NCBI RefSeq assembly: GCF_913776295.1
Contig: NZ_CAJYOJ010000052.1
Coordinates: forward strand, 1 to 64,000
Reading direction: 5' to 3'
DNA from: an uncultured Pedobacter sp.
GTDB taxonomy: Bacteria > Bacteroidota > Bacteroidia > Sphingobacteriales > Sphingobacteriaceae
DNA: 64,000 bases
The position numbers and the translations under genes are program-made. The notes beneath the pieces were generated by a model, which made no database searches, was not told the origin of the DNA, and saw only the letters and a program-made list of their open reading frames with translations. Of this stretch, positions 1 through 64,000 are shown piece after piece (within the stretch, counting starts at the first letter, position 1; the number at the start of each line of letters is the position of its first letter).

Positions 1-1
1 A

Positions 2-121
2 GCCCAGGATATTGACAACCAGGTCCTTAAAGGAAAACTTACGCTTCCTTGTAAAATCACTAGAAACAGTTTTAGAGGAGACTCTAAAATCTTCATTTTC
101 AATGTGATTAATAGTGTGTAA
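2..121 (+). CDS. 3' end of an unidentified protein (partial)
   Basis: An open frame enters from the left edge and runs 39 codons to a TAA at 119-121. The peptide (AQDIDNQVLKGKLTLPCKIT, then about 19 more residues ending FIFNVINSV) has ordinary composition with alternating hydrophobic residues, so it reads like a genuine C-terminus and not noise. I do not recognise the family. A strong hairpin follows at 283-319, which fits the end of a transcription unit. The upstream sequence is outside the window, so neither the start nor the reality of the gene can be verified. Confidence 0.35.
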   Translation, partial: AQDIDNQVLKGKLTLPCKITRNSFRGDSKIFIFNVINSV

Positions 122-282
122 AAAAAGTCCTTCTATAAACTGGAAAAAGTTCGCCTTCCTTTATAAGGGCTGACATAAAGATACTGGTTAAATCCTTTCT
201 TTGCAATGTTTTTCCTTAACTTAACGACATTGGGCGCACGTGTGCCGCGTGTGCAATGTACTCAGCAATTCGTACTAACTTC

Positions 283-319
283 TATTTAAGAGACCGTAAT
301 TTCAGCGGTCTCTTAAATA
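283..319. terminator. 14-bp perfect hairpin, possible terminator
   Basis: Arms 283-296 and 306-319 are exact reverse complements (14 bp) around a 9-nt loop. Both outer ends are AT-rich (TATTTAAG / CTTAAATA) and the core is GAGACCG / CGGTCTC. It lies 160 bp after the partial gene that ends at 121. There is no clean T-run, so it could be a bidirectional terminator or a mobile hairpin. The rest of 122-576 holds no gene I can support. A weaker imperfect inverted repeat lies at 227-259 (ACATTG / CAATGT ends around a GTG-rich core). Confidence 0.45.
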
Positions 320-576
320 AAATTATAGCAAAAGGAAATCCTTTACGAATAGTAAAGCCAGTTTAGTCGATATTCAAGCGTATCGAAATATTTAAGAAAG
401 TACAATTTTATTTTCGGTCATTTTCTTATATTGTAAATTACAATCACCTCTATAAATAAAACCATTATTTGGCCAGCTACCCAGCTAAAATGGTTAATTC
501 ATACTGTATTTTTATAAAAAATAAAGCGTAAAAACTTTTACTAGCACAGGTGTGTCACATGTGAAAACCCTCACTA

Positions 577-599
577 GCGCAAGTCTTAGCGGGCAAGAC
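577..599 (+). repeat. REP-like hairpin, left copy flanking a RAYT remnant
   Basis: The 15-mer GCGCAAGTCTTAGCG at 577-591 is the exact reverse complement of 1253-1267 on the far side of the transposase remnant. With one mismatch the match extends to 18 bp. Locally GTCTT (583-587) can pair with AAGAC (595-599) around a 7-nt loop. RAYT transposases typically lie between inverted REP hairpins, so this is probably one half of such a pair. Confidence 0.65.
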
Positions 600-666
600 A
601 GTGTGCTGTATGATTTGTGCTTTAAATAATGCTTTATTATCATTTATAATCCTTTTATATTTAATC

Positions 667-1216
667 ATGAGCATAAAATATAAGTTTCACGATTCAACAG
701 CAATATACTTTGTTTCTTTGCATTTGTAGGCTGGATTGATGTTTTTACACGTACTGTTTACAAAGGCTTGCTACTGAAAAGTTTAACTTATTGTAGAAAA
801 GAAAAAAGGCCTTAAACTGCATGCCTGGGTAATTATGAGCAACCATGTACATTTAATTGTGAGTAGCAGAGAGGGACATTTATTGGCCAATTATGCGCGA
901 TTTAAAGAAGTATTCAGCAGTTAGTATCTTAAAAGTAATAAAAGACTGCGCGATTGAAAACAGAAAAGAATGGATGCTTTACTTGTTTGCTAAAGCCTGC
1001 CAAAAAAACAGCAATAATAAAAACTTTCAGTTTTGGCGGCAGGATCATCCCATCGAATTAGATCCATATTCGAATATGTTCGAAGAACGGATTAATTATC
1101 TGCGTAATAATCCAGTTGAGGCTGGGTTGGTGGCAAATGCTTCAGACTATTTATACTGTAGTGCTATAGATCACGAAGGAGGGAAAGGATTGATTGGTAT
1201 TGATCTATTGGTTTAA
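667..1216 (+). pseudogene. REP-associated tyrosine transposase (RAYT, IS200-like Y1), frameshifted
   Basis: Read across three frames, this stretch reconstructs a Y1/HUH transposase of the RAYT type. ATG 667 opens MSIKYKFHDSTAIYF; the frame then shifts near 717 and continues GWIDVFTRTVYK. A second shift in an A-run near 803-810 leads into LHAWVIMSNHVHLIVSS, which carries the HUH motif (HVH). A third shift near 890 gives MRDLKKYSAVSILK, with the likely catalytic Tyr in KKY, and a complete C-terminus to the TAA at 1216, including the family-typical INYLRNNPVEAGLV. Three independent shifts mean it cannot make an active enzyme. Flanking inverted REP-like hairpins (577-599 and 1221-1268) support the assignment. 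Its last third remains open as a 107-codon frame but should not be counted as a separate gene. Confidence 0.8.
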
Positions 1217-1220
1217 CCAA

Positions 1221-1268
1221 GGCACAAGTCGGGCCGCTGCCTAGGGCCGGGACGCTAAGACTTGCGCC
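1221..1268 (-). repeat. REP-like hairpin, right copy flanking a RAYT remnant
   Basis: GGCACAAGTC (1221-1230) faces GACTTGCGCC (1259-1268), a 10-bp stem with one mismatch, around a GC-rich loop. Bases 1253-1267 are the exact inverted copy of 577-591 upstream of the transposase remnant. It starts five bases after the remnant's stop codon. Confidence 0.65.
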
Positions 1269-1288
1269 AGAATTGGGCAACCTCTGAA

Positions 1289-1687
1289 CTAACGACTGCA
1301 ACGTCTAAACTATCAACTGCAAGCATGGAACTATCGACTGCATTTATAATGTTATTAACTGCAAACTAAAAACTGTTAACTGCAAACTAAAAGTAACCTA
1401 CCTCTCTAATAAAGTTTTTAACTGCGTTGGTAAAACCATCAACTGCAAACAAATACCTACCAACTGCAAGTATAAAGTTGCTAACTGCATTTATAGAACT
1501 GTTAACTGCAAATATAAATCTATCAACTGCAAGGATAATGTTGTTAACTGCAAGTTCAGAACTACGAACTGCAAGTTCAAAATTATTAGCTGCGCTAACA
1601 ATACTGTCATCTGCAAGCATGAACCTAGCAACTGCAATTATAATGTTGTTAACTGCGCTGATAGAACTGTTAACTGCAAGTATGAAA
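1289..1687. repeat. 19-unit tandem array with an exact 21-bp period
   Basis: From 1289 the sequence falls into 19 consecutive 21-base units with no indel (399 bp). Nearly every unit carries ACTGC at the same place, most often as TNAACTGCAA, followed by a variable 8-9 bases; one unit (1373-1393) has lost the core. Because 21 is a multiple of 3, heptad-like peptides appear on both strands (LLTASxx forward, AVNxxIx reverse). The forward frame has stops in units 3-5 and nothing suggests a true gene. Units differ in sequence while the spacing is perfectly kept. The core resembles the repeat at 4383-4484. Confidence 0.85.
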
Positions 1688-2018
1688 CTGCCGTCAATTA
1701 CGCCTTGTTTTAGCAAAAAGATTTCCGGAATTGTTTAATTGTGCTTATCTTAGTCGTGCAGAACAGTAATTAACAATATCTTTCAACTTAATCAGAGAAA
1801 CATAAAATAAATTAAAAATTTCACAATATTCCTGAGTGAGCGGTTTAGACCCGCATCTTTCAATATCTCTGAAAAGAGTTAATTGTTGTTCTGCAGCACT
1901 CAGGAACTTTTTATCAATGTTATGCAGAACAACAATTGTAAAAACCCAAACACACAGCTCCCAAGTCAGGTAGCAGCTGTAACAGAATTCCGGAAACTGA
2001 TTGAAACCTATTTTCAAT

Positions 2019-2459
2019 ATGGTCAGTCTATCGGATGTTAATCAAATCCTTACCGAAATGCTTAGTGCCTATATAGGCCCCGATCCACGTTCAGGTAAAC
2101 ACAAACCCATTACTATTGCCAACACGCTTTACGATGTAAACAATATCATCAAGCTAATCACCAAAGCAAAACCTTTGGCCAATGAAAGCGCCTTTCAGCA
2201 ATATGCCCAAAACCAAACTGAGCAATTAATGGCCGTTGGTGATTTCGATATCGAATACCTGGCTGAACTATTACATGACGGCTTAAGTACCTATATTTTT
2301 CAGGAAGAGGGTTATGAGGGTGTGAGCCTCAACTTTTCTACCGAAATTACCGCTGCCTATAAAATGATTTTTGATTGGTTTGCAGCTTGCGATGCCTGGT
2401 GTAATGCTGTTGAGGTTAATGAAACTAATGAAACAATCTGTTTAGCAGCCATAGCATAA
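2019..2459 (+). CDS. Hypothetical protein, 146 aa, first gene of the giant-protein locus
   Basis: I do not recognise this protein. From ATG 2019 it reads MVSLSDVNQILTEMLSAYIG and appears mostly helical and acidic, with no signal peptide or membrane segment. Two Trp/Cys-containing stretches lie near the end (FDWFAACDAWCNAVEV). The frame is closed by a TGA at 1998-2000, so the start must be TTG 2001 or ATG 2019; I chose the ATG. A 39-codon frame (1922-2041) overlaps this start and might couple translation, but it is unsupported. It precedes 2716 and 3084 on the same strand with a 256-bp gap containing a weak hairpin, so it may be its own transcription unit. Confidence 0.6.
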   Translation: MVSLSDVNQILTEMLSAYIGPDPRSGKHKPITIANTLYDVNNIIKLITKAKPLANESAFQQYAQNQTEQLMAVGDFDIEYLAELLHDGLSTYIFQEEGYEGVSLNFSTEITAAYKMIFDWFAACDAWCNAVEVNETNETICLAAIA

Positions 2460-2506
2460 ACGTTTAATTTAATCGGCTCTTTACTTTATACAGCTATGAC
2501 AGAAAA

Positions 2507-2532
2507 CACCCCTTACTAATTTAGGAGGGGTG
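2507..2532 (+). terminator. Weak hairpin after the 2019 gene
   Basis: CACCCCT (2507-2513) pairs with AGGGGTG (2526-2532) over a 12-nt loop. No T-run follows, so termination is uncertain. Downstream, 2563-2594 carries short GACT words (GACTTTAGACT, GACTCTGGACTT) that recur at 4544-4569, apparently another intergenic word repeat. Confidence 0.3.
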
Positions 2533-2715
2533 CCCAACCAGCTTATTTCTTAAACCCGCATTATTGACTTTAGACTAATGACTCTGGACTTAAAGCTAAA
2601 TCCTATAAATCCCCATTACTAAGTATTTCATTTGCGTTAACAATAACGTAACTTAGGTTAATTAATTTGCAGTAGGCTAAATGCCTGATTGTTAAATCTA
2701 AATAAACCCCTCACC

Positions 2716-3078
2716 ATGAGTACAGACCTCGTTAAAACCTACATTCTGAACAGAAGTTCAGACGATGTTAAATTAAGCCTTATTATCGGCGGTATAGAAC
2801 AAACCGGCACCAGTTTAATCACCCTTGGCGAAACGCTGATTTTAAAAGATCATTCAGGTGATCTTCACCAGCAGGTAATCGGGCAAAACAATAATCTTCA
2901 CCAGAAAGTATTGAATATTATTACCATCGTTACCGATACTTCCCCAAACCATAACGACACCGATTTATATGTATTATTAGAAGGTGGCTTTGTTACCAAA
3001 GGTTATAAAATGCAGGAAAAGGTGCAACCTGGTACTTCAGCTGTTTACACGGCGGAAATTACCTTTTATCAATTTTAA
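2716..3078 (+). CDS. Hypothetical beta-rich protein, 120 aa
   Basis: Not recognised. It starts at ATG 2716 (MSTDLVKTYILNRSSDDVKL). An in-frame extension to 2689 lacks an ATG and reads as leader sequence. The protein alternates hydrophobic and polar residues and is rich in Gly, Thr and Val, suggesting a small beta-sandwich. It has no signal peptide, Cys pair or membrane segment. The stop lies 5 bp before the next gene (3084), so the two are almost certainly co-transcribed. Together with the tail-fibre-like protein farther along, a structural or adaptor role is conceivable, but this is guesswork. Confidence 0.6.
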   Translation: MSTDLVKTYILNRSSDDVKLSLIIGGIEQTGTSLITLGETLILKDHSGDLHQQVIGQNNNLHQKVLNIITIVTDTSPNHNDTDLYVLLEGGFVTKGYKMQEKVQPGTSAVYTAEITFYQF

Positions 3079-3083
3079 GTGTT

Positions 3084-4364
3084 ATGAAGTATCTGATATT
3101 AATTGCCCTCACAATATTAGCGGTAACCGCTTTTGGCCAAACAGCCGATCAAAAAGAAATTAAAGAAGTAAAACTCGATCTGCTTAAGGCACCAAGCTCG
3201 CCGGCCTCGGCATTATTGGGCTTTGCCGTTACCGATATCGAAAAGCCAACTGATGTAAGCGATTTTATGCTTTCGGTACAGTCGGCTACTTCATCTTATA
3301 CTAAACTCCCGTCCAATTATGCAATCGATATTGCCCCGTTTTATCTGTTCCGCAATAGAGGTGCAGATTTTAGCACTACCGGGAAAAACGGATTACAATC
3401 GACCCGGTTCAAAGATTATTTCAGGCAAAGTTTTGTGGTATCACTGGCATTGCGCAATCCCGATTCGGCTTTCAACAACTTTAAACCCACCAGTACCTAT
3501 GGCGCGTTGGGTTTAAAATTTTCCATCATCAGGCCACAGTACAATAGCGAAAGCAAACAGAAATTAAATTCCATATATGAAAAACAGCGTGCATTGCTGA
3601 TGATCTATAAAATTGGTTTGGAAGAGAAAAGGAAATCGGCACGTTATGAATACCTGGGCATCAGGAACATCTACCTGCTCGATTCGATTTCGCGATTGCC
3701 ATATCTTACCGTAGAAGAAAAGCAAGCACATGCGCTTACCATGATGGAAGATACCACCAGCGAGTACGCCAAAAACGAGAAAGAAAAGAGTGTGTTAAAT
3801 ACCGGTTTCAAAAAGGACATACAGACCGAACTGGCCAAACAATCTAAATTAGAAGCCGATTTGCAGGCAGAAGCAAAAAGCTTTACCGCCCACCGTGAGG
3901 GTTTATCAGTTGATATTGCCGGTGGCTTAAGTACCGAGTTCAGGGACAAAAGATTTGATAATTCGAAAATCTTTAACTCCGGCGTTTGGAGTACATTTGG
4001 TTATAACTGGACCAATGGCAGTTCTGTTTTAGGGCTTGCACGGTATCTGTATAATCCGGATGAAGTATTTGCAATGGATAATATGAAAAATGAAGTGGCC
4101 AACCTGTCTACCTTTGATACCGGTTTGCGTTTTATTTATACCAAAGGCAAATTTGGCGGAGGTGCGGAGGCACTTTACCGAAGCATACTCTCATCGGGTA
4201 CGGCAAAACCTTCGTGGCGGGTGGTAGCCAATGCTGATTATGCACTGGCTGAGAATCAAAAAATTATCTTCTCCTTCGGCCGGAACTTTGATGGTACTAT
4301 AACCAAAAACGGAAACCTGGTGGCAGCTTTAACCTTGCTCTTTGGTTTTGGAACCAGTAGATAA
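3084..4364 (+). CDS. Secreted or outer-membrane protein with a central helical segment, 426 aa
   Basis: The N-terminus (MKYLILIALTILAVTAFGQ) is a clear Sec signal peptide with likely cleavage after AFG. Residues about 50-160 and 275-426 are rich in aromatic, alternating strands (for example YAIDIAPFYLF and IIFSFGRNFDG), the pattern of an outer-membrane beta-barrel. The middle (about 165-275) is charged and helical, probably a coiled coil. No family is recognised. It follows the 2716 gene by 5 bp. It is the only exported member among the neighbours, so it could be the surface anchor or pore for the giant proteins that follow; that is inference from position. A 415-bp gap with repeats separates it from the 4780 gene. 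Confidence 0.6.
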   Translation: MKYLILIALTILAVTAFGQTADQKEIKEVKLDLLKAPSSPASALLGFAVTDIEKPTDVSDFMLSVQSATSSYTKLPSNYAIDIAPFYLFRNRGADFSTTGKNGLQSTRFKDYFRQSFVVSLALRNPDSAFNNFKPTSTYGALGLKFSIIRPQYNSESKQKLNSIYEKQRALLMIYKIGLEEKRKSARYEYLGIRNIYLLDSISRLPYLTVEEKQAHALTMMEDTTSEYAKNEKEKSVLNTGFKKDIQTELAKQSKLEADLQAEAKSFTAHREGLSVDIAGGLSTEFRDKRFDNSKIFNSGVWSTFGYNWTNGSSVLGLARYLYNPDEVFAMDNMKNEVANLSTFDTGLRFIYTKGKFGGGAEALYRSILSSGTAKPSWRVVANADYALAENQKIIFSFGRNFDGTITKNGNLVAALTLLFGFGTSR

Positions 4365-4382
4365 GGAAATTGGTTCAAAGTA

Positions 4383-4484
4383 ATTTGTTCATTGGTACTG
4401 CAAACTGCCAATTGCAAACTGAAAACTGTTATTTGTTCATTGGTACTGCAAACTGCCAATTGCAAACTGTTATTTGTTCATTGG
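4383..4484. repeat. 39-bp perfect direct repeat (48-bp period) with ACTGCAA words
   Basis: Bases 4383-4421 and 4431-4469 are identical over 39 bp, separated by 9 bp, and a third partial copy (ATTTGTTCATTGG) lies at 4472-4484. Inside each copy GCAAACTGCCAATTGCAAAC is itself built of repeated words and shares ACTGCAA with the 1289-1687 array. GACT-type words follow at 4544-4569. Small frames across it on both strands are by-products. The remainder of 4485-4779 shows no gene and should contain the leader of the 4780 gene. Confidence 0.8.
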
Positions 4485-4779
4485 CTATTAGTGAATTGGT
4501 TATTGCCCGAATTAATCATTGGCGAATGTGGAATTGTTTAATCGACTCTGGACTTCAGACTAGGGACTAAATACTAACCCAAATAATGGCTCAAAATATC
4601 CCAATACTTAACGGTTGGTTGCAAATACTTAAACGATGCTTTAGGCACTTTCTTTTAGAGGGCATTCAGAGTATTTTTAACTATTGTTTTTGTAACACAA
4701 CTATCTTCAGCTACCGGTAAGATAGATGAAGACTACAATAGCATGTATTAAAAAGTAACACGCACAAAAATTTAATTGC

Positions 4780-7700
4780 ATGCCAACCGCTAAAAAAGCC
4801 GTAATCAATAGATATTATCCAGCCCTTTCCGAAGTGATTACGGTAGATGACCTTCCGGAATTTTTGCACTTTGCAGAAAATGGGCTGGATCAGTTACTGG
4901 ATAAAATCCATTATAAAAATCTTCAATATTCAAAAAGTCAGCGTGGCGATTCGGCTTTTTACAGTCTCGATATTGTAACCAGTAATATCGGCATAGATTT
5001 GCCTTTTGGTATGCGGTTGGTACTTAACCCTGATCTGGACGGTGACAGCAGTATATCGTCTTTTCCAGTTTCACTGCAATATCAATGGGAAATGCTGGCT
5101 TTCTTACGTGCCTTTAAAGTACAGAATTTTGCCTTTACCCCTGAAGCTTTTTATGAGCTGGGCCTTCAGATTTTTCGAATTACTGAAGATGAGGTCATTG
5201 CACACATCCTGAATTATTTTGTGGAGGATAAAGAAACTGAAACCAAATTTGAGCAATTACTGGATTCGGTAAATGTAGTTTATGGAACTAATTTAAGCTT
5301 CCAGCCAGATGAAGAGCCTACCGTTGACAAGGTTGTTACCTTAATTAATAACGAAGCAAGTATTCCTAAAAGTGTTTCGGCAGTGATGTTTGGGATTTAC
5401 ATTGCAGATACCCAAGGCGAAGAAGCCCGTGAGCGGTTGCAGCAGTTTTACAACCGACTGGTACCTAATGGTATAGAAGATTATATCAAACAGCTGATTA
5501 CCCCAAAACTTAAGGCTACATTAAAATTATCCGCCGGAATAGCATTTCCGCGGAAGATATTAAAACCAGTAGATGCAAATGGCACTTTAATTCCGGGCGA
5601 ACCAACGTCAATGTTCACTTTCGGCGAAGCTACCTTTTATGCCGACACTGAATCTGGTATAGGTGCAGATGTCGAATTTGCGGGTAATCTGGTACCCGAA
5701 TATGCCCAGATAGGCAATACAAACCTGTTTATCGGGATCAAAAAAGCCAAGCTTGATCTCAGCAAAAAAAGAAACATTTCCGAAGCAGATGCAGCAGGGT
5801 ACGGGCCAGATTTTACCGGCTTATATATAGAAAGGGCCACTATTGGTTTAAGCCGTTTTGGCAAAAAAAATACCACAAAAAACAGTGTAGCCTTAATTGG
5901 AGAGGATATGCTGATCGGCACTGGTGGAGTTTCAGGTAAAATCTCGCTCGAATCTAACGGAGCCCTATACCAGGATTTTGGTTTGTTTGAAGCAGAGCTG
6001 AATCTGTTTTCGCTCACTTTTAAAAAAGGCACTATTGTAACATCCGATATTGCAGGTAAACTTACTATTCCTGGTTTTAAGGATACTACCGGGCAGCAGG
6101 CCATCATTGATATCCGTGTACACATTCAGGACAACGGTAATTTTGAACTTACCGCCCAACCACAACAGGGCCTGATGCCGATTACCCTGCCAAACGTATT
6201 TGTTTTAAACATCAGAAGTTTTAACCTCGGTAGGGAAGCCCGCGGTTTTTATATCCAGATTGCCGGAACTTTGGATTTTGTAGCCGATATACCAGGCCTG
6301 GGGCAGGTACTACCCAAAGATATCGAGATCCAGAAATTAAGAATCTGGGATAATGGTGATATTGAATTTGATGGCGGGAGTTTTGTTATTCAAAAAGCCT
6401 TTAAGCTTAAAGTGGGTCCGGTTAACCTGGAGGTGAGCCAGATTGCCTTTGGTGCTTACACCAGACAGTTAAATGGGGTAGAACGGAAATACCGGTTCTT
6501 TGGTTTTGATGGGATGATCAATACCGGTAATGCCGGGGTAAATGCCACTGGTAACGGCATAAAATATTACTTTACCGTTGATAATAACGATACAGACAGA
6601 CCATTTGATAGTTTTACGAGCATAGATGGCATCGGTATCGACCTGACTATCCCGGGCAATGTAAGCAAAGAAAAAGCTGCTTTTATATTAAACGGCTATT
6701 TGAGCATGAGCAATCCCGATCCTGCTATTGTGGGTTCTAATGCCGGATCCGAATATACCGGTTCAGTAAGTTTTGCTATGCCTAAACTCCGTTTAAACGG
6801 TTCGGCTGCTATGCGTTTAAAACCGAGTGTACCATCTTTTATTGTCGATATTGGGATGGAACTGCCAGGCCCTATCCCGCTGGGTGCAACCGGCCTGGGG
6901 ATTTATGGTTTCAGGGGAATTATTGGCCGGCATTATGTGGCCTCAAAATCGGCCGCCACACCACCTTTACCCGATACGGCCAGTTGGTGGGAATATTATA
7001 AAGCTAAAAGCAATATTACCCACAGGGAAGGGATAGAGTTGGATAAATTTGCGGATAAACCAGGCTATTCAGTTGGGGCAGGGGTTTCTATTGCCACTTC
7101 ATTTGATAAAGGTTTTACTTTTTCGACCAAACTCTTTTTATACTTAGGTTTGCCAAACCTGTTCCTGTTACAGGGCCAGGCAGGCGTTTTGCGTTCGCGT
7201 ATTGGATTAACTAAAGATGTAGATCCACCCTTTAGCGCTTTAATTGCCATAGATGATCAATCCTTTGTATCCAGCTTAGGTGTAAATTACCGCTTACCCG
7301 AAGGTGGCGCTTTTGATGGTGCGATATTTAACCTTACCGGTAAACTTGAGCTGGCTTTCTTTTTTAACAATGCTTCGGGCTGGTACCTGAATGTAGGTAA
7401 AGATCAGCCTGAAAGTGAAAGGATCAGGGCCAGGATACTTACGCTTTTTCAGGGATATGCTTACCTCATGATTTCCTCACGAGGTATTAAAGCAGGGGCA
7501 GGGGCCAGATTTGATTTTAAAGCAAATTTCGCTATTGTAGAATTTGGTTTTGGTGCTTTTGTTGATCTGGGGGGATCCATCAGCTTCAAACCGATCCAGA
7601 TTGGTGGTTACATCAGGATGGGTGGTTATGCCTATATCAGGATCCTAAGATTTAAGTTTAATATTTCGATTACCGTTACATTAGGTTTTGAGGCACCAAA

Positions 7701-10700
7701 CCCGTTTACCATTTATGGTTCACTGGAGCTGGATTTAGGCTTGCCATGGCCGGTAAGAAAGCTGGGCCGTATCAAAATAGCAATAAGCTGGAACTTTAAT
7801 CACAACAAAGGTCCATTGCTTGCGCCAATACCGGTATTAAACCTGCCCGATCCTGCTACGGGCTACATGCCCGCTGCGGCCACCAATATGCTCTCTGGCG
7901 AAACTTTCCCCATCAATTATGTCAATTATGAAATCACTGGTAATTCAGTAAATATTCCTGCACCAGGCGCCGTAGGCTGGCAATATAATTTTAATGATGA
8001 AAATGCGTTAACGCATGTTACCATACCATTGGATAGTTTTATTGATATTGATCTGCTAAAGCCCGTAAAACCAATGGCTGCGCTTATTGGTGGTGCCGCT
8101 AATCAATTGCCAGATGGATATGTAGAAATGCTGCCCCCACAAAAAGGGATCAGCAGTCAGGTGAGCCACGAACTGCAGTTGTTGGGACTGGACATTTATG
8201 CCTGGAATGAAAACGGAAGCTGGCAGCCTTACCATATTTACGAAGCCGTTACCGTTATCCGTGCCGATAATACCGGTGCCGGAGCGATTGATCTTAGCAA
8301 ACTGAACAATGCATACTGGCAGTTTAACGAACCTAACCGTTACAACAAAATCAGGGTATTATCGCAGAATATCTTCAGCTTTAAAAATGGTATGAGTCAA
8401 TCGGCAGCCGATCTCGATGCTTTAAACTTTCGGCGGAAAGACCTTTTCTGTTATGAAAATGTGGCGAAGCAACATGTCGTGAACTGGATCGGTCAGCCTT
8501 TGGATAAAGTGTACCAGCCTGGCGAAACCTTTTACATTAAAAACCTTGCATTTAAGTTTACAGCCATTGAAGGGCGCGTAAAGCATGATGCAGGCTTTGC
8601 GAACACCATACTGCAGGTAGCACAAAATGGTGGCTCCCTGAGCGTGATTTTTCCTGAAGCGGTCACTACGCTTTCGCTCGATTTTGGATTTAATGCCAAT
8701 GTAATGCGCATTGATTATATCAGGCATCAATACCGTATCGGCTATGGCACAAAGTTTTTACAGCTATGGGGTTATGATCTGGGTAATTTAATGGTGCCCA
8801 AAACGGTCAGATATAATATCCCTGTACTCACAAAGCAATTAGGTGGAACCGAAAGCAATACCACTTTAGCCTACAATAATTTAGCACAGCCCATTCACGA
8901 AGTGCAGATTCATTTCGAAAAAGAGTACCCCTTAAATTTTGAAGGTGATATTATATTAGGGGGTTATTTTAACTTACCGTCAGGTTATATTTCGGGCACT
9001 GCTTTCCCAAATGGGCATGAGTTTGATGCAGATAAATCATTGCTTTATGCCACTATTTACACTAAGGCATTTACTGCGGCAGAAGTATTAACAAAATCGG
9101 ATAATAATCCAATTGGTGCGATAGGCCAATGGCCAATGGATAACCGTGTACCGGCTACAGGCAACTCTAATGCCTTAGTGGCTGGTCACCCCGGTATGAC
9201 AAATGGTTTTTACGGAAAAACTGCCAACAATGAGTGGCAGTTACACCAAACATATGATTATCTTACCAATGGAGATGCGCTATTCATTCCTTTTGAACCG
9301 GGATTAAAAGTAGAAGAAGGGAATTTTGCTATCGAAGTTACTGCTGTTTTTAATCCTTTTGAAGCTGGCGTGAGCACCCTTTTTTCAAGGATTACGCAAG
9401 ATCCTGCAACAGGAAAAATGAAAGGTTATGCCTTACACCTCTATCACGATAATCCTGGCGACGCTGAAAAGGTCTATGGTTCTGAACAGGCTGTGCCAAC
9501 CTTCAAAATATGGTTTACGGCTTACCAGGATTTCAGTCATTCTGGAATAGTTGCCTCAGAAAAATATACCTTAAACTGTAATACCGGTAAACTGACTGAA
9601 AAACAGTATAAACAAATCCTGATTTCGGTAAACCGTAGCACCGGAACGATTGATGTTTTTATTGATAAAATGCTGAAGGCCAGTAATGCCATCCCTTCTG
9701 AACTGGATTTTGTTGCTCCGGCAGTTAAAATAACCAATTTAAACCAGCTAACATATTTAACAGAAGTATTGCAACGCCGCCTGGAAGAAAATAACATTAC
9801 CCGTACCGGTTTTATTGATGAAGCAGAATTATTGAGCAATAATTTAAATAAAACTATTCAGCCGGTTTGGCGCCCGGATACTACTTATGCCATTGTGGTT
9901 AAAACCCGTGATGTAGTTGAAGGGAATGCAGGGGCTTCCATAGAGAAAAACCACATTTATGGCTTTAAAACGGTTGGGCCGATCGGCCATTTCCAAAAGA
10001 AAAATGCCATTTATAAAGCATTGGAAAAGCAGGATCAGACAGCCGCATTTAAACTGGCTGATTTAAAGCACTACATTGATTACGAACGCTCATTCCCTGA
10101 TGCACAGAGCCGTTACGATTTAAGCAAACCTGTTTTTTGCGATGATCCGAAAGTAAGCCTGTTGTTTGTTAAACCTTATCTCAATGCCATGTTTGCTAAC
10201 TGGGATGGTTATCTGGGGCTGCCAACGGTTAAGAGTACGCTGCAGCTGCAGCTGTTGGATCCTTATGGCGCAATTTTAAGTCCCGAATTAATCTGGGAAC
10301 AATTGCCTGATGAAGAAATTACCAATAACAACTTCATGAAATTACCTCCAGACCAGCAAATCCTGTATTTCATGAATAAAGCTGCGCTCGAAGATTCGTG
10401 CAACGTAAATCCTGTAAGCATTAAAAAGCGTAAAAAGCAAGGTATATACCACTTTCCCAATCTTGTTCCCAATCGTTTGTACACCGCATTATTTACTGCA
10501 GTTTACCAACCGCAGGGCGAGGTAGAGCAAAGGGCAGAAATTCATCGGTTTAACTTTAAAACATCCCGTTTCAACACTTTTGCAGAACAGGCCGGAAGTT
10601 ATGTGCTTGATGGTACCGCAGGGGCTGAAAAATATGCGGTTTATCCAGTAAACGTAAGTTTTACACGGGCGGAAATTGATGGGAAAATCAAAAATCTAAT

Positions 10701-11157
10701 GGACAATGATCCTGAAAATGATGCTCCTGAAGTAATGAAGTATGCCGCAAGATACGATCGTTTGGTGTATGGTGGTTTAGGCATTCAAAACCTCGAACCA
10801 ATTGATCATACCGTGATTCAACTAATTGTTAATATTGATCCTGTTAGTGCAACCAAACGATTATTAGGAATAATGGTACGCAATCCTGAGCCATTTAACA
10901 ATCCTAAATTACCTCAGGCTTTGTTAAATAACACCATAGGCTTATCATTAACCCCGGCAGGACAGGCTACGCTTGCACCGATGTCATTTACTTATGTTCA
11001 TGCAAAGGATACATCGGCAGTATTTATCAGCAATACCGCACTGGATATACCGATCGGCGACCTACAATTGCACTTTAAATATAAAATCTTTAATGGTAAT
11101 GATTATGAAACAGATTTTGATAGTTATCAAGGGCCGATAATACCGATAACACTATAA
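4780..11157 (+). CDS. Giant beta-rich protein, 2125 aa, function unknown
   Basis: One uninterrupted frame from ATG 4780 (MPTAKKAVINRYYPALSEVI). There is no signal peptide. The first ~250 residues are mixed helical. About 250-1030 is a long run of Gly-rich amphipathic strands (for example GAGARFDFKANFAIVEFGF and GGYIRMGGYAYIRILRFKF), suggesting an extended beta-structure; this loosely recalls large DUF6603-type proteins, an unverified resemblance. Residues about 1510-1650 look like a LamG/concanavalin-type jelly roll (FAIEVTAVFNPFEAG, then INVDVFID-like strands). The rest is multidomain and beta-rich, ending PIIPITL. There are few cysteines. It is followed after 43 bp by another giant gene. 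Lack of a Sec signal implies either a cytoplasmic location or export by a dedicated machine. Functions such as adhesin, injected cargo or lipid-bridge protein all remain open. Confidence 0.7.
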   Translation: MPTAKKAVINRYYPALSEVITVDDLPEFLHFAENGLDQLLDKIHYKNLQYSKSQRGDSAFYSLDIVTSNIGIDLPFGMRLVLNPDLDGDSSISSFPVSLQYQWEMLAFLRAFKVQNFAFTPEAFYELGLQIFRITEDEVIAHILNYFVEDKETETKFEQLLDSVNVVYGTNLSFQPDEEPTVDKVVTLINNEASIPKSVSAVMFGIYIADTQGEEARERLQQFYNRLVPNGIEDYIKQLITPKLKATLKLSAGIAFPRKILKPVDANGTLIPGEPTSMFTFGEATFYADTESGIGADVEFAGNLVPEYAQIGNTNLFIGIKKAKLDLSKKRNISEADAAGYGPDFTGLYIERATIGLSRFGKKNTTKNSVALIGEDMLIGTGGVSGKISLESNGALYQDFGLFEAELNLFSLTFKKGTIVTSDIAGKLTIPGFKDTTGQQAIIDIRVHIQDNGNFELTAQPQQGLMPITLPNVFVLNIRSFNLGREARGFYIQIAGTLDFVADIPGLGQVLPKDIEIQKLRIWDNGDIEFDGGSFVIQKAFKLKVGPVNLEVSQIAFGAYTRQLNGVERKYRFFGFDGMINTGNAGVNATGNGIKYYFTVDNNDTDRPFDSFTSIDGIGIDLTIPGNVSKEKAAFILNGYLSMSNPDPAIVGSNAGSEYTGSVSFAMPKLRLNGSAAMRLKPSVPSFIVDIGMELPGPIPLGATGLGIYGFRGIIGRHYVASKSAATPPLPDTASWWEYYKAKSNITHREGIELDKFADKPGYSVGAGVSIATSFDKGFTFSTKLFLYLGLPNLFLLQGQAGVLRSRIGLTKDVDPPFSALIAIDDQSFVSSLGVNYRLPEGGAFDGAIFNLTGKLELAFFFNNASGWYLNVGKDQPESERIRARILTLFQGYAYLMISSRGIKAGAGARFDFKANFAIVEFGFGAFVDLGGSISFKPIQIGGYIRMGGYAYIRILRFKFNISITVTLGFEAPNPFTIYGSLELDLGLPWPVRKLGRIKIAISWNFNHNKGPLLAPIPVLNLPDPATGYMPAAATNMLSGETFPINYVNYEITGNSVNIPAPGAVGWQYNFNDENALTHVTIPLDSFIDIDLLKPVKPMAALIGGAANQLPDGYVEMLPPQKGISSQVSHELQLLGLDIYAWNENGSWQPYHIYEAVTVIRADNTGAGAIDLSKLNNAYWQFNEPNRYNKIRVLSQNIFSFKNGMSQSAADLDALNFRRKDLFCYENVAKQHVVNWIGQPLDKVYQPGETFYIKNLAFKFTAIEGRVKHDAGFANTILQVAQNGGSLSVIFPEAVTTLSLDFGFNANVMRIDYIRHQYRIGYGTKFLQLWGYDLGNLMVPKTVRYNIPVLTKQLGGTESNTTLAYNNLAQPIHEVQIHFEKEYPLNFEGDIILGGYFNLPSGYISGTAFPNGHEFDADKSLLYATIYTKAFTAAEVLTKSDNNPIGAIGQWPMDNRVPATGNSNALVAGHPGMTNGFYGKTANNEWQLHQTYDYLTNGDALFIPFEPGLKVEEGNFAIEVTAVFNPFEAGVSTLFSRITQDPATGKMKGYALHLYHDNPGDAEKVYGSEQAVPTFKIWFTAYQDFSHSGIVASEKYTLNCNTGKLTEKQYKQILISVNRSTGTIDVFIDKMLKASNAIPSELDFVAPAVKITNLNQLTYLTEVLQRRLEENNITRTGFIDEAELLSNNLNKTIQPVWRPDTTYAIVVKTRDVVEGNAGASIEKNHIYGFKTVGPIGHFQKKNAIYKALEKQDQTAAFKLADLKHYIDYERSFPDAQSRYDLSKPVFCDDPKVSLLFVKPYLNAMFANWDGYLGLPTVKSTLQLQLLDPYGAILSPELIWEQLPDEEITNNNFMKLPPDQQILYFMNKAALEDSCNVNPVSIKKRKKQGIYHFPNLVPNRLYTALFTAVYQPQGEVEQRAEIHRFNFKTSRFNTFAEQAGSYVLDGTAGAEKYAVYPVNVSFTRAEIDGKIKNLMDNDPENDAPEVMKYAARYDRLVYGGLGIQNLEPIDHTVIQLIVNIDPVSATKRLLGIMVRNPEPFNNPKLPQALLNNTIGLSLTPAGQATLAPMSFTYVHAKDTSAVFISNTALDIPIGDLQLHFKYKIFNGNDYETDFDSYQGPIIPITL

Positions 11158-11200
11158 CAATCTGTAAAAAATCAGTAATAACTCATAAAATACTTTCAAA

Positions 11201-14200
11201 ATGGCGTCTGAGAATAATTTCAATGCTTATTCATCCGATTATACCCGTATAGTAAATTGTCTTTCGGCGATATATGCCTTGGAAACAAGCGGGAGCTTAA
11301 ATAATCAGGCAGAATTACTGCGTTTGCTGCGCCTGCTTGAAAAAGATGTTTTAAAAAAGTTATACCTCATCACGATCAAGGTATTAAAAATAGCCATTGG
11401 CCCTAACGGTACGATTTACATTGGGGGCGATTTTAGCGAAAAGAATTTTTCCGATAGAGATTTTAATGTTGGCACCTTACTGATTAATCAACCGGGTAAT
11501 GCAGACTACTTTTATGGGGATTTTGACGGTGACGATTTCCTGTTTGATGATTTTTATGTGGGTTACCTTGATACCAGCGGAATGGGTTACAGTTCCATCT
11601 TTAAGAGCATCTCGAATATGCTCGAAGAAATTAATCATTACAGCGAGGATACTTTTAGTGAAGAAGACCTTTATGCATTAAACGAAGCTTTAGAAGCGTT
11701 ATTGGACGCATTTAACGCGATAAAAAAAATATTGGCTCAATTGGGTTTGAACCCTTGTGGTCCCGGTGATACTTACCTGAACAATACGGGTGGCATTTAC
11801 CTCCAGGCAGCTGGCGCTGATGGAAGCAATGGAATTCCTGAAGGCATTCACTTAAGATGGAGTCTTACCGGCGAAATAGGCAATAACCATTTACCCAAGG
11901 GAAATTATTATAATGCCAAAAATGGTCAGCTGTCAGGCTTTAACCGAAAGGACGATTATGTCAGGGTATTCCGTACGAAATATATAAATGCGCCAACTAT
12001 ATCTATCGATTTAGAATTCAACCGTCCGGTAGTCAACTTTAAAACCAGGCAATGGATTTACACCATTAATAATACTGTAAACGGGAAAAAAATCACCAAC
12101 CGTGTGAAACTTAAATTTGATAGTGCCAATGCTTACAGGCAACTGGCCAGAACAATTGATCCTTTATTGGATTATTATCGGTTTTTATCTTCCTACAATG
12201 ACATCATCACGATAGAAATAGAAGATAAAACCAGCTATTCAGTGGGTTTTCATTTGAGTAATATTAGCACTGAAAAGGCATTGCTTAAGGTGAAATTGCT
12301 TTCACAGCTGGTTGATGATGCGGATAACGCTACTGATGTACGTAAAACAATGGTTCTGGATAGCCCTGGCGATGGTTTGGAATTCATAAAAGCAGATAAT
12401 ATTGCTAAAATATCGATCAAAAAATCAGCAAATGCTGTCATTAAGAATTTTTATTTCTCAACCTACCACGATTTTTTAACTACCCGTGAAGAAAAAGACT
12501 GGGTGGAAGTAGGAAATGGTCTTGGCATTTCTTTAGATGATACTGTTGTTTTCGATCGCCTGGAAAATGAAACCTATCCTATAGATCACCTTTGGCCACA
12601 TTTTAATGATGGTACTACCGTAAAAGTGGCCAATTATCGGGATAAATGGTTAATTCCCAGAAACAATAATCCTTCGGTTAAAGCTGCGCTAAGCACTTAT
12701 CTTCAGTTAAGCGATACCGATCCAAGGGCAGAGCAAATAATCACCAACGTAAATCCTGATCAACCAAATGAGGGTTTTTCCATAAGCTACCTGGATATTA
12801 TCAATCTGCAGGCACTTGATTACCATTTCGCCAGGATGTTGGGACTTGGATATATCGATACACAGGTCGATAATGACGGTTTTATTTATCAGGTCCGTTA
12901 TACGAATAAAAGTAGTTTAAATTCTTCTGCTGATTCTATTTATGCCTATACCAGTTTACCCGTTACTAAAACTGATTACCTGCTACCGGAAAAGCCTAAA
13001 ATGAGGCCTGTGGCTTACCAGTTTTTAGGTGATGATGAAAGCATGAATGATATGCTTAATGGCGGTGGTTATGCAAAGTTTGATAACACACGTGTAGTCA
13101 ATATTGGTAGAATGCCTTTCGCCGACGAACGGGTTGGACACGATTTCTTTAAGGATCTGAATGCCATCGAGAACCAAAATATTTTTGAAAAGCCCAAGCC
13201 GGTTTTTTATGGATTGGAATACCGTTCAGCAAACCAGTCCGGTTATGTAAAACCGGAAATTACCACCGGTAGTTTTCAGGATGAACATCAGTATTATGCC
13301 TACGATAATACCAATACTCATGGTGTACAGGAACCTGAGCCCTTAAGGGATGATGTGCTGAGTTTATTTATCCATTTTGAAAAACAAACGGGTAAGCATT
13401 TTTATGCCATTTATGGTATTAACTGGTTCTTTAGGGCTTCGGTATTAAGCGATGAGGTCAGTACTGACGTAACAGAATTTGCAGCAGTAAATACACTATT
13501 GCCACCAAGTGATGTAGCAGTGCAGTATATCCAAAAAGAAGATCCTTTATTATTTACTACTACTGCCGAGCAAAATTGGCTGGCCGGACGTAAACAAACT
13601 TTTGCCGGTCTGGATACTGGTTTTACACGGGTAACTTTTAACTGGCTTGATATACTGGATGCCACCAGGTTGATTGATCAGTCGGCAGCACAGCTTAATA
13701 CGCTCATCAAGGCAGATCATGTTAAAGCTTATTTTAATCCCGAACTACCCTTAACGTTAACAGGTCAGATAAAAGATATTATTCACGAACCTGATGAAAA
13801 GCTGATCAGGTTAATTATTGGTAGTTATAAACAGATTGATGGTACCGTGGTAACACCATCTTTTGCACCTGGCAATTTTTTTAAGTTTACCAATAGCCTA
13901 TTGGCCACGCCTGACGGTAAATACCGTGTAGAAAATATTGTAAACGGAAGTACCGGGACAGAGATTATTGTTGAAAATATTAATGAGAGTAAAGTAGTAG
14001 ATGATGAAAATGAACCAGGAACTTATTCGACCCAAAAGTTTGCAACTTTCCCGGAAATTGGAAGCAGGTTTTCGGTTACCGAAAACTTAAGTAATCCTGC
14101 AAACTGGGAGCCAATGGCAGAGACCGTTCAGTTAAAAAGTTTTGCGGACGCAGATAGCCCTCATGTAGAACGCATTGCTGATTCTGAAGGTAATGAAACG

Positions 14201-16195
14201 ATTTTTTGGGTGGGTGGCATTCATAACCAGGCAACTGTTATACCATTATTCGGACCTGAATACCCTGATGGTTTATTGGGTTATTATAAGATCAAATTTG
14301 ACAGCAATGGTATTTTAAATAACCATCCTCAAATTAACATGCCTTTTGATGTCAGAAATCCTGATAAAAATTCGCCAGATCAGTTAAGGCAGGCGCATGT
14401 AGAATGGTATAAAGGATTGATCAGGATACCTGCTGCAAGTGGTAAGCCTGAACCAAAACTTTTGGAGGTAATCAGGATAGAAGAAACGCATCCCATACAA
14501 CTATATGTTTACGACCCCGGTTACGCAGACGATCCGATCCAGGTTTCGGGACCTACGGCTTTAACCATCCCGGTAAATTTACATCCGGGTTATCGGGTTT
14601 ACTTTTTCCCGGAGCCTGCGCCTGCGCATACTTTTAATGGCACTCATATACTTCCGGCAGGAAATGATAATGACAGGCGTACACTGCTGGGATTGCAGAC
14701 AATAGATAGCAGACCTGAAGGTAATAACAGTGCTTCAGAAGTTTCAGTGCCAGCCATACTGCTTGCCCGTAAAATTGAAGAACCCGTACAATTTGAAGCC
14801 CCGGTTACTTTTGGCCTAAAAGTACGGCCAGATGCAACCGGAAAAGCTTCATTTACTTTTGATGTTAAGATTGCGCCGACTTTAAACGGTATAAAACGTA
14901 CTCCGTTTGGATTTATGTTTTACCGTACAACCAATGAGGATGTATTGGAAGCTTTGTACCAACCCAGTACCGTAACTCAGATTTTGAAAGCGCTGTCAGA
15001 TCTTGATGAAGACTTATTTTATAATCAAAGGTATTTAGAATTGGTTAATCTAACTTTTGATCCAGCTCATATGGATTCATTTAAGGTATTTTCTGCAACA
15101 CCAAATCCTTATGGTTTCCCAAAACCCGATAAGCCAGGGCTTGTTGAAACAACTGATAGTGTAGAGATTAGGAAATTAAAATATGCTGCCGCCATACAGG
15201 AAACTTTATTGCCTTTAACTGAACAGACACCAATTCTGGCATTTATTAAACAAGGCCTGCAAACTGAAAATGCATTGCCTGTGATCCGCGATCTGGATGG
15301 CAATTTGCTTGATGCTACAGATGCCAACTTTAATCCTTTCCCCATGATCAGGCAGTACAATAAACCATCGCAACCTAATACAACCTACATCCGCTTTACT
15401 GATTATTTTTTAAGCGGAGCATCGCGAAAGTCATATTTCTTTGCCGGGGTAGAGGTGACCAATCAGTTAGAACCAGGCCTGTTGAGCCCTTTTGCCGGAC
15501 CGGTAACCATTTTACAAACACTACCTTCAGCAGCCCCACTGCTAACCAGGTTTACCATTAATCTCGACTCTTTTTCTGCGGAAAGCGGTGCAGCTGTAGT
15601 TTTCAATATTGCGCCATTCTCACCTGAAGACCGGATCTCTAAAATCAGGATTTACCGTTCAAAAGATCAAGATAATACGGTTACACTTCAAGGTATGGAA
15701 CACCATGTAGACCGTGAGATCGTAGCTGAGGATCGTAAAGGTTATGAAATTACTGACGATTTTAGTGATTTAACAGCTGCACCACTTGGCAACACTATTT
15801 ATTATCGCCTGGCCGGTATCCGCACCATTATCAATGAAAAAGGACAGCAAGAAGAGGTATTGTCGTTAGGTACAGATGTAATACCCATTGCATTGCCTGA
15901 TTATATCAATCCAGATGCACCTGAATTGACCTATCACAAGGCCGGAAACAAAATAACCTGGACCGCTACGGCAAATAAGGCCAATTACCATGTATATAAA
16001 CAAAACAACCGTGGAAACTGGGAGAAAGTATACACGGTTGATGCACTAAATTCATCAGCTCAAATGGAATATCTGCTGCCGGCCCCGTTATTAGCTGTTG
16101 ATGATGATGGCGATAAGCTATATCATCGTTTTAAAGTGCAGGTGCAGAATACATCAGGTTTATTGAACCTTACCGATAAAGAATTGACTATTTAA
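11201..16195 (+). CDS. Giant multidomain protein, 1664 aa, with C-terminal FnIII-like domains
   Basis: It starts at ATG 11201 (MASENNFNAYSSDYTRIVNC) with no signal peptide. Residues 1-75 and 125-180 are helical. About 80-123 is strikingly Asp/Phe-rich (FYGDFDGDDFLFDDFYVGYL). At about 186 a Gly/Asn-rich segment begins (CGPGDTYLNNTGGIYLQAAG, then IHLRWSL), followed by more than 1200 residues of beta-rich sequence. The last ~215 residues look like two fibronectin type III or similar Ig-like folds (about 1449-1564 and 1574-1664, e.g. NKITWTATANKANYHVYKQN). It lies 43 bp after the 2125-aa gene and 19 bp before the 1038-aa gene, so the three are likely one operon encoding parts of one assembly. No catalytic motif was recognised. 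Confidence 0.7.
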   Translation: MASENNFNAYSSDYTRIVNCLSAIYALETSGSLNNQAELLRLLRLLEKDVLKKLYLITIKVLKIAIGPNGTIYIGGDFSEKNFSDRDFNVGTLLINQPGNADYFYGDFDGDDFLFDDFYVGYLDTSGMGYSSIFKSISNMLEEINHYSEDTFSEEDLYALNEALEALLDAFNAIKKILAQLGLNPCGPGDTYLNNTGGIYLQAAGADGSNGIPEGIHLRWSLTGEIGNNHLPKGNYYNAKNGQLSGFNRKDDYVRVFRTKYINAPTISIDLEFNRPVVNFKTRQWIYTINNTVNGKKITNRVKLKFDSANAYRQLARTIDPLLDYYRFLSSYNDIITIEIEDKTSYSVGFHLSNISTEKALLKVKLLSQLVDDADNATDVRKTMVLDSPGDGLEFIKADNIAKISIKKSANAVIKNFYFSTYHDFLTTREEKDWVEVGNGLGISLDDTVVFDRLENETYPIDHLWPHFNDGTTVKVANYRDKWLIPRNNNPSVKAALSTYLQLSDTDPRAEQIITNVNPDQPNEGFSISYLDIINLQALDYHFARMLGLGYIDTQVDNDGFIYQVRYTNKSSLNSSADSIYAYTSLPVTKTDYLLPEKPKMRPVAYQFLGDDESMNDMLNGGGYAKFDNTRVVNIGRMPFADERVGHDFFKDLNAIENQNIFEKPKPVFYGLEYRSANQSGYVKPEITTGSFQDEHQYYAYDNTNTHGVQEPEPLRDDVLSLFIHFEKQTGKHFYAIYGINWFFRASVLSDEVSTDVTEFAAVNTLLPPSDVAVQYIQKEDPLLFTTTAEQNWLAGRKQTFAGLDTGFTRVTFNWLDILDATRLIDQSAAQLNTLIKADHVKAYFNPELPLTLTGQIKDIIHEPDEKLIRLIIGSYKQIDGTVVTPSFAPGNFFKFTNSLLATPDGKYRVENIVNGSTGTEIIVENINESKVVDDENEPGTYSTQKFATFPEIGSRFSVTENLSNPANWEPMAETVQLKSFADADSPHVERIADSEGNETIFWVGGIHNQATVIPLFGPEYPDGLLGYYKIKFDSNGILNNHPQINMPFDVRNPDKNSPDQLRQAHVEWYKGLIRIPAASGKPEPKLLEVIRIEETHPIQLYVYDPGYADDPIQVSGPTALTIPVNLHPGYRVYFFPEPAPAHTFNGTHILPAGNDNDRRTLLGLQTIDSRPEGNNSASEVSVPAILLARKIEEPVQFEAPVTFGLKVRPDATGKASFTFDVKIAPTLNGIKRTPFGFMFYRTTNEDVLEALYQPSTVTQILKALSDLDEDLFYNQRYLELVNLTFDPAHMDSFKVFSATPNPYGFPKPDKPGLVETTDSVEIRKLKYAAAIQETLLPLTEQTPILAFIKQGLQTENALPVIRDLDGNLLDATDANFNPFPMIRQYNKPSQPNTTYIRFTDYFLSGASRKSYFFAGVEVTNQLEPGLLSPFAGPVTILQTLPSAAPLLTRFTINLDSFSAESGAAVVFNIAPFSPEDRISKIRIYRSKDQDNTVTLQGMEHHVDREIVAEDRKGYEITDDFSDLTAAPLGNTIYYRLAGIRTIINEKGQQEEVLSLGTDVIPIALPDYINPDAPELTYHKAGNKITWTATANKANYHVYKQNNRGNWEKVYTVDALNSSAQMEYLLPAPLLAVDDDGDKLYHRFKVQVQNTSGLLNLTDKELTI

Positions 16196-16214
16196 CCAAT
16201 AAAGAAACAAATTT

Positions 16215-19200
16215 ATGCCACAAATTCCGCCAATTACCGATGCTTATATAGATGAAATCATTAAAGCACCAGATGCTTACAACCCTACCCTAAATAAAAC
16301 GCAGGGGGTAAAACTCAGGGAGTTGATCAAGTTGATGAGAGACCGGTCTGGGGAAAATGATTATTCCGGAATTTGGGAAAATAAGATTTGGAGACCTTAT
16401 CAATCAGTTGCAGAAGCCCTGGCTAACTTACCAGTAGAGATGCGGTTTTTAGGTATGACTATTTTTGTATTAGATAATGGCAACCTGAAGGAATTTTGGT
16501 TTAATCATGGTGTTACCAATGCTCATTTTTTAGAGAAATCGTTAGTTAATCCTGTTGCGGCTTATGATGTGCAGAAAACGTATCAGAAAGATGATCTGGT
16601 ATGGGTAGAAGAAAATGGAGCCAGGGTATTGTACCAATCTAATATCAATAATAATCTTAATAATCCCTTGAAACCGGAAGAAAGCGTTCTGGTGAGCAGT
16701 GGTTTGTTAGATGAATCAGCACCTGCTTCCACCTATTGGCAACAAGGATGGTACTTTGATAGCGGAAATAATTGGACTCCCGATCATACAACTGATTTTA
16801 GTTGGTACACTTTTGGGCCTTGGCAAACCAGAGTACTTCAAATTGATTCACCTGCGTTACCTGCCGATTTTTCAGCTGGGGTTGGTAAAAGTTCTACTAA
16901 GTATATTGCTTCCTATCAGTCGGGTAACCCGTCAGATTATCATTTTGTGGGTGATATGCCAGCTGATCAAGGTGTTACGCTTGATGTTAAGGTGTTTGAT
17001 GAAAACGGAATATTGTTGTTTCATTGCAAACCGCAAAAAATGTTTTATTATCTGGCTTTTAAAATTGTGGTTAAACTCGGAGATCAAATCTATACAGTTT
17101 CTATTCCACAAAATTCAACTGATTTTACAGTTTACCCTTTGAAATGGAAAAAAATTGGCTACGATAAAATTGACACCGATTTGTTTTTAGATATTACAGT
17201 AAAAAGCCAAACCAAAGCCGGTAATTTAACTATAACCGGAATTGGGCAGTTTGAACATCAAACGAATTCGAAAAGACTACGTGTTTTATATGAAGTTGAG
17301 CCAAGGAGTATACGCGATACACAAAATGGCTATATAGAAGAGCGTACATTTCAGGTGCCCATTATCAATGAAGGGAAACTTAACGATTATAGGATATTGG
17401 GTTACTTTTATTCAGAAGGTTATTTTGATAACAGTTTGGATATCGTATTAACTTCTTATACTGGCCTGGCCCGGAAATATGTTTTATTCAATAGTGAAGG
17501 TAGGGGCGAAGGGGCTGGAAGTGGTTTTTTGGGTACGCCATCTACCTGGTTCAAGTTATTGCCCGATATTGATGGCGGGAACTATGGCGGAGCAGATATT
17601 CAGCTAGAAGCATTATGGCATTATCCCCATGGTTGGTATATAAGAGCTAAAGTAGTATCAGTAACTGATGCTGAAAATGGTGGCGGAGACGGCGGAGTAT
17701 ATGGCTTTGCGATGTATGTTAAAACCTATCAGGGAACTTTTATCAGAATATTTTCCAATGATAATGATGATATTGTAATGACTCCGCTCGGAATTCCAAA
17801 CAGGGGTAATGATCCCGAACCCACTACCTTATCTTTTGGCACAGCCAAGTTTGCGCAAATCCTGAAAGTGTATAAAACACCAACTGATGAATTTGATGTG
17901 GTGAGGCTTAAGGATCTGAACGGTAACGGTAGCAATCCATCCAACGGAGATTATATTCAGGCATCACCTGTTGAAGCGCAAAATGCAAGTATTAATATTA
18001 CGGGTGACTTAAAGGTTGGTCAGACTTTTACTGCAGCTCAGGCAACCTTTAAAGACGGCCCTTCGGTACTATCTACCATCAGCGATGCTAATGGCTACAC
18101 GGGTTTGTCTTTTGATGCCAAGGATGGCCCGCAGGTACAACTTCGCTATCAGCCTAACGCTTTAGGTCATGGTTTGGTGATATATAATCCGGGGAATCCT
18201 AATAATACCGGCCTGGGTAATTCTGATTGGCGACGTATATTGGTAGACGGCGATGCCATTGAAGTTAACCCTTCATCATCCCAGAATGCAAATATTGATA
18301 TTAAAGGCAGTATTGTTTCTGGTAGTTTAAAAACAGGACAGATCTTATCTGAAGGGAATAACGGATCGGAATCTACCTTGTCGGGTAATGAGTGGAAATT
18401 GCCTGGCGGTGCTGAGGGATATATCAGGTTGGATGATTCTCATGTTGTTTTTGGAAAAGGATCAGGTGAGGGGTTCCGGTTTGATCAAAATAGCGGAAAC
18501 ATTACTAGACGCTCAGATAACAAAAATGTGGTTTTTGGAGGAGATGATATTGATACTGAAATGGTAACGGCAAGACGATTCAGAATTCTGAGTGATATTG
18601 ATCCATCAGATGAATCTTTTATTGCAAGTCCGCATTTGGGTGGTACGGTGAAAATAGGCAGAATTTCAACCTTTGGTTATACTACACAATCGGGAATTGC
18701 CGGTTTAAAGTTTTCTCCAGAAGACGGCGTTGAAGTTCAAATAAGGAGGCAACCAGGGCTTGGGCATGGGTTGTTTATTTACGATCCAGAAAGTCCGCTA
18801 AATACCAATCCTGATGTGGAAGAGTTCCATCGGATTTTAGTGGCTGGTGATGCTATCTCGGTAAATCCATTGACACCACAAAATGCCAATATAGATTTAC
18901 TAGGCAGTATAATCACACGTAATCCTGGTATTCAGCATCATTATTCGAAGATGAGCTATGAATCTTTTGAAGTAATAGACGCTGATTCTGATAGCATAAC
19001 AGGCCTTTATTTTGGAACAAGCGGGAGTCTTAACTTCAATAATTATTTTCATATTACAGAAGCTTTATCGGGTAAAGAAATATTACAATTGGGCGGCTAT
19101 GGTAATGGGAATGGAAATTCTGCTTTTAGCCAAAGACTTCTGATTTCAGAAGCCAAAATCGATAATGCTGCTGGTTCCGCCAGAACTACATTAGATGTAC

Positions 19201-19331
19201 GGGGTGTTATTACGGCCGATGGGATTGAAATCACAGATCCGACAAAAGGGATTATTCTGGCCGCTCCAAACGGCACCCGCTGGAGAATTACCGTTTCTGA
19301 TTCCGGGGCTTTAAGCACTGTCGCAATTTAA
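16215..19331 (+). CDS. Tail-fibre-like repeat protein, 1038 aa
   Basis: It starts at ATG 16215 (MPQIPPITDAYIDEIIKAPD), without a signal peptide. Residues about 52-110 (RPYQSVAEALANLPVEMRFL, then FWFNHGVTNAHFLEKS) match the style of N-terminal modules in Bacteroidota phage-tail and fibre proteins. The C-terminal half has an internal duplication: GHGLVIYNP...WRRILVDGDAIEVNP near residue 650 recurs near 848 as GHGLFIYDP...FHRILVAGDAISVNP. A QNAxIxIxG motif occurs three times (near 591, 691 and 888). The end (GIILAAPNGTRWRITVSDSG) is typical of trimeric fibre tips. No phage head, sheath, tube or lysis gene is nearby, so it belongs to the giant-protein locus and not to a recognisable prophage. It is probably a receptor-binding or surface fibre. 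Confidence 0.7.
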   Translation: MPQIPPITDAYIDEIIKAPDAYNPTLNKTQGVKLRELIKLMRDRSGENDYSGIWENKIWRPYQSVAEALANLPVEMRFLGMTIFVLDNGNLKEFWFNHGVTNAHFLEKSLVNPVAAYDVQKTYQKDDLVWVEENGARVLYQSNINNNLNNPLKPEESVLVSSGLLDESAPASTYWQQGWYFDSGNNWTPDHTTDFSWYTFGPWQTRVLQIDSPALPADFSAGVGKSSTKYIASYQSGNPSDYHFVGDMPADQGVTLDVKVFDENGILLFHCKPQKMFYYLAFKIVVKLGDQIYTVSIPQNSTDFTVYPLKWKKIGYDKIDTDLFLDITVKSQTKAGNLTITGIGQFEHQTNSKRLRVLYEVEPRSIRDTQNGYIEERTFQVPIINEGKLNDYRILGYFYSEGYFDNSLDIVLTSYTGLARKYVLFNSEGRGEGAGSGFLGTPSTWFKLLPDIDGGNYGGADIQLEALWHYPHGWYIRAKVVSVTDAENGGGDGGVYGFAMYVKTYQGTFIRIFSNDNDDIVMTPLGIPNRGNDPEPTTLSFGTAKFAQILKVYKTPTDEFDVVRLKDLNGNGSNPSNGDYIQASPVEAQNASINITGDLKVGQTFTAAQATFKDGPSVLSTISDANGYTGLSFDAKDGPQVQLRYQPNALGHGLVIYNPGNPNNTGLGNSDWRRILVDGDAIEVNPSSSQNANIDIKGSIVSGSLKTGQILSEGNNGSESTLSGNEWKLPGGAEGYIRLDDSHVVFGKGSGEGFRFDQNSGNITRRSDNKNVVFGGDDIDTEMVTARRFRILSDIDPSDESFIASPHLGGTVKIGRISTFGYTTQSGIAGLKFSPEDGVEVQIRRQPGLGHGLFIYDPESPLNTNPDVEEFHRILVAGDAISVNPLTPQNANIDLLGSIITRNPGIQHHYSKMSYESFEVIDADSDSITGLYFGTSGSLNFNNYFHITEALSGKEILQLGGYGNGNGNSAFSQRLLISEAKIDNAAGSARTTLDVRGVITADGIEITDPTKGIILAAPNGTRWRITVSDSGALSTVAI

Positions 19332-19399
19332 TTAACAAAGGTAAATACATAAGGCAGATGTTCTTCTTATATTGTATGATGAAATGATTGTTTATTCAC

Positions 19400-19427
19400 G
19401 CCGGAGATTATCTTAATGGTCTCTGGC
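19400..19427 (+). terminator. Imperfect hairpin between the fibre gene and the patatin gene
   Basis: GCCGGAGA (19400-19407) can pair with TCTCTGGC (19420-19427) with one G-T pair, followed by TGCTCTTTTA. It may end transcripts of the giant-protein operon, which would give the patatin gene (start 19456) its own promoter or read-through expression. Confidence 0.35.
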
Positions 19428-19455
19428 TGCTCTTTTATCAAACTTAATATCGTTC

Positions 19456-21867
19456 ATGAAAAAATTCCTTAAAGACCTTGCCGGCAGTTTCGTTCCTGCC
19501 TTTGAAAAAGGAATATTCGAAATCCGTTTCAGCTTTAAACGTTTAGCGGTAAGGATATTGGTTCACGATTTTGTTTCAGTGGCCTCCAGCATTGGTTTTG
19601 TTATTTTACCGGCATTTTTAATTGGGTTTATATTTCTGTTATTGCCACAAGGGAGAGATACACTTTTGCTGGTGGTAGAAAACTTATCTACTTTCAATTT
19701 TTGGCCAATCTTTTTTTTGTTATTGGGGATTGCTGCGTGGAGTATGGTATCAGAGCTTAGTGTACGCTATGCGATTTATATCTCCGATAATTCAGGCAAA
19801 AACCTGAGTGATGATCGGGTAGCCTGGCGGAAAACTGTTCAGAAATTACTTGCAGCCGCTTTTTTGTTGTGGCCATCATTTATTGTTTTGGTAAGCATGT
19901 TTTGGTGTATGCTCAGCGCCACTTATATGGAGAAACTACCAAGGTTTTTATGTTTTGGTATCTGCTTTATTTTGATTTACTGGTTAATGTCCTTTTTATC
20001 CAATTTGTACTTTCGCAAATCGGGTAAAGCAAGCGCCGGAGTGTATCTAAAAACAAAGTTGGGAGAACGGTCTTTGCCAGATCGTGAACAGCAGTACCTG
20101 CGTAAACTATATGGCATCTATCAGGATTTTATTTATACGTTACCAAAATCATCAAGTTTTCAGAAAGGTTATAAAGAAGCGTTGCAGCGTTTTACAGATT
20201 ATTTCACAAAATCAACTGAAGGTTTTGCCGAAGGGTTTCCTCAAAATCCAGACGTACTGATCGAAACACGCATGGTGCCTGCAGAATTTAACCTCATTGA
20301 CAGAGAGAAATTATTTAAAGGAAGAGGTGAACTCTATAAATGGACTTATCAGATTCCTGCATCATTTTATGAAGGCTTACATCGTCAGATTAAATTGTTT
20401 GCCGGTGTTTCATTTCTGTTATTCCTTTCGATATCGCTAATTCCTGGCTGGTGGCCGGTGTTTTCGTGGATAGGTGCCCCGGCTTTAATCTGTTTTGCTT
20501 TTGCATGTTATACCGGTATTTATACCGGGCTTCTTTATTTAGATAAATCCCTGCTCAGAAAATGGAAAATTTCCGTCCGCTTCCTGTTGTTCATGGTTTT
20601 GATAGTTTGCTCATTCTATAATCAAGATCATCCTGTGCGAATGGCAGATCATAAAACTAATAAACGCGAATCCGTTGTCGATCATTTCAACAGGTGGTTC
20701 ATGAGCTACAAAGCGAATATCGATAAGCAAAAAGGAGATCATCAGCAAAAATATCCTGTTGTTTTTATTTGTGCCGAAGGCGGTGCGCTACGCACCGGGG
20801 CATATACCAGCTTATTCTTGTCTAGTTTAAGTGCAAAATTGGAAAAGGAAAAAAATGTTGATTTTAAAAAGTCAATTTTTGCAATGTCGGGTGTATCAGG
20901 TGGTGCTGTTGGTTTAGGTTTGTATAATGCTTTAACTTTCGAAAACAAGGTTCAGATTCCCTCTGGCGTATCAGCAGAATTAGCTAAAAAATTTTTTCAG
21001 CATGATACATTATCGCCTATAATAGGGAAGATGCTTTTTGGCGATTTTCTGAATTTATTTTTACCCGTACACATCAGCTTATTTGACCGTTCTATTGCCC
21101 TCGAAAAATCCTGGGAGCAAGCCTATCAATCTCTGATCGATAAAAATAAAGATAATATATTTTCCCGAAGTTTTGCATCCGGAAAAATAAAACCGAACCA
21201 GCCATTGTTCGTCATTAACACTGCAGAGGTTGAAACCGGGTTACAGTGTTGGGTGAGCAACCTAATGCCTGATAGCCTGGCTTTTAAAAATCAACGTGAT
21301 TTATTAGCAGAAAAGGTTAATGATTTAAATTACAGCACAGCCATAAATTTTAGTACCCGTTTTCCTTTGTTTTCTCCGGCAGCAAAGGTGGGCGGGTTAA
21401 ATGGAAATCCACGTTTGCATTATCTTGATGGAGGTTATGTGGAGAATACAGGCAGTGCATCCATGTTGGAGGTGCTTCAACTATTAAAAAGTAAATCAAC
21501 CTACTTTAATCAGATTACACCAATAGTGATCACCTTGCTGTTTAGCGAAGAAGATAAAACTACTCCCAATATCAGATTTGGTAATGAGTTTGTAGAAATA
21601 TTGAATGCATTAACCCATACCAGATCTGGAAATAGTAAGATTAGCAGGTTCCGCATCAAGCAGTTTTTAAACGAAGGCAGTATAGGTTTTGCTATCGATG
21701 AACCCTTAACCGCTGAAGAAAAAAACGTTCCCATGAATTGGGTTTTATCCGCACAGAGTATGAACAATATTACACGCGATATAGAAGACAAATTGAATAA
21801 TACTTCAGAGACGGGTATAATGTCTAAACTTTTAAAGAACAATTTAAATTTTTACAAAGTAAAGTAG
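19456..21867 (+). CDS. Membrane-anchored patatin-like phospholipase, 803 aa
   Basis: The N-terminal half carries about seven hydrophobic segments (roughly residues 40-65, 80-98, 133-155, 163-183, 313-330, 335-360 and 370-385). The C-terminal half, from about 435, is a patatin domain. It has the oxyanion-hole loop GGALRTG (442-448), nucleophile Ser481 in GVSGG (GxSxG) and catalytic Asp658 in DGG, so the Ser-Asp dyad is intact. Patatins hydrolyse acyl chains of phospholipids; tethering to the inner membrane would place the catalytic domain at its substrate. It follows the three giant genes on the same strand (125 bp after the fibre gene), but co-function is inferred only from position. It could also be a housekeeping lipid-remodelling enzyme. 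Confidence 0.85.
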   Translation: MKKFLKDLAGSFVPAFEKGIFEIRFSFKRLAVRILVHDFVSVASSIGFVILPAFLIGFIFLLLPQGRDTLLLVVENLSTFNFWPIFFLLLGIAAWSMVSELSVRYAIYISDNSGKNLSDDRVAWRKTVQKLLAAAFLLWPSFIVLVSMFWCMLSATYMEKLPRFLCFGICFILIYWLMSFLSNLYFRKSGKASAGVYLKTKLGERSLPDREQQYLRKLYGIYQDFIYTLPKSSSFQKGYKEALQRFTDYFTKSTEGFAEGFPQNPDVLIETRMVPAEFNLIDREKLFKGRGELYKWTYQIPASFYEGLHRQIKLFAGVSFLLFLSISLIPGWWPVFSWIGAPALICFAFACYTGIYTGLLYLDKSLLRKWKISVRFLLFMVLIVCSFYNQDHPVRMADHKTNKRESVVDHFNRWFMSYKANIDKQKGDHQQKYPVVFICAEGGALRTGAYTSLFLSSLSAKLEKEKNVDFKKSIFAMSGVSGGAVGLGLYNALTFENKVQIPSGVSAELAKKFFQHDTLSPIIGKMLFGDFLNLFLPVHISLFDRSIALEKSWEQAYQSLIDKNKDNIFSRSFASGKIKPNQPLFVINTAEVETGLQCWVSNLMPDSLAFKNQRDLLAEKVNDLNYSTAINFSTRFPLFSPAAKVGGLNGNPRLHYLDGGYVENTGSASMLEVLQLLKSKSTYFNQITPIVITLLFSEEDKTTPNIRFGNEFVEILNALTHTRSGNSKISRFRIKQFLNEGSIGFAIDEPLTAEEKNVPMNWVLSAQSMNNITRDIEDKLNNTSETGIMSKLLKNNLNFYKVK

Positions 21868-21884
21868 TTGAATAGTTGTTGTTC

Positions 21885-21892
21885 TATTTTTG
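21885..21892 (+). promoter_or_regulatory. Candidate Bacteroidota -7 element for the SelW-like gene
   Basis: TATTTTTG matches the TAnnTTTG -7 consensus of the Bacteroidota primary sigma factor and sits 17 bp before ATG 21910. No good TTTG -33 box lies at the expected distance (only TTG at 21868), so this is a partial match. Confidence 0.3.
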
Positions 21893-21909
21893 TACCCTTG
21901 TAAAAAAAA

Positions 21910-22191
21910 ATGGAAAAACCGCTTGTTGATATAACTTATTGTCCTAAATGTGGCTGGATGTTACGTTCAGCCTACATGGCCCAGGAAATTTTGACCACTT
22001 TCGTAGATGAAGTTAAAGGAGTTACTTTAATTCCAAGTGAAACAGGTGGCGTGTTTACGGTTCATGTTGGCGCAAAGCTGATTTTTGATCGAAAATTAAT
22101 GCAACGTTTTCCTGAAATTAAAGAGCTAAAACAGCTTATACGTGATGAAGTCAATCCCTCGAAACATCTTGGTCACTCTGATGTAAAGTAA
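21910..22191 (+). CDS. SelT/SelW/SelH (Rdx) family thioredoxin-like protein
   Basis: This 93-aa protein begins MEKPLVDITYCPKCGWMLRS. The CPKC motif (Cys11-Cys14) directly after the first beta-strand, followed by a helix, and the later GGVFTV strand and DRK segment are the hallmarks of Rdx proteins, a thioredoxin-fold family related to selenoprotein W. In selenoproteins one Cys is Sec; here both positions are ordinary Cys codons (TGT), so no recoding is needed. The family is thought to act in redox reactions on unknown partners. It stands alone between the patatin and the PUL sensor. The 206-bp gap that follows (22192-22397) holds only weak AT-rich inverted repeats. Confidence 0.85.
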   Translation: MEKPLVDITYCPKCGWMLRSAYMAQEILTTFVDEVKGVTLIPSETGGVFTVHVGAKLIFDRKLMQRFPEIKELKQLIRDEVNPSKHLGHSDVK

Positions 22192-22397
22192 TTTATAGGA
22201 TTTTTGCTTTCGAAAATTGCCTATGATGAATTGATCATCAAAATAAAAATACCAGATATGCCTGAAAAATACTGTTTTGATGTAGTATAAACCTTTCGAT
22301 TTTGGCTATTTAATTCTAGGGTATGGCTGCTTATGGAGTGTGAAGAAAATATGTATATTCGTTCCATACCAAATAATACCTCAGTACTTTTTTCTCT

Positions 22398-25300
22398 ATG
22401 TTCCTTTTACCAAAAAAAAACGCCTGCTTCCTACTTATTTTATGGATGTATGCAGGTATTTGTTTTGCACAGCCATCAACTGTTCCCATTACTTATCTGG
22501 GGGTAGAAAATGGTCTGTCTAACAATGTGGTAAATTCTTTGTACCTAGATCATTACGGTTTTATGTGGATGGGTACTTATGACGGATTAAACCGGTATGA
22601 TGGCTATCAATTTAAAGTTTTTAGAAATGGATGGGGGGATGAACATTCATTGGTCAATAACCATATTACCGTACTTAACGGAGATGGGAAAAACCGGGTT
22701 TGGGTGGGTACCCAAAAGGGAGTCTCCTATTATGATTATGCCGATTCTAAATTCCATCCCCTGGTTTATCTGGATAAGGGTAAGAAAAATGAAGTAAGTT
22801 ATGGAATTAATTCCATCGCCATAAGTGAGGCTTCAGTGGTGTATATCGCTACTGAGGAAAAAGGCCTTTTCATGCTCAAAAAGAATAATGGTATAGCACA
22901 ACGGATCCCGTTTGGTAGAAACTACGATTTTACGGTTAAAGCCCTGTATACCGATAAAGATCAAACCCTTTGGCTTTTTATAAAAGACGTTGGTCTGTGT
23001 AGGTACGATCATGATAAAAATATACTCCGATTAGTAACCAATGCCGTACGTTCGGTAACTTGTATAACAAAAGGCACTGACCAGATGCTGTGGGTTGGTA
23101 CAGAACGTGGCCTCTTTCAGTTAGATAAAGCTAAAGGAAATCTGACTAAGTTTAATCAGCATTTAGGTGATGAAAACATCATGAGTTTGTTGTTAGATGT
23201 GAAACAAAAACTTTGGATTTCGACTGATGGCGGAGGGATTACCATTTACGATACAAAAAATCATCAAATGGATTACCTGTCAGCAGGAAAAGAAAAAGGC
23301 TTACTGAGCAGTAATTCCGTTGCCCAGGTATACGAAGATGGCGAATCAAGAAAGTGGATTGCAACTCTACGAGGAGGAATTAATGTAATCGATCCTGAAA
23401 ATGAGCAGTTTACAACCATCAAAAATGATCCGTTAAACAGAAATTCGTTAATCAACAACTTTGTGCTCTCCTTTAGTGAAGATGAGCACAAAAACATATG
23501 GATCGGTACTGATGGAGGTGGTTTAAGCGTTTGGAACCGAAGGCAGAATAAATTTCTCAACTATACGAAAACCAGTGATCCGAATTCTTTAACCAGCAAC
23601 TTTGTGACCAGTATTTTAAACGATACAGACCACAATGTTTGGGTAGCCAGTTTTAGCGGAGGAATAGACCGGTTTAATAAAACAACTGGCAAATTTGTTC
23701 ACTATAATTGTTATAATACGTATACAGGTGTTGATGATATTAACATTTGGAAGCTCTATCAAGATAAACAACAACATATTTGGGCAGGCACCACAAAAGG
23801 TGGTGCACTGTATCGTTATAATAAAAGCATTGATAAATTCGAACTTTTCGACCATAAATTAAAGGATATCCATACCTTGTTCCAGGATTCGAAAGGTAGG
23901 TTTTGGGCTGGAAATTATACAGATCTGATCGAAATCGATCCTATTGATAAAAAACACCGTTACACAAAGATCAAATATGCCATCAGGGCCATTCAAGAGG
24001 GCTTTAACCATCAGCTATGGATTGGTACAGAAGGAGGAGGATTGTTGCTTTTCGACCCCGAAACCAAAAAGATAAAGCGATATATCCAGCGTGATGGATT
24101 GCCTGGTAATTCGGTACTCAATATCCTTCAGGATAATCAAGGCAATTTATGGTGCAGTACCTACAATGGTCTATCCAAGTATGATGTTAAGCATAATAAT
24201 TTTAAGAATTATTATGCTACTGATGGTTTACAGAGTAATCAGTTTAATTATAATGCAGCATTAAAGCTCACCAACGGAGATTTATTATTTGGCGGGATTG
24301 GTGGCTTCAACCTGTTTTCTCCGGATAGCATAAAGAAAAAAAGAAGGATACCTAAAATAGTGCTGACAGATTTTAGGATCAATAACATCTCCCTCGATCA
24401 GGATTCGGCTTACAATGATATTTCCATCGTTAATTTAGCCAGTATAGAAATTCCATTTAGTGCTGCTGTGATTTCTGTAGACTATGCAGCCATCGAATTC
24501 TCTTTTCAGGACCAGATTTCGTATGCCTATTATCTGGAGGGGTGGGATAGAGACTGGAATTATGTAAACAAACTGAGTACCGCTTATTATTCCAGATTAA
24601 ACGAGGGAGAATATAAACTACATATTAAGAGCACCGATACAGACGGTGCTTGGACCAATAATGAGAAAATACTGATAATCAAAATTTTACCACCCTGGTA
24701 CCGTACCTGGTGGGCCTATACGATTTACTTCATTATCGGATCTTTCCTGTTTTATCTTTTTCAAACCTACCGCAATCGGCAGAGAAGATTAAAACATGAA
24801 GTAGAGCTTACCAATTTTAAAATGGAGCGCGAAAAAGATTTGAATGAGAAAAAGCTGAATTTCTTTACCAATATCTCACATGAGCTAAGAACACCTTTAA
24901 CCTTAATTGTTAACCCGATTAAAGATATCATCAAACAAAAAGAACCCGGGCAGGAAAGGAATGATTTAAGTGTAGTTTACCGCAATTCGAGGCGTTTGTT
25001 GAGCCTGGTAGACCAGTTGTTGCTTTTTAGAAAGACGGAAAGTGAAAATGATACTTTAAAAATTGTAAAGATCAACCTGTACAAGTTTACGAAAGAGATT
25101 TTCCTGTGCTTTAACTATCTGGCTAAGCAGAACCATATCGAATATAGTTTTGAATGCGAAGAAGAGGAACTGGATATTTATGGAGATAAAGACAAACTCG
25201 AAATCGTTTTTTTTAACCTACTCTCTAATGCACTTAAATTTACCCCAAAGGGTGGTTTTGTGAAGTTTAGTGTTAAAACCGTGGGGATGCGGGTACACGT

Positions 25301-26441
25301 AGAAGTAAGCGATAGTGGTCCGGGTATACCGAAGCACGTGGGAGAAAAGTTGTTCGACAAATTTTATAAGGTTATGTCGAACGAATCATTGAAAATGGGT
25401 TTTGGTATCGGCCTTTACTTAGCCAAAAACTTTGTAGAACTGCACAAAGGTAAAATTTCGTTCCGATCGAACCAGGGTTTGGGTACTATCTTTTTGATCG
25501 ATATTCCGTTTGGTGAACCCAATTTACAGCATAATGGTATTTTGCAAAACGAATTAACTTATGTGAACGAACTGATTGCACAAGAGGAAGAATCAGAAAT
25601 CAATGATGGCGAGAATGTAGGTAATCTGGAATTACTGATTTCTGATCTTCATTCTATTCTGGTTGTTGACGATAATCCCGAAATTATAGATTACATTAAG
25701 CAGATTTTTCAGGAAAATTTCAAAGTTTATAAGGCTGAAAATGGTACCGAGGGATTAAAAATTTGTAAAGAGTACCTGCCGGATATTGTGATATCTGATG
25801 TAAATATGGATGGCCTTAATGGTATAGAACTCTGTAAGGCGATAAAAGAAGACTCCGCCTTAAGCCATATTCCCGTAATTCTGCTCACCGGTGATCCTAG
25901 CCCTGAAATAAAACTTAAAGGAATTGAAGTGGGGGCCTACGATTTTATCGGTAAACCGTTCGATAAAGAACTTTTTACAGCTAAAATCAAAAGCATCATT
26001 AAAAACAGGACCAATCTCCAGTCGTATTTCTACAATGAAATCACATTAAAGAGTGATGCTCATAAAGTATCACAGGAAGATAAAGGCTTTCTTCAAAAGT
26101 GTATTATGATTATTGAAGAAAATTTAATGGAAGATAGCTTTAATGTGAAAACCCTGGCATCTGATCTCGGAATGAGCCATTCCAATCTTTATAAAAAGAT
26201 CAAAGCCACTTCAGGGCAGTCGATAAATGGCTTTATCAGGTTTATCAGATTAAGAAAGGCAGCCGAATTGTTAATTAATACCAATTTAAATATCAATGAA
26301 GCTGCGTTTAGAGTTGGCATAAATGACAGCAAATATTTTAGAGAGCAGTTTCAAAAGCTGTTTAAATTAACGCCTTCTGAGTTTATTAAGAAACATCGGA
26401 AAAGTTTTCATAAATATTATAATATTAATGGAACAACATAA
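22398..26441 (+). CDS. Hybrid two-component system regulator (HTCS) of the PUL
   Basis: This 1347-aa one-protein signalling system has a signal peptide (about 1-25, ending CFAQ) and a periplasmic two-propeller sensor of Reg_prop repeats (recurring W-[IV]-G-T motifs such as LWVGTERGLFQLD) to about 660. A Y_Y_Y domain leads into one membrane segment (about 770-790). The histidine kinase has phospho-acceptor His828 in SHELRTPL, the N-box NLLSNALKFTP and G-boxes DSGPGIP and GFGIGLYLAKN. The receiver carries Asp1134 in ISDVNMDG, and an AraC-type HTH occupies about 1240-1347. HTCS proteins bind oligosaccharides released from the target glycan and switch on the adjacent PUL. All key phosphorelay residues are present. 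It lies directly upstream of the enzyme genes it should control. Confidence 0.95.
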   Translation: MFLLPKKNACFLLILWMYAGICFAQPSTVPITYLGVENGLSNNVVNSLYLDHYGFMWMGTYDGLNRYDGYQFKVFRNGWGDEHSLVNNHITVLNGDGKNRVWVGTQKGVSYYDYADSKFHPLVYLDKGKKNEVSYGINSIAISEASVVYIATEEKGLFMLKKNNGIAQRIPFGRNYDFTVKALYTDKDQTLWLFIKDVGLCRYDHDKNILRLVTNAVRSVTCITKGTDQMLWVGTERGLFQLDKAKGNLTKFNQHLGDENIMSLLLDVKQKLWISTDGGGITIYDTKNHQMDYLSAGKEKGLLSSNSVAQVYEDGESRKWIATLRGGINVIDPENEQFTTIKNDPLNRNSLINNFVLSFSEDEHKNIWIGTDGGGLSVWNRRQNKFLNYTKTSDPNSLTSNFVTSILNDTDHNVWVASFSGGIDRFNKTTGKFVHYNCYNTYTGVDDINIWKLYQDKQQHIWAGTTKGGALYRYNKSIDKFELFDHKLKDIHTLFQDSKGRFWAGNYTDLIEIDPIDKKHRYTKIKYAIRAIQEGFNHQLWIGTEGGGLLLFDPETKKIKRYIQRDGLPGNSVLNILQDNQGNLWCSTYNGLSKYDVKHNNFKNYYATDGLQSNQFNYNAALKLTNGDLLFGGIGGFNLFSPDSIKKKRRIPKIVLTDFRINNISLDQDSAYNDISIVNLASIEIPFSAAVISVDYAAIEFSFQDQISYAYYLEGWDRDWNYVNKLSTAYYSRLNEGEYKLHIKSTDTDGAWTNNEKILIIKILPPWYRTWWAYTIYFIIGSFLFYLFQTYRNRQRRLKHEVELTNFKMEREKDLNEKKLNFFTNISHELRTPLTLIVNPIKDIIKQKEPGQERNDLSVVYRNSRRLLSLVDQLLLFRKTESENDTLKIVKINLYKFTKEIFLCFNYLAKQNHIEYSFECEEEELDIYGDKDKLEIVFFNLLSNALKFTPKGGFVKFSVKTVGMRVHVEVSDSGPGIPKHVGEKLFDKFYKVMSNESLKMGFGIGLYLAKNFVELHKGKISFRSNQGLGTIFLIDIPFGEPNLQHNGILQNELTYVNELIAQEEESEINDGENVGNLELLISDLHSILVVDDNPEIIDYIKQIFQENFKVYKAENGTEGLKICKEYLPDIVISDVNMDGLNGIELCKAIKEDSALSHIPVILLTGDPSPEIKLKGIEVGAYDFIGKPFDKELFTAKIKSIIKNRTNLQSYFYNEITLKSDAHKVSQEDKGFLQKCIMIIEENLMEDSFNVKTLASDLGMSHSNLYKKIKATSGQSINGFIRFIRLRKAAELLINTNLNINEAAFRVGINDSKYFREQFQKLFKLTPSEFIKKHRKSFHKYYNINGTT

Positions 26442-26484
26442 ATGTTACGCTTTTTTCTGCCATAAACTCTATTTAGCCTAAAAC

Positions 26485-26513
26485 GCCCCCTGCAAAGTGT
26501 GATTTAGCCCCCT
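26485..26513 (+). promoter_or_regulatory. Candidate HTCS operator upstream of the enzyme operon
   Basis: GCCCCCT occurs at 26485-26491 and again at 26507-26513, a direct repeat offset by 22 bp (two helical turns), each followed within a few bases by AAAG. The second lies in ATTTAGCCCCCTAT. The same ATTTAGCCCC(C)TAT word and a CCCCT pair offset by 21 bp lie upstream of the first susC (35669-35700). Direct repeats two turns apart are the usual target of AraC-type DNA-binding domains. The site is about 70 bp before ATG 26583. Confidence 0.5.
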
Positions 26514-26582
26514 ATGTAAAGCTTAAAAATTTCGGTACTTCGGCTTTATCAAATGTTAAGAAACCGAGCATTGTAACCAATA

Positions 26583-27908
26583 ATGTGTCAATACCGAATT
26601 AAAAGTATGTTCCTAATCTACGCCTTCATCAGCATGGGTTTGATGGGGGCTGCGCAAGAAACACAGTTGAGTACTGTTGCCAGTAACGGCTGGGCGAACA
26701 ATTCGGTAAATACCGTTATTTTTCGTAAAAATGCTTTAATCAGCTTTAAAGATAGCCAGTATGCTGCTTATTACGACAATGAACAGAATGTAGTGTTGGC
26801 TAAACGCAAAATTGGCTCCACTCATTGGATAGCAGTTACTACACCTTACAAAGGCGACGCCACCGATGCTCATAAATCCATTAGCATTATGGTTGATGGT
26901 GATGGTTTCCTACACCTGGCCTGGGGGCAGCATAACAATAACTTAAACTACGCCAAATCCACTTCAGCAGGTTCGTTAACTGTTGGGAACAGGGAAAACA
27001 TGTTAGCTGTGAAGGAAAACAAAGTCAGTTATCCTGAGTTTTACAAATTAGCCAATGGCGATCTGTTGTTTCTTTACCGTGACGGGGGTTCGGGAAACGG
27101 AAATCTAATGATCAATCATTATAGCCTGAAGACCAAAAAATGGACACGTGTACAGGATGGGATGATAGATGGGGAAGGGCAGCGAAATGCCTATTGGCAG
27201 GTTGCGGTAGATCTGGCTGGAACCATCCATTTATCCTGGGTATGGCGCGAAAGTCCTGATGTGGCCAGTAATCATGATCTATGTTATGCAAAATCAACCG
27301 ACGGCGGCATCACCTGGTTAAAATCTACCGGCGAAAAATATATGCTTCCTATTACGGCAAAAAATGCAGAGTATACCGTGAAAATTCCGCAAAAAAGTGA
27401 GTTGATTAATCAAACATCGATGTTTGCCGATGCAGAAGGAAAGGTATTTATTGCAGGTTACTGGCGCGGAACGAACCAAACCGGCCCCCAATATCACCTT
27501 GTTTATAAAACAGACACCAGCTGGAAAGTAAGCAACCTGAATTTCAGAAAAACAACGTTTAGCCTAAGTGGCACCGGTACCAAGCGGATTCCGATTTCGA
27601 GACCGCAGATTATCGTTTGGCCAAATGGGAAACACTATGCCGCAGGTTTATTATTTAGAGATGCTGAGCGCCAAAACAAGGCATCTATCGCTTTAAACAG
27701 TAATCTGGGATCGGAAAACTGGACTATTAAGGATCTTACCCAAACGAGCATGGGCGATTGGGAACCTACTTATGACACCGAACTTTGGAAAACTAATAAG
27801 ATATTGAGCTTATTTCTGCAAAATGTTACCCAAATAGATGGCGAAGGAAAAGCAGATCGTATGCCAACCCCTGTGCAGGTATTAGATTGGAAACCTAAAA
27901 ATAAATAA
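26583..27908 (+). CDS. BNR_4-type seven-bladed beta-propeller enzyme (GH145/PL24-like)
   Basis: A 441-aa protein with a signal peptide (MCQYRIKSMFLIYAFISMGL, cleavage near GAAQ; an alternative start is Met9). The body shows propeller strands with the BNR_4 signature DAHKSISIMVDGDGFLHLAW, a repeated blade motif (GTIHLSWVWRES) and Asp-box-like DGGITW. BNR_4 proteins include ulvan lyases (PL24/PL25) and GH145, which acts on the rhamnose-alpha-1,4-glucuronate cap of arabinogalactan proteins. With a GH105 and a DUF2264/GH154 gene following, a role at rhamnosyl-glucuronate ends is attractive, but hydrolase versus lyase cannot be told from sequence reading. First gene of a tightly packed enzyme operon (10 bp to the next). 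Confidence 0.7.
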   Translation: MCQYRIKSMFLIYAFISMGLMGAAQETQLSTVASNGWANNSVNTVIFRKNALISFKDSQYAAYYDNEQNVVLAKRKIGSTHWIAVTTPYKGDATDAHKSISIMVDGDGFLHLAWGQHNNNLNYAKSTSAGSLTVGNRENMLAVKENKVSYPEFYKLANGDLLFLYRDGGSGNGNLMINHYSLKTKKWTRVQDGMIDGEGQRNAYWQVAVDLAGTIHLSWVWRESPDVASNHDLCYAKSTDGGITWLKSTGEKYMLPITAKNAEYTVKIPQKSELINQTSMFADAEGKVFIAGYWRGTNQTGPQYHLVYKTDTSWKVSNLNFRKTTFSLSGTGTKRIPISRPQIIVWPNGKHYAAGLLFRDAERQNKASIALNSNLGSENWTIKDLTQTSMGDWEPTYDTELWKTNKILSLFLQNVTQIDGEGKADRMPTPVQVLDWKPKNK

Positions 27909-27918
27909 CGATTAAGAA

Positions 27919-30087
27919 ATGAAATATTCACTGCCGAAATATTGTATTCTTTTATTACTGATATTTTTATCAGGCAAAATCATTGCACAATCTAAAAAGT
28001 CCGTTGATAAAACCGGATCAAAAGAAAATGTGGCTTATCTATTTACCTATTTCACCGGAAATTCGAAAGCAGAAGAGGCTATTCGTTTTGCTGTGAGTGC
28101 TGATGGTTATCACTATAAGGCATTAAACAACAATAATCCGGTGATCTCTTCTGAAAAAATCAGCAGCACAGGTGGCGTTCGCGATCCACATATATTACGC
28201 GGTGAAGACGGGAAAACCTTTTATATGGTTGCTACTGATATGGTTTCGGCCAAGGGCTGGGATGCCAACAGGGCAATGGTATTGCTGAAATCAAACGACC
28301 TGATCCACTGGACATCTGCAATTGTTAATATTCAAAAACGTTTTCCTGGTAACGAAGATTTAAAACGCGTTTGGGCCCCGCAAACGATTTATGATAAAAC
28401 GGCCAAAAAATACATGATCTATTGGTCGATGAAGCATGGTAATGACCCTGATAAAATTTATTTTGCTTATGCCAATGCCGATTTCACCGACCTGGAAACA
28501 GCTCCAAAGCAACTGTTTTTTAGTCCAACCAATGGCTCTTGTATCGACGGAGATATTATTTACGATAAAGGAAAATATAACCTGTTTTTTAAAACAGAAG
28601 GTAACGGCAATGGCATTAAAAAAGCGGTTTCTGATAAACTAACAGGAGGCTATGTATTACAGGATAAATACCTGCAGCAAACTAAAGAAGCGGTAGAAGG
28701 AGCAGGCGTTTTTAAGCTGAACAATAGTGATGAGTACATCCTGATGTACGATGTTTATATGAAAGGCCATTATCAGTTTACCAAAAGTAAAGATTTGACC
28801 AATTTTACTGTAGTAGACCAGGACATCACAATGGATTTTCATCCCAGGCATGGAACTATTTTGCCGATTACTCAACAGGAGTTGAACCGGCTGCTCAAAC
28901 AGTGGTATACCGTTGAGTCTGTTCTGCAAACCGCAAAAAATAGGGCCATAAATCAAAATAACATCGTTCTTGATAGTGTAAACCGAAAACTTTATCTGCC
29001 TGTAAATGATGGTACCGATTTAAAGGCTTTTGACCCTCAGTTTGATACCTTTAACCAAATCGGTGTAATGCCGAAAGGCAAAATAAATTTTTCAAACGGT
29101 CCGGTAGCCATCAAGGTAACTATTCCAGGTCAGCAGACTAAAACCTATGTAGTAACCATTGCCGTGGCAAACAATCCTGTATTAAAAGGCTATTATGCTG
29201 ATCCTGAAATTTTGTATTCCAATAAAACTGCTAAGTATTATCTCTATCCAACCAGTGATGGTTTCAACAATTGGAGCGGTACTTATTTTAAGTGTTTCTC
29301 CTCAACAGATCTGGTGAACTGGAAAGATGAAGGCAAAATATTAGATCTTGAAAAAGAGGTTTCATGGGCAAAAAGGAACGCCTGGGCACCTACCATTACG
29401 GAGAAGAAAATAAATGGAGCATACAAGTATTTCTATTACTTTTCCGCCGCACAGAAGATTGGCGTCGCAGTTTCTGATCATCCGGCCGGTCCGTTCAAGG
29501 ATAGTGGAAAAGCGCTGATTGCAAGCAGGCCAAAGGGTGCGAGAGGTGGGCAGGAGATTGATCCGGATGTGTTTAATGATCCTAAAACCAACAAAAGTTA
29601 TTTGTATTGGGGAAATGGCTACATGGCAGTTGCACCTTTAAATGATGATATGATTTCGGTTGATACCAGTGCCATCAAAATTATAACACCAGATAATACT
29701 TTTAGGGAAGGTACAGAAGTATTTTATCGAAACGGGAAATATTACTTTTTATGGTCTGAAGATGATACCAGAAGCGAAAACTACAGGGTAAGATATGGCT
29801 TTTCGGATTCGCCTACAGGAAAAATAACCATTCCCGAAAACAATTTGATTTTAGCTAAAGATGTTGCCCAAAGCATTTATGGTACAGGACATAATAGTGT
29901 AATCAAAGTAAACGGCAAAGACGAATGGTATATGGTTTACCACCGCTTTACCCGTCCGAAAGGGATTTTAATGGGAGACGCTGCGGGTTTTAACCGGGAG
30001 GTTTGTATCGATAAAATGGAGTTTAATACGGATGGAACCATTATACCGGTGAAACCAACTGTAAGTGGCATTAAACCAATACGTTAA
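27919..30087 (+). CDS. Double glycoside hydrolase family 43 protein
   Basis: 722 aa with a signal peptide (MKYSLPKYCILLLLIFLSGK, ending IIAQ). It contains two separate GH43 five-bladed propellers. Module 1 (about 35-320) has base Asp89 in VRDPHI, pKa-modulating Asp in IDGDIIYD and acid Glu in EAVEGAGVF. Module 2 (about 420-705) has base Asp428 in YADPEI, IDPDVF and acid Glu in REGTEVFYRNGKYY. Both therefore appear catalytically complete. A short beta-rich linker (about 330-415) joins them. GH43 enzymes remove alpha-L-arabinofuranose, beta-xylose or beta-1,3-galactose; the neighbours favour arabinose or galactose side chains of arabinogalactan. Its stop overlaps the next start by one base (TAATG). 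Confidence 0.85.
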   Translation: MKYSLPKYCILLLLIFLSGKIIAQSKKSVDKTGSKENVAYLFTYFTGNSKAEEAIRFAVSADGYHYKALNNNNPVISSEKISSTGGVRDPHILRGEDGKTFYMVATDMVSAKGWDANRAMVLLKSNDLIHWTSAIVNIQKRFPGNEDLKRVWAPQTIYDKTAKKYMIYWSMKHGNDPDKIYFAYANADFTDLETAPKQLFFSPTNGSCIDGDIIYDKGKYNLFFKTEGNGNGIKKAVSDKLTGGYVLQDKYLQQTKEAVEGAGVFKLNNSDEYILMYDVYMKGHYQFTKSKDLTNFTVVDQDITMDFHPRHGTILPITQQELNRLLKQWYTVESVLQTAKNRAINQNNIVLDSVNRKLYLPVNDGTDLKAFDPQFDTFNQIGVMPKGKINFSNGPVAIKVTIPGQQTKTYVVTIAVANNPVLKGYYADPEILYSNKTAKYYLYPTSDGFNNWSGTYFKCFSSTDLVNWKDEGKILDLEKEVSWAKRNAWAPTITEKKINGAYKYFYYFSAAQKIGVAVSDHPAGPFKDSGKALIASRPKGARGGQEIDPDVFNDPKTNKSYLYWGNGYMAVAPLNDDMISVDTSAIKIITPDNTFREGTEVFYRNGKYYFLWSEDDTRSENYRVRYGFSDSPTGKITIPENNLILAKDVAQSIYGTGHNSVIKVNGKDEWYMVYHRFTRPKGILMGDAAGFNREVCIDKMEFNTDGTIIPVKPTVSGIKPIR

Positions 30088-31217
30088 TGGATTTGAAATT
30101 ATACCGCGCATTATTTTTGCTCTTAGCCTTAATCAGTGGCACCGTAAGTGCCCAATATCAGCCGTCAAAGGAGGATGTGCTGGAAATGATTAACCGTGCA
30201 AATACTTATTGGCAACAAAACAATAAAGCCGAAGTACGTGCCTTTTGGGATCATGCAGCTTATCATACAGGGAATATGGAGGCCTATAATGTTACCAAAA
30301 ATGAGACATACCGTAAATATTCAGAAGACTGGGCCCGGCATAATCAATGGATGGGCGCTAAATCAACGGATAAATCCAATTGGAAGTATAAATACGGTGA
30401 AACAGATGAATATGTTTTATTCGGCGATTGGCAGATCTGCTTTCAGACTTATGTTGATTTATACCATTTAAAACCCGAGGAATATAAAATAGCAAGGGCT
30501 AAAGAGGTAATGGAATACGAAATGGCTACACCCAACAATGATTATTGGTGGTGGGCGGATGGTTTGTACATGGTAATGCCAGTAATGACCAAACTTTATA
30601 AAGTAACTGGTGATCAAAAATACTTGGATAAACTGTATGAATATTTTATGTATGCCAACAGCATTATGTATGATAAAAAGGAAAAGCTTTATTATCGCGA
30701 TGCCAAATATGTTTATCCAAAACATAAAACGATCAATGGTAAAAAAGATTTTTGGGCAAGGGGCGATGGTTGGGTGTTTGCAGGTTTGGCAAAAGTGCTT
30801 AAAGATTTGCCACAAACAGATCCACACCGGGACGAATATTTAACCAAATACCTTAAGATGGCCAGGGCAATTGTTAAAAGCCAGCAGGCAGAAGGTTATT
30901 GGACCAGGAGCATCCTGGATCCGCAACACGCACCAGGGCCTGAAACCAGTGGCACAGCATTTTTTACTTATGGTTTATTATGGGGAATAAATAATGGTTA
31001 TTTAAAAGAAAAAAAATATTTACCAGCTGTGCATCAAGCATGGAAATATTTAACCAAAACTGCATTACAGCCCAATGGCAAACTGGGTTATGTTCAGCCA
31101 ATTGGTGAGAAGGCTATTCCGGGGCAGGTGGTTGATGTAAATTCTACTGCAAATTTTGGTGTAGGAGCATTTTTGCTGGCCGGAAGCGAAATGTACCGCT
31201 ACTTATCAAACAAATAA
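30087..31217 (+). CDS. GH105 unsaturated glucuronyl/galacturonyl hydrolase
   Basis: 376 aa with a signal peptide ending VSAQ. It is an (alpha/alpha)6-barrel of GH105 type, with motifs WWWADGLYMVMPVM, YRDAKYVYPKH and WARGDGWVFAGLAKVL (Asp227) in the family order. GH105 adds water to 4,5-unsaturated uronic acids left at non-reducing ends by polysaccharide lyases. This implies that a lyase acts first, either the BNR_4 protein of this operon or another enzyme. In arabinogalactan PULs a GH105 removes unsaturated glucuronate. The start overlaps the GH43 stop codon, indicating translational coupling. Confidence 0.9.
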   Translation: MDLKLYRALFLLLALISGTVSAQYQPSKEDVLEMINRANTYWQQNNKAEVRAFWDHAAYHTGNMEAYNVTKNETYRKYSEDWARHNQWMGAKSTDKSNWKYKYGETDEYVLFGDWQICFQTYVDLYHLKPEEYKIARAKEVMEYEMATPNNDYWWWADGLYMVMPVMTKLYKVTGDQKYLDKLYEYFMYANSIMYDKKEKLYYRDAKYVYPKHKTINGKKDFWARGDGWVFAGLAKVLKDLPQTDPHRDEYLTKYLKMARAIVKSQQAEGYWTRSILDPQHAPGPETSGTAFFTYGLLWGINNGYLKEKKYLPAVHQAWKYLTKTALQPNGKLGYVQPIGEKAIPGQVVDVNSTANFGVGAFLLAGSEMYRYLSNK

Positions 31218-31236
31218 TAAATGTTTATAAAAGAAA

Positions 31237-32484
31237 ATGAGATTTAAATATATATTGATCGCAGCTTTGCTGATCATCTGCACTTGTGGGGCGTCTTTTG
31301 CACAAAAGAAAAGCAGAAATACCAAAAGTACAGCTTTAACCGACAGGCAATTTTGGTTACAGCAAATGGATAAGATGGTGAAACCTGTTTTATATAATCT
31401 GGCTAATGATAGTTTGCGAATTGCCATGCCTAAGGTTACATCTGTCCATATTGATAATAAAGAACATCGCGTTAAAGTACAATATGTTGAAGTTTTAGGT
31501 CGGGTTTTGAGTGGTATCGCACCATGGTTGCAGTTAGAGGGAGGTAATCCAGAAGAGGTGGCTTTAAGAAAACAATACCGGGAATGGGCCATTAAAGGAC
31601 TGAAAAATGCATTGGATTCTAATGCCAAAGATTTCATGACCTTCGATATTGGCGGGCAACAACTGGTAGATGCATCTTATATAGCACTTGCCTTGGTACG
31701 TGCGCCATGGCTCTGGGAAAATTTGGACCGGAAAAACCAGGAACTGATGATGCAATCTATTGTAACTACCAGAAGATTCAAGCCTGTTTTTTCTAACTGG
31801 CTGCTGTTTTCAGCAATGAATGAAGCCTTTTTAGCCAGATTTGGCTACAATTGGGATCCTATGCGTGTTGATTACGCGCTGCAGCAAATGGAACAGTGGT
31901 ACACCGGCGATGGTATGTATACCGATGGAACATCATTTGCCTTCGACTATTACAATAGCTATGTAATCCATCCCTATCTGGCCACTTTGGCCAATATCAT
32001 CGGTGCTAAAACGAGCAGTTACAAAGATATGTTCGAGAAGGTTAAAAAGCGCAATGAACGTTATGCTATTATTCAGGAAAGATTGATCAACACTGATGGT
32101 ACTTATCCGGCTACCGGTCGTTCCATTATTTACAGGGGAGCGGCATTTCACCACCTGGCAGACATGGCCTGGCGAAAAGCATTGCCCAAACAGTTAAGTC
32201 CCGCGCAGGTACGTTGCGCTTTAACGGCTGTAATCAGGAAAACTTTAGAGAGTCCTTCAACCTATAAAAATGGTTGGTTAACCATAGGTTTATATGGTGA
32301 TCAACCCAATCTTGGCGATTTTTATAACAACCAGGGTAGTCCATATATCGCGTCAAATATCTTTTTGCCTTTAGGTTTGCCAGCATCTGATCCTTTTTGG
32401 GCTAACCCGGCAGAGAAATGGAGCGCACAAAAGATCTGGAGCGGAGAAAATTTCGAGAACGACCATAGCGTCAGTTTAAAATAG
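31237..32484 (+). CDS. DUF2264 protein, GH154-type (probable exo-beta-glucuronidase)
   Basis: 415 aa with a signal peptide (MRFKYILIAALLIICTCGAS, ending FAQ). The rest follows the DUF2264 pattern: RQFWLQQMDKMVKPVLYNLA, VLGRVLSGIAPWLQLEG, FSNWLLFSAMNEAFL, GDGMYTDGTSFAFDYYNSYV and YRGAAFHHLADMAW, an (alpha/alpha)6-barrel. DUF2264 members were assigned to GH154, whose founding member is a beta-glucuronidase acting on arabinogalactan-protein side chains. Placement after a GH105 fits processing of glucuronate-decorated galactan. Spacing from the GH105 gene is 19 bp. Confidence 0.8.
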   Translation: MRFKYILIAALLIICTCGASFAQKKSRNTKSTALTDRQFWLQQMDKMVKPVLYNLANDSLRIAMPKVTSVHIDNKEHRVKVQYVEVLGRVLSGIAPWLQLEGGNPEEVALRKQYREWAIKGLKNALDSNAKDFMTFDIGGQQLVDASYIALALVRAPWLWENLDRKNQELMMQSIVTTRRFKPVFSNWLLFSAMNEAFLARFGYNWDPMRVDYALQQMEQWYTGDGMYTDGTSFAFDYYNSYVIHPYLATLANIIGAKTSSYKDMFEKVKKRNERYAIIQERLINTDGTYPATGRSIIYRGAAFHHLADMAWRKALPKQLSPAQVRCALTAVIRKTLESPSTYKNGWLTIGLYGDQPNLGDFYNNQGSPYIASNIFLPLGLPASDPFWANPAEKWSAQKIWSGENFENDHSVSLK

Positions 32485-32555
32485 ATAACACTTTAACACA
32501 CAAATAGAAAACAGGGAATAACCCTCTTGGTAACATTAAAAAATAGTTGATTAAA

Positions 32556-33677
32556 ATGATGAACAAAAGAATCAGTTTCGTTTTAGGATTTATCGCCTTT
32601 AGTCTGAGCTTAAGCAATTATGTTTCTGCACAGCAAACCTACACTTCTTTTACCCCGGGTAAAATTTGGAAAGATAATAAGGGTATTCACATCAATGCCC
32701 ACGGAGGTGGTATTGTAGAGTATAAAGGCGTTTATTATTGGTTTGGGGAACATAAAGTTGAAGGAGAAATAGGAAACACAGCGCAGGTGGGCGTACACTG
32801 CTATTCATCAAAAGATTTATATAACTGGAAAGATGAAGGTATTGCATTGCCTGTTTCTAACGATTTAACAAGCGATATAGCCAAAGGCTGTATTCTCGAA
32901 AGACCAAAAGTGGTGTACAATAAGAAAACTAAAAAGTTTGTCATGTGGTTTCACTTAGAACTTTTGGGCAAAGGTTATGCTGCAGCCAGATCGGGAGTAG
33001 CCGTAGCCGATCGCCCAACCGGGCCATATACTTTTATCAAAAGTTACAGGCCAAACCCTGGCAAAATGCCGTTTTATGCAGCAGGCACAGATGTAAAAGA
33101 TATGGTAAACTGCCAGAAACCGGCCAATGAAAGTGATGGCTTTTTCTGCAGGGATTTTCCTGGCGGGCAGATGGCCAGGGATATGACTGTTTTCGTAGAC
33201 GATGATGGAAAGGCTTATCATGTATTTTCTTCTGAAGAGAATCTGACATTACACTTAGCAGAATTAACACCCGATTATTTAGGACATACCGGAAAATTCA
33301 TCAGGATTTATGTTGGCCATCAAACTGAAGCACCAGCGTTATTCAAAAAAAACGGAACATATTATATGATCGGTTCAGGCTGCACAGGATGGGCACCAAA
33401 TGCAGCAAGATGGTTTAAGGCAAGCAATATCTGGGGGCCATGGACTTATATGGGAAACCCTTGCCAGGGCGAAGGTGCCAACATAACCTTTGGCGGACAG
33501 AGTACCCATGTTTTACCGGCGCCCGGAAAAAAAGGGGAATTTATTTTTATGGCAGATAAATGGACACCCAAAAATGCAATTGATGGACGTTATTTGTGGT
33601 TGCCGATCAAATTTGAAGATGATAAAATCTCAATAAAGTGGGCAGATGAATGGGATCTGAGCGTATTTAAAAACTAG
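32556..33677 (+). CDS. Single-domain GH43 enzyme (subfamily 24/34-like; galactan- or arabinan-active)
   Basis: About 373 aa. ATG 32556 or 32559 is the likely start (an upstream TTG is less likely). The signal peptide ends YVSAQ. Motifs HINAHGGGIVEYKGVYYWFG, ERPKVVYNKKTKKFVMWFH, GQMARDMTVFVDDDGKAYHV and a GGQST loop resemble GH43 subfamilies 24 and 34, which include exo-beta-1,3-galactanases of arabinogalactan degradation. The usual RDPH base motif is replaced by NAHGGG, which is typical of those subfamilies. I cannot decide between the two subfamilies by eye. If it is subfamily 24 it would trim the beta-1,3-galactan backbone that the GH16 protein of this locus opens. Confidence 0.8.
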   Translation: MMNKRISFVLGFIAFSLSLSNYVSAQQTYTSFTPGKIWKDNKGIHINAHGGGIVEYKGVYYWFGEHKVEGEIGNTAQVGVHCYSSKDLYNWKDEGIALPVSNDLTSDIAKGCILERPKVVYNKKTKKFVMWFHLELLGKGYAAARSGVAVADRPTGPYTFIKSYRPNPGKMPFYAAGTDVKDMVNCQKPANESDGFFCRDFPGGQMARDMTVFVDDDGKAYHVFSSEENLTLHLAELTPDYLGHTGKFIRIYVGHQTEAPALFKKNGTYYMIGSGCTGWAPNAARWFKASNIWGPWTYMGNPCQGEGANITFGGQSTHVLPAPGKKGEFIFMADKWTPKNAIDGRYLWLPIKFEDDKISIKWADEWDLSVFKN

Positions 33678-33787
33678 GGAAAAAACAAATTTTCAATATA
33701 ACCTTGATGATTGGATTGCGCAGAAGTACGCAAAACACTACTTTTTTGCCTAAAAATCGAGTCATCTCAAAACAAACTTAAGAAAAA

Positions 33788-35611
33788 ATGAAAGCAAAAT
33801 TACTATGGCTGATGACGTTATGTTTCTCCTTATCGGCTTTTGCCCAGGAAGCTAAACATACGTTTAAGCTAGGAGAAAAAGACTTTTTATTGGATGGAAA
33901 ACCTTTTCAGATTATTTCCGGCGAGATGCACTATCCACGTGTACCAAAAGAAGCCTGGCGGGCACGTATGAAAATGGCCAAAGCAATGGGCTTAAACACC
34001 ATTGGTACCTATGTATTCTGGAATTTGCATGAACCACAAAAGGGCAAGTTTGATTTTTCAGGCAATAACAACATTGCAGAGTTTGTGAAAATTGCCCAGC
34101 AAGAAGGACTGTGGGTTATTTTAAGGCCAAGTCCTTACGTTTGTGCAGAGTGGGAATTTGGTGGCTATCCTTACTGGTTGCAAACTGAAAAGGGCCTTGT
34201 GGTAAGAAGTACCGAACAGCAATATCTGGATGAATATAAAAAGTATATAATTGAAGTGGGCAAACAGTTGGCCCCGTTGCAGATCAACCATGGTGGTAAC
34301 ATTATTATGGTGCAGGTAGAGAACGAATATGGTTCTTATGCTGCCGATAAAAAGTATCTAGATATCAATCGGAAAATGTTTATAGATGCGGGCTTTGATG
34401 GCTTGCTTTATACCTGCGATCCGGCGGCAGATGTAAAAGACGGGCATTTGGATGGATTACTTCCTGCACTAAACGGAATTGATAATCCAGCAAAAATCAG
34501 ACAGTTGGTAAATGAAAATCATGGTGGCAAAGGCCCGTATTTTATTGCTGAATGGTATCCTGCATGGTTCGACTGGTGGGGAACCCCTCATCACACTGTT
34601 CCAGCTGAACAATATACGCAAAAATTAGATTCGGTTTTAGCATCAGGAATTTCAATTAATATGTATATGTTCCATGGCGGAACCACCCGCGATTTTATGA
34701 ATGGAGCCAATTATAAGGATACTTCACCTTATGAGCCACAGATTAGTAGTTATGATTATGATGCACCTTTAAACGAAGCAGGAAACGTAACCGAAAAATT
34801 TAAAGCATTTAGGAGCGTGATCGAAAAACATCTTCCCGCAGGACAAAGTTTGCCTCCGGTTCCAACTGCAAAACCGAGCATGGCTATTGCACCTTTTAAA
34901 TTGCAAACTAAAGTAGCCTTATTTAACGCCTTGCCTAAAGCAGTGAAAAATAGCAAACCCTTAACTTTCGAAGACCTTAGTCAGGATTATGGTTACGTAT
35001 TGTACCGTACTACCATCAAAGGTGGAAGAAAAGGTGAACTGCAGCTTAAACAATTGCGAGATTATGCACTTGTTTTTGTTAACCAGAAAAGAGTGGGTAT
35101 TTTAGACCGTAGGCTAAACCAGAATACCTTAGCCTTAGACCTTCCGGCAGGAGAGGTGCAGCTCGATATTTTCGTGGAGAATATGGGACGTATCAATTTC
35201 GGAAAGTATTTGTTGGAAAACAAAAAAGGAATTACTGAACAGGTTAGTTTCGATGGTAGCGAAATTAAAAACTGGTCTATGTATGGCTTTCCTTTTAGCA
35301 ATGATCGCATCGCTGCAACAGGTCAGGCAAAAGCAAGTGGATATGGGCCAACCTTACAAAAAGGATCTTTTCAAATTTCAACTGTGGCGGATACTTATTT
35401 AGATATGACTGATTGGGGCAAAGGTGTGGTTTGGGTTAATGGACACAACCTAGGAAAGTATTGGGCAATTGGTCCGCAACAGACGCTTTATATCCCACAA
35501 GAATGGTTGAAAAAAGGTAAAAACGAGATTTCGGTTTTAGAACTGATCAAACCTGATCAAAATATTTTAAAAGCAATTGATCAGCCGATTTTAAATATGC
35601 TTAAAAATTAA
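33788..35611 (+). CDS. GH35 beta-galactosidase
   Basis: 607 aa with a signal peptide ending SAFAQ. The TIM barrel (about 25-340) has classical GH35 motifs: SGEMHYPRVPKEAWRARM, TYVFWNLHEP and RPSPYVCAEWEFGGYPYWL. Catalytic acid/base is Glu180 in QVENEYGSY and the nucleophile is Glu255 in FIAEWYPAW. C-terminal jelly-roll domains follow (about 400-600, e.g. GKGVVWVNGHNLGKYW). It releases terminal beta-galactose, fitting the beta-1,6-galactan branches of arabinogalactan. It is the last enzyme gene before the regulatory gap upstream of the first susC. Confidence 0.95.
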   Translation: MKAKLLWLMTLCFSLSAFAQEAKHTFKLGEKDFLLDGKPFQIISGEMHYPRVPKEAWRARMKMAKAMGLNTIGTYVFWNLHEPQKGKFDFSGNNNIAEFVKIAQQEGLWVILRPSPYVCAEWEFGGYPYWLQTEKGLVVRSTEQQYLDEYKKYIIEVGKQLAPLQINHGGNIIMVQVENEYGSYAADKKYLDINRKMFIDAGFDGLLYTCDPAADVKDGHLDGLLPALNGIDNPAKIRQLVNENHGGKGPYFIAEWYPAWFDWWGTPHHTVPAEQYTQKLDSVLASGISINMYMFHGGTTRDFMNGANYKDTSPYEPQISSYDYDAPLNEAGNVTEKFKAFRSVIEKHLPAGQSLPPVPTAKPSMAIAPFKLQTKVALFNALPKAVKNSKPLTFEDLSQDYGYVLYRTTIKGGRKGELQLKQLRDYALVFVNQKRVGILDRRLNQNTLALDLPAGEVQLDIFVENMGRINFGKYLLENKKGITEQVSFDGSEIKNWSMYGFPFSNDRIAATGQAKASGYGPTLQKGSFQISTVADTYLDMTDWGKGVVWVNGHNLGKYWAIGPQQTLYIPQEWLKKGKNEISVLELIKPDQNILKAIDQPILNMLKN

Positions 35612-35634
35612 ATGTACATTAACATTTAAAATTG

Positions 35635-35700
35635 TAGGGGTTAAATTGTTAAATTAAGTAAAATAACAATTTAGCCCCTATTTATTACCATATTACCCCT
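35635..35700 (+). promoter_or_regulatory. Candidate HTCS operator / inverted repeat upstream of the first susC
   Basis: A 17-bp inverted repeat with one mismatch (35635-35651 / 35664-35680, loop 12) has GGGG and CCCC ends. CCCCT recurs at 35675-35679 and 35696-35700 (offset 21 bp). The right arm contains ATTTAGCCCCTAT, nearly identical to the word upstream of the first enzyme gene. The structure could also end transcripts of the GH35 gene 23 bp upstream, but no T-run follows. Confidence 0.5.
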
Positions 35701-36062
35701 CACTCAGTTATTGCAATAAGTGGTTACTTTGCGAAACTTATACTTAATTCCATGAGTAACTTTTATAGCAAACCAGACTATTGGCTTTAAGCATATTTTA
35801 ATCTGTTCCAAAGCTATCTTGTAGTAACCAACTAACCATTAATTCATATGAAAAAACACTTACTATTGATCTGATTCGATTATATTCTTGATTAAGCGCC
35901 CAAGCTTAAAATAATTTAGGATTATACACTCCATAGCCAAATGCAAGGTATGTATCCATGGTCTTTGCCGTATCCTTAAATTTATAAACCAACATTACAT
36001 TGCCAATACACACCATATTTTAAGGTGTGTATGCTGCAGTACAACTAACTAATTATTAAAAT
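35701..36062 (+). other. Long leader region of the first susC, with uORF and hairpin
   Basis: About 360 bp without a gene. An eight-codon frame at 35848-35874 begins MKKHLLLI, like the start of a SusC signal peptide, and stops at once; it may be a leader peptide or a relic of an older gene start. A perfect 9-bp hairpin (36006-36014 / 36024-36032, loop 9) lies 30 bp before ATG 36063. Otherwise the stretch is AT-rich with no recognised riboswitch. Confidence 0.4.
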
Positions 36063-39000
36063 ATGAGTGGAGAAAAAACACTTAAAAATCTAAGGTTCAT
36101 ATTCATATCGTGGGCCTTTCTAACTTTAGCTAATCAAAGTTACGCAAACCCGGGAAATCTGATAAACAGGCAAGATACCGTTCAACTGAAGAGTGTTATG
36201 TTTACCATTCTGGACGGAAATGATTTCCCGTTAGCAGGTGCAGATATCTCAAACGTAAGTATTAAATATAGCGCTAAAACAGACAGTGCAGGGACAGTAA
36301 AACTAAATTCAAAGAGGAATGATATCATCCGTGTACATTACAATGGTAAATTACTGAAAGAGTACACAGCAACCGGAAATTTGAACCAGATTATCCGTAT
36401 TGATGGTAACAATATTATGGTGATGCAGCAAAAAAAGGTGGTGTTAACCAATGACATTAAAGTATCACCAGGTCTCACTACCTCATCCACCCAGGCTGTA
36501 TATAATAACGATCTGGTTAAATCGACAATAACAAGTGTTAAAAACGCCTTAACTGGAAGATTAGCAGGTTTATATACCAATCAAACCAGCGGACGTCCGG
36601 GACTCGAAGAAGTAACGGTGTCTTTAAGGGGCCAAAATCCAATTGTTCTGGTTGATGGAATACCGAGAGACCTTACAATGATCGATCTGGAGGAGATAGA
36701 GTCGGTTACTGTACTTAAAGATGCAGTTTCTACTGCTATGTTGGGACTAAGATCATCAGGTGGTGCAATTGCCATAACTACAAAAAGAGGTTTTGTAGGT
36801 GCACAACAAATTGCTTTAACCGCTCAAACTGGTTACCAGAGTCCGTTAAAAATGCCAAAAACCTTAAATGCGTTCAATTACGCAACCCTATACAATGAGG
36901 CAAGGGTAAATAGTGGTGATTTACCGGTTTACACACAAGCCGATTTAGATGCTTTCAGGACCGGATCAGATCCTATTGGTCATCCTGATGTGGATTGGCA
37001 GAACCAGGTGTTAAAAGACAGGTCAGCATTCAGCCGGTATGATTTAAATTTCCGTGGAGGAGGAAATACAGCAAGATATTATGTTGGTTTAGAATATCAG
37101 AACCAAAAAGGGCAGTTTAAGGAGAATGATCTGAATGAGTATTCTACCAACGCCAGCTTCAGCAATTATACTGTGCGTTCAAATGTTGATATCAACCTTA
37201 CTCCAAAAATGACTTTAGGCCTGCACCTTTTTGGCCGTATTGGAAATTATACTCAACCGGGGAGTACCGCTGCCAATATATTTAGTGCTATACTCAATAC
37301 CCCAAACAATGCTTATCCGGTATTCAACAGCGACGGCAGCTACGGGGGAAATACACAGTTTCAGAATAATATTTATGCGCAAACGGTTAGCTCAGGATAC
37401 CGCTTAAATTACCGGAGAGATATCATTACAGATTTAACTTTAAAAAGAAATTTAGATGATGTAATACCTGGCCTATGGGCACAGGCTCTTGTTTCATTTT
37501 ATTCCGGTATATCCGAAAATACAGATCGAAGCAAATCTTTTGCAGTTTCTAAACAAACTGGTACAGGTTCAACGGCTTCCTATCAGGTTTTTGGCACAAA
37601 TGGTACACAAACCAACAACACCTCAATAGATTATCAAAACAGACAATCTTATCTGGAAGGGGCTGTAGGTTACAAAAGAAATTTTGGCCTGCATCAAATT
37701 GATGCTCAAATTAGGGCAACGAGCGATAATGTAAATAGCGGTAGCGACCTTGGTTTAAATTACTATGGTGGCTCTGGCAGGGTTGCATATAATTTTGATG
37801 AGCGTTATACAGCAGAAATAGCATTTGGCCTTAACCGTACAAACCGGTATCCAAAAGGATCACCAATGGGATTTTTCCCTGCGGCAGGTTTGAGCTGGAC
37901 GCTTACCAAAGAAAAGTTTATGCCAAAGTTATCCTGGTTGAATGACCTTAAGTTATTTGCCAGCTATGGGCGTACGGGGAATGATGCTGCCGGTTACTTT
38001 GTTTTCCAACAGTTTTATGTAAACAGTCCAAGTTCGTATTTCTTTGGTACCAGTGCTTCAAGCAGTACAGCATTGCGTCAGGATGTCCTGGCAAATCCGA
38101 ATGTAACCTGGGAGAAAGGAGACAAGTTAAATTTAGGGCTAAAAAGTGTTTTATTTAACAACCATTTATTTTTACAGGCTGAGTACTTCAATAATAAATA
38201 TTCAGATCTGCTTACCTCACCTAATTTATCAGCCATAGTTGGTACTACCCTCCGAAACTTAAATGTGGGTATCAACCGATATAGCGGTTTCGAACTTCAG
38301 TTAAACTGGCAGCAATCTTTAGGTAAATTTAGCTATTTCATCTCCGGTAACGCGAGTACGCTAAAATCAGAAGTAATTAACCAAAATGAGGTATTTAGAG
38401 AATATAGTTACCAAAGCCGTACCGGCCAGCCCGTAGGCCAGCCATTTGGCTATATTGCTGATGGACTTTTCCAATCTCAGGCGGAAATTAATGCAGCAGC
38501 CAAAATTGCAGGTTATAGCCCGGTACCAGGTGATATCAAATATAAGGATTTAAATAACGACGGTGTAATTGACCAGTTCGACCAGGCAAAAATTGGTACA
38601 GATAAGCCATTAATTTATTATGGTGTAAATGTTGGATGCTCTTATTCTGGTTTCGATTTAAGTGTATTGCTACAAGGTGTCGCCAATAGAAACTTATTGC
38701 TAACCGGTAATAGTGAATGGGAATTTCAGAATGGTGGCTTTGGGCAGGCATATGAGCATAACCTGGATCGCTGGACCCCGGCAACGGCTGCAACAGCAAC
38801 TTATCCACGGGTTACTGTAGGAAATAACTTTAACAATAATATTATTTCATCTTTCTGGATGCATAATGGTAGTTACCTGAGAATAAAAAATGTGGAGTTG
38901 GGCTACACCATTTCATCCCGATTTGCCAATAAGGTAAAAGTTTCAGGCATCAGATTATTTGTAAATGGAACAAACCTGTTTACAAGTGCTTCATTTGATC

Positions 39001-39077
39001 GGGTAGATCCGGAAACTAACGGTGGTGTATACCCCATTCAAAGGGTTATTAATGGAGGCTTGAGTGTTAAATTTTAA
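36063..39077 (+). CDS. SusC-like TonB-dependent outer-membrane transporter (first pair)
   Basis: 1004 aa with a signal peptide (about 1-29, ending QSYAN). An N-terminal carboxypeptidase-D-like extension (about 45-120) is atypical: the usual VVVGYGTQ switch region is replaced by KKVVLTNDIKVSPGLTTSST. The plug domain (about 140-245) has LTGRLAGLYTNQTSGRPG and SLRGQNPIVLVDGIPRD, and the barrel ends LSVKF with the C-terminal Phe needed for BAM assembly. SusC proteins import oligosaccharides across the outer membrane using TonB energy, capped by the SusD lipoprotein encoded 11 bp downstream. The divergent N-terminus suggests a different substrate or regulation from the second SusC. Confidence 0.9.
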   Translation: MSGEKTLKNLRFIFISWAFLTLANQSYANPGNLINRQDTVQLKSVMFTILDGNDFPLAGADISNVSIKYSAKTDSAGTVKLNSKRNDIIRVHYNGKLLKEYTATGNLNQIIRIDGNNIMVMQQKKVVLTNDIKVSPGLTTSSTQAVYNNDLVKSTITSVKNALTGRLAGLYTNQTSGRPGLEEVTVSLRGQNPIVLVDGIPRDLTMIDLEEIESVTVLKDAVSTAMLGLRSSGGAIAITTKRGFVGAQQIALTAQTGYQSPLKMPKTLNAFNYATLYNEARVNSGDLPVYTQADLDAFRTGSDPIGHPDVDWQNQVLKDRSAFSRYDLNFRGGGNTARYYVGLEYQNQKGQFKENDLNEYSTNASFSNYTVRSNVDINLTPKMTLGLHLFGRIGNYTQPGSTAANIFSAILNTPNNAYPVFNSDGSYGGNTQFQNNIYAQTVSSGYRLNYRRDIITDLTLKRNLDDVIPGLWAQALVSFYSGISENTDRSKSFAVSKQTGTGSTASYQVFGTNGTQTNNTSIDYQNRQSYLEGAVGYKRNFGLHQIDAQIRATSDNVNSGSDLGLNYYGGSGRVAYNFDERYTAEIAFGLNRTNRYPKGSPMGFFPAAGLSWTLTKEKFMPKLSWLNDLKLFASYGRTGNDAAGYFVFQQFYVNSPSSYFFGTSASSSTALRQDVLANPNVTWEKGDKLNLGLKSVLFNNHLFLQAEYFNNKYSDLLTSPNLSAIVGTTLRNLNVGINRYSGFELQLNWQQSLGKFSYFISGNASTLKSEVINQNEVFREYSYQSRTGQPVGQPFGYIADGLFQSQAEINAAAKIAGYSPVPGDIKYKDLNNDGVIDQFDQAKIGTDKPLIYYGVNVGCSYSGFDLSVLLQGVANRNLLLTGNSEWEFQNGGFGQAYEHNLDRWTPATAATATYPRVTVGNNFNNNIISSFWMHNGSYLRIKNVELGYTISSRFANKVKVSGIRLFVNGTNLFTSASFDRVDPETNGGVYPIQRVINGGLSVKF

Positions 39078-39088
39078 TCTTTAAATAG

Positions 39089-40795
39089 ATGAATACTAAA
39101 ATAATAGCTGTGGTGGTGATCTTAATAGGGATGGCATCATGCAAAAAATATGAAGAAACCCCTTTACAGGGAATTAAAAGAGATAATGTTTACGATCCAC
39201 TTGATAAAAATGGTGATTTTGCCAGACAGGTACTTTCTGATTTATACACATCGCTCCCAGACGGTTTCAATAGGGTAAGGGCCGATGGAGATAACACCGT
39301 TGGCGATTTTCTTGATGCCGGTAGCGATGATGCGATTCCATCTGTACAGAATAGGGTAGTGGAATATTATAAAAACGGCAGGTTAAATTCTACCAATAAC
39401 CCTGATGATAACTGGAGTAGCGCATACCGCGCAATTCGTGCTGCCAACGATTTCCTGGCCAATGTGGATGTAGTTCCGGTTGATGCGAATGCACCAAAAA
39501 CCATTCAGTATTGGAAAGCTGAAGCACGTTTTATCAGGGCAATGAATTATTTTGAGATGATTAAACGGTATGGCGGTGTACCATTAATTGGCGATAAGGT
39601 GTTAACACCAGACGATAATCTACAGATTCCACGTAATAGCTTTGAGCAATGTATTAATTACGTGGTGAGCGAATGTGATGCCATTAAAGGTTTATTGCGT
39701 GTAGAACCGGTTGTAGATTCAGATTTGGGCAGAATTACGAGGGGTGCAGCTTATGCATTAAAAGCAAGAGCATTGTTGTATGCGGCGAGTCCACTTTTTA
39801 ACGGAGGCGGAACAGCCAGCGATCCGGTAAAGAAAGCATTGGCAGGTTACCCAACGTTCGATGCCGGAAGATGGACATTGGCATTGAACGCTGTGCAAGA
39901 CCTCATTAATTTAAATGCATACCAGCTTACCACAACGTTTAATGCAGCTTTTATCGGTAGAAAAAATACAGAGGTTATACTGGCAAAACAAAGGGCCAAA
40001 ACTTTCGATGTAGAAACCAATAACGCTCCTATGGGATATACTACACCTTTAAGTAATGGTTTAACCAGTCCAACGCAAGAATTGGTTGATGCATTTCCGA
40101 TGTCTAACGGGTTAAGTATTACTGATCCTGCTTCGGGTTATTCAGCAACTAATCCTTATTCCGGTAGAGATAAAAGATTAGACAATACTGTTTTCTATAA
40201 TGGTGTAAGGTGGTTGAGCCGCAATGTGGAAACATTTGAAGGTGGCAAGGATAAACCCGGAGGCGTGGCTGTACAAACCAGAACAGGCTACTATCTAAAA
40301 AAATATATGGCCGATTTCTCTAATGCAACAGCTTATGCTACGCAAGACCATAACTTTGTTATTTTTCGATATGGAGAAGTATTACTCAGCTATGCTGAAT
40401 GTTTAAATGAGGTAGGTAGAACCTCTGATGCCTATGCACCATTAAGATCCCTTCGCTTACGGGCCGGAATTGCTGCTGGTACAGGTGCAAATGCCTATGG
40501 TGTCAAAGATGGAATGTCTCAGGCCGATATGCGGACTTTTATCCAAAATGAAAGAAGAATTGAGATGGCTTTTGAAGAACAGCGTTTCTGGGACATCAGA
40601 AGATGGAAAATTGCTGGTCAGGTTTTAAATGGCTCACTTCATGGTACTACAATTACCAGGTCATCAGCTGGTACCTTAACCTTTGCCCCATCAACAGTGA
40701 GCAATACCACATTTAATCAGCGGTTTTACCTGATGCCTGTTCCTTATTCAGAGATAATCAGGAATAGAAGCCTGATACAGAATGAAGGTTGGTAA
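39089..40795 (+). CDS. SusD-like glycan-binding lipoprotein (first pair)
   Basis: 568 aa. It has a lipoprotein signal with lipobox Cys at about 19 (GMASCKK). The RagB/SusD fold shows AEARFIRAMNYFEMIKRYGG, ALKARALLYAASPLFNGGG, FRYGEVLLSYAECLNEVG and FEEQRFWDIRRWK in the usual order, ending with the SusD signature LMPVPYSEIIRN...NEGW. It binds glycan at the cell surface and closes the SusC pore. The following susC frame begins 32 bp after the stop at its likely ATG. Confidence 0.93.
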   Translation: MNTKIIAVVVILIGMASCKKYEETPLQGIKRDNVYDPLDKNGDFARQVLSDLYTSLPDGFNRVRADGDNTVGDFLDAGSDDAIPSVQNRVVEYYKNGRLNSTNNPDDNWSSAYRAIRAANDFLANVDVVPVDANAPKTIQYWKAEARFIRAMNYFEMIKRYGGVPLIGDKVLTPDDNLQIPRNSFEQCINYVVSECDAIKGLLRVEPVVDSDLGRITRGAAYALKARALLYAASPLFNGGGTASDPVKKALAGYPTFDAGRWTLALNAVQDLINLNAYQLTTTFNAAFIGRKNTEVILAKQRAKTFDVETNNAPMGYTTPLSNGLTSPTQELVDAFPMSNGLSITDPASGYSATNPYSGRDKRLDNTVFYNGVRWLSRNVETFEGGKDKPGGVAVQTRTGYYLKKYMADFSNATAYATQDHNFVIFRYGEVLLSYAECLNEVGRTSDAYAPLRSLRLRAGIAAGTGANAYGVKDGMSQADMRTFIQNERRIEMAFEEQRFWDIRRWKIAGQVLNGSLHGTTITRSSAGTLTFAPSTVSNTTFNQRFYLMPVPYSEIIRNRSLIQNEGW

Positions 40796-40827
40796 TGATT
40801 AATAATAAGTTAGAAATGAGAATATTT

Positions 40828-43800
40828 ATGAAAAAATATATATGCCTGTTAGCCTTCACCATTTTGTCGAAAATACTTTTTGCGCAAAATGTAAATATAC
40901 AAGGCCAGGTTAGTGATAAAGAGGGAGGCATCCCGGGAGCAACTATCATCGAAAAAGGTGTTCCGGGCAATGGGGCGTCTACCGGTATTGACGGTAAATT
41001 TAAGATGACCCTAAGGGGTAAGAGCCGGATTTTAGTGATTAATGCCATTGGTTATCTGGCAAAAGAGGTTACCGTTGGCCAATCGGCCAACATCAATGTA
41101 ACATTAGAGGCTGATGTTAAAGGTTTGGAAGAAGTGGTGGTTGTAGGTTATGGTACCACTAAGAAAGCGACCTTAACTGGTGCAATTAGTTCGGTATCCG
41201 GACAGGATATCAGAAGAAACCCTTCTGCAAGTTTACAGAATACTTTGGCCGGTAGATTACCTGGTTTCAGTTCGCAGCAAACCAGTGGTCAGCCCGGTTC
41301 AGATGGGGCAACGTTTTTTATCCGTGGAACAGGTTCTTATACCGGATCTAATCAACCCCTGATTATTGTAGATGATATTGAGTTTACTTATGCGCAATTT
41401 GCACGTTTGGATGCGAATGAGATTGAAAGCTTAAGTATTTTGAAAGATGCATCTACAACAGCAGTATACGGTATCAAAGGTGCTAATGGTGTAGTTTTGG
41501 TTACCACCAGACGTGGGGTTGTGGGGCCTCCAAGTATTACTTTCCGTAGTGAGTATGCACTCTCGCAACCCACGAGGCTGCCCAAATTTCTTGATGCATA
41601 TGAATCGGCTAAGCTGGTAAATCAAGCCAGGGTAAACGATGGTCTACCTGTTTTATATACCAACGCCGATCTGGAACATTGGAGAACCGGCGATGACCCT
41701 TACGGACACCCGAATGTAGACTGGAAAGAGGTATTATTCCGTAAGTTTAGTTACCAATGGCGCAACAATTTTGATATTAGCGGTGGTAACGATATCGTGA
41801 AATATTTTGCCTCGGTAGGGATGATTAATCAGAATGGTCTTTTAAATGATTTTGGTTCCGGCGAAGATGTAAACAATAACTTTTACTACAAAAGGTACAA
41901 CTACCGTTCAAATATTGATATTAAGGCCACAAAAACCTTAAATGTTAAATTTGATTTATTTGGAAATATTGGAGAAAGAAATAATCCGGTAATTCCAAAT
42001 ATAAATGGTATCCAGAATATATTTTATTTTTATAACAGTTACCTAACCCTGGCGCCTTTTGCTTATCCTATTTACAATCCTGATGGCAGTTATGGTTACA
42101 GTTATGCGCAACCTGGCCGTTATTCATCACCGAATATTGTACAGGCATTAACGCTTGGAGGATACAGCAGGGATTTCGAAAATAACATGAATATTAATGC
42201 AGCAGCTACGCAAAAGCTTGATTTTATTACGAAAGGACTTTCTTTAAGGGGCGCTATTGCTTATGGCAGTACTTACGCATACTCCAGGGGCTTGTCAAGA
42301 GGAACTTATCCTGCTTTTATTTACAACCCGGCCGATGGAAGTTATACCCCTAAAGATCCAAACGTATTTAGGGTAGGTTTTTATTCATTAAACTATAGTC
42401 CTGGTTCTACCACAAGAACAATTAACCCACAGGCTTCATTAAATTACGATCGTACTTTCGGTTCGCACCACCTATCTGGTTTGGCATTGTATAACAGAAG
42501 AAGTTACTTTGGATACAGAGATGCTAACAATTCAAACCGCATATTAAATTTTATACCCGTTCCAACCAGTGGCTTTTCAGGTCGTGTAGGATATGATTAT
42601 AAAGGAAAATACCTGGCTGAATTCAATGCAGGTTATAATAAAACAGAGGTTTTTGCCTCAGGTAAAAAGTATGGTTTCTTCCCAGCCGGATCGATTGGTT
42701 ATAACATTTCGGAAGAAAACTTCTTTAAAGAAAATATCAAGTTTATTGATCGTTTAAAACTAAGGGCTTCATACGGTTTAGTTGGCACAGATGATATTGG
42801 TAATTATGCCTATGCTTATCTGCAAACTTATAACAATAGTGGTACCGTATCATTCGGAACTTCTCATAATGCCTATAATGCCATATTTGAAGGCCGTTTG
42901 GCGAATGCCGATGTTACCTGGGAAAAGGTAAAGAAGCTAAATGTCGGTATGGATTTAACCATGTTTAAAGGACGTGTAACCTCTACGCTTGATGTATTTA
43001 ACGATGATCGATACGATATTTTAACCAATAGAGGAACTGTTTCCTATGTGTTCGGACAATCGTTGCCGCCGGTTAACCTCGGAAAAACAAATAATAGGGG
43101 ATTTGAGCTGGAACTTGCTTACAACGATAAAATTGGTAAAGATTTTACTTATCGCGTTGGCGGTAATATTTCTGTGGCTAAAAATAAAATTGTTTTCCAG
43201 GACGAAGCCTTACCGCTTTTCCCGTACCAGCAATATACAGGCAATCCAATCAATACACCTAAACAATTTAAATTTTTAGGTTTTTATCAGGACGCAACTG
43301 ATGTTGCAAACAGTGCGAAGCCACTTACCGGTGCAAAACCAGGCGATCTTAAATATGCCGACTTAAATGGAGACGGTTTAATTACGGATGCTGATCAATC
43401 TTATTTCGGATATTCCAATACCCCAAATACCATTGTGGGCTTTAATTTAAGTGCAAACTATAAAACCTTAAGTTTAAATGTGTTATTTCAAGGCGCATTG
43501 AATTTTAATGTGGCAGGTGTGAGGGAGTCTATCCAGGCTTTTGGATCAAACTTCCAGGCGATCCATCAGCAAAGCTGGACTCCGGAACTTGGTCAGAATG
43601 CCAGATACCCTATATTATCAACTTCTCCAAATTCAATTTCCATTCCTACTGCACCATCTGACTTTTGGAATGTTAGAGGTGATTATTTAAGGCTAAAATC
43701 GATTGAACTTAGTTATGGAATTCCACAAAGTTGGGTAAATAAAGTGCATTTAAAAGGGGCAAGAATATATGTAAATGGTACAAACTTAATTACGTGGACC

Positions 43801-43908
43801 AAACTTGGCTCGTTGTACGAATACGACCCCGAAATATCAAGTTACAACACGAATACCAATTATCCGCCACAAAGGCTATATAATATGGGTTTATCGGTAA
43901 CATTTTAA
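40828..43908 (+). CDS. SusC-like TonB-dependent outer-membrane transporter (second pair)
   Basis: 1026 aa from ATG 40828 (MKKYICLLAFTILSKILFAQ); I chose it because this gives a clean signal peptide, whereas starts upstream would overlap the susD stop. It has a canonical CarboxypepD_reg domain (VNIQGQVSDKEGGIPGATII), the switch LEEVVVVGYGTTKKATLTGA, the plug motif LQNTLAGRLPGFSSQQTSGQ and a barrel ending LSVTF. It is paired with the SusD 9 bp downstream. Two SusC/SusD pairs in tandem usually mean import of two size or decoration classes of the same glycan. Confidence 0.94.
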   Translation: MKKYICLLAFTILSKILFAQNVNIQGQVSDKEGGIPGATIIEKGVPGNGASTGIDGKFKMTLRGKSRILVINAIGYLAKEVTVGQSANINVTLEADVKGLEEVVVVGYGTTKKATLTGAISSVSGQDIRRNPSASLQNTLAGRLPGFSSQQTSGQPGSDGATFFIRGTGSYTGSNQPLIIVDDIEFTYAQFARLDANEIESLSILKDASTTAVYGIKGANGVVLVTTRRGVVGPPSITFRSEYALSQPTRLPKFLDAYESAKLVNQARVNDGLPVLYTNADLEHWRTGDDPYGHPNVDWKEVLFRKFSYQWRNNFDISGGNDIVKYFASVGMINQNGLLNDFGSGEDVNNNFYYKRYNYRSNIDIKATKTLNVKFDLFGNIGERNNPVIPNINGIQNIFYFYNSYLTLAPFAYPIYNPDGSYGYSYAQPGRYSSPNIVQALTLGGYSRDFENNMNINAAATQKLDFITKGLSLRGAIAYGSTYAYSRGLSRGTYPAFIYNPADGSYTPKDPNVFRVGFYSLNYSPGSTTRTINPQASLNYDRTFGSHHLSGLALYNRRSYFGYRDANNSNRILNFIPVPTSGFSGRVGYDYKGKYLAEFNAGYNKTEVFASGKKYGFFPAGSIGYNISEENFFKENIKFIDRLKLRASYGLVGTDDIGNYAYAYLQTYNNSGTVSFGTSHNAYNAIFEGRLANADVTWEKVKKLNVGMDLTMFKGRVTSTLDVFNDDRYDILTNRGTVSYVFGQSLPPVNLGKTNNRGFELELAYNDKIGKDFTYRVGGNISVAKNKIVFQDEALPLFPYQQYTGNPINTPKQFKFLGFYQDATDVANSAKPLTGAKPGDLKYADLNGDGLITDADQSYFGYSNTPNTIVGFNLSANYKTLSLNVLFQGALNFNVAGVRESIQAFGSNFQAIHQQSWTPELGQNARYPILSTSPNSISIPTAPSDFWNVRGDYLRLKSIELSYGIPQSWVNKVHLKGARIYVNGTNLITWTKLGSLYEYDPEISSYNTNTNYPPQRLYNMGLSVTF

Positions 43909-43917
43909 GTTTAAGTT

Positions 43918-45660
43918 ATGAAAAGATATATTGTAATTGTTTTAATTTTAACAAGCCTGATCTCCTGCAAAAAAGCAACCAGTTACCTTGATCAGCAAAA
44001 TGCCGGGCAGGATGCATCGGTGGTATTTAGTGATAGCGTAAGAACATTAGGCTTTTTAAATGGGATTTATCAGGGATCAGCTTTTTCGTTTAATAAAGGG
44101 CGCTGGGACGGTCATGGAAACCTTGAAGAGGCTACTGATGATGCAGAATATCGCTACAGCGGGTCGGGGCAATATGCCGTAATTCTGTACTCAGGAAATG
44201 TTAACCCATTAAATGTGGTAAAAGGCAGTTCAACCGATTTTTATGTGCAACCCTATTTACAGATTCGTGCGGTAAATTTATTCCTTTCTAAATTACCGTC
44301 TACGCCACTGGCCTCCTCTACTAAAAAACGGGTAGCCGCAGAAGCGAGGTTTTTGCGGGCCTGGTATTATCATTATCTGGTAAAGTCTTTTGGTGGCATA
44401 GCGCTTCTCGGCGACAAGTTATTTGATAAAGATGATATCATTGATATTCCACGCAATAATTATGAAGATTGCATCAATTATATTGTAAGCGAATGTGATG
44501 CCGCTGCAGCAGACCTTCCTTTAGACCAGTTAGACCAGGATTACGGAAGAATTACAAAAGGCATGTGCCTTGCATTAAAATCAAGGGTGTTGCTCAGCGC
44601 CGCAAGTCCGCTATTTAATGGGGGAGGAATAGTTAAAACGGGTGCAATTGCCAGTATCATTGCTTATCCTACCTACGATGCCAACCGTTGGGTAATAGCT
44701 GCACAAGCGGCTAAAGCGGTAATTGATATGAATAAGTATAGCCTCGTGTTCGATAATACTACCGCTCCAGGTTATGGCTTTTACAAAACCTTTGTTAACA
44801 GGGCAAACAGCGAATTGATATTTACTTATACACAAGCTCCGAACAAAGATTTTGAGGGACATTTTCTTCCTCCTTCGCGAAATGGGGGATATTATTCAAC
44901 ACCAACTCAAAACCTGGTCGATCAGTTCGATATGCGTAACGGCAAGCCGATTACGGATCCGGCTTCAGGTTATAATGCAGCCAATCCGTATGTTAACCGC
45001 GACCCAAGGTTCGGTTACACGGTGATTTACAATGGTTCATCTTACGCAAATAACAGTGGAGCTCAAACACCTGTTTTTACCTATGTAAATGCACCTAGTG
45101 ATGGTACTGGTATTGGAACTACTTCCGGATATTATGGTCGTAAAATGTGCGATGTGAACGTAACGTGGGGCGGAAGTGCAACAGCTGACAGAGGTTATCC
45201 GTTAATGAGATATGCCGAAATATTGTTAAATTATGCTGAAGCACTTAACGAATCGGGACAGATTAGTGATGCGCTTACCTACATCTTCAAAATCAGAGAG
45301 CGGGCAGGGATCCTGCCTGGTACTGACGGTAGATTCGGTATTAAAACCGGAATCAGCCAGTCAGAACTCAGAGAGGTTATCATGAAGGAAAGACGAACAG
45401 AAATGGCATTTGAAGATACACGATTTTACGACGAAAGAAGATGGAAGATTGCTGAGGTGACTGAAAATGGCTTCAACAAAGTGATGCTCATCACACCTAA
45501 AACGGGTACAACATCTACATCTACTGACGGTAATTCATATAATTATCAAATCTCGAATTCCATTAGAAAACATAATTTCCGTGCCGCAAATTATCTGTTG
45601 CCCATTCCACAGAGCGAAATTTTGAAACTTCCATCATTTTTGCAAAACCCAGGATACTAA
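43918..45660 (+). CDS. SusD-like glycan-binding lipoprotein (second pair)
   Basis: 580 aa with lipobox Cys near residue 17 (TSLISCKKATS). SusD motifs: AEARFLRAWYYHYLVKSFGG, ALKSRVLLSAASPLFNGGG, MRYAEILLNYAEALNESG and FEDTRFYDERRWK, with the C-terminal LLPIPQSEILKLP...QNPGY. The middle region (about 225-400) differs strongly from the first SusD, as expected for a different glycan-contact surface. A good terminator follows at 45674, ending the susCD transcript. Confidence 0.94.
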   Translation: MKRYIVIVLILTSLISCKKATSYLDQQNAGQDASVVFSDSVRTLGFLNGIYQGSAFSFNKGRWDGHGNLEEATDDAEYRYSGSGQYAVILYSGNVNPLNVVKGSSTDFYVQPYLQIRAVNLFLSKLPSTPLASSTKKRVAAEARFLRAWYYHYLVKSFGGIALLGDKLFDKDDIIDIPRNNYEDCINYIVSECDAAAADLPLDQLDQDYGRITKGMCLALKSRVLLSAASPLFNGGGIVKTGAIASIIAYPTYDANRWVIAAQAAKAVIDMNKYSLVFDNTTAPGYGFYKTFVNRANSELIFTYTQAPNKDFEGHFLPPSRNGGYYSTPTQNLVDQFDMRNGKPITDPASGYNAANPYVNRDPRFGYTVIYNGSSYANNSGAQTPVFTYVNAPSDGTGIGTTSGYYGRKMCDVNVTWGGSATADRGYPLMRYAEILLNYAEALNESGQISDALTYIFKIRERAGILPGTDGRFGIKTGISQSELREVIMKERRTEMAFEDTRFYDERRWKIAEVTENGFNKVMLITPKTGTTSTSTDGNSYNYQISNSIRKHNFRAANYLLPIPQSEILKLPSFLQNPGY

Positions 45661-45673
45661 TTTTTAATTCGTT

Positions 45674-45705
45674 CGGGCCACCCTAATCGGTGGCCCGGTT
45701 TTTTT
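45674..45705 (+). terminator. Rho-independent terminator after the second susD
   Basis: CGGGCCACC (45674-45682) and GGTGGCCCG (45689-45697) form a perfect 9-bp GC-rich stem with a 6-nt loop, followed by GTTTTTTT. It separates the susCD genes from the GH16 gene. Confidence 0.9.
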
Positions 45706-45759
45706 AAGTCAATATTCTTACATTGAATCTTTTTGATTACTATTTAACTAAAGGACCTT

Positions 45760-46617
45760 ATGCAAAATAAAAAGTATTTTTATGGGTTTGTCGTTTTATT
45801 ACTTTTAAACCAATCCTGTGTCTTACAGAATCCAAAAAATCTAATTGATGTTTATTCATCAGAAGGCTATAAATTGGTTTGGAATGACGAATTTAATCAA
45901 GATGGGCCACCCAATCCAGCGAATTGGGGTTATGAAAAAGGTTTTGTACGTAATGAAGAGCTGCAATGGTATCAGCCTGAAAATGCCTTTTGTAAAGATG
46001 GCAAGTTGATTATCGAAGGCCGGAAAGAACAAAAGCCCAATCCGCTTTATGTAGAAGGAAGTAATGACTGGCGCAAAAAGCCCAAAAATATAACCTATAC
46101 TTCAGCCTGTATCATTACCAAAGGCTTGCAAAGCTGGCAATATGGCCGTTTCGAAATGAGAGGCAAAATTGACATCTCAGATGGACTTTGGCCGGCGTTT
46201 TGGACATTGGGCTTAAAAGGCCACTGGCCTGCCAATGGAGAGATCGACATTATGGAGTATTATGAAGGAAAATTATTGGCCAATATCGCTAGTTTAGGTG
46301 CCAATAAAAAGCCGAAATGGTTTAGCAATACCAAAAGTATAACTGAACTGGGTGGTAAAAAATGGGCAGCATCATTTCATGTCTGGCGTATGGACTGGGA
46401 TAGCGAAGCCATTAGTTTATCTGTTGACGGCCTGCTTTTGAACAGAACCTTGTTAAAAGATCTTAAAAATGATGACGGCTCAGATTTCCATCCTTTTAAA
46501 CAACAACATTACCTTTTACTCAATCTGGCCATGGGCGGGATGAATGGCGGACCGCTAAATGATACTAAATTTCCCAATAGGATGGAAGTCGATTATGTTA
46601 GGGTCTATCAGAAGTAA
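45760..46617 (+). CDS. GH16 endo-beta-galactanase/glucanase lipoprotein
   Basis: 285 aa with a lipoprotein signal (VVLLLLNQSC, Cys20), so probably surface-anchored. It has the GH16 beta-jelly-roll with YKLVWNDEFN, YGRFEMRGKIDISDGLWPAF and the catalytic motif GEIDIME (nucleophile Glu161, Asp163, acid/base Glu166), then HVWRMDWDSEAISLSVDG and YLLLNLAMGG. Family GH16_3 contains beta-1,3-glucanases and the surface endo-beta-1,3-galactanases of arabinogalactan PULs. Given the neighbours, endo-galactanase is more likely, but laminarinase activity cannot be excluded by eye. It has a good ribosome-binding sequence (AAGGA) just before the ATG and lies behind a terminator, so it likely has its own promoter. 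Confidence 0.88.
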   Translation: MQNKKYFYGFVVLLLLNQSCVLQNPKNLIDVYSSEGYKLVWNDEFNQDGPPNPANWGYEKGFVRNEELQWYQPENAFCKDGKLIIEGRKEQKPNPLYVEGSNDWRKKPKNITYTSACIITKGLQSWQYGRFEMRGKIDISDGLWPAFWTLGLKGHWPANGEIDIMEYYEGKLLANIASLGANKKPKWFSNTKSITELGGKKWAASFHVWRMDWDSEAISLSVDGLLLNRTLLKDLKNDDGSDFHPFKQQHYLLLNLAMGGMNGGPLNDTKFPNRMEVDYVRVYQK

Positions 46618-46649
46618 TATACCTGTAACCCCCTGTCTATCCAGAATAT

Positions 46650-46672
46650 CGTCACCCGGGACTTGTTTCAGG
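46650..46672. repeat. Degenerate dispersed repeat (CTTGTTTCAGG type)
   Basis: CGTCACCCGGGACTTGTTTC, continuing AGG, resembles a word found in reverse orientation at 55143-55163 (CCTGAAACAGGTTCAGG). Similar intergenic words are common in Sphingobacteriaceae, as far as I recall. The rest of 46618-46843 holds no gene. Confidence 0.4.
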
Positions 46673-46843
46673 GGCTTTCATTAGAAAAAACATTTCATGT
46701 TTATCAGGAATAGTGTTCCTGAAGACTAGGTATTAAAGAATAGCAAGGTGTCTCCGACTCCTTTAACCATATCGCTTATTAATCTGATCTTGCTAAAGAA
46801 TCCGTAGAGACGCTATGCTTCACAATACGGTTAGTAACAACGC

Positions 46844-46879
46844 AAAAAGGGCTATGGAAATTAAACCATAGCCCTTTTT
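46844..46879. terminator. Bidirectional terminator between GH16 and the OmpA-like gene
   Basis: AAAAAGGGCTATGG (46844-46857) and CCATAGCCCTTTTT (46866-46879) are perfect 14-bp complements with an 8-nt loop. A/T-runs at both ends allow termination in both directions for the convergent genes ending at 46617 (+) and 46895 (-). Confidence 0.88.
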
Positions 46880-46894
46880 GGTATATTTTAATCG

Positions 46895-47425
46895 CTATTT
46901 CTGAACCTTGATTTCAGTTCTTCTGTTCAGTATCCTTCCTTCTTCGCTGTTATTGCTGCTAATAGGATTTTTATCCCCATGACCAACAACGGTAAAGTTG
47001 TTTCCGTTTAAACCGGCGTTGATAAAGTATGACTTTACGGCGTTTGCACGGTCTACAGAAAGCTGCATGTTATGTTCAGGAGTTCCTTCAGCAGATGAAT
47101 AGCCATTAAGAATAAATTTTGTATCAGGCGATTTTTTCATTTCTGTAACTGCTTTATCCAGGATAGGGAATGAAGATGTTTTAAGTACAAAGGAGTTAAA
47201 TTCAAATTGGATATTATCTAAGTTAAAGTTGGGTTTTTCAACCAGAGCTGGAGCTTCTTCTTTCTCCGGCGCAGGTGCTGGTTTTTTCTCTTCTACTGGT
47301 GGCGCCGGTTTTTCAACAGGTACCGGAACCGGTTTGGCAGCAAGTTTTTTTGTTTTACAAGAATACATGGTTAGTGTAAACAAAGTTAAGAGCATGGTAA
47401 GAAAAAGGTTTTTGGTCATGTTCAT
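46895..47425 (-). CDS. OmpA-family lipoprotein, 176 aa
   Basis: I take the start at 47425 (MNMTKNLFLTML; a second Met two codons later is equally possible) because it gives a clean lipoprotein signal with Cys near residue 23 (TMYSCKTKK). A Pro/Glu/Ala-rich linker (about 28-62, repeats of PVEKPAP type) precedes an OmpA C-terminal domain (about 70-176: FEFNSFVLKTSSFPILDKAV, NGYSSAEGTPEHNMQLSVDR, NRRTEIKV). Such proteins tie the outer membrane to peptidoglycan. It stands alone, divergent from the SDR gene. Confidence 0.85.
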   Translation of the reverse strand: MNMTKNLFLTMLLTLFTLTMYSCKTKKLAAKPVPVPVEKPAPPVEEKKPAPAPEKEEAPALVEKPNFNLDNIQFEFNSFVLKTSSFPILDKAVTEMKKSPDTKFILNGYSSAEGTPEHNMQLSVDRANAVKSYFINAGLNGNNFTVVGHGDKNPISSNNSEEGRILNRRTEIKVQK

Positions 47426-47604
47426 TTTTAAAATTAATTTATGTTTATTGTGTGTTTGTTGCCCAAACATACTAATAAATGATTATAGCTTATAACGATG
47501 TTTTTTTAAAGAACTTACATTTGGTGTATTTGCCATCTTAATTTACTTCAATTTTACGCAAACATATTCTCCGCTATTTCCTTTATCTATTATAATATTT
47601 TAAT

Positions 47605-48375
47605 ATGCATCGTTTCGAAAACAAAATCGCTTTAATTACCGGAAGTAGCCAGGGAATTGGTGCTGCCTGCGCCTTAAGGTTGGCCGAAGAGGGCTGTGAT
47701 ATTATCTTAAATGGTCATAAGTTTGATGAAAGGGGCGAAAAACTTATTGCAGATATAAAGGATCTGGGCAGAAGAGTAACTTTTTTAGAGGCCGATTTAA
47801 GTAAAGCTGATGCGGCCACCAAACTGGTAACTGATGCTATAGCAGTATTCGGCCATTTAGATATTTTGATCAATAATGCGGGCGTAGAAAAGAAGGCCAG
47901 CTTTTTGGAAGTTACGGAAGAGGATTACGACCTCGTTATGAACACAAACTTGAAAGGTGTTTTTTTTTGCATCCAGTCGTTTGTAAATTACTGTAGAGCA
48001 AGCAAAGTAGCCGGAACGGTTATCAATATGAGTTCCGTCCACGAAGAAATTGCATTTCCAAACTTTGCCGCTTACTGTGCCAGTAAAGGTGGTTTAAAGA
48101 TGTTAACCAGAAATCTCGCTTCAGAATTGGCACCCTTTAATATCAGGATCAATAATGTGGCACCCGGAGCTATTTCAACACCGATCAATCAGGATTTATT
48201 GAACAATAAAGAACAACTGGAAAAAGTTATTCAAAATATTCCCTTAAAACGGATGGGTAAGGTAGAAGATGTGTCTGCAGTGGTTGCGTTTCTGGCCTCT
48301 GATGATGCCGCTTACGTAACCGGATCAACCTATTATGTTGATGGAGGATTAACCTATCATTACGAAGAACAATAG
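47605..48375 (+). CDS. Short-chain dehydrogenase/reductase, glucose-1-dehydrogenase-like
   Basis: 256 aa, a classical SDR. The Rossmann motif is TGSSQGIG (about 12-19); it also has NNAG and the catalytic Ser-Tyr-Lys with YCASK. The C-terminal VTGSTYYVDGGLTYHYEEQ matches glucose/ribitol-type SDRs. It uses NAD(P) to oxidise or reduce a sugar or polyol; the exact substrate cannot be read from sequence. Its stop codon ends one base before that of the convergent GH15 gene, leaving no room for a terminator. Confidence 0.88.
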   Translation: MHRFENKIALITGSSQGIGAACALRLAEEGCDIILNGHKFDERGEKLIADIKDLGRRVTFLEADLSKADAATKLVTDAIAVFGHLDILINNAGVEKKASFLEVTEEDYDLVMNTNLKGVFFCIQSFVNYCRASKVAGTVINMSSVHEEIAFPNFAAYCASKGGLKMLTRNLASELAPFNIRINNVAPGAISTPINQDLLNNKEQLEKVIQNIPLKRMGKVEDVSAVVAFLASDDAAYVTGSTYYVDGGLTYHYEEQ

Positions 48376-48376
48376 G

Positions 48377-50188
48377 CTAACCGGTTTGCCGGCTCAGTTG
48401 TTTATTAAGCTCTACAGCTGCACTGATTAAAGCCAGGTGGGTAAAAGCCTGTGGAAAATTACCCAGGTGCTGACCTTTTTGCCCCAGTTCCTCGCTAAAG
48501 AGTAAAAGATGGTTGGAATAACCGATCATCTTTTCAAAATTTTCAACCGCACGTTCCAGTTCTCCACTTTTAGCTAGTGCTTCAATAAACCAGAACGAAC
48601 ACATGTTAAAGGTACCTTCTTCACCTTCCAATCCGTCTATTTTGGTCGTGCCGTTTTTATAACGGTAAACCAATACGTCCAGCAGTAATTCGTTATCAAT
48701 TGCTTTCATCGTCGAAAGCCAACGGGGCTCCAGGGGCGAGATAAAGTGTGTTAACGGCATCAGCAAGGCACTGGCATCTACATGTGTGGCACCTTTGTAC
48801 TGAACCCATGCTCCTAACTTTTCATTCCAGAAATTATGGTAAATATCCTTGTAAATTTCGCTGCGGATACCGTGCCATTCCTGCTCAGGGTAAGGGAATG
48901 AACGGTCTTCGGCAATTTTAATTGCCCTATCCATCGCTACCCAACACATTAGACGTGTGTGCAGAAATTCCTTTTTCTCATTTCTGATTTCCCAGATGCC
49001 ATGATCGGGTTTTTTCCATTGTTTGATTACACATTGAACCTGTTTTTCTATCAATGTCCAGAACTCGTAGGTAATTGGCTTGTGCGATTTGTTATAAATG
49101 TAAATCGTATCAATCAATTCTCCATAAATATCAATCTGTAACTGGCTGGCTGCTTCATTGCCAATGCGCACAGGTTTCGACGATAGGTAACCTTCAAACT
49201 GGTCAGCTTCTACTTCTTTTATTTTCGTATTACCATCAATCTGATACACCAGTTGCAAATCTATTTTCTGACAAAGATTAAATATCCAGTCCATAAATGC
49301 AGTAGCCTCATCAAAAAAGCCGAGCCTTAAAAATGCATACATGGTAAAAGCCGCATCCCTGATCCAGGTAAAACGGTAATCCCAGTTACGGTTTCCACCG
49401 ATCGTTTCGGGCAAACCAAAGGTAGGCGCAGCCACTACCGAACCAAATTCTGCTGAAGTAAGCAACTTTAAGGTAATTGCCGATCTCCTGATAATTTCAT
49501 CATAACGGCCTCTATAAGTAGTCTGGTTGATCCATTCCCGCCAGTAATCGACGGTTTTGCGGTAGCCATGTTCTTTGTAATGGGCTAAATCAGCTGCAAC
49601 CTCATCATTTTCAATAATTTCCATGATGATGTGAGCTGTTTCCGACTCCTTGAGCGTAAATTCAGCATAGCCAGTACCTTTTTCAATATGTAACGGTACA
49701 TCTGCTTTTAGTTTTAAGGTTAGTTTTTCTGTTTTGGAGAAAAATACCAGTTCGTCATTTTCATGCTCAACCGTATGTTTACTTTTCGTGTAGCCGAAAG
49801 CTGGTACGCAGAAAACTTTAAAAGTAATATTGCCCCTGATGGATTTGATCTGCCGCACAATGGCACTCGGGAAATCTGTTTCTTTCGATAATGGCATGTA
49901 ATCGCTAAGCTCTGCGATGCCATGTTCGGCGAAAAACCTCGTCAGGAGAACTGCTGTTCCCGGTAGGTAAAGTTGCTTGCTGGTGAAGTTGTCAAGCTGT
50001 GGTTCTACCGAGAAATAACCTCCCTTTTCCGAATCGAGCATCGAGGCAAAAACGGTGGGCGAATCAAATTTTGGTACGCACAAAAAATCTATCGAGCCTT
50101 CTAGCGAAACCAACGCTACAGTTTTAAGGTTGCCGATCACGCCATAGTTTTCTATCGGCTGGAAAGGTCGTTTTTTGTGCTTTGCCAT
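48377..50188 (-). CDS. GH15 glucoamylase / trehalase-like glycosidase
   Basis: 603 aa, cytoplasmic (no signal peptide; MAKHKKRPFQPIENYGVIGN). The N-terminal beta-sandwich (about 1-215) includes VALVSLEGSIDFLCVPKFDS. The (alpha/alpha)6 barrel has GLPETIGGNRNWDYRFTWIR and the C-terminal catalytic-base region GLEGEEGTFNMCSFWFIEAL. This architecture is GH15, covering glucoamylases, glucodextranases and some trehalases. With no trehalose genes alongside, alpha-glucan or oligosaccharide hydrolysis is the safest call. It may form a sugar-handling pair with the SDR gene facing it. Confidence 0.85.
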   Translation of the reverse strand: MAKHKKRPFQPIENYGVIGNLKTVALVSLEGSIDFLCVPKFDSPTVFASMLDSEKGGYFSVEPQLDNFTSKQLYLPGTAVLLTRFFAEHGIAELSDYMPLSKETDFPSAIVRQIKSIRGNITFKVFCVPAFGYTKSKHTVEHENDELVFFSKTEKLTLKLKADVPLHIEKGTGYAEFTLKESETAHIIMEIIENDEVAADLAHYKEHGYRKTVDYWREWINQTTYRGRYDEIIRRSAITLKLLTSAEFGSVVAAPTFGLPETIGGNRNWDYRFTWIRDAAFTMYAFLRLGFFDEATAFMDWIFNLCQKIDLQLVYQIDGNTKIKEVEADQFEGYLSSKPVRIGNEAASQLQIDIYGELIDTIYIYNKSHKPITYEFWTLIEKQVQCVIKQWKKPDHGIWEIRNEKKEFLHTRLMCWVAMDRAIKIAEDRSFPYPEQEWHGIRSEIYKDIYHNFWNEKLGAWVQYKGATHVDASALLMPLTHFISPLEPRWLSTMKAIDNELLLDVLVYRYKNGTTKIDGLEGEEGTFNMCSFWFIEALAKSGELERAVENFEKMIGYSNHLLLFSEELGQKGQHLGNFPQAFTHLALISAAVELNKQLSRQTG

Positions 50189-50279
50189 ATTTAAGGTACA
50201 ATTTACTTAAGCAAAGGAATAATGCTTTGCTTTTGTTTTGCCTTTAATAACACTAAGCGTTGTAAAATACGAAAATAAG

Positions 50280-50978
50280 CTACACTTTTAAGTTTGGCAC
50301 CAGGTTTAAAAAAGCCTGTGCATTGGCCGCATACTTCTTTTTATCGAGTTTGAAATAAAATGCCCCTTTTTTAGAGCCTGTTCTATCTTTTTCGGCCAGT
50401 TTAATCAATAATCCGGTTGAGGTAATTTTACGGCTGAAATTTCTGGTATCGATTTTAGTATCGTTTACCTCTTCGAAAAGGATATGCAATTGCGGAATCG
50501 TAAATTTTTTAGGCAGCATTTCAAACAATATGGGGTGGAGGGCCGCTTTATACCTTAATTTTTTTCGGGCATCAATAACCATTTGATTATGATCGAAAAT
50601 AAGTTTAGGCCTCTCGTTAATCAAAAACCATTCCGCCTCATAATCGTCATTCAATTGTGCCTCATATTTATGGATATCAATAAGGGCAAAATAACCCACA
50701 GAAAGCGTTCTTTCAATCGGATCGCGATGAGGTTCCCCATAAATCTGCATCTGTTCCAGGTAAACCCCTTCTAAACCCGTCATTTTTTTGAGAACCCTGT
50801 TTGCTGCATCATCCGGACTTTCATCCGGGCCTACGAAACCGCCCATTAAACTCCATTTGTTTATTTCGGGTTCTAAACCCCGCTTCACCAATAGAATTTT
50901 TAGATGTTCGCCATCAAATCCAAACACAATGCAATCAACAGCAACTAGATAATGCGGCTGCCTGGAATATTCAATCAT
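50280..50978 (-). CDS. Nudix-fold transcriptional regulator (NrtR/AraR-like)
   Basis: 232 aa. The N-terminal Nudix fold (about 8-140) starts HYLVAVDCIVFGFDGEHLKI. Its Nudix box reads GGFVGPDESPDDAANRVLKK then MTGL; the two catalytic Glu of REUxEE are replaced (RVLKKM), so hydrolase activity is probably lost. The C-terminal winged-HTH region (about 150-225: FTIPQLHILFEEV, then RNFSRKI) is typical of NrtR/AraR regulators, which sense nucleotide or sugar ligands through the dead Nudix domain. It is divergent from galT-galK-symporter and shares with them the palindrome at 51029-51071, so it most likely controls galactose use. A direct ligand cannot be named. Confidence 0.88.
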   Translation of the reverse strand: MIEYSRQPHYLVAVDCIVFGFDGEHLKILLVKRGLEPEINKWSLMGGFVGPDESPDDAANRVLKKMTGLEGVYLEQMQIYGEPHRDPIERTLSVGYFALIDIHKYEAQLNDDYEAEWFLINERPKLIFDHNQMVIDARKKLRYKAALHPILFEMLPKKFTIPQLHILFEEVNDTKIDTRNFSRKITSTGLLIKLAEKDRTGSKKGAFYFKLDKKKYAANAQAFLNLVPNLKV

Positions 50979-51028
50979 TTCTTATCAAGGTTTAAAGGGC
51001 TTAATATGTTTAAATTTTCACGAAAATA

Positions 51029-51071
51029 AAAATTATTATTAATTGTCGTTTTGACAATTAATAATAATTTT
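51029..51071. promoter_or_regulatory. Perfect 19-bp-arm palindrome, candidate operator of the Nudix regulator
   Basis: Arms 51029-51047 and 51053-51071 are exact complements around the loop GTTTT. The centre reads ATTGTC-N5-GACAAT, the GTC-N5-GAC layout typical of NrtR-type operators. It lies between the divergent regulator (start 50978) and galT (start 51138), 50 and 66 bp from the two start codons, so one site could repress both promoters. Confidence 0.8.
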
Positions 51072-51137
51072 ATAATTTGGCCGATTAGATGGCAGGGCTG
51101 TGCGCCCTTCTTTTTTCTAACAGTTGATCAATAAAAA

Positions 51138-52199
51138 ATGAACCAGACATTCGAACTAGACAGTAATCCGCATACCCGGCTGAATATATTAACCGGTGAG
51201 TGGGTTTTAGTATCCCCCCACCGTACAAAACGGCCCTGGCAGGGTAAAGTTGAAGACATCAGCCCGGATAACCGCTCCGAATATGATCCAAAATGTTATT
51301 TATGCCCTGGAAATGGCAGAGCAGATGGTGATACCAACCCTGCGTATACAGAAAGTTTTGTTTTCAACAATGATTTCGCCGCGCTGCTGCAAGATACGCC
51401 GGCTGGTGAAATGAATGAAAGTGACTTGTTGGTGGCGAACAACCAGCGTGGGTTATGTAGGGTAATCAGCTTTAGCCCTAAACATAATCTTACACTTCCC
51501 GAAATGAGTTTAGAGGCAATAACAGCTGTGGTTAATGTTTGGCAGAACGAGTTTAACAGTTTGGCAGGGAACGATTGGATAAAATATATTCAGATTTTTG
51601 AAAATAAAGGTGAAATAATGGGATGTAGTAATCCGCACCCACATGGTCAGATCTGGTCGCAGGGCGATGTCCCTTTAGAAATTGCCAAAGAAACAGCGCG
51701 TCAGAAAACTTACTATGCCATTCATAGAAGAAGTTTACTTGCCGATTATTTAAGGCTGGAGCAAAAGAAAAATGAGCGCATTGTGTTTGAAAATGAGCAT
51801 TTTTCAGTATTGGTACCTTTTTGGGCTGTTTGGCCTTATGAAACCATGATCATCAGCAAACGGCATGTAAACAGCATTAAACTTTTTACTGCTGCCGAAA
51901 AGAAATCACTGGCAGAGGCCATTAAAGTCCTGACTACCAAATACGATAATCTGTTCGAAACGTCATTTCCTTATTCGGCAGGTATGCACCAGGCGCCTGT
52001 AAACGATGGTGATTATCCGGAATGGCATTGGCATATGCATTTTTATCCACCATTGCTTCGCTCGGCATCTGTGAAAAAATTTATGGTAGGTTATGAAATG
52101 CTCGCCAATCCTCAACGCGATATTACGCCTGAATTTGCGGCAACCCGATTGAAAGAAATGTCTACCGTACACTATAAAACCAGCAAGGCTGAAGACTAA
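51138..52199 (+). CDS. galT: Galactose-1-phosphate uridylyltransferase
   Basis: 353 aa, cytoplasmic. It has RLNILTGEWVLVSPHRTKRP at the N-terminus, the zinc-site pair CYLCPGN, the catalytic HPHGQ (nucleophile His169) and the C-terminal HWHMHFYPP zinc/His region. It moves UMP from UDP-glucose to galactose-1-phosphate in the Leloir pathway. First gene of a galT-galK-symporter operon (10 bp to galK). Confidence 0.96.
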   Translation: MNQTFELDSNPHTRLNILTGEWVLVSPHRTKRPWQGKVEDISPDNRSEYDPKCYLCPGNGRADGDTNPAYTESFVFNNDFAALLQDTPAGEMNESDLLVANNQRGLCRVISFSPKHNLTLPEMSLEAITAVVNVWQNEFNSLAGNDWIKYIQIFENKGEIMGCSNPHPHGQIWSQGDVPLEIAKETARQKTYYAIHRRSLLADYLRLEQKKNERIVFENEHFSVLVPFWAVWPYETMIISKRHVNSIKLFTAAEKKSLAEAIKVLTTKYDNLFETSFPYSAGMHQAPVNDGDYPEWHWHMHFYPPLLRSASVKKFMVGYEMLANPQRDITPEFAATRLKEMSTVHYKTSKAED

Positions 52200-52209
52200 A
52201 TATCAAATA

Positions 52210-53361
52210 ATGAATGCACAACATTTAAAAAATACATTTAAAAGACTTTTCAATTCCGAACCGATTTTGGTTCGTTCGCCGGGAAGGATTAACATTATTG
52301 GCGAACATACCGATTATAATGGTGGTTTTGTAATGCCTGCTGCTATTGATAAAGCTATTTATGTCGCTATATCAAAAAGAGAAGATGATGAAATTCATTT
52401 ATTTTCAGAAAGTTATCAGCAGTTTGATATCTCCTCTGTAAAAAACTTGCAGAAATCAGAAAATAGCTGGGCAAACTACATTTTAGGTGTAGCCGATCAG
52501 CTAAAAGAACGAGGTTACCAGTTAGGCGGTTTTAATTTTTATATTGATGGCGATGTGCCGTTGGGCGCAGGCTTATCATCATCGGCGGCAGTAGAGTGTG
52601 CAACGGGTTTTGCACTAGATCAGCTTTTTTCGCTTGAGGTTCCAAAAATGGACATTGCTTTAATTGCACAAAAGGCAGAACAGACATTTGCCGGTGTTAA
52701 TTGTGGAATTATGGATCAGTTTGCTTCTGTATTTGGTAAAAAAGATCAGGCTATTATGCTCGATTGCCGATCGATGAAACATATTTATATCCCGTTAAAA
52801 TTAGACGGGTATAAACTTTTACTTTTAAATACCAATGTAAAACATGCCCTTGCCGATTCTGCCTATAATAAAAGAAGGGCTCAATGTGAGCAAGGCGTAG
52901 CCTGGATAAAAGAGCATTACCCTAACGTCAATACACTACGCGATGTAAATCTTGACATGTTGGAAGCGCATGTTAAGCCAAAAGATGAAGAAGTATTTAC
53001 AAAATGCAGCTTTGTAGTGAAAGAAATCGGTCGTTTACTTACAGCGGCTGAACAACTTGAAAATGGCAACTTGCAGGGTTTAGGAAATCTGATGTTCGAA
53101 ACGCACGAAGGTTTAAGCAAAGATTATCAAGTAAGCTGTAAAGAATTGGACTTTTTAGTTGAAGCGGTTAAACCTTTAGATGGTGTACTTGGTGCCAGAA
53201 TGATGGGGGGCGGCTTTGGTGGTTGTACCATTAATGTTGTTAAAGAAGAAAAAATTGCGGATTTAATCGAAGAGCTGTCTTCTAAATATTTATTGCAATT
53301 TGGCCTTAAGCTAGATTCCTATACCGTTCAAACCGATAATGGAACCAGTTTATTTAATTAA
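52210..53361 (+). CDS. galK: Galactokinase
   Basis: 383 aa of the GHMP kinase family. It shows the galactokinase signature RSPGRINIIGEHTDYNGGFV, the ATP loop VPLGAGLSSSAAVECATG and the C-terminal GARMMGGGFGGCTINVV. It phosphorylates galactose to galactose-1-phosphate for the galT product. It starts 10 bp after galT, so both are made from one transcript. Confidence 0.96.
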   Translation: MNAQHLKNTFKRLFNSEPILVRSPGRINIIGEHTDYNGGFVMPAAIDKAIYVAISKREDDEIHLFSESYQQFDISSVKNLQKSENSWANYILGVADQLKERGYQLGGFNFYIDGDVPLGAGLSSSAAVECATGFALDQLFSLEVPKMDIALIAQKAEQTFAGVNCGIMDQFASVFGKKDQAIMLDCRSMKHIYIPLKLDGYKLLLLNTNVKHALADSAYNKRRAQCEQGVAWIKEHYPNVNTLRDVNLDMLEAHVKPKDEEVFTKCSFVVKEIGRLLTAAEQLENGNLQGLGNLMFETHEGLSKDYQVSCKELDFLVEAVKPLDGVLGARMMGGGFGGCTINVVKEEKIADLIEELSSKYLLQFGLKLDSYTVQTDNGTSLFN

Positions 53362-53392
53362 AATCTAAAGGGATACCAACCAAAATAAATCA

Positions 53393-55069
53393 ATGAAAAA
53401 CAATTTATTAGACACGAAGGATTACATTGTCTTTGCAATTTACTTCGTTATTGTGGCTGCTTATGGGCTGTACATATACAATAAAAAAAAATCAGAATCT
53501 ACAGGCTCTAAAGATTATTTTCTTGCTGAAGGTTCTTTAACCTGGTGGGCTATTGGTGCCTCATTAATCGCATCAAACATTTCTGCAGAGCAGTTTATCG
53601 GGATGAGTGGTTCAGGTTTTAAAATGGGATTGGCCATTGCCACCTATGAATGGATGGGTGCACTAACCTTAGTCGTTGTGGCCGTATTTTTCATCCCGGT
53701 TTATCTGAAAAATAAAATAGCCACCATGCCCCAGTTTTTACATCAGCGTTATAACGGTACCGTTGCGATGATTATGGCTGTTTTCTGGTTATTGTTGTAT
53801 GTGGTGGTTAACTTAACGTCTATTCTTTACTTAGGTGCATTGGCCGTAAGCAGTATTTCCGGTTTCGATTTGAGATTCTGTATGTATGCTATTGCATTTT
53901 TTGCCATCGTCATCACCCTTGGCGGAATGAAAGTAATTGGCTATACAGATGTAATTCAGGTATTCTTCCTGATTTTAGGGGGGCTGGCAACTACTTATCT
54001 GGCTTTGAACCTGGTTTCTACACACTATGGTACAAGCGGTGTACTTGAAGGTTATAGCTTAATGACGACCAAAGCGTCAGAGCATTTCCATATGATCCTT
54101 AAACCTGATAATGAAAATTACATCGATTTACCAGGTTTGAGCGTATTAATTGGTGGCATGTGGATCGTAAACCTAAATTATTGGGGCTGCAACCAGTATA
54201 TTACCCAACGTGCCTTAGGTGCCAATTTAGAAACTGCCCGTGGGGGTATACTTTTTGCCGCTTTCCTGAAACTATTAATGCCTATTATTGTGGTATTGCC
54301 CGGTATTGCCGCTTATGTATTATATAAAGATGGTGCCTTCCAAACGGAAATGTTGCAGGATGGATCCGTAAATCCCGATCGTGCCTATCCTGTATTGTTA
54401 AATTTACTTCCTGCCGGATTAAAAGGTCTTTCATTTGCCGCCTTAACCGCTGCAGTTGTAGCCTCTTTAGCAGGTAAAGCAAATAGTATTGCTACGATTT
54501 TTACTTTAGATATTTATAAAAAAGTATTAAATGTTGACGCATCAGAGAAAAACCTGGTAATGACTGGTAAAATTTCTATTGGTGTAGCCATGTTGCTTGG
54601 AGTAATAATTGCACCATTTTTGGGTATTGATAAAAAAGGAGGTTTTCAATACATCCAGGAGTATACCGGTTTTGTATCTCCGGGTATTTTTGCCATGTTT
54701 ATTTTAGGTTTCTTTTGGAAAAGATCCACCTCAGGCGCAGCACTTTTTGCCACAATTGGAGGTTTTGGCTTATCCATTTTACTTAAATTTTTACCTAAAT
54801 GGACAGATCTTTCATGGTTGTCGGGCATAGGCTTCTCGGTTAAGAATGCTGCTGGAATTTATGAAATTCCATTCCTCGATCGTATGGGCTTTGTATTTGT
54901 ATTCTGCATTGTTGGAATGTACATCATCAGTATATTCAGCAATAAAGCTGAAGCTGAAGCCAAAGGATTGGAAATCGATGCAAAAATGTTTAAAACCTCT
55001 ACCAGTTTTGCCGTAGGCGCTTTAATCATTATTGGATTATTGGTTGCGCTTTACACTGTGTATTGGTAA
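53393..55069 (+). CDS. Sodium/sugar symporter of the SSS family (SGLT-like)
   Basis: 558 aa with about 14 hydrophobic segments. The SSS-family pattern is clear: YFLAEGSLTWWAIGASLIAS near the N-terminus, NISAEQFIGMSGSGF, and the VNLNYWGCNQYITQRALGA loop. It should import galactose (or a similar hexose) with Na+ at the inner membrane. Position after galT-galK makes galactose the likely substrate. A strong terminator follows at 55089. Confidence 0.92.
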   Translation: MKNNLLDTKDYIVFAIYFVIVAAYGLYIYNKKKSESTGSKDYFLAEGSLTWWAIGASLIASNISAEQFIGMSGSGFKMGLAIATYEWMGALTLVVVAVFFIPVYLKNKIATMPQFLHQRYNGTVAMIMAVFWLLLYVVVNLTSILYLGALAVSSISGFDLRFCMYAIAFFAIVITLGGMKVIGYTDVIQVFFLILGGLATTYLALNLVSTHYGTSGVLEGYSLMTTKASEHFHMILKPDNENYIDLPGLSVLIGGMWIVNLNYWGCNQYITQRALGANLETARGGILFAAFLKLLMPIIVVLPGIAAYVLYKDGAFQTEMLQDGSVNPDRAYPVLLNLLPAGLKGLSFAALTAAVVASLAGKANSIATIFTLDIYKKVLNVDASEKNLVMTGKISIGVAMLLGVIIAPFLGIDKKGGFQYIQEYTGFVSPGIFAMFILGFFWKRSTSGAALFATIGGFGLSILLKFLPKWTDLSWLSGIGFSVKNAAGIYEIPFLDRMGFVFVFCIVGMYIISIFSNKAEAEAKGLEIDAKMFKTSTSFAVGALIIIGLLVALYTVYW

Positions 55070-55088
55070 AGCATAACTTATAAAAACG

Positions 55089-55122
55089 AAAGGGATAAAA
55101 TCATTGGATTTTATCCCTTTTT
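55089..55122 (+). terminator. Terminator of the gal operon
   Basis: Arms 55089-55102 and 55107-55120 (AAAGGGATAAAATC and its complement) form a perfect 14-bp stem with the loop ATTG, ending in a T-run. Confidence 0.88.
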
Positions 55123-55146
55123 GTATAAAAGGGCTTTTTGAAAGAT

Positions 55147-55171
55147 CCTGAAACAGGTTCAGGAACGCTTT
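55147..55171. repeat. Hairpin of the CCTGAA...TTCAGG dispersed type
   Basis: CCTGAA (55147-55152) pairs with TTCAGG (55158-55163), and a run of Ts starts at 55169. It may act as a second terminator. In reverse orientation it resembles the word at 46650-46672. Confidence 0.4.
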
Positions 55172-55279
55172 TTTTCCCGCAGTCTTTATGCTGATCCGAT
55201 AGCTATCAGATTTATTCCAGCATCCTCCCGGTAAAAAAATTAAAAGCAATGGCTGTTTATGATTGATGTTAATAATCAG

Positions 55280-56530
55280 TTATTTATCCTTCTTTGCCAG
55301 TTTCTTAACCAGCCATGGTAAAGTGAGCCCTTGCCCGATTAAGGTAAACAGAACCACCACGACTGATATAAATATAACCGCATTCCGCTGCGGAAATGCG
55401 CGGCCATCTGATAAAGTAGCCGGTAGTCCAATGGCAATAGCCAGCGAAACGATGCCTCTCATACCCGACCAGCTGATAATCAGACTATTTTTGAAATCAA
55501 GCAATGCGTCTGCTGTGATACGGTGTTTCCCTTTTTGAAAAGCTTTTTGAAGATTAACCTTTTGTATAAAAACCCGTGCCATCCGCAACAACAAGGCCAC
55601 AACAGTAATGATCAGCGAATAGCCAATGTAAGGTAAAATATCTGCACTGCTGATGTTTTTATATACATAAGGGAGTTGCAGGCCAATCAATATAAAAATT
55701 AGCCCATTTAATAAGAAGATAATTATGTCCCAGATATTTTTTGACTGGTTTTTAAGCTGTTCCGGAAATACCTTGTTGCTAAACCTCGAAATGCCTAACC
55801 CTAATATAACTACAGCAATAACCCCCGAAACGTGTATTTGTTCGGCTATTAAATAAGTAACAAAAGGCATCAATAGCATAAAGCTTATGGTTACCATGCG
55901 GTTGCTGTGGGTTCGTTTAAGGATAAAAGCCAAAATTTTCGACATTACCATGCCTATCAGGAATCCACCAGCCATCAAAAAAGCAAACTCCAGGGATGCT
56001 TTCCAGAATACAAAGGCTGTTCCGGTAACTGCGGCAACCGCAAAACGATAAGCCACCAATGCGGAAGCATCATTGACTAAACTTTCTCCTTCCAGAATAG
56101 TATTGGTTTTGTTCGATAAGCCCAATCCCTTGGTAATACTCATGGCAGCCACAGCATCCGTGGCGGAAAGAATTGCGCCTAGCACAAAAGATACTGGCCA
56201 GCCCATTTCCGGAATCATGTAGTGTGCAACGATAGCAATGCCAATAGCCGTAATGAAAACAAGGCTGATAGCAAGGGTAAATATGGTATTGATATTGGTT
56301 TTAAATTCCCGGAACGAGATATTGAAGGCGGCATCGTAAAGTAATGGCGGTAAAAATATCAGGAATATAATTTCGGGGTTAATATCAACTGGTGGCAAAG
56401 CAGGTATAAAACCTACTACAATTCCGGCGATAATCAACAGAATAGGATAGGGGATTTCAATCCGGTCCGCTAAAGCAGAAAGACCAATCATCACAACTAA
56501 AATAAATATTACGATGGCGTAATTTTCCAT
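55280..56530 (-). CDS. Na+/H+ antiporter, CPA1 (NhaP-type) family
   Basis: 416 aa with about 12 membrane segments and no long cytoplasmic tail. CPA1 hallmarks: FLPPLLYDAAFNISFREFK, ILSATDAVAAMSI, and the ND ion-binding pair in EGESLVNDASALVAYR (about 150-160). It exchanges cytoplasmic Na+ (or K+) for protons. This could help recycle Na+ brought in by the SSS symporter of the neighbouring operon, although it is on the opposite strand and is probably a housekeeping gene. It is convergent with the symporter gene. Confidence 0.93.
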   Translation of the reverse strand: MENYAIVIFILVVMIGLSALADRIEIPYPILLIIAGIVVGFIPALPPVDINPEIIFLIFLPPLLYDAAFNISFREFKTNINTIFTLAISLVFITAIGIAIVAHYMIPEMGWPVSFVLGAILSATDAVAAMSITKGLGLSNKTNTILEGESLVNDASALVAYRFAVAAVTGTAFVFWKASLEFAFLMAGGFLIGMVMSKILAFILKRTHSNRMVTISFMLLMPFVTYLIAEQIHVSGVIAVVILGLGISRFSNKVFPEQLKNQSKNIWDIIIFLLNGLIFILIGLQLPYVYKNISSADILPYIGYSLIITVVALLLRMARVFIQKVNLQKAFQKGKHRITADALLDFKNSLIISWSGMRGIVSLAIAIGLPATLSDGRAFPQRNAVIFISVVVVLFTLIGQGLTLPWLVKKLAKKDK

Positions 56531-56749
56531 ATCTGCAAATGTAGCGATTAATCAGTGTCGGAACACTTGCCTGCAAATATAGGTTTAGAACTGATTTAAA
56601 AATTTTTCGATGGAAATAAATGATATGAAGTAAAAGGATAGATCACCCCAATACCATAAAGGATAAACTTATTTTGCCAAAATGGATAGGTAGCCCTTTG
56701 GTGTTATCGAAAGCTATGCTAACCTGGCAGGTCGCTTCTGGTGCGAAAC

Positions 56750-57070
56750 CTAGCGTTGCAACCTGGGTCTTTTACTTTTGAAAGCTGGGCTGGAATTGGG
56801 TTTCGGCTTTGCTGTTTTTGTACCGCTTTCTTCATCAGATATTTTTACGGTAATCACATTACCCTTAAAAGTTTCGCCATTTAAGGTAGATACGATGTTT
56901 TTGGCATCTGGAAGGCTGTAAATTTCCATAAATGCATAGCCTTTACATTTCCCCGTAGCCCTGTCGCGAACTACTTTAATTGTTTCAACCCTGCCATGAA
57001 GGCTAACCCATATTGCCAGATCCATTTCTTGGATATTGTCAGGAAGGCCGCCTATGAAAATCTTAACCAT
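56750..57070 (-). CDS. Small RNA-binding protein with one RRM domain
   Basis: 106 aa. A single RNA recognition motif fills residues 1-80: RNP2 is KIFIGGLP at the N-terminus and RNP1 is KCKGYAFMEI, with aromatic Phe/Tyr at the RNA-contact positions. A basic tail (TKAKPKPNSSPAFKSKRPRL) follows. Such one-domain RRM proteins are widespread in Bacteroidota and cyanobacteria and are thought to act as RNA chaperones or post-transcriptional regulators. It stands alone; a 219-bp gap (56531-56749) separates it from the antiporter gene and holds only weak inverted repeats. Confidence 0.93.
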   Translation of the reverse strand: MVKIFIGGLPDNIQEMDLAIWVSLHGRVETIKVVRDRATGKCKGYAFMEIYSLPDAKNIVSTLNGETFKGNVITVKISDEESGTKTAKPKPNSSPAFKSKRPRLQR

Positions 57071-57288
57071 TATTTTTTTATTTGAGAGAACATTGAGGGC
57101 GACTATAAAAAGCTGCTTTGTTCTTTTAGTCTTGCAAAATAAGCAAAATGATATTCTTACCCAAACTAAATTTTATCAATTTTGCGCCGTTTTATGATAA
57201 TTTTTTAATGAAGGGGTTAAAATATATTGATGTTGACTGGTATAAAACGTACATTCGTTTTTCTAATCATTAAAAACACGTCAGGATT

Positions 57289-59271
57289 ATGAGTACCCTC
57301 AGGCTAAACGCCATACTTCTTTTCGCATTATTACTTTTCATATCACCATTTGCCCAGGCTAAAATTTTATTGCCTTCGGTATTTAGTAATAATATGGTGC
57401 TACAGCAGAAAACAAATGCAGCAATTTGGGGCAAAGCAGATGCAGGCAAGGCGGTGAAAGTGATGGTATCCTGGAATAAAATTAATTACGGTGCTATTGC
57501 CGATGCCAATGGTAACTGGAAACTTAAAGTGGCAACGCCAGGTTATGGAGGTCCTTATACCATTACCATATCAGATGGAGAATCATTGGTACTAAATAAT
57601 GTACTCATTGGCGATGTTTGGATCTGTTCAGGGCAGTCGAACATGGAAATGCCCCTGGCAGGGTGGGGCAAAATCCTCAATAGCGAAAAAGAAGTTGCAA
57701 TGGCTAATTATCCCAATATCCGCTTATTGCAAGCTAACCATATTGCCAGTAACGTTCCGCTTAACGATGCGAAAGTGGCTAACGGGGGCTGGCAGCAGTG
57801 TAGCCCTGAGTATATTGCTGAATTTTCATCCACCGCGTACTTCTTTGCCCGAGAAGTGTATGAAAAAACTAAAATCCCCATCGGTTTAATCCATACCTCC
57901 TGGGGAGGTACAATTGCTGAAGCCTGGACAAGTGCCGAATCGCTAAAAAAGTTAGCCGATTTCACGGCAGCTGTTGATCAGATACAGAAAAGTGCTAAGA
58001 ATCCACCATCAATTTCTTACGAAGAAAAATTGTTGAATTGGGTGAAGATCACTACTGATAAAGACTCAGGTAATCAGCATGGAACTTTTAAATGGGCATT
58101 ACCACAGAGTGATAACTGGAGAAGCATGGCACTGCCAACCTTATGGGAAGATGCAGCACTTAAAGATTTTGATGGGGTGGTTTGGTTTACAAAAAAGGTT
58201 GTAATCCCTGAAAATTGGAAGATAAATGGAACAAAACTTAATTTGGGTACTATTGATGATAACGACATTACTTTTATCAACGGTGTAAAAATTGGTAAAA
58301 CAACAGGATACAATGTTGGAAGAACATATGCTATTCCTGATGATTTGCTTAAAGTGGGAGAAAATATCATTACGGTTAGGGTTTTTGATAGCGGCGGTGG
58401 CGGTGGGATATACGGTAATGCCAACGATTTAAATTTAGCAAATGGAACCGGTAAAATTTCGTTAGCAGGAGAATGGAAATACAAAATAGGTATAAACTTT
58501 AAAAACATCGAACCTAAGCCCTACGAAGAAAATGGCCCCAACCGGCCAACGGTTTTGTACAACGCCATGATTCATCCTTACCAGCAATTCTCCATCAAAG
58601 GGGCCATCTGGTATCAGGGAGAATCTAATGCCGACAGAGCTTATCAATACCGTGTATTATTTCCTGCCATGATCAAAGATTGGCGCCAGAAATGGGGGCA
58701 GGGCGATTTTCCTTTCTATTTTGTGCAACTGGCTAATTTTATGCAGATCGATAATACTCCTACAGCGTCAGCATGGGCAGAATTAAGAGAGGCACAGCAA
58801 AAAACACTTGCATTACCAAATACAGGTATGGCCACTATTATTGATATCGGCGATGCAAAAGATATCCACCCTAAAAATAAACAGGAAGTAGGTAGAAGAT
58901 TGGCATTGATTGCTTTAGCTAAAACATATGGACAAAACATAAATTATTCCGGTCCCATTTATCAATCGAATAAAATTGAAGGAAAACAGATTGTATTAAC
59001 TTTTGGCAATAGCCAAAACGGATTAAAAACCGCAGATGGGGCAGTACCTACGGGTTTTGCCATTGCCGGGGCAGACCAGAAATTTTATTGGGCCAAAGCA
59101 CTGATCAAAGGAAATCAGATTATTGTGAGTAGCGATATGGTGGCAAACCCCGTTGCCGTTCGTTATGCATGGGGAAACAATCCGGTAGGTAACCTGATGA
59201 GTAATGATGGCTTACCAGCTTCTCCATTTAGGACGGATACCTGGCAGGGCATTACCTTTGGAAAGAAATAG
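57289..59271 (+). CDS. Sialate O-acetylesterase-like SGNH esterase
   Basis: 660 aa with a signal peptide (about 1-24, ending FAQAK). Its SGNH hydrolase domain is split: block I is WICSGQSNMEMPL (nucleophile Ser), a later block is GAIWYQGESNADRAYQYR, and the Asp/His block is DIHPKNKQEVGRRL. Between them (about 265-400) sits an inserted beta-jelly roll (WRSMALPTLWEDAALKDFDG, then ENIITVRVFDSGGGGG), usual for this family. It likely removes acetyl groups from sugars; despite the name, the substrate in soil Bacteroidota is often plant polysaccharide. It precedes a GH127-type gene in the same direction (169 bp). Confidence 0.88.
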   Translation: MSTLRLNAILLFALLLFISPFAQAKILLPSVFSNNMVLQQKTNAAIWGKADAGKAVKVMVSWNKINYGAIADANGNWKLKVATPGYGGPYTITISDGESLVLNNVLIGDVWICSGQSNMEMPLAGWGKILNSEKEVAMANYPNIRLLQANHIASNVPLNDAKVANGGWQQCSPEYIAEFSSTAYFFAREVYEKTKIPIGLIHTSWGGTIAEAWTSAESLKKLADFTAAVDQIQKSAKNPPSISYEEKLLNWVKITTDKDSGNQHGTFKWALPQSDNWRSMALPTLWEDAALKDFDGVVWFTKKVVIPENWKINGTKLNLGTIDDNDITFINGVKIGKTTGYNVGRTYAIPDDLLKVGENIITVRVFDSGGGGGIYGNANDLNLANGTGKISLAGEWKYKIGINFKNIEPKPYEENGPNRPTVLYNAMIHPYQQFSIKGAIWYQGESNADRAYQYRVLFPAMIKDWRQKWGQGDFPFYFVQLANFMQIDNTPTASAWAELREAQQKTLALPNTGMATIIDIGDAKDIHPKNKQEVGRRLALIALAKTYGQNINYSGPIYQSNKIEGKQIVLTFGNSQNGLKTADGAVPTGFAIAGADQKFYWAKALIKGNQIIVSSDMVANPVAVRYAWGNNPVGNLMSNDGLPASPFRTDTWQGITFGKK

Positions 59272-59394
59272 ATCCTAAAAAAAAATATCCGACCTCCCAA
59301 CAATTTATCTGCTACGATTGGTAGGATCATTTTTATCTGACTGATAGCAGTTAATTGGTTTTCGATATTTAACTAAATCGTTTTATGAGCCGAA

Positions 59395-59402
59395 TATATT
59401 TG
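59395..59402 (+). promoter_or_regulatory. Candidate -7 element for the GH127-like gene
   Basis: TATATTTG matches TAnnTTTG exactly, 38 bp before ATG 59441, but no clear -33 TTTG is found at the right distance. Confidence 0.35.
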
Positions 59403-59440
59403 TTATTTTTACTTCAATAAGCATCTAACCAATATTCTTT

Positions 59441-61951
59441 ATGAAGAAAATCACAATCCTATTATGTTTAATGCTGTCCGGTTTATCCATTAAATATGCA
59501 AGGGCCCAAAGTTTAACTGAATTTAATAAAAGCCCTTTAAAACAGCATGTTTATGTCCAGTTGCCTATTGGCAGTATCAAAGCCAGGGGCTGGTTGTTAA
59601 AGCAGCTGGAACAACAAAGAGATGGAGCAACAGGCATGGCCGAAGCGCTATACCCGGAAAAAGATAATCTGGGTAAAAATACCGATTGGCTAGGTGGAGA
59701 AGGCAGCAGTTGGGAGCGTGTACCTTATTATGTGAAAGGCCTGGTTGCACTGGCGTATACTTTAGATGATGCAATGCTAAAAGCGAAGGCGCAAAAGTAT
59801 ATTGACTGGACATTGAATCACCAACAAGCTAACGGATTATTTGGTCCGCCTAAAATGAGAGACTGGTGGCCGCGTATGCCAATGATGTATGCGCTGCAAA
59901 GTTATTATGAGGCCACAAATGATAAAAGAGTTATTCCTTTCCTCTCTAAATACTTTAAATATGAATTAGATCACCTTGATGCTGAACCTTTAAGTGAGTG
60001 GGCCAAAGCGAGAGCAGGTGATAACATGGAAATAGCCATTTGGCTTTATAATAAAACCGGAGAAAAGTATCTGTTAACGCTTGTAGAAAAGTTAAAACAA
60101 CAGGCCTACCCATGGATTGATATTTATACCAACAACGGATTTTACTTTTTTGGCGACGATTTTCAGCCAAAACATATGGTTAATGTGGCCCAGGCTTTAA
60201 AGTTTCCGATAGTTTATGCGCAACTTCAAGATCTTCCTGTTAACATTCAGGCGTTTTCCAGGGGCATTAATCATATTATGCACGACCATGGTCAGCCAGA
60301 AGGTTTAGGTTCCGGAACTGAATTTCTGGCCGGTACCAGCAGCATAGAAGGAGTAGAAACCTGTACCGTAGTAGAGTGGATGCAGAGTTTGGAAACGGCT
60401 GCCAGGGTTATCCATGATGCAAAAATCGGCGATCAGTTAGAAAAAGTGGCTTTCAATGCCTTGCCCGCTCAGTTTAGCCGGGATTTTAAAAACCATTCTT
60501 ATTATACATTGCCCAATCAGGTGCAGAGTATCTATGGCGAACATGGCTTTAATCAGGATTATGCTACTGGTATTGTTTCCAGTCCATATTCGGGCTTTGG
60601 CTGTTGCCGTTATAACATGCACATGGGCTGGCCCTATTATGTAAAAAATAGTGTCGTGGCCACCCCAGAGAAAGGTTTGGCTGTAATTAGCTATGGCCCA
60701 ATGGAGATAGAAACTACAGTTGCCGAAAACCAAAAAGTAAAAATCACAGAAGAAACCAACTATCCCTTCGAAGAACAGATCAGATTAAAAGTTGGCCTTG
60801 CTAATCCTACATCTTTTCCACTGATTGTAAGGGTCCCGGCCTGGAGTGTAAAGCCCGAAATTAAGTTAAACGGAGTAATTTTAAAGGGCGTAAAGGCTGG
60901 AGAAATGTTCACTATAGCCCGAAAATGGCAAAATCAGGATCAATTGCAGTTGGATTTTCCGATGGTAGTTACTACGGAAAAGCAGGTAAACAATTCTGTA
61001 AGCGTAGAACGTGGCCCTATCGTTTACGCGCTGGAAATCAAGGCTTCAAAAAGAGTAACAAACACACACACTGTTGCAGGTTTTACCGATTTTGAAATCC
61101 ATCCGCAATCGGCATGGAATTACGGTTTAATAGTTGATAAAAGTGGTTTAAGTACTGCCAGTTTACTTCGATCGGAGATGCCGGAGAACCCGTTCATAGC
61201 AGCTGATGCGCCACTAAAAATAAAGGCCCTGGCTAAAAAGATTCCATCATGGGGCTTAGATTACAGCAGGGTTGCCGCTTTTGATGTACCATACGGTCCA
61301 ATTGCATCAGCAGAAGTGCCTGAAGAAATTACATTGGTGCCATACGGATCCGAAAATATTCGTTTAAGCTGTTTCCCTGTAATCGGTGAACCGAAAATGA
61401 TCAATAAATCTTTGGTAGAAAATTTTGATCAGGGAATGGCCGGCAACTGGGTTTTTTATGGCGGTGGCTGGTTTTGGAAAGATGGTCAGATGCATGTTTC
61501 TTCAAATCCGGGGTCTGGTGGTTATGGTATAAATGGATCTAAATATGTAGCCAATGGTACAGACTTTAAGGATTTTATTTACCAGGCGGATGTCAAAATC
61601 AACACTGAAGGCGATGCTGGTTTAATGTTCAGGGCAATTAAACCTGCCATAGGGCCTGATGCTTATCAGGGCTACTATGTAGGCTTAGATCAACTTAATG
61701 GAACCATAGTGTTTGGAAAAGCTAACGGACAAAAATGGACGGTAATCAGTTCAGAAAAATTTCCCGTTGAAATGAATAGGATATATACCTTAAAGGTAGC
61801 AGCTAAGGGTGATAAATTTGATGTATTTATAAACGGATCAGCCAATCCTGTGCTTTCGGCTTCAGATAATCAATATCATTCAGGGAGTATAGGATTAAGA
61901 ACATATAAGGCACTGGCAAGCTTCGATTCGGTAAAAGTTAACACCTTTTAA
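59441..61951 (+). CDS. GH127-superfamily protein with C-terminal lectin-like domain
   Basis: 836 aa with a signal peptide ending ARAQ. The (alpha/alpha)6 region (about 30-430) belongs to the GH127/GH146 beta-L-arabinofuranosidase superfamily. It keeps the likely zinc ligands Glu306 and Cys308 (ETC) and the CysCys pair 388-389 (GFGCCRYN). Beta-sandwich regions follow (about 430-640). The last ~190 residues (about 650-836: VENFDQGMAGNWVFYGGGWF, GDAGLMFRAI, QGYYVGLD) form a concanavalin-like sandwich of DUF1080/CBM66 style, probably for carbohydrate binding. Arabinofuranosidase activity is the family-based guess; the spacing of the Cys residues matches the family but the substrate is unproven. 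It may pair with the esterase upstream. Confidence 0.8.
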   Translation: MKKITILLCLMLSGLSIKYARAQSLTEFNKSPLKQHVYVQLPIGSIKARGWLLKQLEQQRDGATGMAEALYPEKDNLGKNTDWLGGEGSSWERVPYYVKGLVALAYTLDDAMLKAKAQKYIDWTLNHQQANGLFGPPKMRDWWPRMPMMYALQSYYEATNDKRVIPFLSKYFKYELDHLDAEPLSEWAKARAGDNMEIAIWLYNKTGEKYLLTLVEKLKQQAYPWIDIYTNNGFYFFGDDFQPKHMVNVAQALKFPIVYAQLQDLPVNIQAFSRGINHIMHDHGQPEGLGSGTEFLAGTSSIEGVETCTVVEWMQSLETAARVIHDAKIGDQLEKVAFNALPAQFSRDFKNHSYYTLPNQVQSIYGEHGFNQDYATGIVSSPYSGFGCCRYNMHMGWPYYVKNSVVATPEKGLAVISYGPMEIETTVAENQKVKITEETNYPFEEQIRLKVGLANPTSFPLIVRVPAWSVKPEIKLNGVILKGVKAGEMFTIARKWQNQDQLQLDFPMVVTTEKQVNNSVSVERGPIVYALEIKASKRVTNTHTVAGFTDFEIHPQSAWNYGLIVDKSGLSTASLLRSEMPENPFIAADAPLKIKALAKKIPSWGLDYSRVAAFDVPYGPIASAEVPEEITLVPYGSENIRLSCFPVIGEPKMINKSLVENFDQGMAGNWVFYGGGWFWKDGQMHVSSNPGSGGYGINGSKYVANGTDFKDFIYQADVKINTEGDAGLMFRAIKPAIGPDAYQGYYVGLDQLNGTIVFGKANGQKWTVISSEKFPVEMNRIYTLKVAAKGDKFDVFINGSANPVLSASDNQYHSGSIGLRTYKALASFDSVKVNTF

Positions 61952-62024
61952 CATCAGTATCTGGCTATCTGAAACTTTACGGCAAGGAATTTGCTGATGC
62001 TGTAATAACAAATAAAGTAATATT

Positions 62025-62888
62025 ATGAAATTATACAGATCAATTCCCATAATGCTCTTTGCCCTTACACTTGCTGCAGGCTGTGTAAGCAATAAAAAAT
62101 ATGCCGAACTTCAGGATACTTATGCAAAGTTAAGAGAAAGAAATCAGGAGCTTAGCAATAAATATCAGGATAGTCAACGCGAACTTACCGGAAGTACCAG
62201 CAGGGTTAAAAGTTTAGAAGAGCAGATTGCATCAGAAAAAGCCAATGTTGTAGCATTACAGGATGCGTTAAATAAATGTTTAAATTCCAGCAGCCAGGGT
62301 AACGTGAATATTTCTAAGCTGGTTGACGAGATTAATAGTTCGAACAAGTACATCAAACAACTGATTAACGCCAAAAATAAAAGTGACTCGCTTAATATGG
62401 TGCTAACTAATAATTTAACACGTTCATTAAGCCGGGAAGAATTGGGTGATGTTGATGTGCAAGTGCTAAAAGGTGTGGTGTACATCTCTTTAGCGGATAA
62501 CATGCTGTATAAATCCGGCAGCTATGAAGTATCAGATAAAGCTGGTGAAACATTAAGCAAGATTGCCAAGATTATTAAAGATTATGATACGTATGATGTA
62601 CTGATAGAAGGTAACACCGATAATGTACCTATTTCTCAACCAAATATCCGTAATAACTGGGATTTAAGTGCCTTACGTGCTTCATCTGTGGTGCAGGTAT
62701 TACAAAACAAATATGCTGTAGATCCTAAACGTTTAACCGCCGGTGGACGTGGGGAGTTTAACCCAATTGCAGATAATGCAACCGCCGGTGGAAAAGCGAA
62801 AAACAGACGTACACAGATCATCATAACACCTAAGTTAGATCAGTTTATGGATTTGATTGGCAAAGCGCCTGAGCAATCTCAAAAATAA
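62025..62888 (+). CDS. OmpA-family lipoprotein with coiled coil, 287 aa
   Basis: Lipoprotein signal with lipobox LAAGC (Cys20). A coiled coil spans about 25-90 (KYAELQDTYAKLRERNQELS, then SLEEQIASEKANVV). The OmpA C-terminal peptidoglycan-binding domain covers about 150-275 (VLIEGNTDNVPI, NWDLSALRASSVVQVLQ, NRRTQIIITPK). It probably spans the periplasm from the outer membrane to peptidoglycan. It is followed by a terminator and is probably monocistronic. Confidence 0.92.
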   Translation: MKLYRSIPIMLFALTLAAGCVSNKKYAELQDTYAKLRERNQELSNKYQDSQRELTGSTSRVKSLEEQIASEKANVVALQDALNKCLNSSSQGNVNISKLVDEINSSNKYIKQLINAKNKSDSLNMVLTNNLTRSLSREELGDVDVQVLKGVVYISLADNMLYKSGSYEVSDKAGETLSKIAKIIKDYDTYDVLIEGNTDNVPISQPNIRNNWDLSALRASSVVQVLQNKYAVDPKRLTAGGRGEFNPIADNATAGGKAKNRRTQIIITPKLDQFMDLIGKAPEQSQK

Positions 62889-62915
62889 ATAAACATCAGG
62901 TATTGTTTATATAAT

Positions 62916-62945
62916 GGGTTGGAAGATTAATTCCAGCCCTTTTTT
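62916..62945 (+). terminator. Terminator after the OmpA-like gene
   Basis: GGGTTGGAA (62916-62924) pairs with TTCCAGCCC (62931-62939) with one G-T pair and a 6-nt loop, followed by TTTTTT (62940-62945). Confidence 0.85.
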
Positions 62946-63222
62946 ATGCAAAAAAATTCTTTTCTTTTGATATCATTTACAGGTTTGAAGTCAGCGTTCA
63001 CACTTAAGTGGTTAGCTTTAAGATCATTGAACGCACTGTAATGTATAAAATTTATTTTATATCGTATAATATCAGAATCTTTCATTTCAGTCTATTAATT
63101 CGTTTTAGTAAGTAAAATTATATCAATTATTATCATTAATTGTTCATAAAATATGTTTTATGTATTTTTAATAATACTTAAATTAGCTATAATTGCGCAT
63201 TATTTATAAAACAATATCTGTA
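62946..63222. other. AT-rich intergenic region
   Basis: No gene is supported here. It is strongly AT-rich. TATAATTG near 63189 is one base off the TAnnTTTG promoter element and could serve the small gene at 63223. No hairpin or repeat stands out. Confidence 0.4.
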
Positions 63223-63450
63223 ATGGGCGAGTTAAGAAAGGGATATGTTACAAAAATTGATTTAGAATACGGACAAGGAATCATTACTGATGAAAACGAC
63301 CAGGATATTCATTTTCAATTAGATCATGTATCTGATCAGATTACTTTAAATTCAAAAATAGTTTTTGAAATTGAACTGCAGGCGTGCGGTTTGGTGGCAG
63401 TTAATGTTAAATTAGCTTTGGGAGGAATGAGGGTTAACACATTTAGTTAA
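63223..63450 (+). CDS. Small cold-shock-domain-like protein, 75 aa
   Basis: I start it at ATG 63223 (MGELRKGYVTKIDLEYGQGI); an upstream TTG would add ten unconvincing residues. The pattern GYVTKIDLEYGQGIITDEND followed by DIHFQLDHV and a final VAVNVKL strand follows the beta-barrel layout of cold-shock proteins (K-G-x-V, G-x-G-F-I-x, D-x-F-x-H), although the aromatic RNA-contact residues are largely replaced. It may bind nucleic acid weakly or be a diverged relative. No neighbour clarifies its role. Confidence 0.65.
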   Translation: MGELRKGYVTKIDLEYGQGIITDENDQDIHFQLDHVSDQITLNSKIVFEIELQACGLVAVNVKLALGGMRVNTFS

Positions 63451-63489
63451 AGACTTAAACAATAAGAATGTTGTGGAATCATTGCTCAT

Positions 63490-64000
63490 TTAAAGCGGTA
63501 GGCTGAAATAAAAAGTAGAACCTTTTCCTAATCTACTTTCCACCCATATTTTTCCTTGATGTCTTTCAATTACTTCAGCGCAGATATACAGGCCTACTCC
63601 AAATCCAGCAATGGTTTTGGTATCAGGGCTCTCTACCCGGTAAAAACGGTCAAAAAGTCGGGTGATATCATTTTCTCTGATGCCTATACCTTCATCTTCT
63701 ACACTTACCACCAGATAATTATTTTTTATCTCGCATTTGATTGCAATTAGCGATTCCTTTTTTGAGTATTTTATGGCATTACCAATCAGGTTATTAATTA
63801 CATTACCGATTTTGTCCATGTCGGCATTTACGAATATTTTTTCCGGACCAATTACCTGAATAAAATGACTTGGCGAAACCATTTTGGTTTCTTCTGTAAT
63901 GGTCTTAATCAGTTCAATAAGGTTAAAGTTTGTTTTGTTCAATAGTATTTTTCCAGATTCTAATAAGGAAACGTTCAGAAAACCATCAATCATTAACGCC
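63490..64000 (-). CDS. Sensor histidine kinase, C-terminal part (cut by window edge)
   Basis: The reverse frame is open to the right edge, so the start lies outside. The visible 170 residues begin in the dimerisation helix (MIDGFLNVSLLESGKI) and contain a full HATPase domain: N-box NVINNLIGNAIKYSKKES, G1 VEDEGIGI, F-box LFDRFYRVESP, G2 GFGVGLYICAEVI, ending KGSTFYFSLPL. This is typical of PAS-type hybrid or simple membrane kinases of Bacteroidota. The sensor domain and partner regulator cannot be seen. Confidence 0.93.
   Translation of the reverse strand, partial: ALMIDGFLNVSLLESGKILLNKTNFNLIELIKTITEETKMVSPSHFIQVIGPEKIFVNADMDKIGNVINNLIGNAIKYSKKESLIAIKCEIKNNYLVVSVEDEGIGIRENDITRLFDRFYRVESPDTKTIAGFGVGLYICAEVIERHQGKIWVESRLGKGSTFYFSLPL

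What the first reader, a model, noticed from the sequence alone, without database searches (positions are those of the whole stretch)
2019..21867. Unrecognised locus of three giant signal-less proteins, a tail-fibre-like protein among them, with an outer-membrane-like protein and a membrane patatin
Seen: seven same-strand genes, with gaps of 43 and 19 bp between the giants (2125, 1664, 1038 aa). None of the giants has a signal peptide, the third resembles a phage tail fibre, the exported 426-aa protein upstream has barrel-like strands, and a patatin with intact Ser481/Asp658 follows. No sheath, tube, baseplate, spike, ATPase or lysis gene is in the window, so it is not a complete phage, tailocin or contractile injection system. 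Inference: a surface or export assembly, possibly with lipase activity, or cargo of a machine encoded elsewhere.
Basis: partly seen in the sequence, partly recalled or inferred. Interest (0 to 1): 0.75.

Follow-up and report, generated by a model that had tools for sequence, protein, structure and literature searches.

The report
Giant toxin-delivery locus of soil Bacteroidota
The giant proteins are the fixed parts of what looks like an undescribed bacterial weapon, encoded together with interchangeable toxins, their likely antidotes, phage-like fibres and sometimes cell-bursting enzymes; in this genome the toxin genes seem to lie just past the edge of the sequence piece.

Summary
Two giants, c0 (2125 aa) and c2 (1664 aa), go together: c2 is in 33 of 36 loci with c0, and of 201 family genomes the same 9 hold both. 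Upstream in relatives lies c3, a ~710-aa carrier, followed by or fused to an effector with a swappable C-terminus; c3 is in 8 of those 9 genomes and no other. 36 effector C-termini fall into 22 groups, and the small genes behind them tend to match the group (15 of 19 same-group pairs against 29 of 359). So this is a polymorphic toxin locus. The window starts at a contig end; its own c4-c3-effector genes sit at the end of contig C36. c0 is a remote DUF6603 relative; c1 is tail-fibre-like. Endolysin-type genes lie within 1.8 kb upstream in 10 of 36 loci, suggesting release by lysis, as for Tc toxins. No link to the Phage_sheath_1 family was seen. The patatin and the 426-aa exported protein are local extras. 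Nine literature searches found no description.

The parts
2001..2459 (+). 152-aa protein (likely start ATG 2019), possibly an orphan immunity gene; a relative sits in the same stretch of Pedobacter alluvionis (L052)
   Evidence: no family match; role is inference
2689..3078 (+). 129-aa protein (likely start ATG 2716), paired with the next gene
   Evidence: found with it in L052 and L064 only, besides the window
3084..4364 (+). 426-aa exported, barrel-like (by eye) protein; lineage-specific extra, not a core part
   Evidence: signal-like N-terminus; in 3 of 36 loci; no family match
4780..11157 (+). c0, 2125 aa: constant giant of the toxin locus, remote DUF6603 relative
5449..7773 (+). part of c0 (about residues 224-998) aligned to DUF6603 proteins; residues 635-991 modelled as a porin-like beta meander
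   Evidence: hhalign probability 98, E 2.7e-13; AF2 model mean pLDDT 75.9, pTM 0.44; VIA-align Z to 13.1, rmsd of most rows about 10-13 A
11201..16195 (+). c2, 1664 aa: constant partner of c0
   Evidence: 33 of 36 loci; same 9 genomes as c0 plus one weak stub; no known family
16215..19331 (+). c1, 1038 aa: tail-fibre-like protein with a conserved short N-terminus and a variable remainder
   Evidence: Peptidase_S74 inside homologues of G130 and G121
19456..21867 (+). 803-aa membrane patatin: accessory neighbour
   Evidence: Pfam Patatin E 5.2e-07; relatives near the system in L052 and G130

Best explanation
The locus encodes a polymorphic toxin complex of Bacteroidota. Shown: c0 and c2 occur together; c3 plus an effector with an exchangeable C-terminal domain sits upstream, with small genes behind the effector that tend to match its type; fibre-like c1 proteins follow in most close loci. 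Inferred: c0, c2 and c3 assemble in the cytoplasm into a large particle, c1 fibres set its target range, the effector is the payload, and the small gene protects the producer and its kin. Inferred from loci that have endolysin-type (and a few spanin-like) genes beside c3/c4: the particle leaves by lysis of some producer cells. Least certain: c0's porin-like beta core forms the passage through the target envelope. It would work like a Tc toxin complex with a type 10 lysis cassette, built from unrelated proteins.
For: Co-occurrence: of 201 family genomes 9 hold more than an N-terminal stub of c0, the same 9 hold c2 (a tenth has a weak 144-residue match), 8 of the 9 hold c3 and no other genome does. 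In a phylum sample c3 was in 6 of 296 genomes; in the five besides the window's own, c0 and c2 follow it (5 of 5). Polymorphism: 36 effector C-termini make 22 groups. Pairing: 15 of 19 same-group pairs share a downstream family against 29 of 359 other pairs, 0 of 20000 shuffles as good (28 of 36 effectors used). One C-terminus hits Toxin-deaminase (E 0.0057, below cut-off), with four downstream genes in a row of which one tested hits SUKH-1 (E 9.6e-05, just below cut-off). Peptidase domains in distant c3 fusions (S8 in 2 of 10, C15 in 2 of 10). In G182, G108 and G176 a c0 stub stands behind immunity-type small genes while c2 is lost. No signal sequence on c0, c2, c1, c3 or the effectors (0 of 33, 33, 30, 28, 32). 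Endolysin-type genes of several unrelated kinds within 1.8 kb in 10 of 36 loci; lipoprotein-like genes with a C-terminal TM segment, the layout of unimolecular spanins, in G559, G619 and L056. Peptidase_S74 inside c1 of G130 and G121. The c3 N-terminus resembles M23-type and phage tail enzymes (Z 6.1-7.7).
Against: No toxicity, lysis or particle has been shown. One downstream family, i1 (8 genes), stands behind effectors of six different groups, so pairing is not exclusive, and the shuffles ignore kinship. 26 of 36 upstream stretches gave no endolysin-type match (1.0-5 kb each, queries picked by eye from these same loci). Holin evidence is thin: a 146-aa gene with a TM stretch in L056 has no PHROG match, nor have the spanin-like 221-aa gene and an 80-aa gene beside it, and the 95-aa gene before the endolysin in G559 shows no TM segment in the crude test. 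c4 is over the signal-sequence threshold in 2 of 18. G130 has no recognisable c3. Eight of 36 effectors have no small gene behind them. The window genome's own effector has no Pfam or NCBIfam match. The c0 and c3 fold matches are weak.
Confidence: 0.6

Rival explanations
1. The proteins are cargo or accessory parts of a contractile injection system encoded elsewhere in the genome.
For: The genome holds a sheath gene, with tube-like and tape-measure-like genes beside it (by eye), at G000:C64:86034-88844; fibres and toxins are known eCIS companions (PMC8213781, passages).
Against: Phage_sheath_1 is matched in 53 of 201 genomes but in 2 of the 9 with the system and 3 of 13 with any c0 match, never in the locus itself; G071, a 3-contig genome with the full system, has none. 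The T6SS sheath family was not searched.
Confidence: 0.1
2. It is a decayed prophage or phage satellite: fibres and lysis genes are phage remnants and the giants are unusual tail proteins.
For: Endolysin-type genes match phage families; one IMG/VR contig (L138) holds c3-c5-c0-c2-fibre; Peptidase_S74 in two c1 homologues.
Against: c2 has no match in 50,697 phage records or 72,556 plasmid records; c0 is long, mostly intact and conserved at 30-86 % identity across 35 loci; no capsid or packaging gene was recognised in the ORF tables (by eye, not a family search).
Confidence: 0.1
3. It is an anti-eukaryotic toxin complex and the small downstream genes are not immunity genes.
For: Peptidase domains in some c3 fusions, metzincin-like motifs in others (by eye); eight effectors have no small gene behind them; family i1 stands behind several effector groups.
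Against: Downstream family tends to follow effector group; a SUKH-type family repeats behind deaminase-like effectors; a lipoprotein-like gene follows a peptidoglycan-peptidase-like effector in L113 (by eye); decayed loci keep small genes.
Confidence: 0.13
4. A surface adhesin or export assembly, possibly with lipase activity.
For: Giant beta-rich proteins; exported 426-aa protein and patatin next door.
Against: No signal sequence on the giants; the exported protein is in 3 of 36 loci and the patatin was seen in 3; the constant partners are effectors.
Confidence: 0.06

Closest known systems
Tc toxin complexes released by a type 10 secretion (lysis) cassette, e.g. Yersinia entomophaga YenTc (PMC10847048: abstract, outline, passages)
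   Same: Very large proteins without signal sequences, toxin parts in one operon, lysis genes beside some loci; variable toxin C-termini as in TcC (recalled)
   Different: No Tc, Rhs or SpvB family in c0, c2 or c3 and no Tc chain among solved structures by profile; separate fibre genes; immunity-like genes; mostly Bacteroidota
TANFOR polymorphic toxins of Bacteroidetes (PMC7073777, part 1 of 6 of the text read)
   Same: Same phylum, variable C-terminal toxins, SUKH-type immunity, toxin sometimes in the next gene
   Different: About 87 % of TANFOR proteins have a Sec signal and T9SS export is proposed; TIGR02542 does not match the proteins tested nor these loci; no giants or fibres are described in the part read
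DUF6603 (PF20248) proteins and their operons
   Same: c0 core aligns to DUF6603; L113 has a c3-type gene before a DUF6603 protein whose N-terminus matches c0
   Different: Five of the seven DUF6603 places carry other large partners (d1, d2) with no detectable relation to c2; no paper in the library mentions DUF6603
Extracellular contractile injection systems (eCIS)
   Same: Fibres, varied toxins, presumed lytic release
   Different: No sheath match in the locus of any of the 201 genomes and no genomic association; no other contractile part was recognised in the ORF tables (by eye)

Membership tests
Polymorphic toxin system | Constant carrier with exchangeable C-terminal domains | tested here: met
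   c3 conserved; 36 effector C-termini in 22 groups (a few effectors were taken by position, not homology)
Polymorphic toxin system | Cognate immunity gene downstream | tested here: met
   15 of 19 same-group pairs share a downstream family against 29 of 359; but family i1 is behind six groups and eight effectors have no small gene
Polymorphic toxin system | C-terminal domain toxic, neutralised by its partner | not testable with these tools
   needs expression assays
Tc toxin complex | Homology to TcA, TcB or TcC (Rhs/SpvB/Tc families) | tested here: not met
   No such Pfam family in c0, c2, c3; no Tc chain in profile searches of solved structures. Sequence level only
Type 10 secretion (holin, endolysin, spanin beside the toxin) | Lysis cassette in the toxin locus | tested here: inconclusive
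   Endolysin type in 10 of 36 upstream stretches; spanin-like layout in three examined; no holin family match
TANFOR polymorphic toxins | TIGR02542 domain at the N-terminus | tested here: not met
   No match in the proteins scanned; in 14 genomes only 2 sub-threshold matches, on other contigs
T9SS substrates | Sec signal peptide | tested here: not met
   c0 0 of 33, c2 0 of 33, c1 0 of 30, c3 0 of 28, effectors 0 of 32; c4 2 of 18 (crude hydrophobicity test)
eCIS or tailocin | Contractile sheath in the locus | tested here: not met
   Phage_sheath_1 in 2 of 9 genomes with the system, on other contigs or far away; 53 of 201 overall
T6SS effector set | Linked T6SS apparatus | not tested
   the T6SS sheath family was not searched
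DUF6603 superfamily (c0) | Match to PF20248 | tested here: inconclusive
   2 of 10 members at best E 0.084, while one member each hits Ig_VWA7 (3.7e-05) and DUF7257 (2.1e-04); profile-profile E 2.7e-13, one of the five DUF6603 rows being the bridging protein; bridge blastp E 5.9e-06 across residues 466-1062
M23 (LytM) peptidase fold (c3 N-terminus) | Fold and catalytic His/Asp set | tested here: inconclusive
   The four rows above Z 5 (7.7-6.1) include one named M23 and two phage chains (M23 identity of the other three recalled); one His column of 75 % (residue 256) in residues 5-285, so at most a degenerate form

The most novel reading that the evidence does not exclude
A new kind of protein-delivery particle: without tube or sheath, built from a DUF6603-type giant with a porin-like beta core and a second giant, aimed by exchangeable phage-type fibres, loaded with polymorphic effectors through a degenerate M23-type carrier, and released by lysis of sacrificed cells. 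DUF6603 proteins, whose function is unknown, would be its wider family, with a sister system (d0-d1-d2) still to be explained.
Probability: 0.35. Interest if true: 0.92.

Novelty: new variant of a known kind. Interest (0 to 1): 0.8.

Why it matters
It would give a function to giant proteins that the family libraries do not describe, point to a role for DUF6603, and add a toxin-delivery system apart from the contractile, Tc and T9SS types. It is spread patchily across Pedobacter, Mucilaginibacter, Sphingobacterium and other Bacteroidota, with two loci in Alphaproteobacteria, and makes direct tests possible: which cells lyse, what the particle looks like, what the fibres bind.

Tried and rejected
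Family searches of all seven window proteins: only the patatin and sub-threshold matches. Sequence searches of solved structures with the giants: nothing; four chance-level rows for c3. c2, c3 and c4 as relatives of the DUF6603 partners: none of the 12 profile pairs compared exceeded 0.4 % probability. Contractile-system cargo: no association. Phage or plasmid origin through c2: no match. About 12 kb further upstream in seven G genomes: no shared cassette by eye beyond the near genes. Structural neighbours: c0 with LptD, ushers, SlpA and ApoB (top 16 rows TM 0.10-0.17 by query length), then porins and ApoB; c3 with nothing better than E 0.03 in the PDB or 0.007 in the viral library. c2 was aligned for folding but not folded, as only two jobs were allowed. 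Literature: the nine searches showed no paper on these genes; the library holds open-licence papers only and most hits were seen as listings. Opened: PMC7073777 (part 1 of 6), PMC8213781, PMC6139136 and PMC3482391 (passages), PMC10847048 (abstract, outline, passages).

On checking against the calls I corrected: the 95-aa gene before the endolysin shows no TM segment, so I no longer call it holin-like; family i1 stands behind several effector groups; c3 has one His column of 75 %; T6SS was not tested. Confidence went from 0.62 to 0.60, and the contractile rival up by 0.02, for these reasons.
Full report
What is there. The window opens at base 1 of contig C52. Three long same-strand genes follow one another with gaps of 43 and 19 bp: c0 (4780-11157, 2125 aa), c2 (11201-16195, 1664 aa) and c1 (16215-19331, 1038 aa). 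Pfam, NCBIfam and PHROGs name none of them; of the seven proteins only the patatin at 19456-21867 passes a cut-off. From 22398 to at least 40795 lies a polysaccharide-use locus (sensor, GH43, GH88, GH35, SusC/SusD-like) that looks unrelated.

Co-occurrence. In 201 genomes of the family c0 matches 13: 8 have it full length, one (G018) has two copies cut by contig ends, four have only N-terminal stubs of at most 169 matched residues. c2 is in the same 9 and, as a weak 144-residue match, in a tenth genome. c3 is in 8 of the 9 (not G130) and in no other. A scan of genome contigs gave 35 loci; with the window, c2 is present in 33 of 36 (not in L071, L081, L085; L081 is a 3.7-kb contig) and c3 in 30 of 36 (the window, L067, L081 and L086 are cut by contig ends, in L059 it lies beyond the stretch held, L063 has none). 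A c1-type gene lies within 700 bp after c2 in 23 of 33; the distant loci L077-L084 and L086 are among the ten without. Two loci are from Alphaproteobacteria at about 30 % identity (L082, L083). In a phylum sample c3 was found in 6 of 296 genomes, and in the five besides the window's own it is followed by c0 and c2.

The missing half. c3 in the window's genome is at C36:17922-20051, and that contig ends at 24638. In order it holds an amidase gene (14443), a LytTR gene (15718), c4 (16237), c3, an effector (20054-22816), a 193-aa immunity-type gene and a phosphoesterase gene. The effector has no Pfam or NCBIfam match; its end looks like a nucleotidyltransferase to the eye. In P. alluvionis (L052, c0 86 % identical) c3, effector, small gene, relatives of the 152-aa, 129-aa and 426-aa genes, c0, c2, short c1 pieces and the patatin run in one contig. 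So C36 is very likely followed by C52; reads were not available.

Effectors and immunity. I compared the last 200 residues of 36 effectors, some taken by position and not by homology (L060, L061, L063, L070, L072, L083); they form 22 groups. Group 1 (3 of 3) is followed by family i3, group 2 (3 of 3) by SUKH-type genes in one to four copies, group 0 by i2 in 4 of 5, group 6 (2 of 2) by i1 and i8. Over the 28 effectors with a small gene (under 420 aa, same strand, within 5 kb), 15 of 19 same-group pairs share a downstream family against 29 of 359 others; the best of 20000 shuffles gave 12. The eight without such a gene were left out, and the shuffle ignores kinship. Against exclusive pairing, family i1 stands behind effectors of six groups. 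In distant loci c3 is mostly fused, 1000-2900 aa, and carries peptidase domains in some (S8 in 2 of 10, C15 in 2 of 10). Stub loci in G182, G108 and G176 keep immunity-type small genes in front of the c0 stub.

The giants. c0 hits DUF6603 weakly on its own (2 of 10 members, best E 0.084; one member each hits Ig_VWA7 and DUF7257 better). DUF6603 was found in 6 of 149 class genomes at seven places, five of them with two other large genes, d1 and d2. One, L113, has a c3-type gene (E 6e-44), a lipoprotein-like gene and a DUF6603 protein (Pfam E 3e-116) whose residues 8-397 match c0 N-termini (E to 6e-51) and whose residues 466-1062 match c0 (E to 5.9e-06). Profile comparison of c0 with five DUF6603 proteins, L113's among them, gives probability 98 and E 2.7e-13 over 685 columns; twelve other profile pairs from these loci gave at most 0.4 %. 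An AlphaFold model of residues 1-1060 (mean pLDDT 75.9, pTM 0.44) is a long beta meander; residues about 635-991 align with porins at Z up to 13.1 but rmsd about 10-13 A, with ApoB at Z 12.6, and with LptD at Z 10.0, rmsd 4.7 over 204 residues. This only suggests a barrel-like core.

c3. The model of L065's c3 is better (pLDDT 80.7, pTM 0.81). Foldseek finds nothing significant. In the second look the four rows with Z above 5 are a phi29 tail cell-wall enzyme, CbpA, a cyanophage pre-ejectosome chain and an M23 enzyme (7.7 to 6.1). I take the N-terminus for a degenerate M23-type fold: the only His column of 50 % or more there is residue 256 (75 %). Z under 8 may be a common arrangement.

Fibres and lysis. 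Peptidase_S74, a fibre chaperone (recalled), lies inside c1 of G130 and G121 by coordinates, 2 of the 8 G genomes in that search; the 13 genomes behind named loci could not be placed surely. Endolysin-type genes lie 0.3 to 1.8 kb before the first core gene in 10 of 36 loci: an amidase (own), muramidases (L053, L058), a peptidase-like endolysin (L055, G599), a lysozyme (G165/L056, other strand), GH19 with a CHAP-like gene (G121/L073), and a TIGR02594-like gene below that model's cut-off (G559, G299, G619). Beside it G559 and G619 have a lipoprotein-like gene with a C-terminal TM segment, and L056 one too, the layout given for unimolecular spanins (PMC6139136, passages). No PHROG family matches the L056 neighbours, and the 95-aa gene of G559 shows no TM segment, so a holin is not established. 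26 stretches show no endolysin type; they were 1.0-5 kb long and the queries came from these loci by eye. The Tc toxin of Y. entomophaga leaves through such a cassette (PMC10847048, abstract).

Reading. A polymorphic toxin locus is well supported. That the giants make a released, fibre-aimed particle is inference. eCIS-type cargo is disfavoured (Phage_sheath_1 in 53 of 201 genomes, in 2 of the 9 with the system); T6SS was not tested. The fixed parts belong to no functional family I could find, so I file it as a new variant of polymorphic toxin systems and keep the new-machine reading as the novel case.

Noticed in passing
G000:C64:86034-88844: A sheath gene with tube-like and tape-measure-like neighbours (by eye) and no baseplate genes recognised next to it: a small or decayed contractile-system remnant.
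   Followed up: partly
window 1277-1690: Array of 21-bp units (about 11 copies at 1462-1690, 62 % matches) before the locus; a 41-bp unit is doubled at 4404-4484.
   Followed up: no
window 893-1216: Remnant related to small transposase-like genes also seen beside other loci of the system (cluster of 7; family by eye); similar short words near the ends of C36 and C52 (by eye).
   Followed up: no
L107-L113: DUF6603 operons form a second system: DUF6603 protein, d1 (~1075-1270 aa), d2 (~1640-1830 aa) at five of seven places, in 6 of 149 class genomes; function unknown.
   Followed up: partly
L138: A viral-collection contig (63.7 kb) holds c3-c5-c0-c2-fibre with a recombinase-like gene near c3 (by eye), so the system may move or the contig was mis-called as viral.
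   Followed up: partly
G182:C8, G108:C1, G097:C31, G176:C10: c0 survives only as an N-terminal stub; in G182 and G108 the match ends at the same residue, 168.
   Followed up: partly
window 22398-40795: Polysaccharide-use locus with hybrid two-component sensor, GH43, GH88, GH35 and SusC/SusD-like genes.
   Followed up: no
L128-L133: c2 of the G619, G299 and G559 loci has an extra N-terminus with a VWA-like DESGS motif (by eye).
   Followed up: no
G000:C64:70538-74767: A 1409-aa protein with a signal-like start and a Peptidase_S74 match lies about 12 kb before the sheath gene.
   Followed up: no
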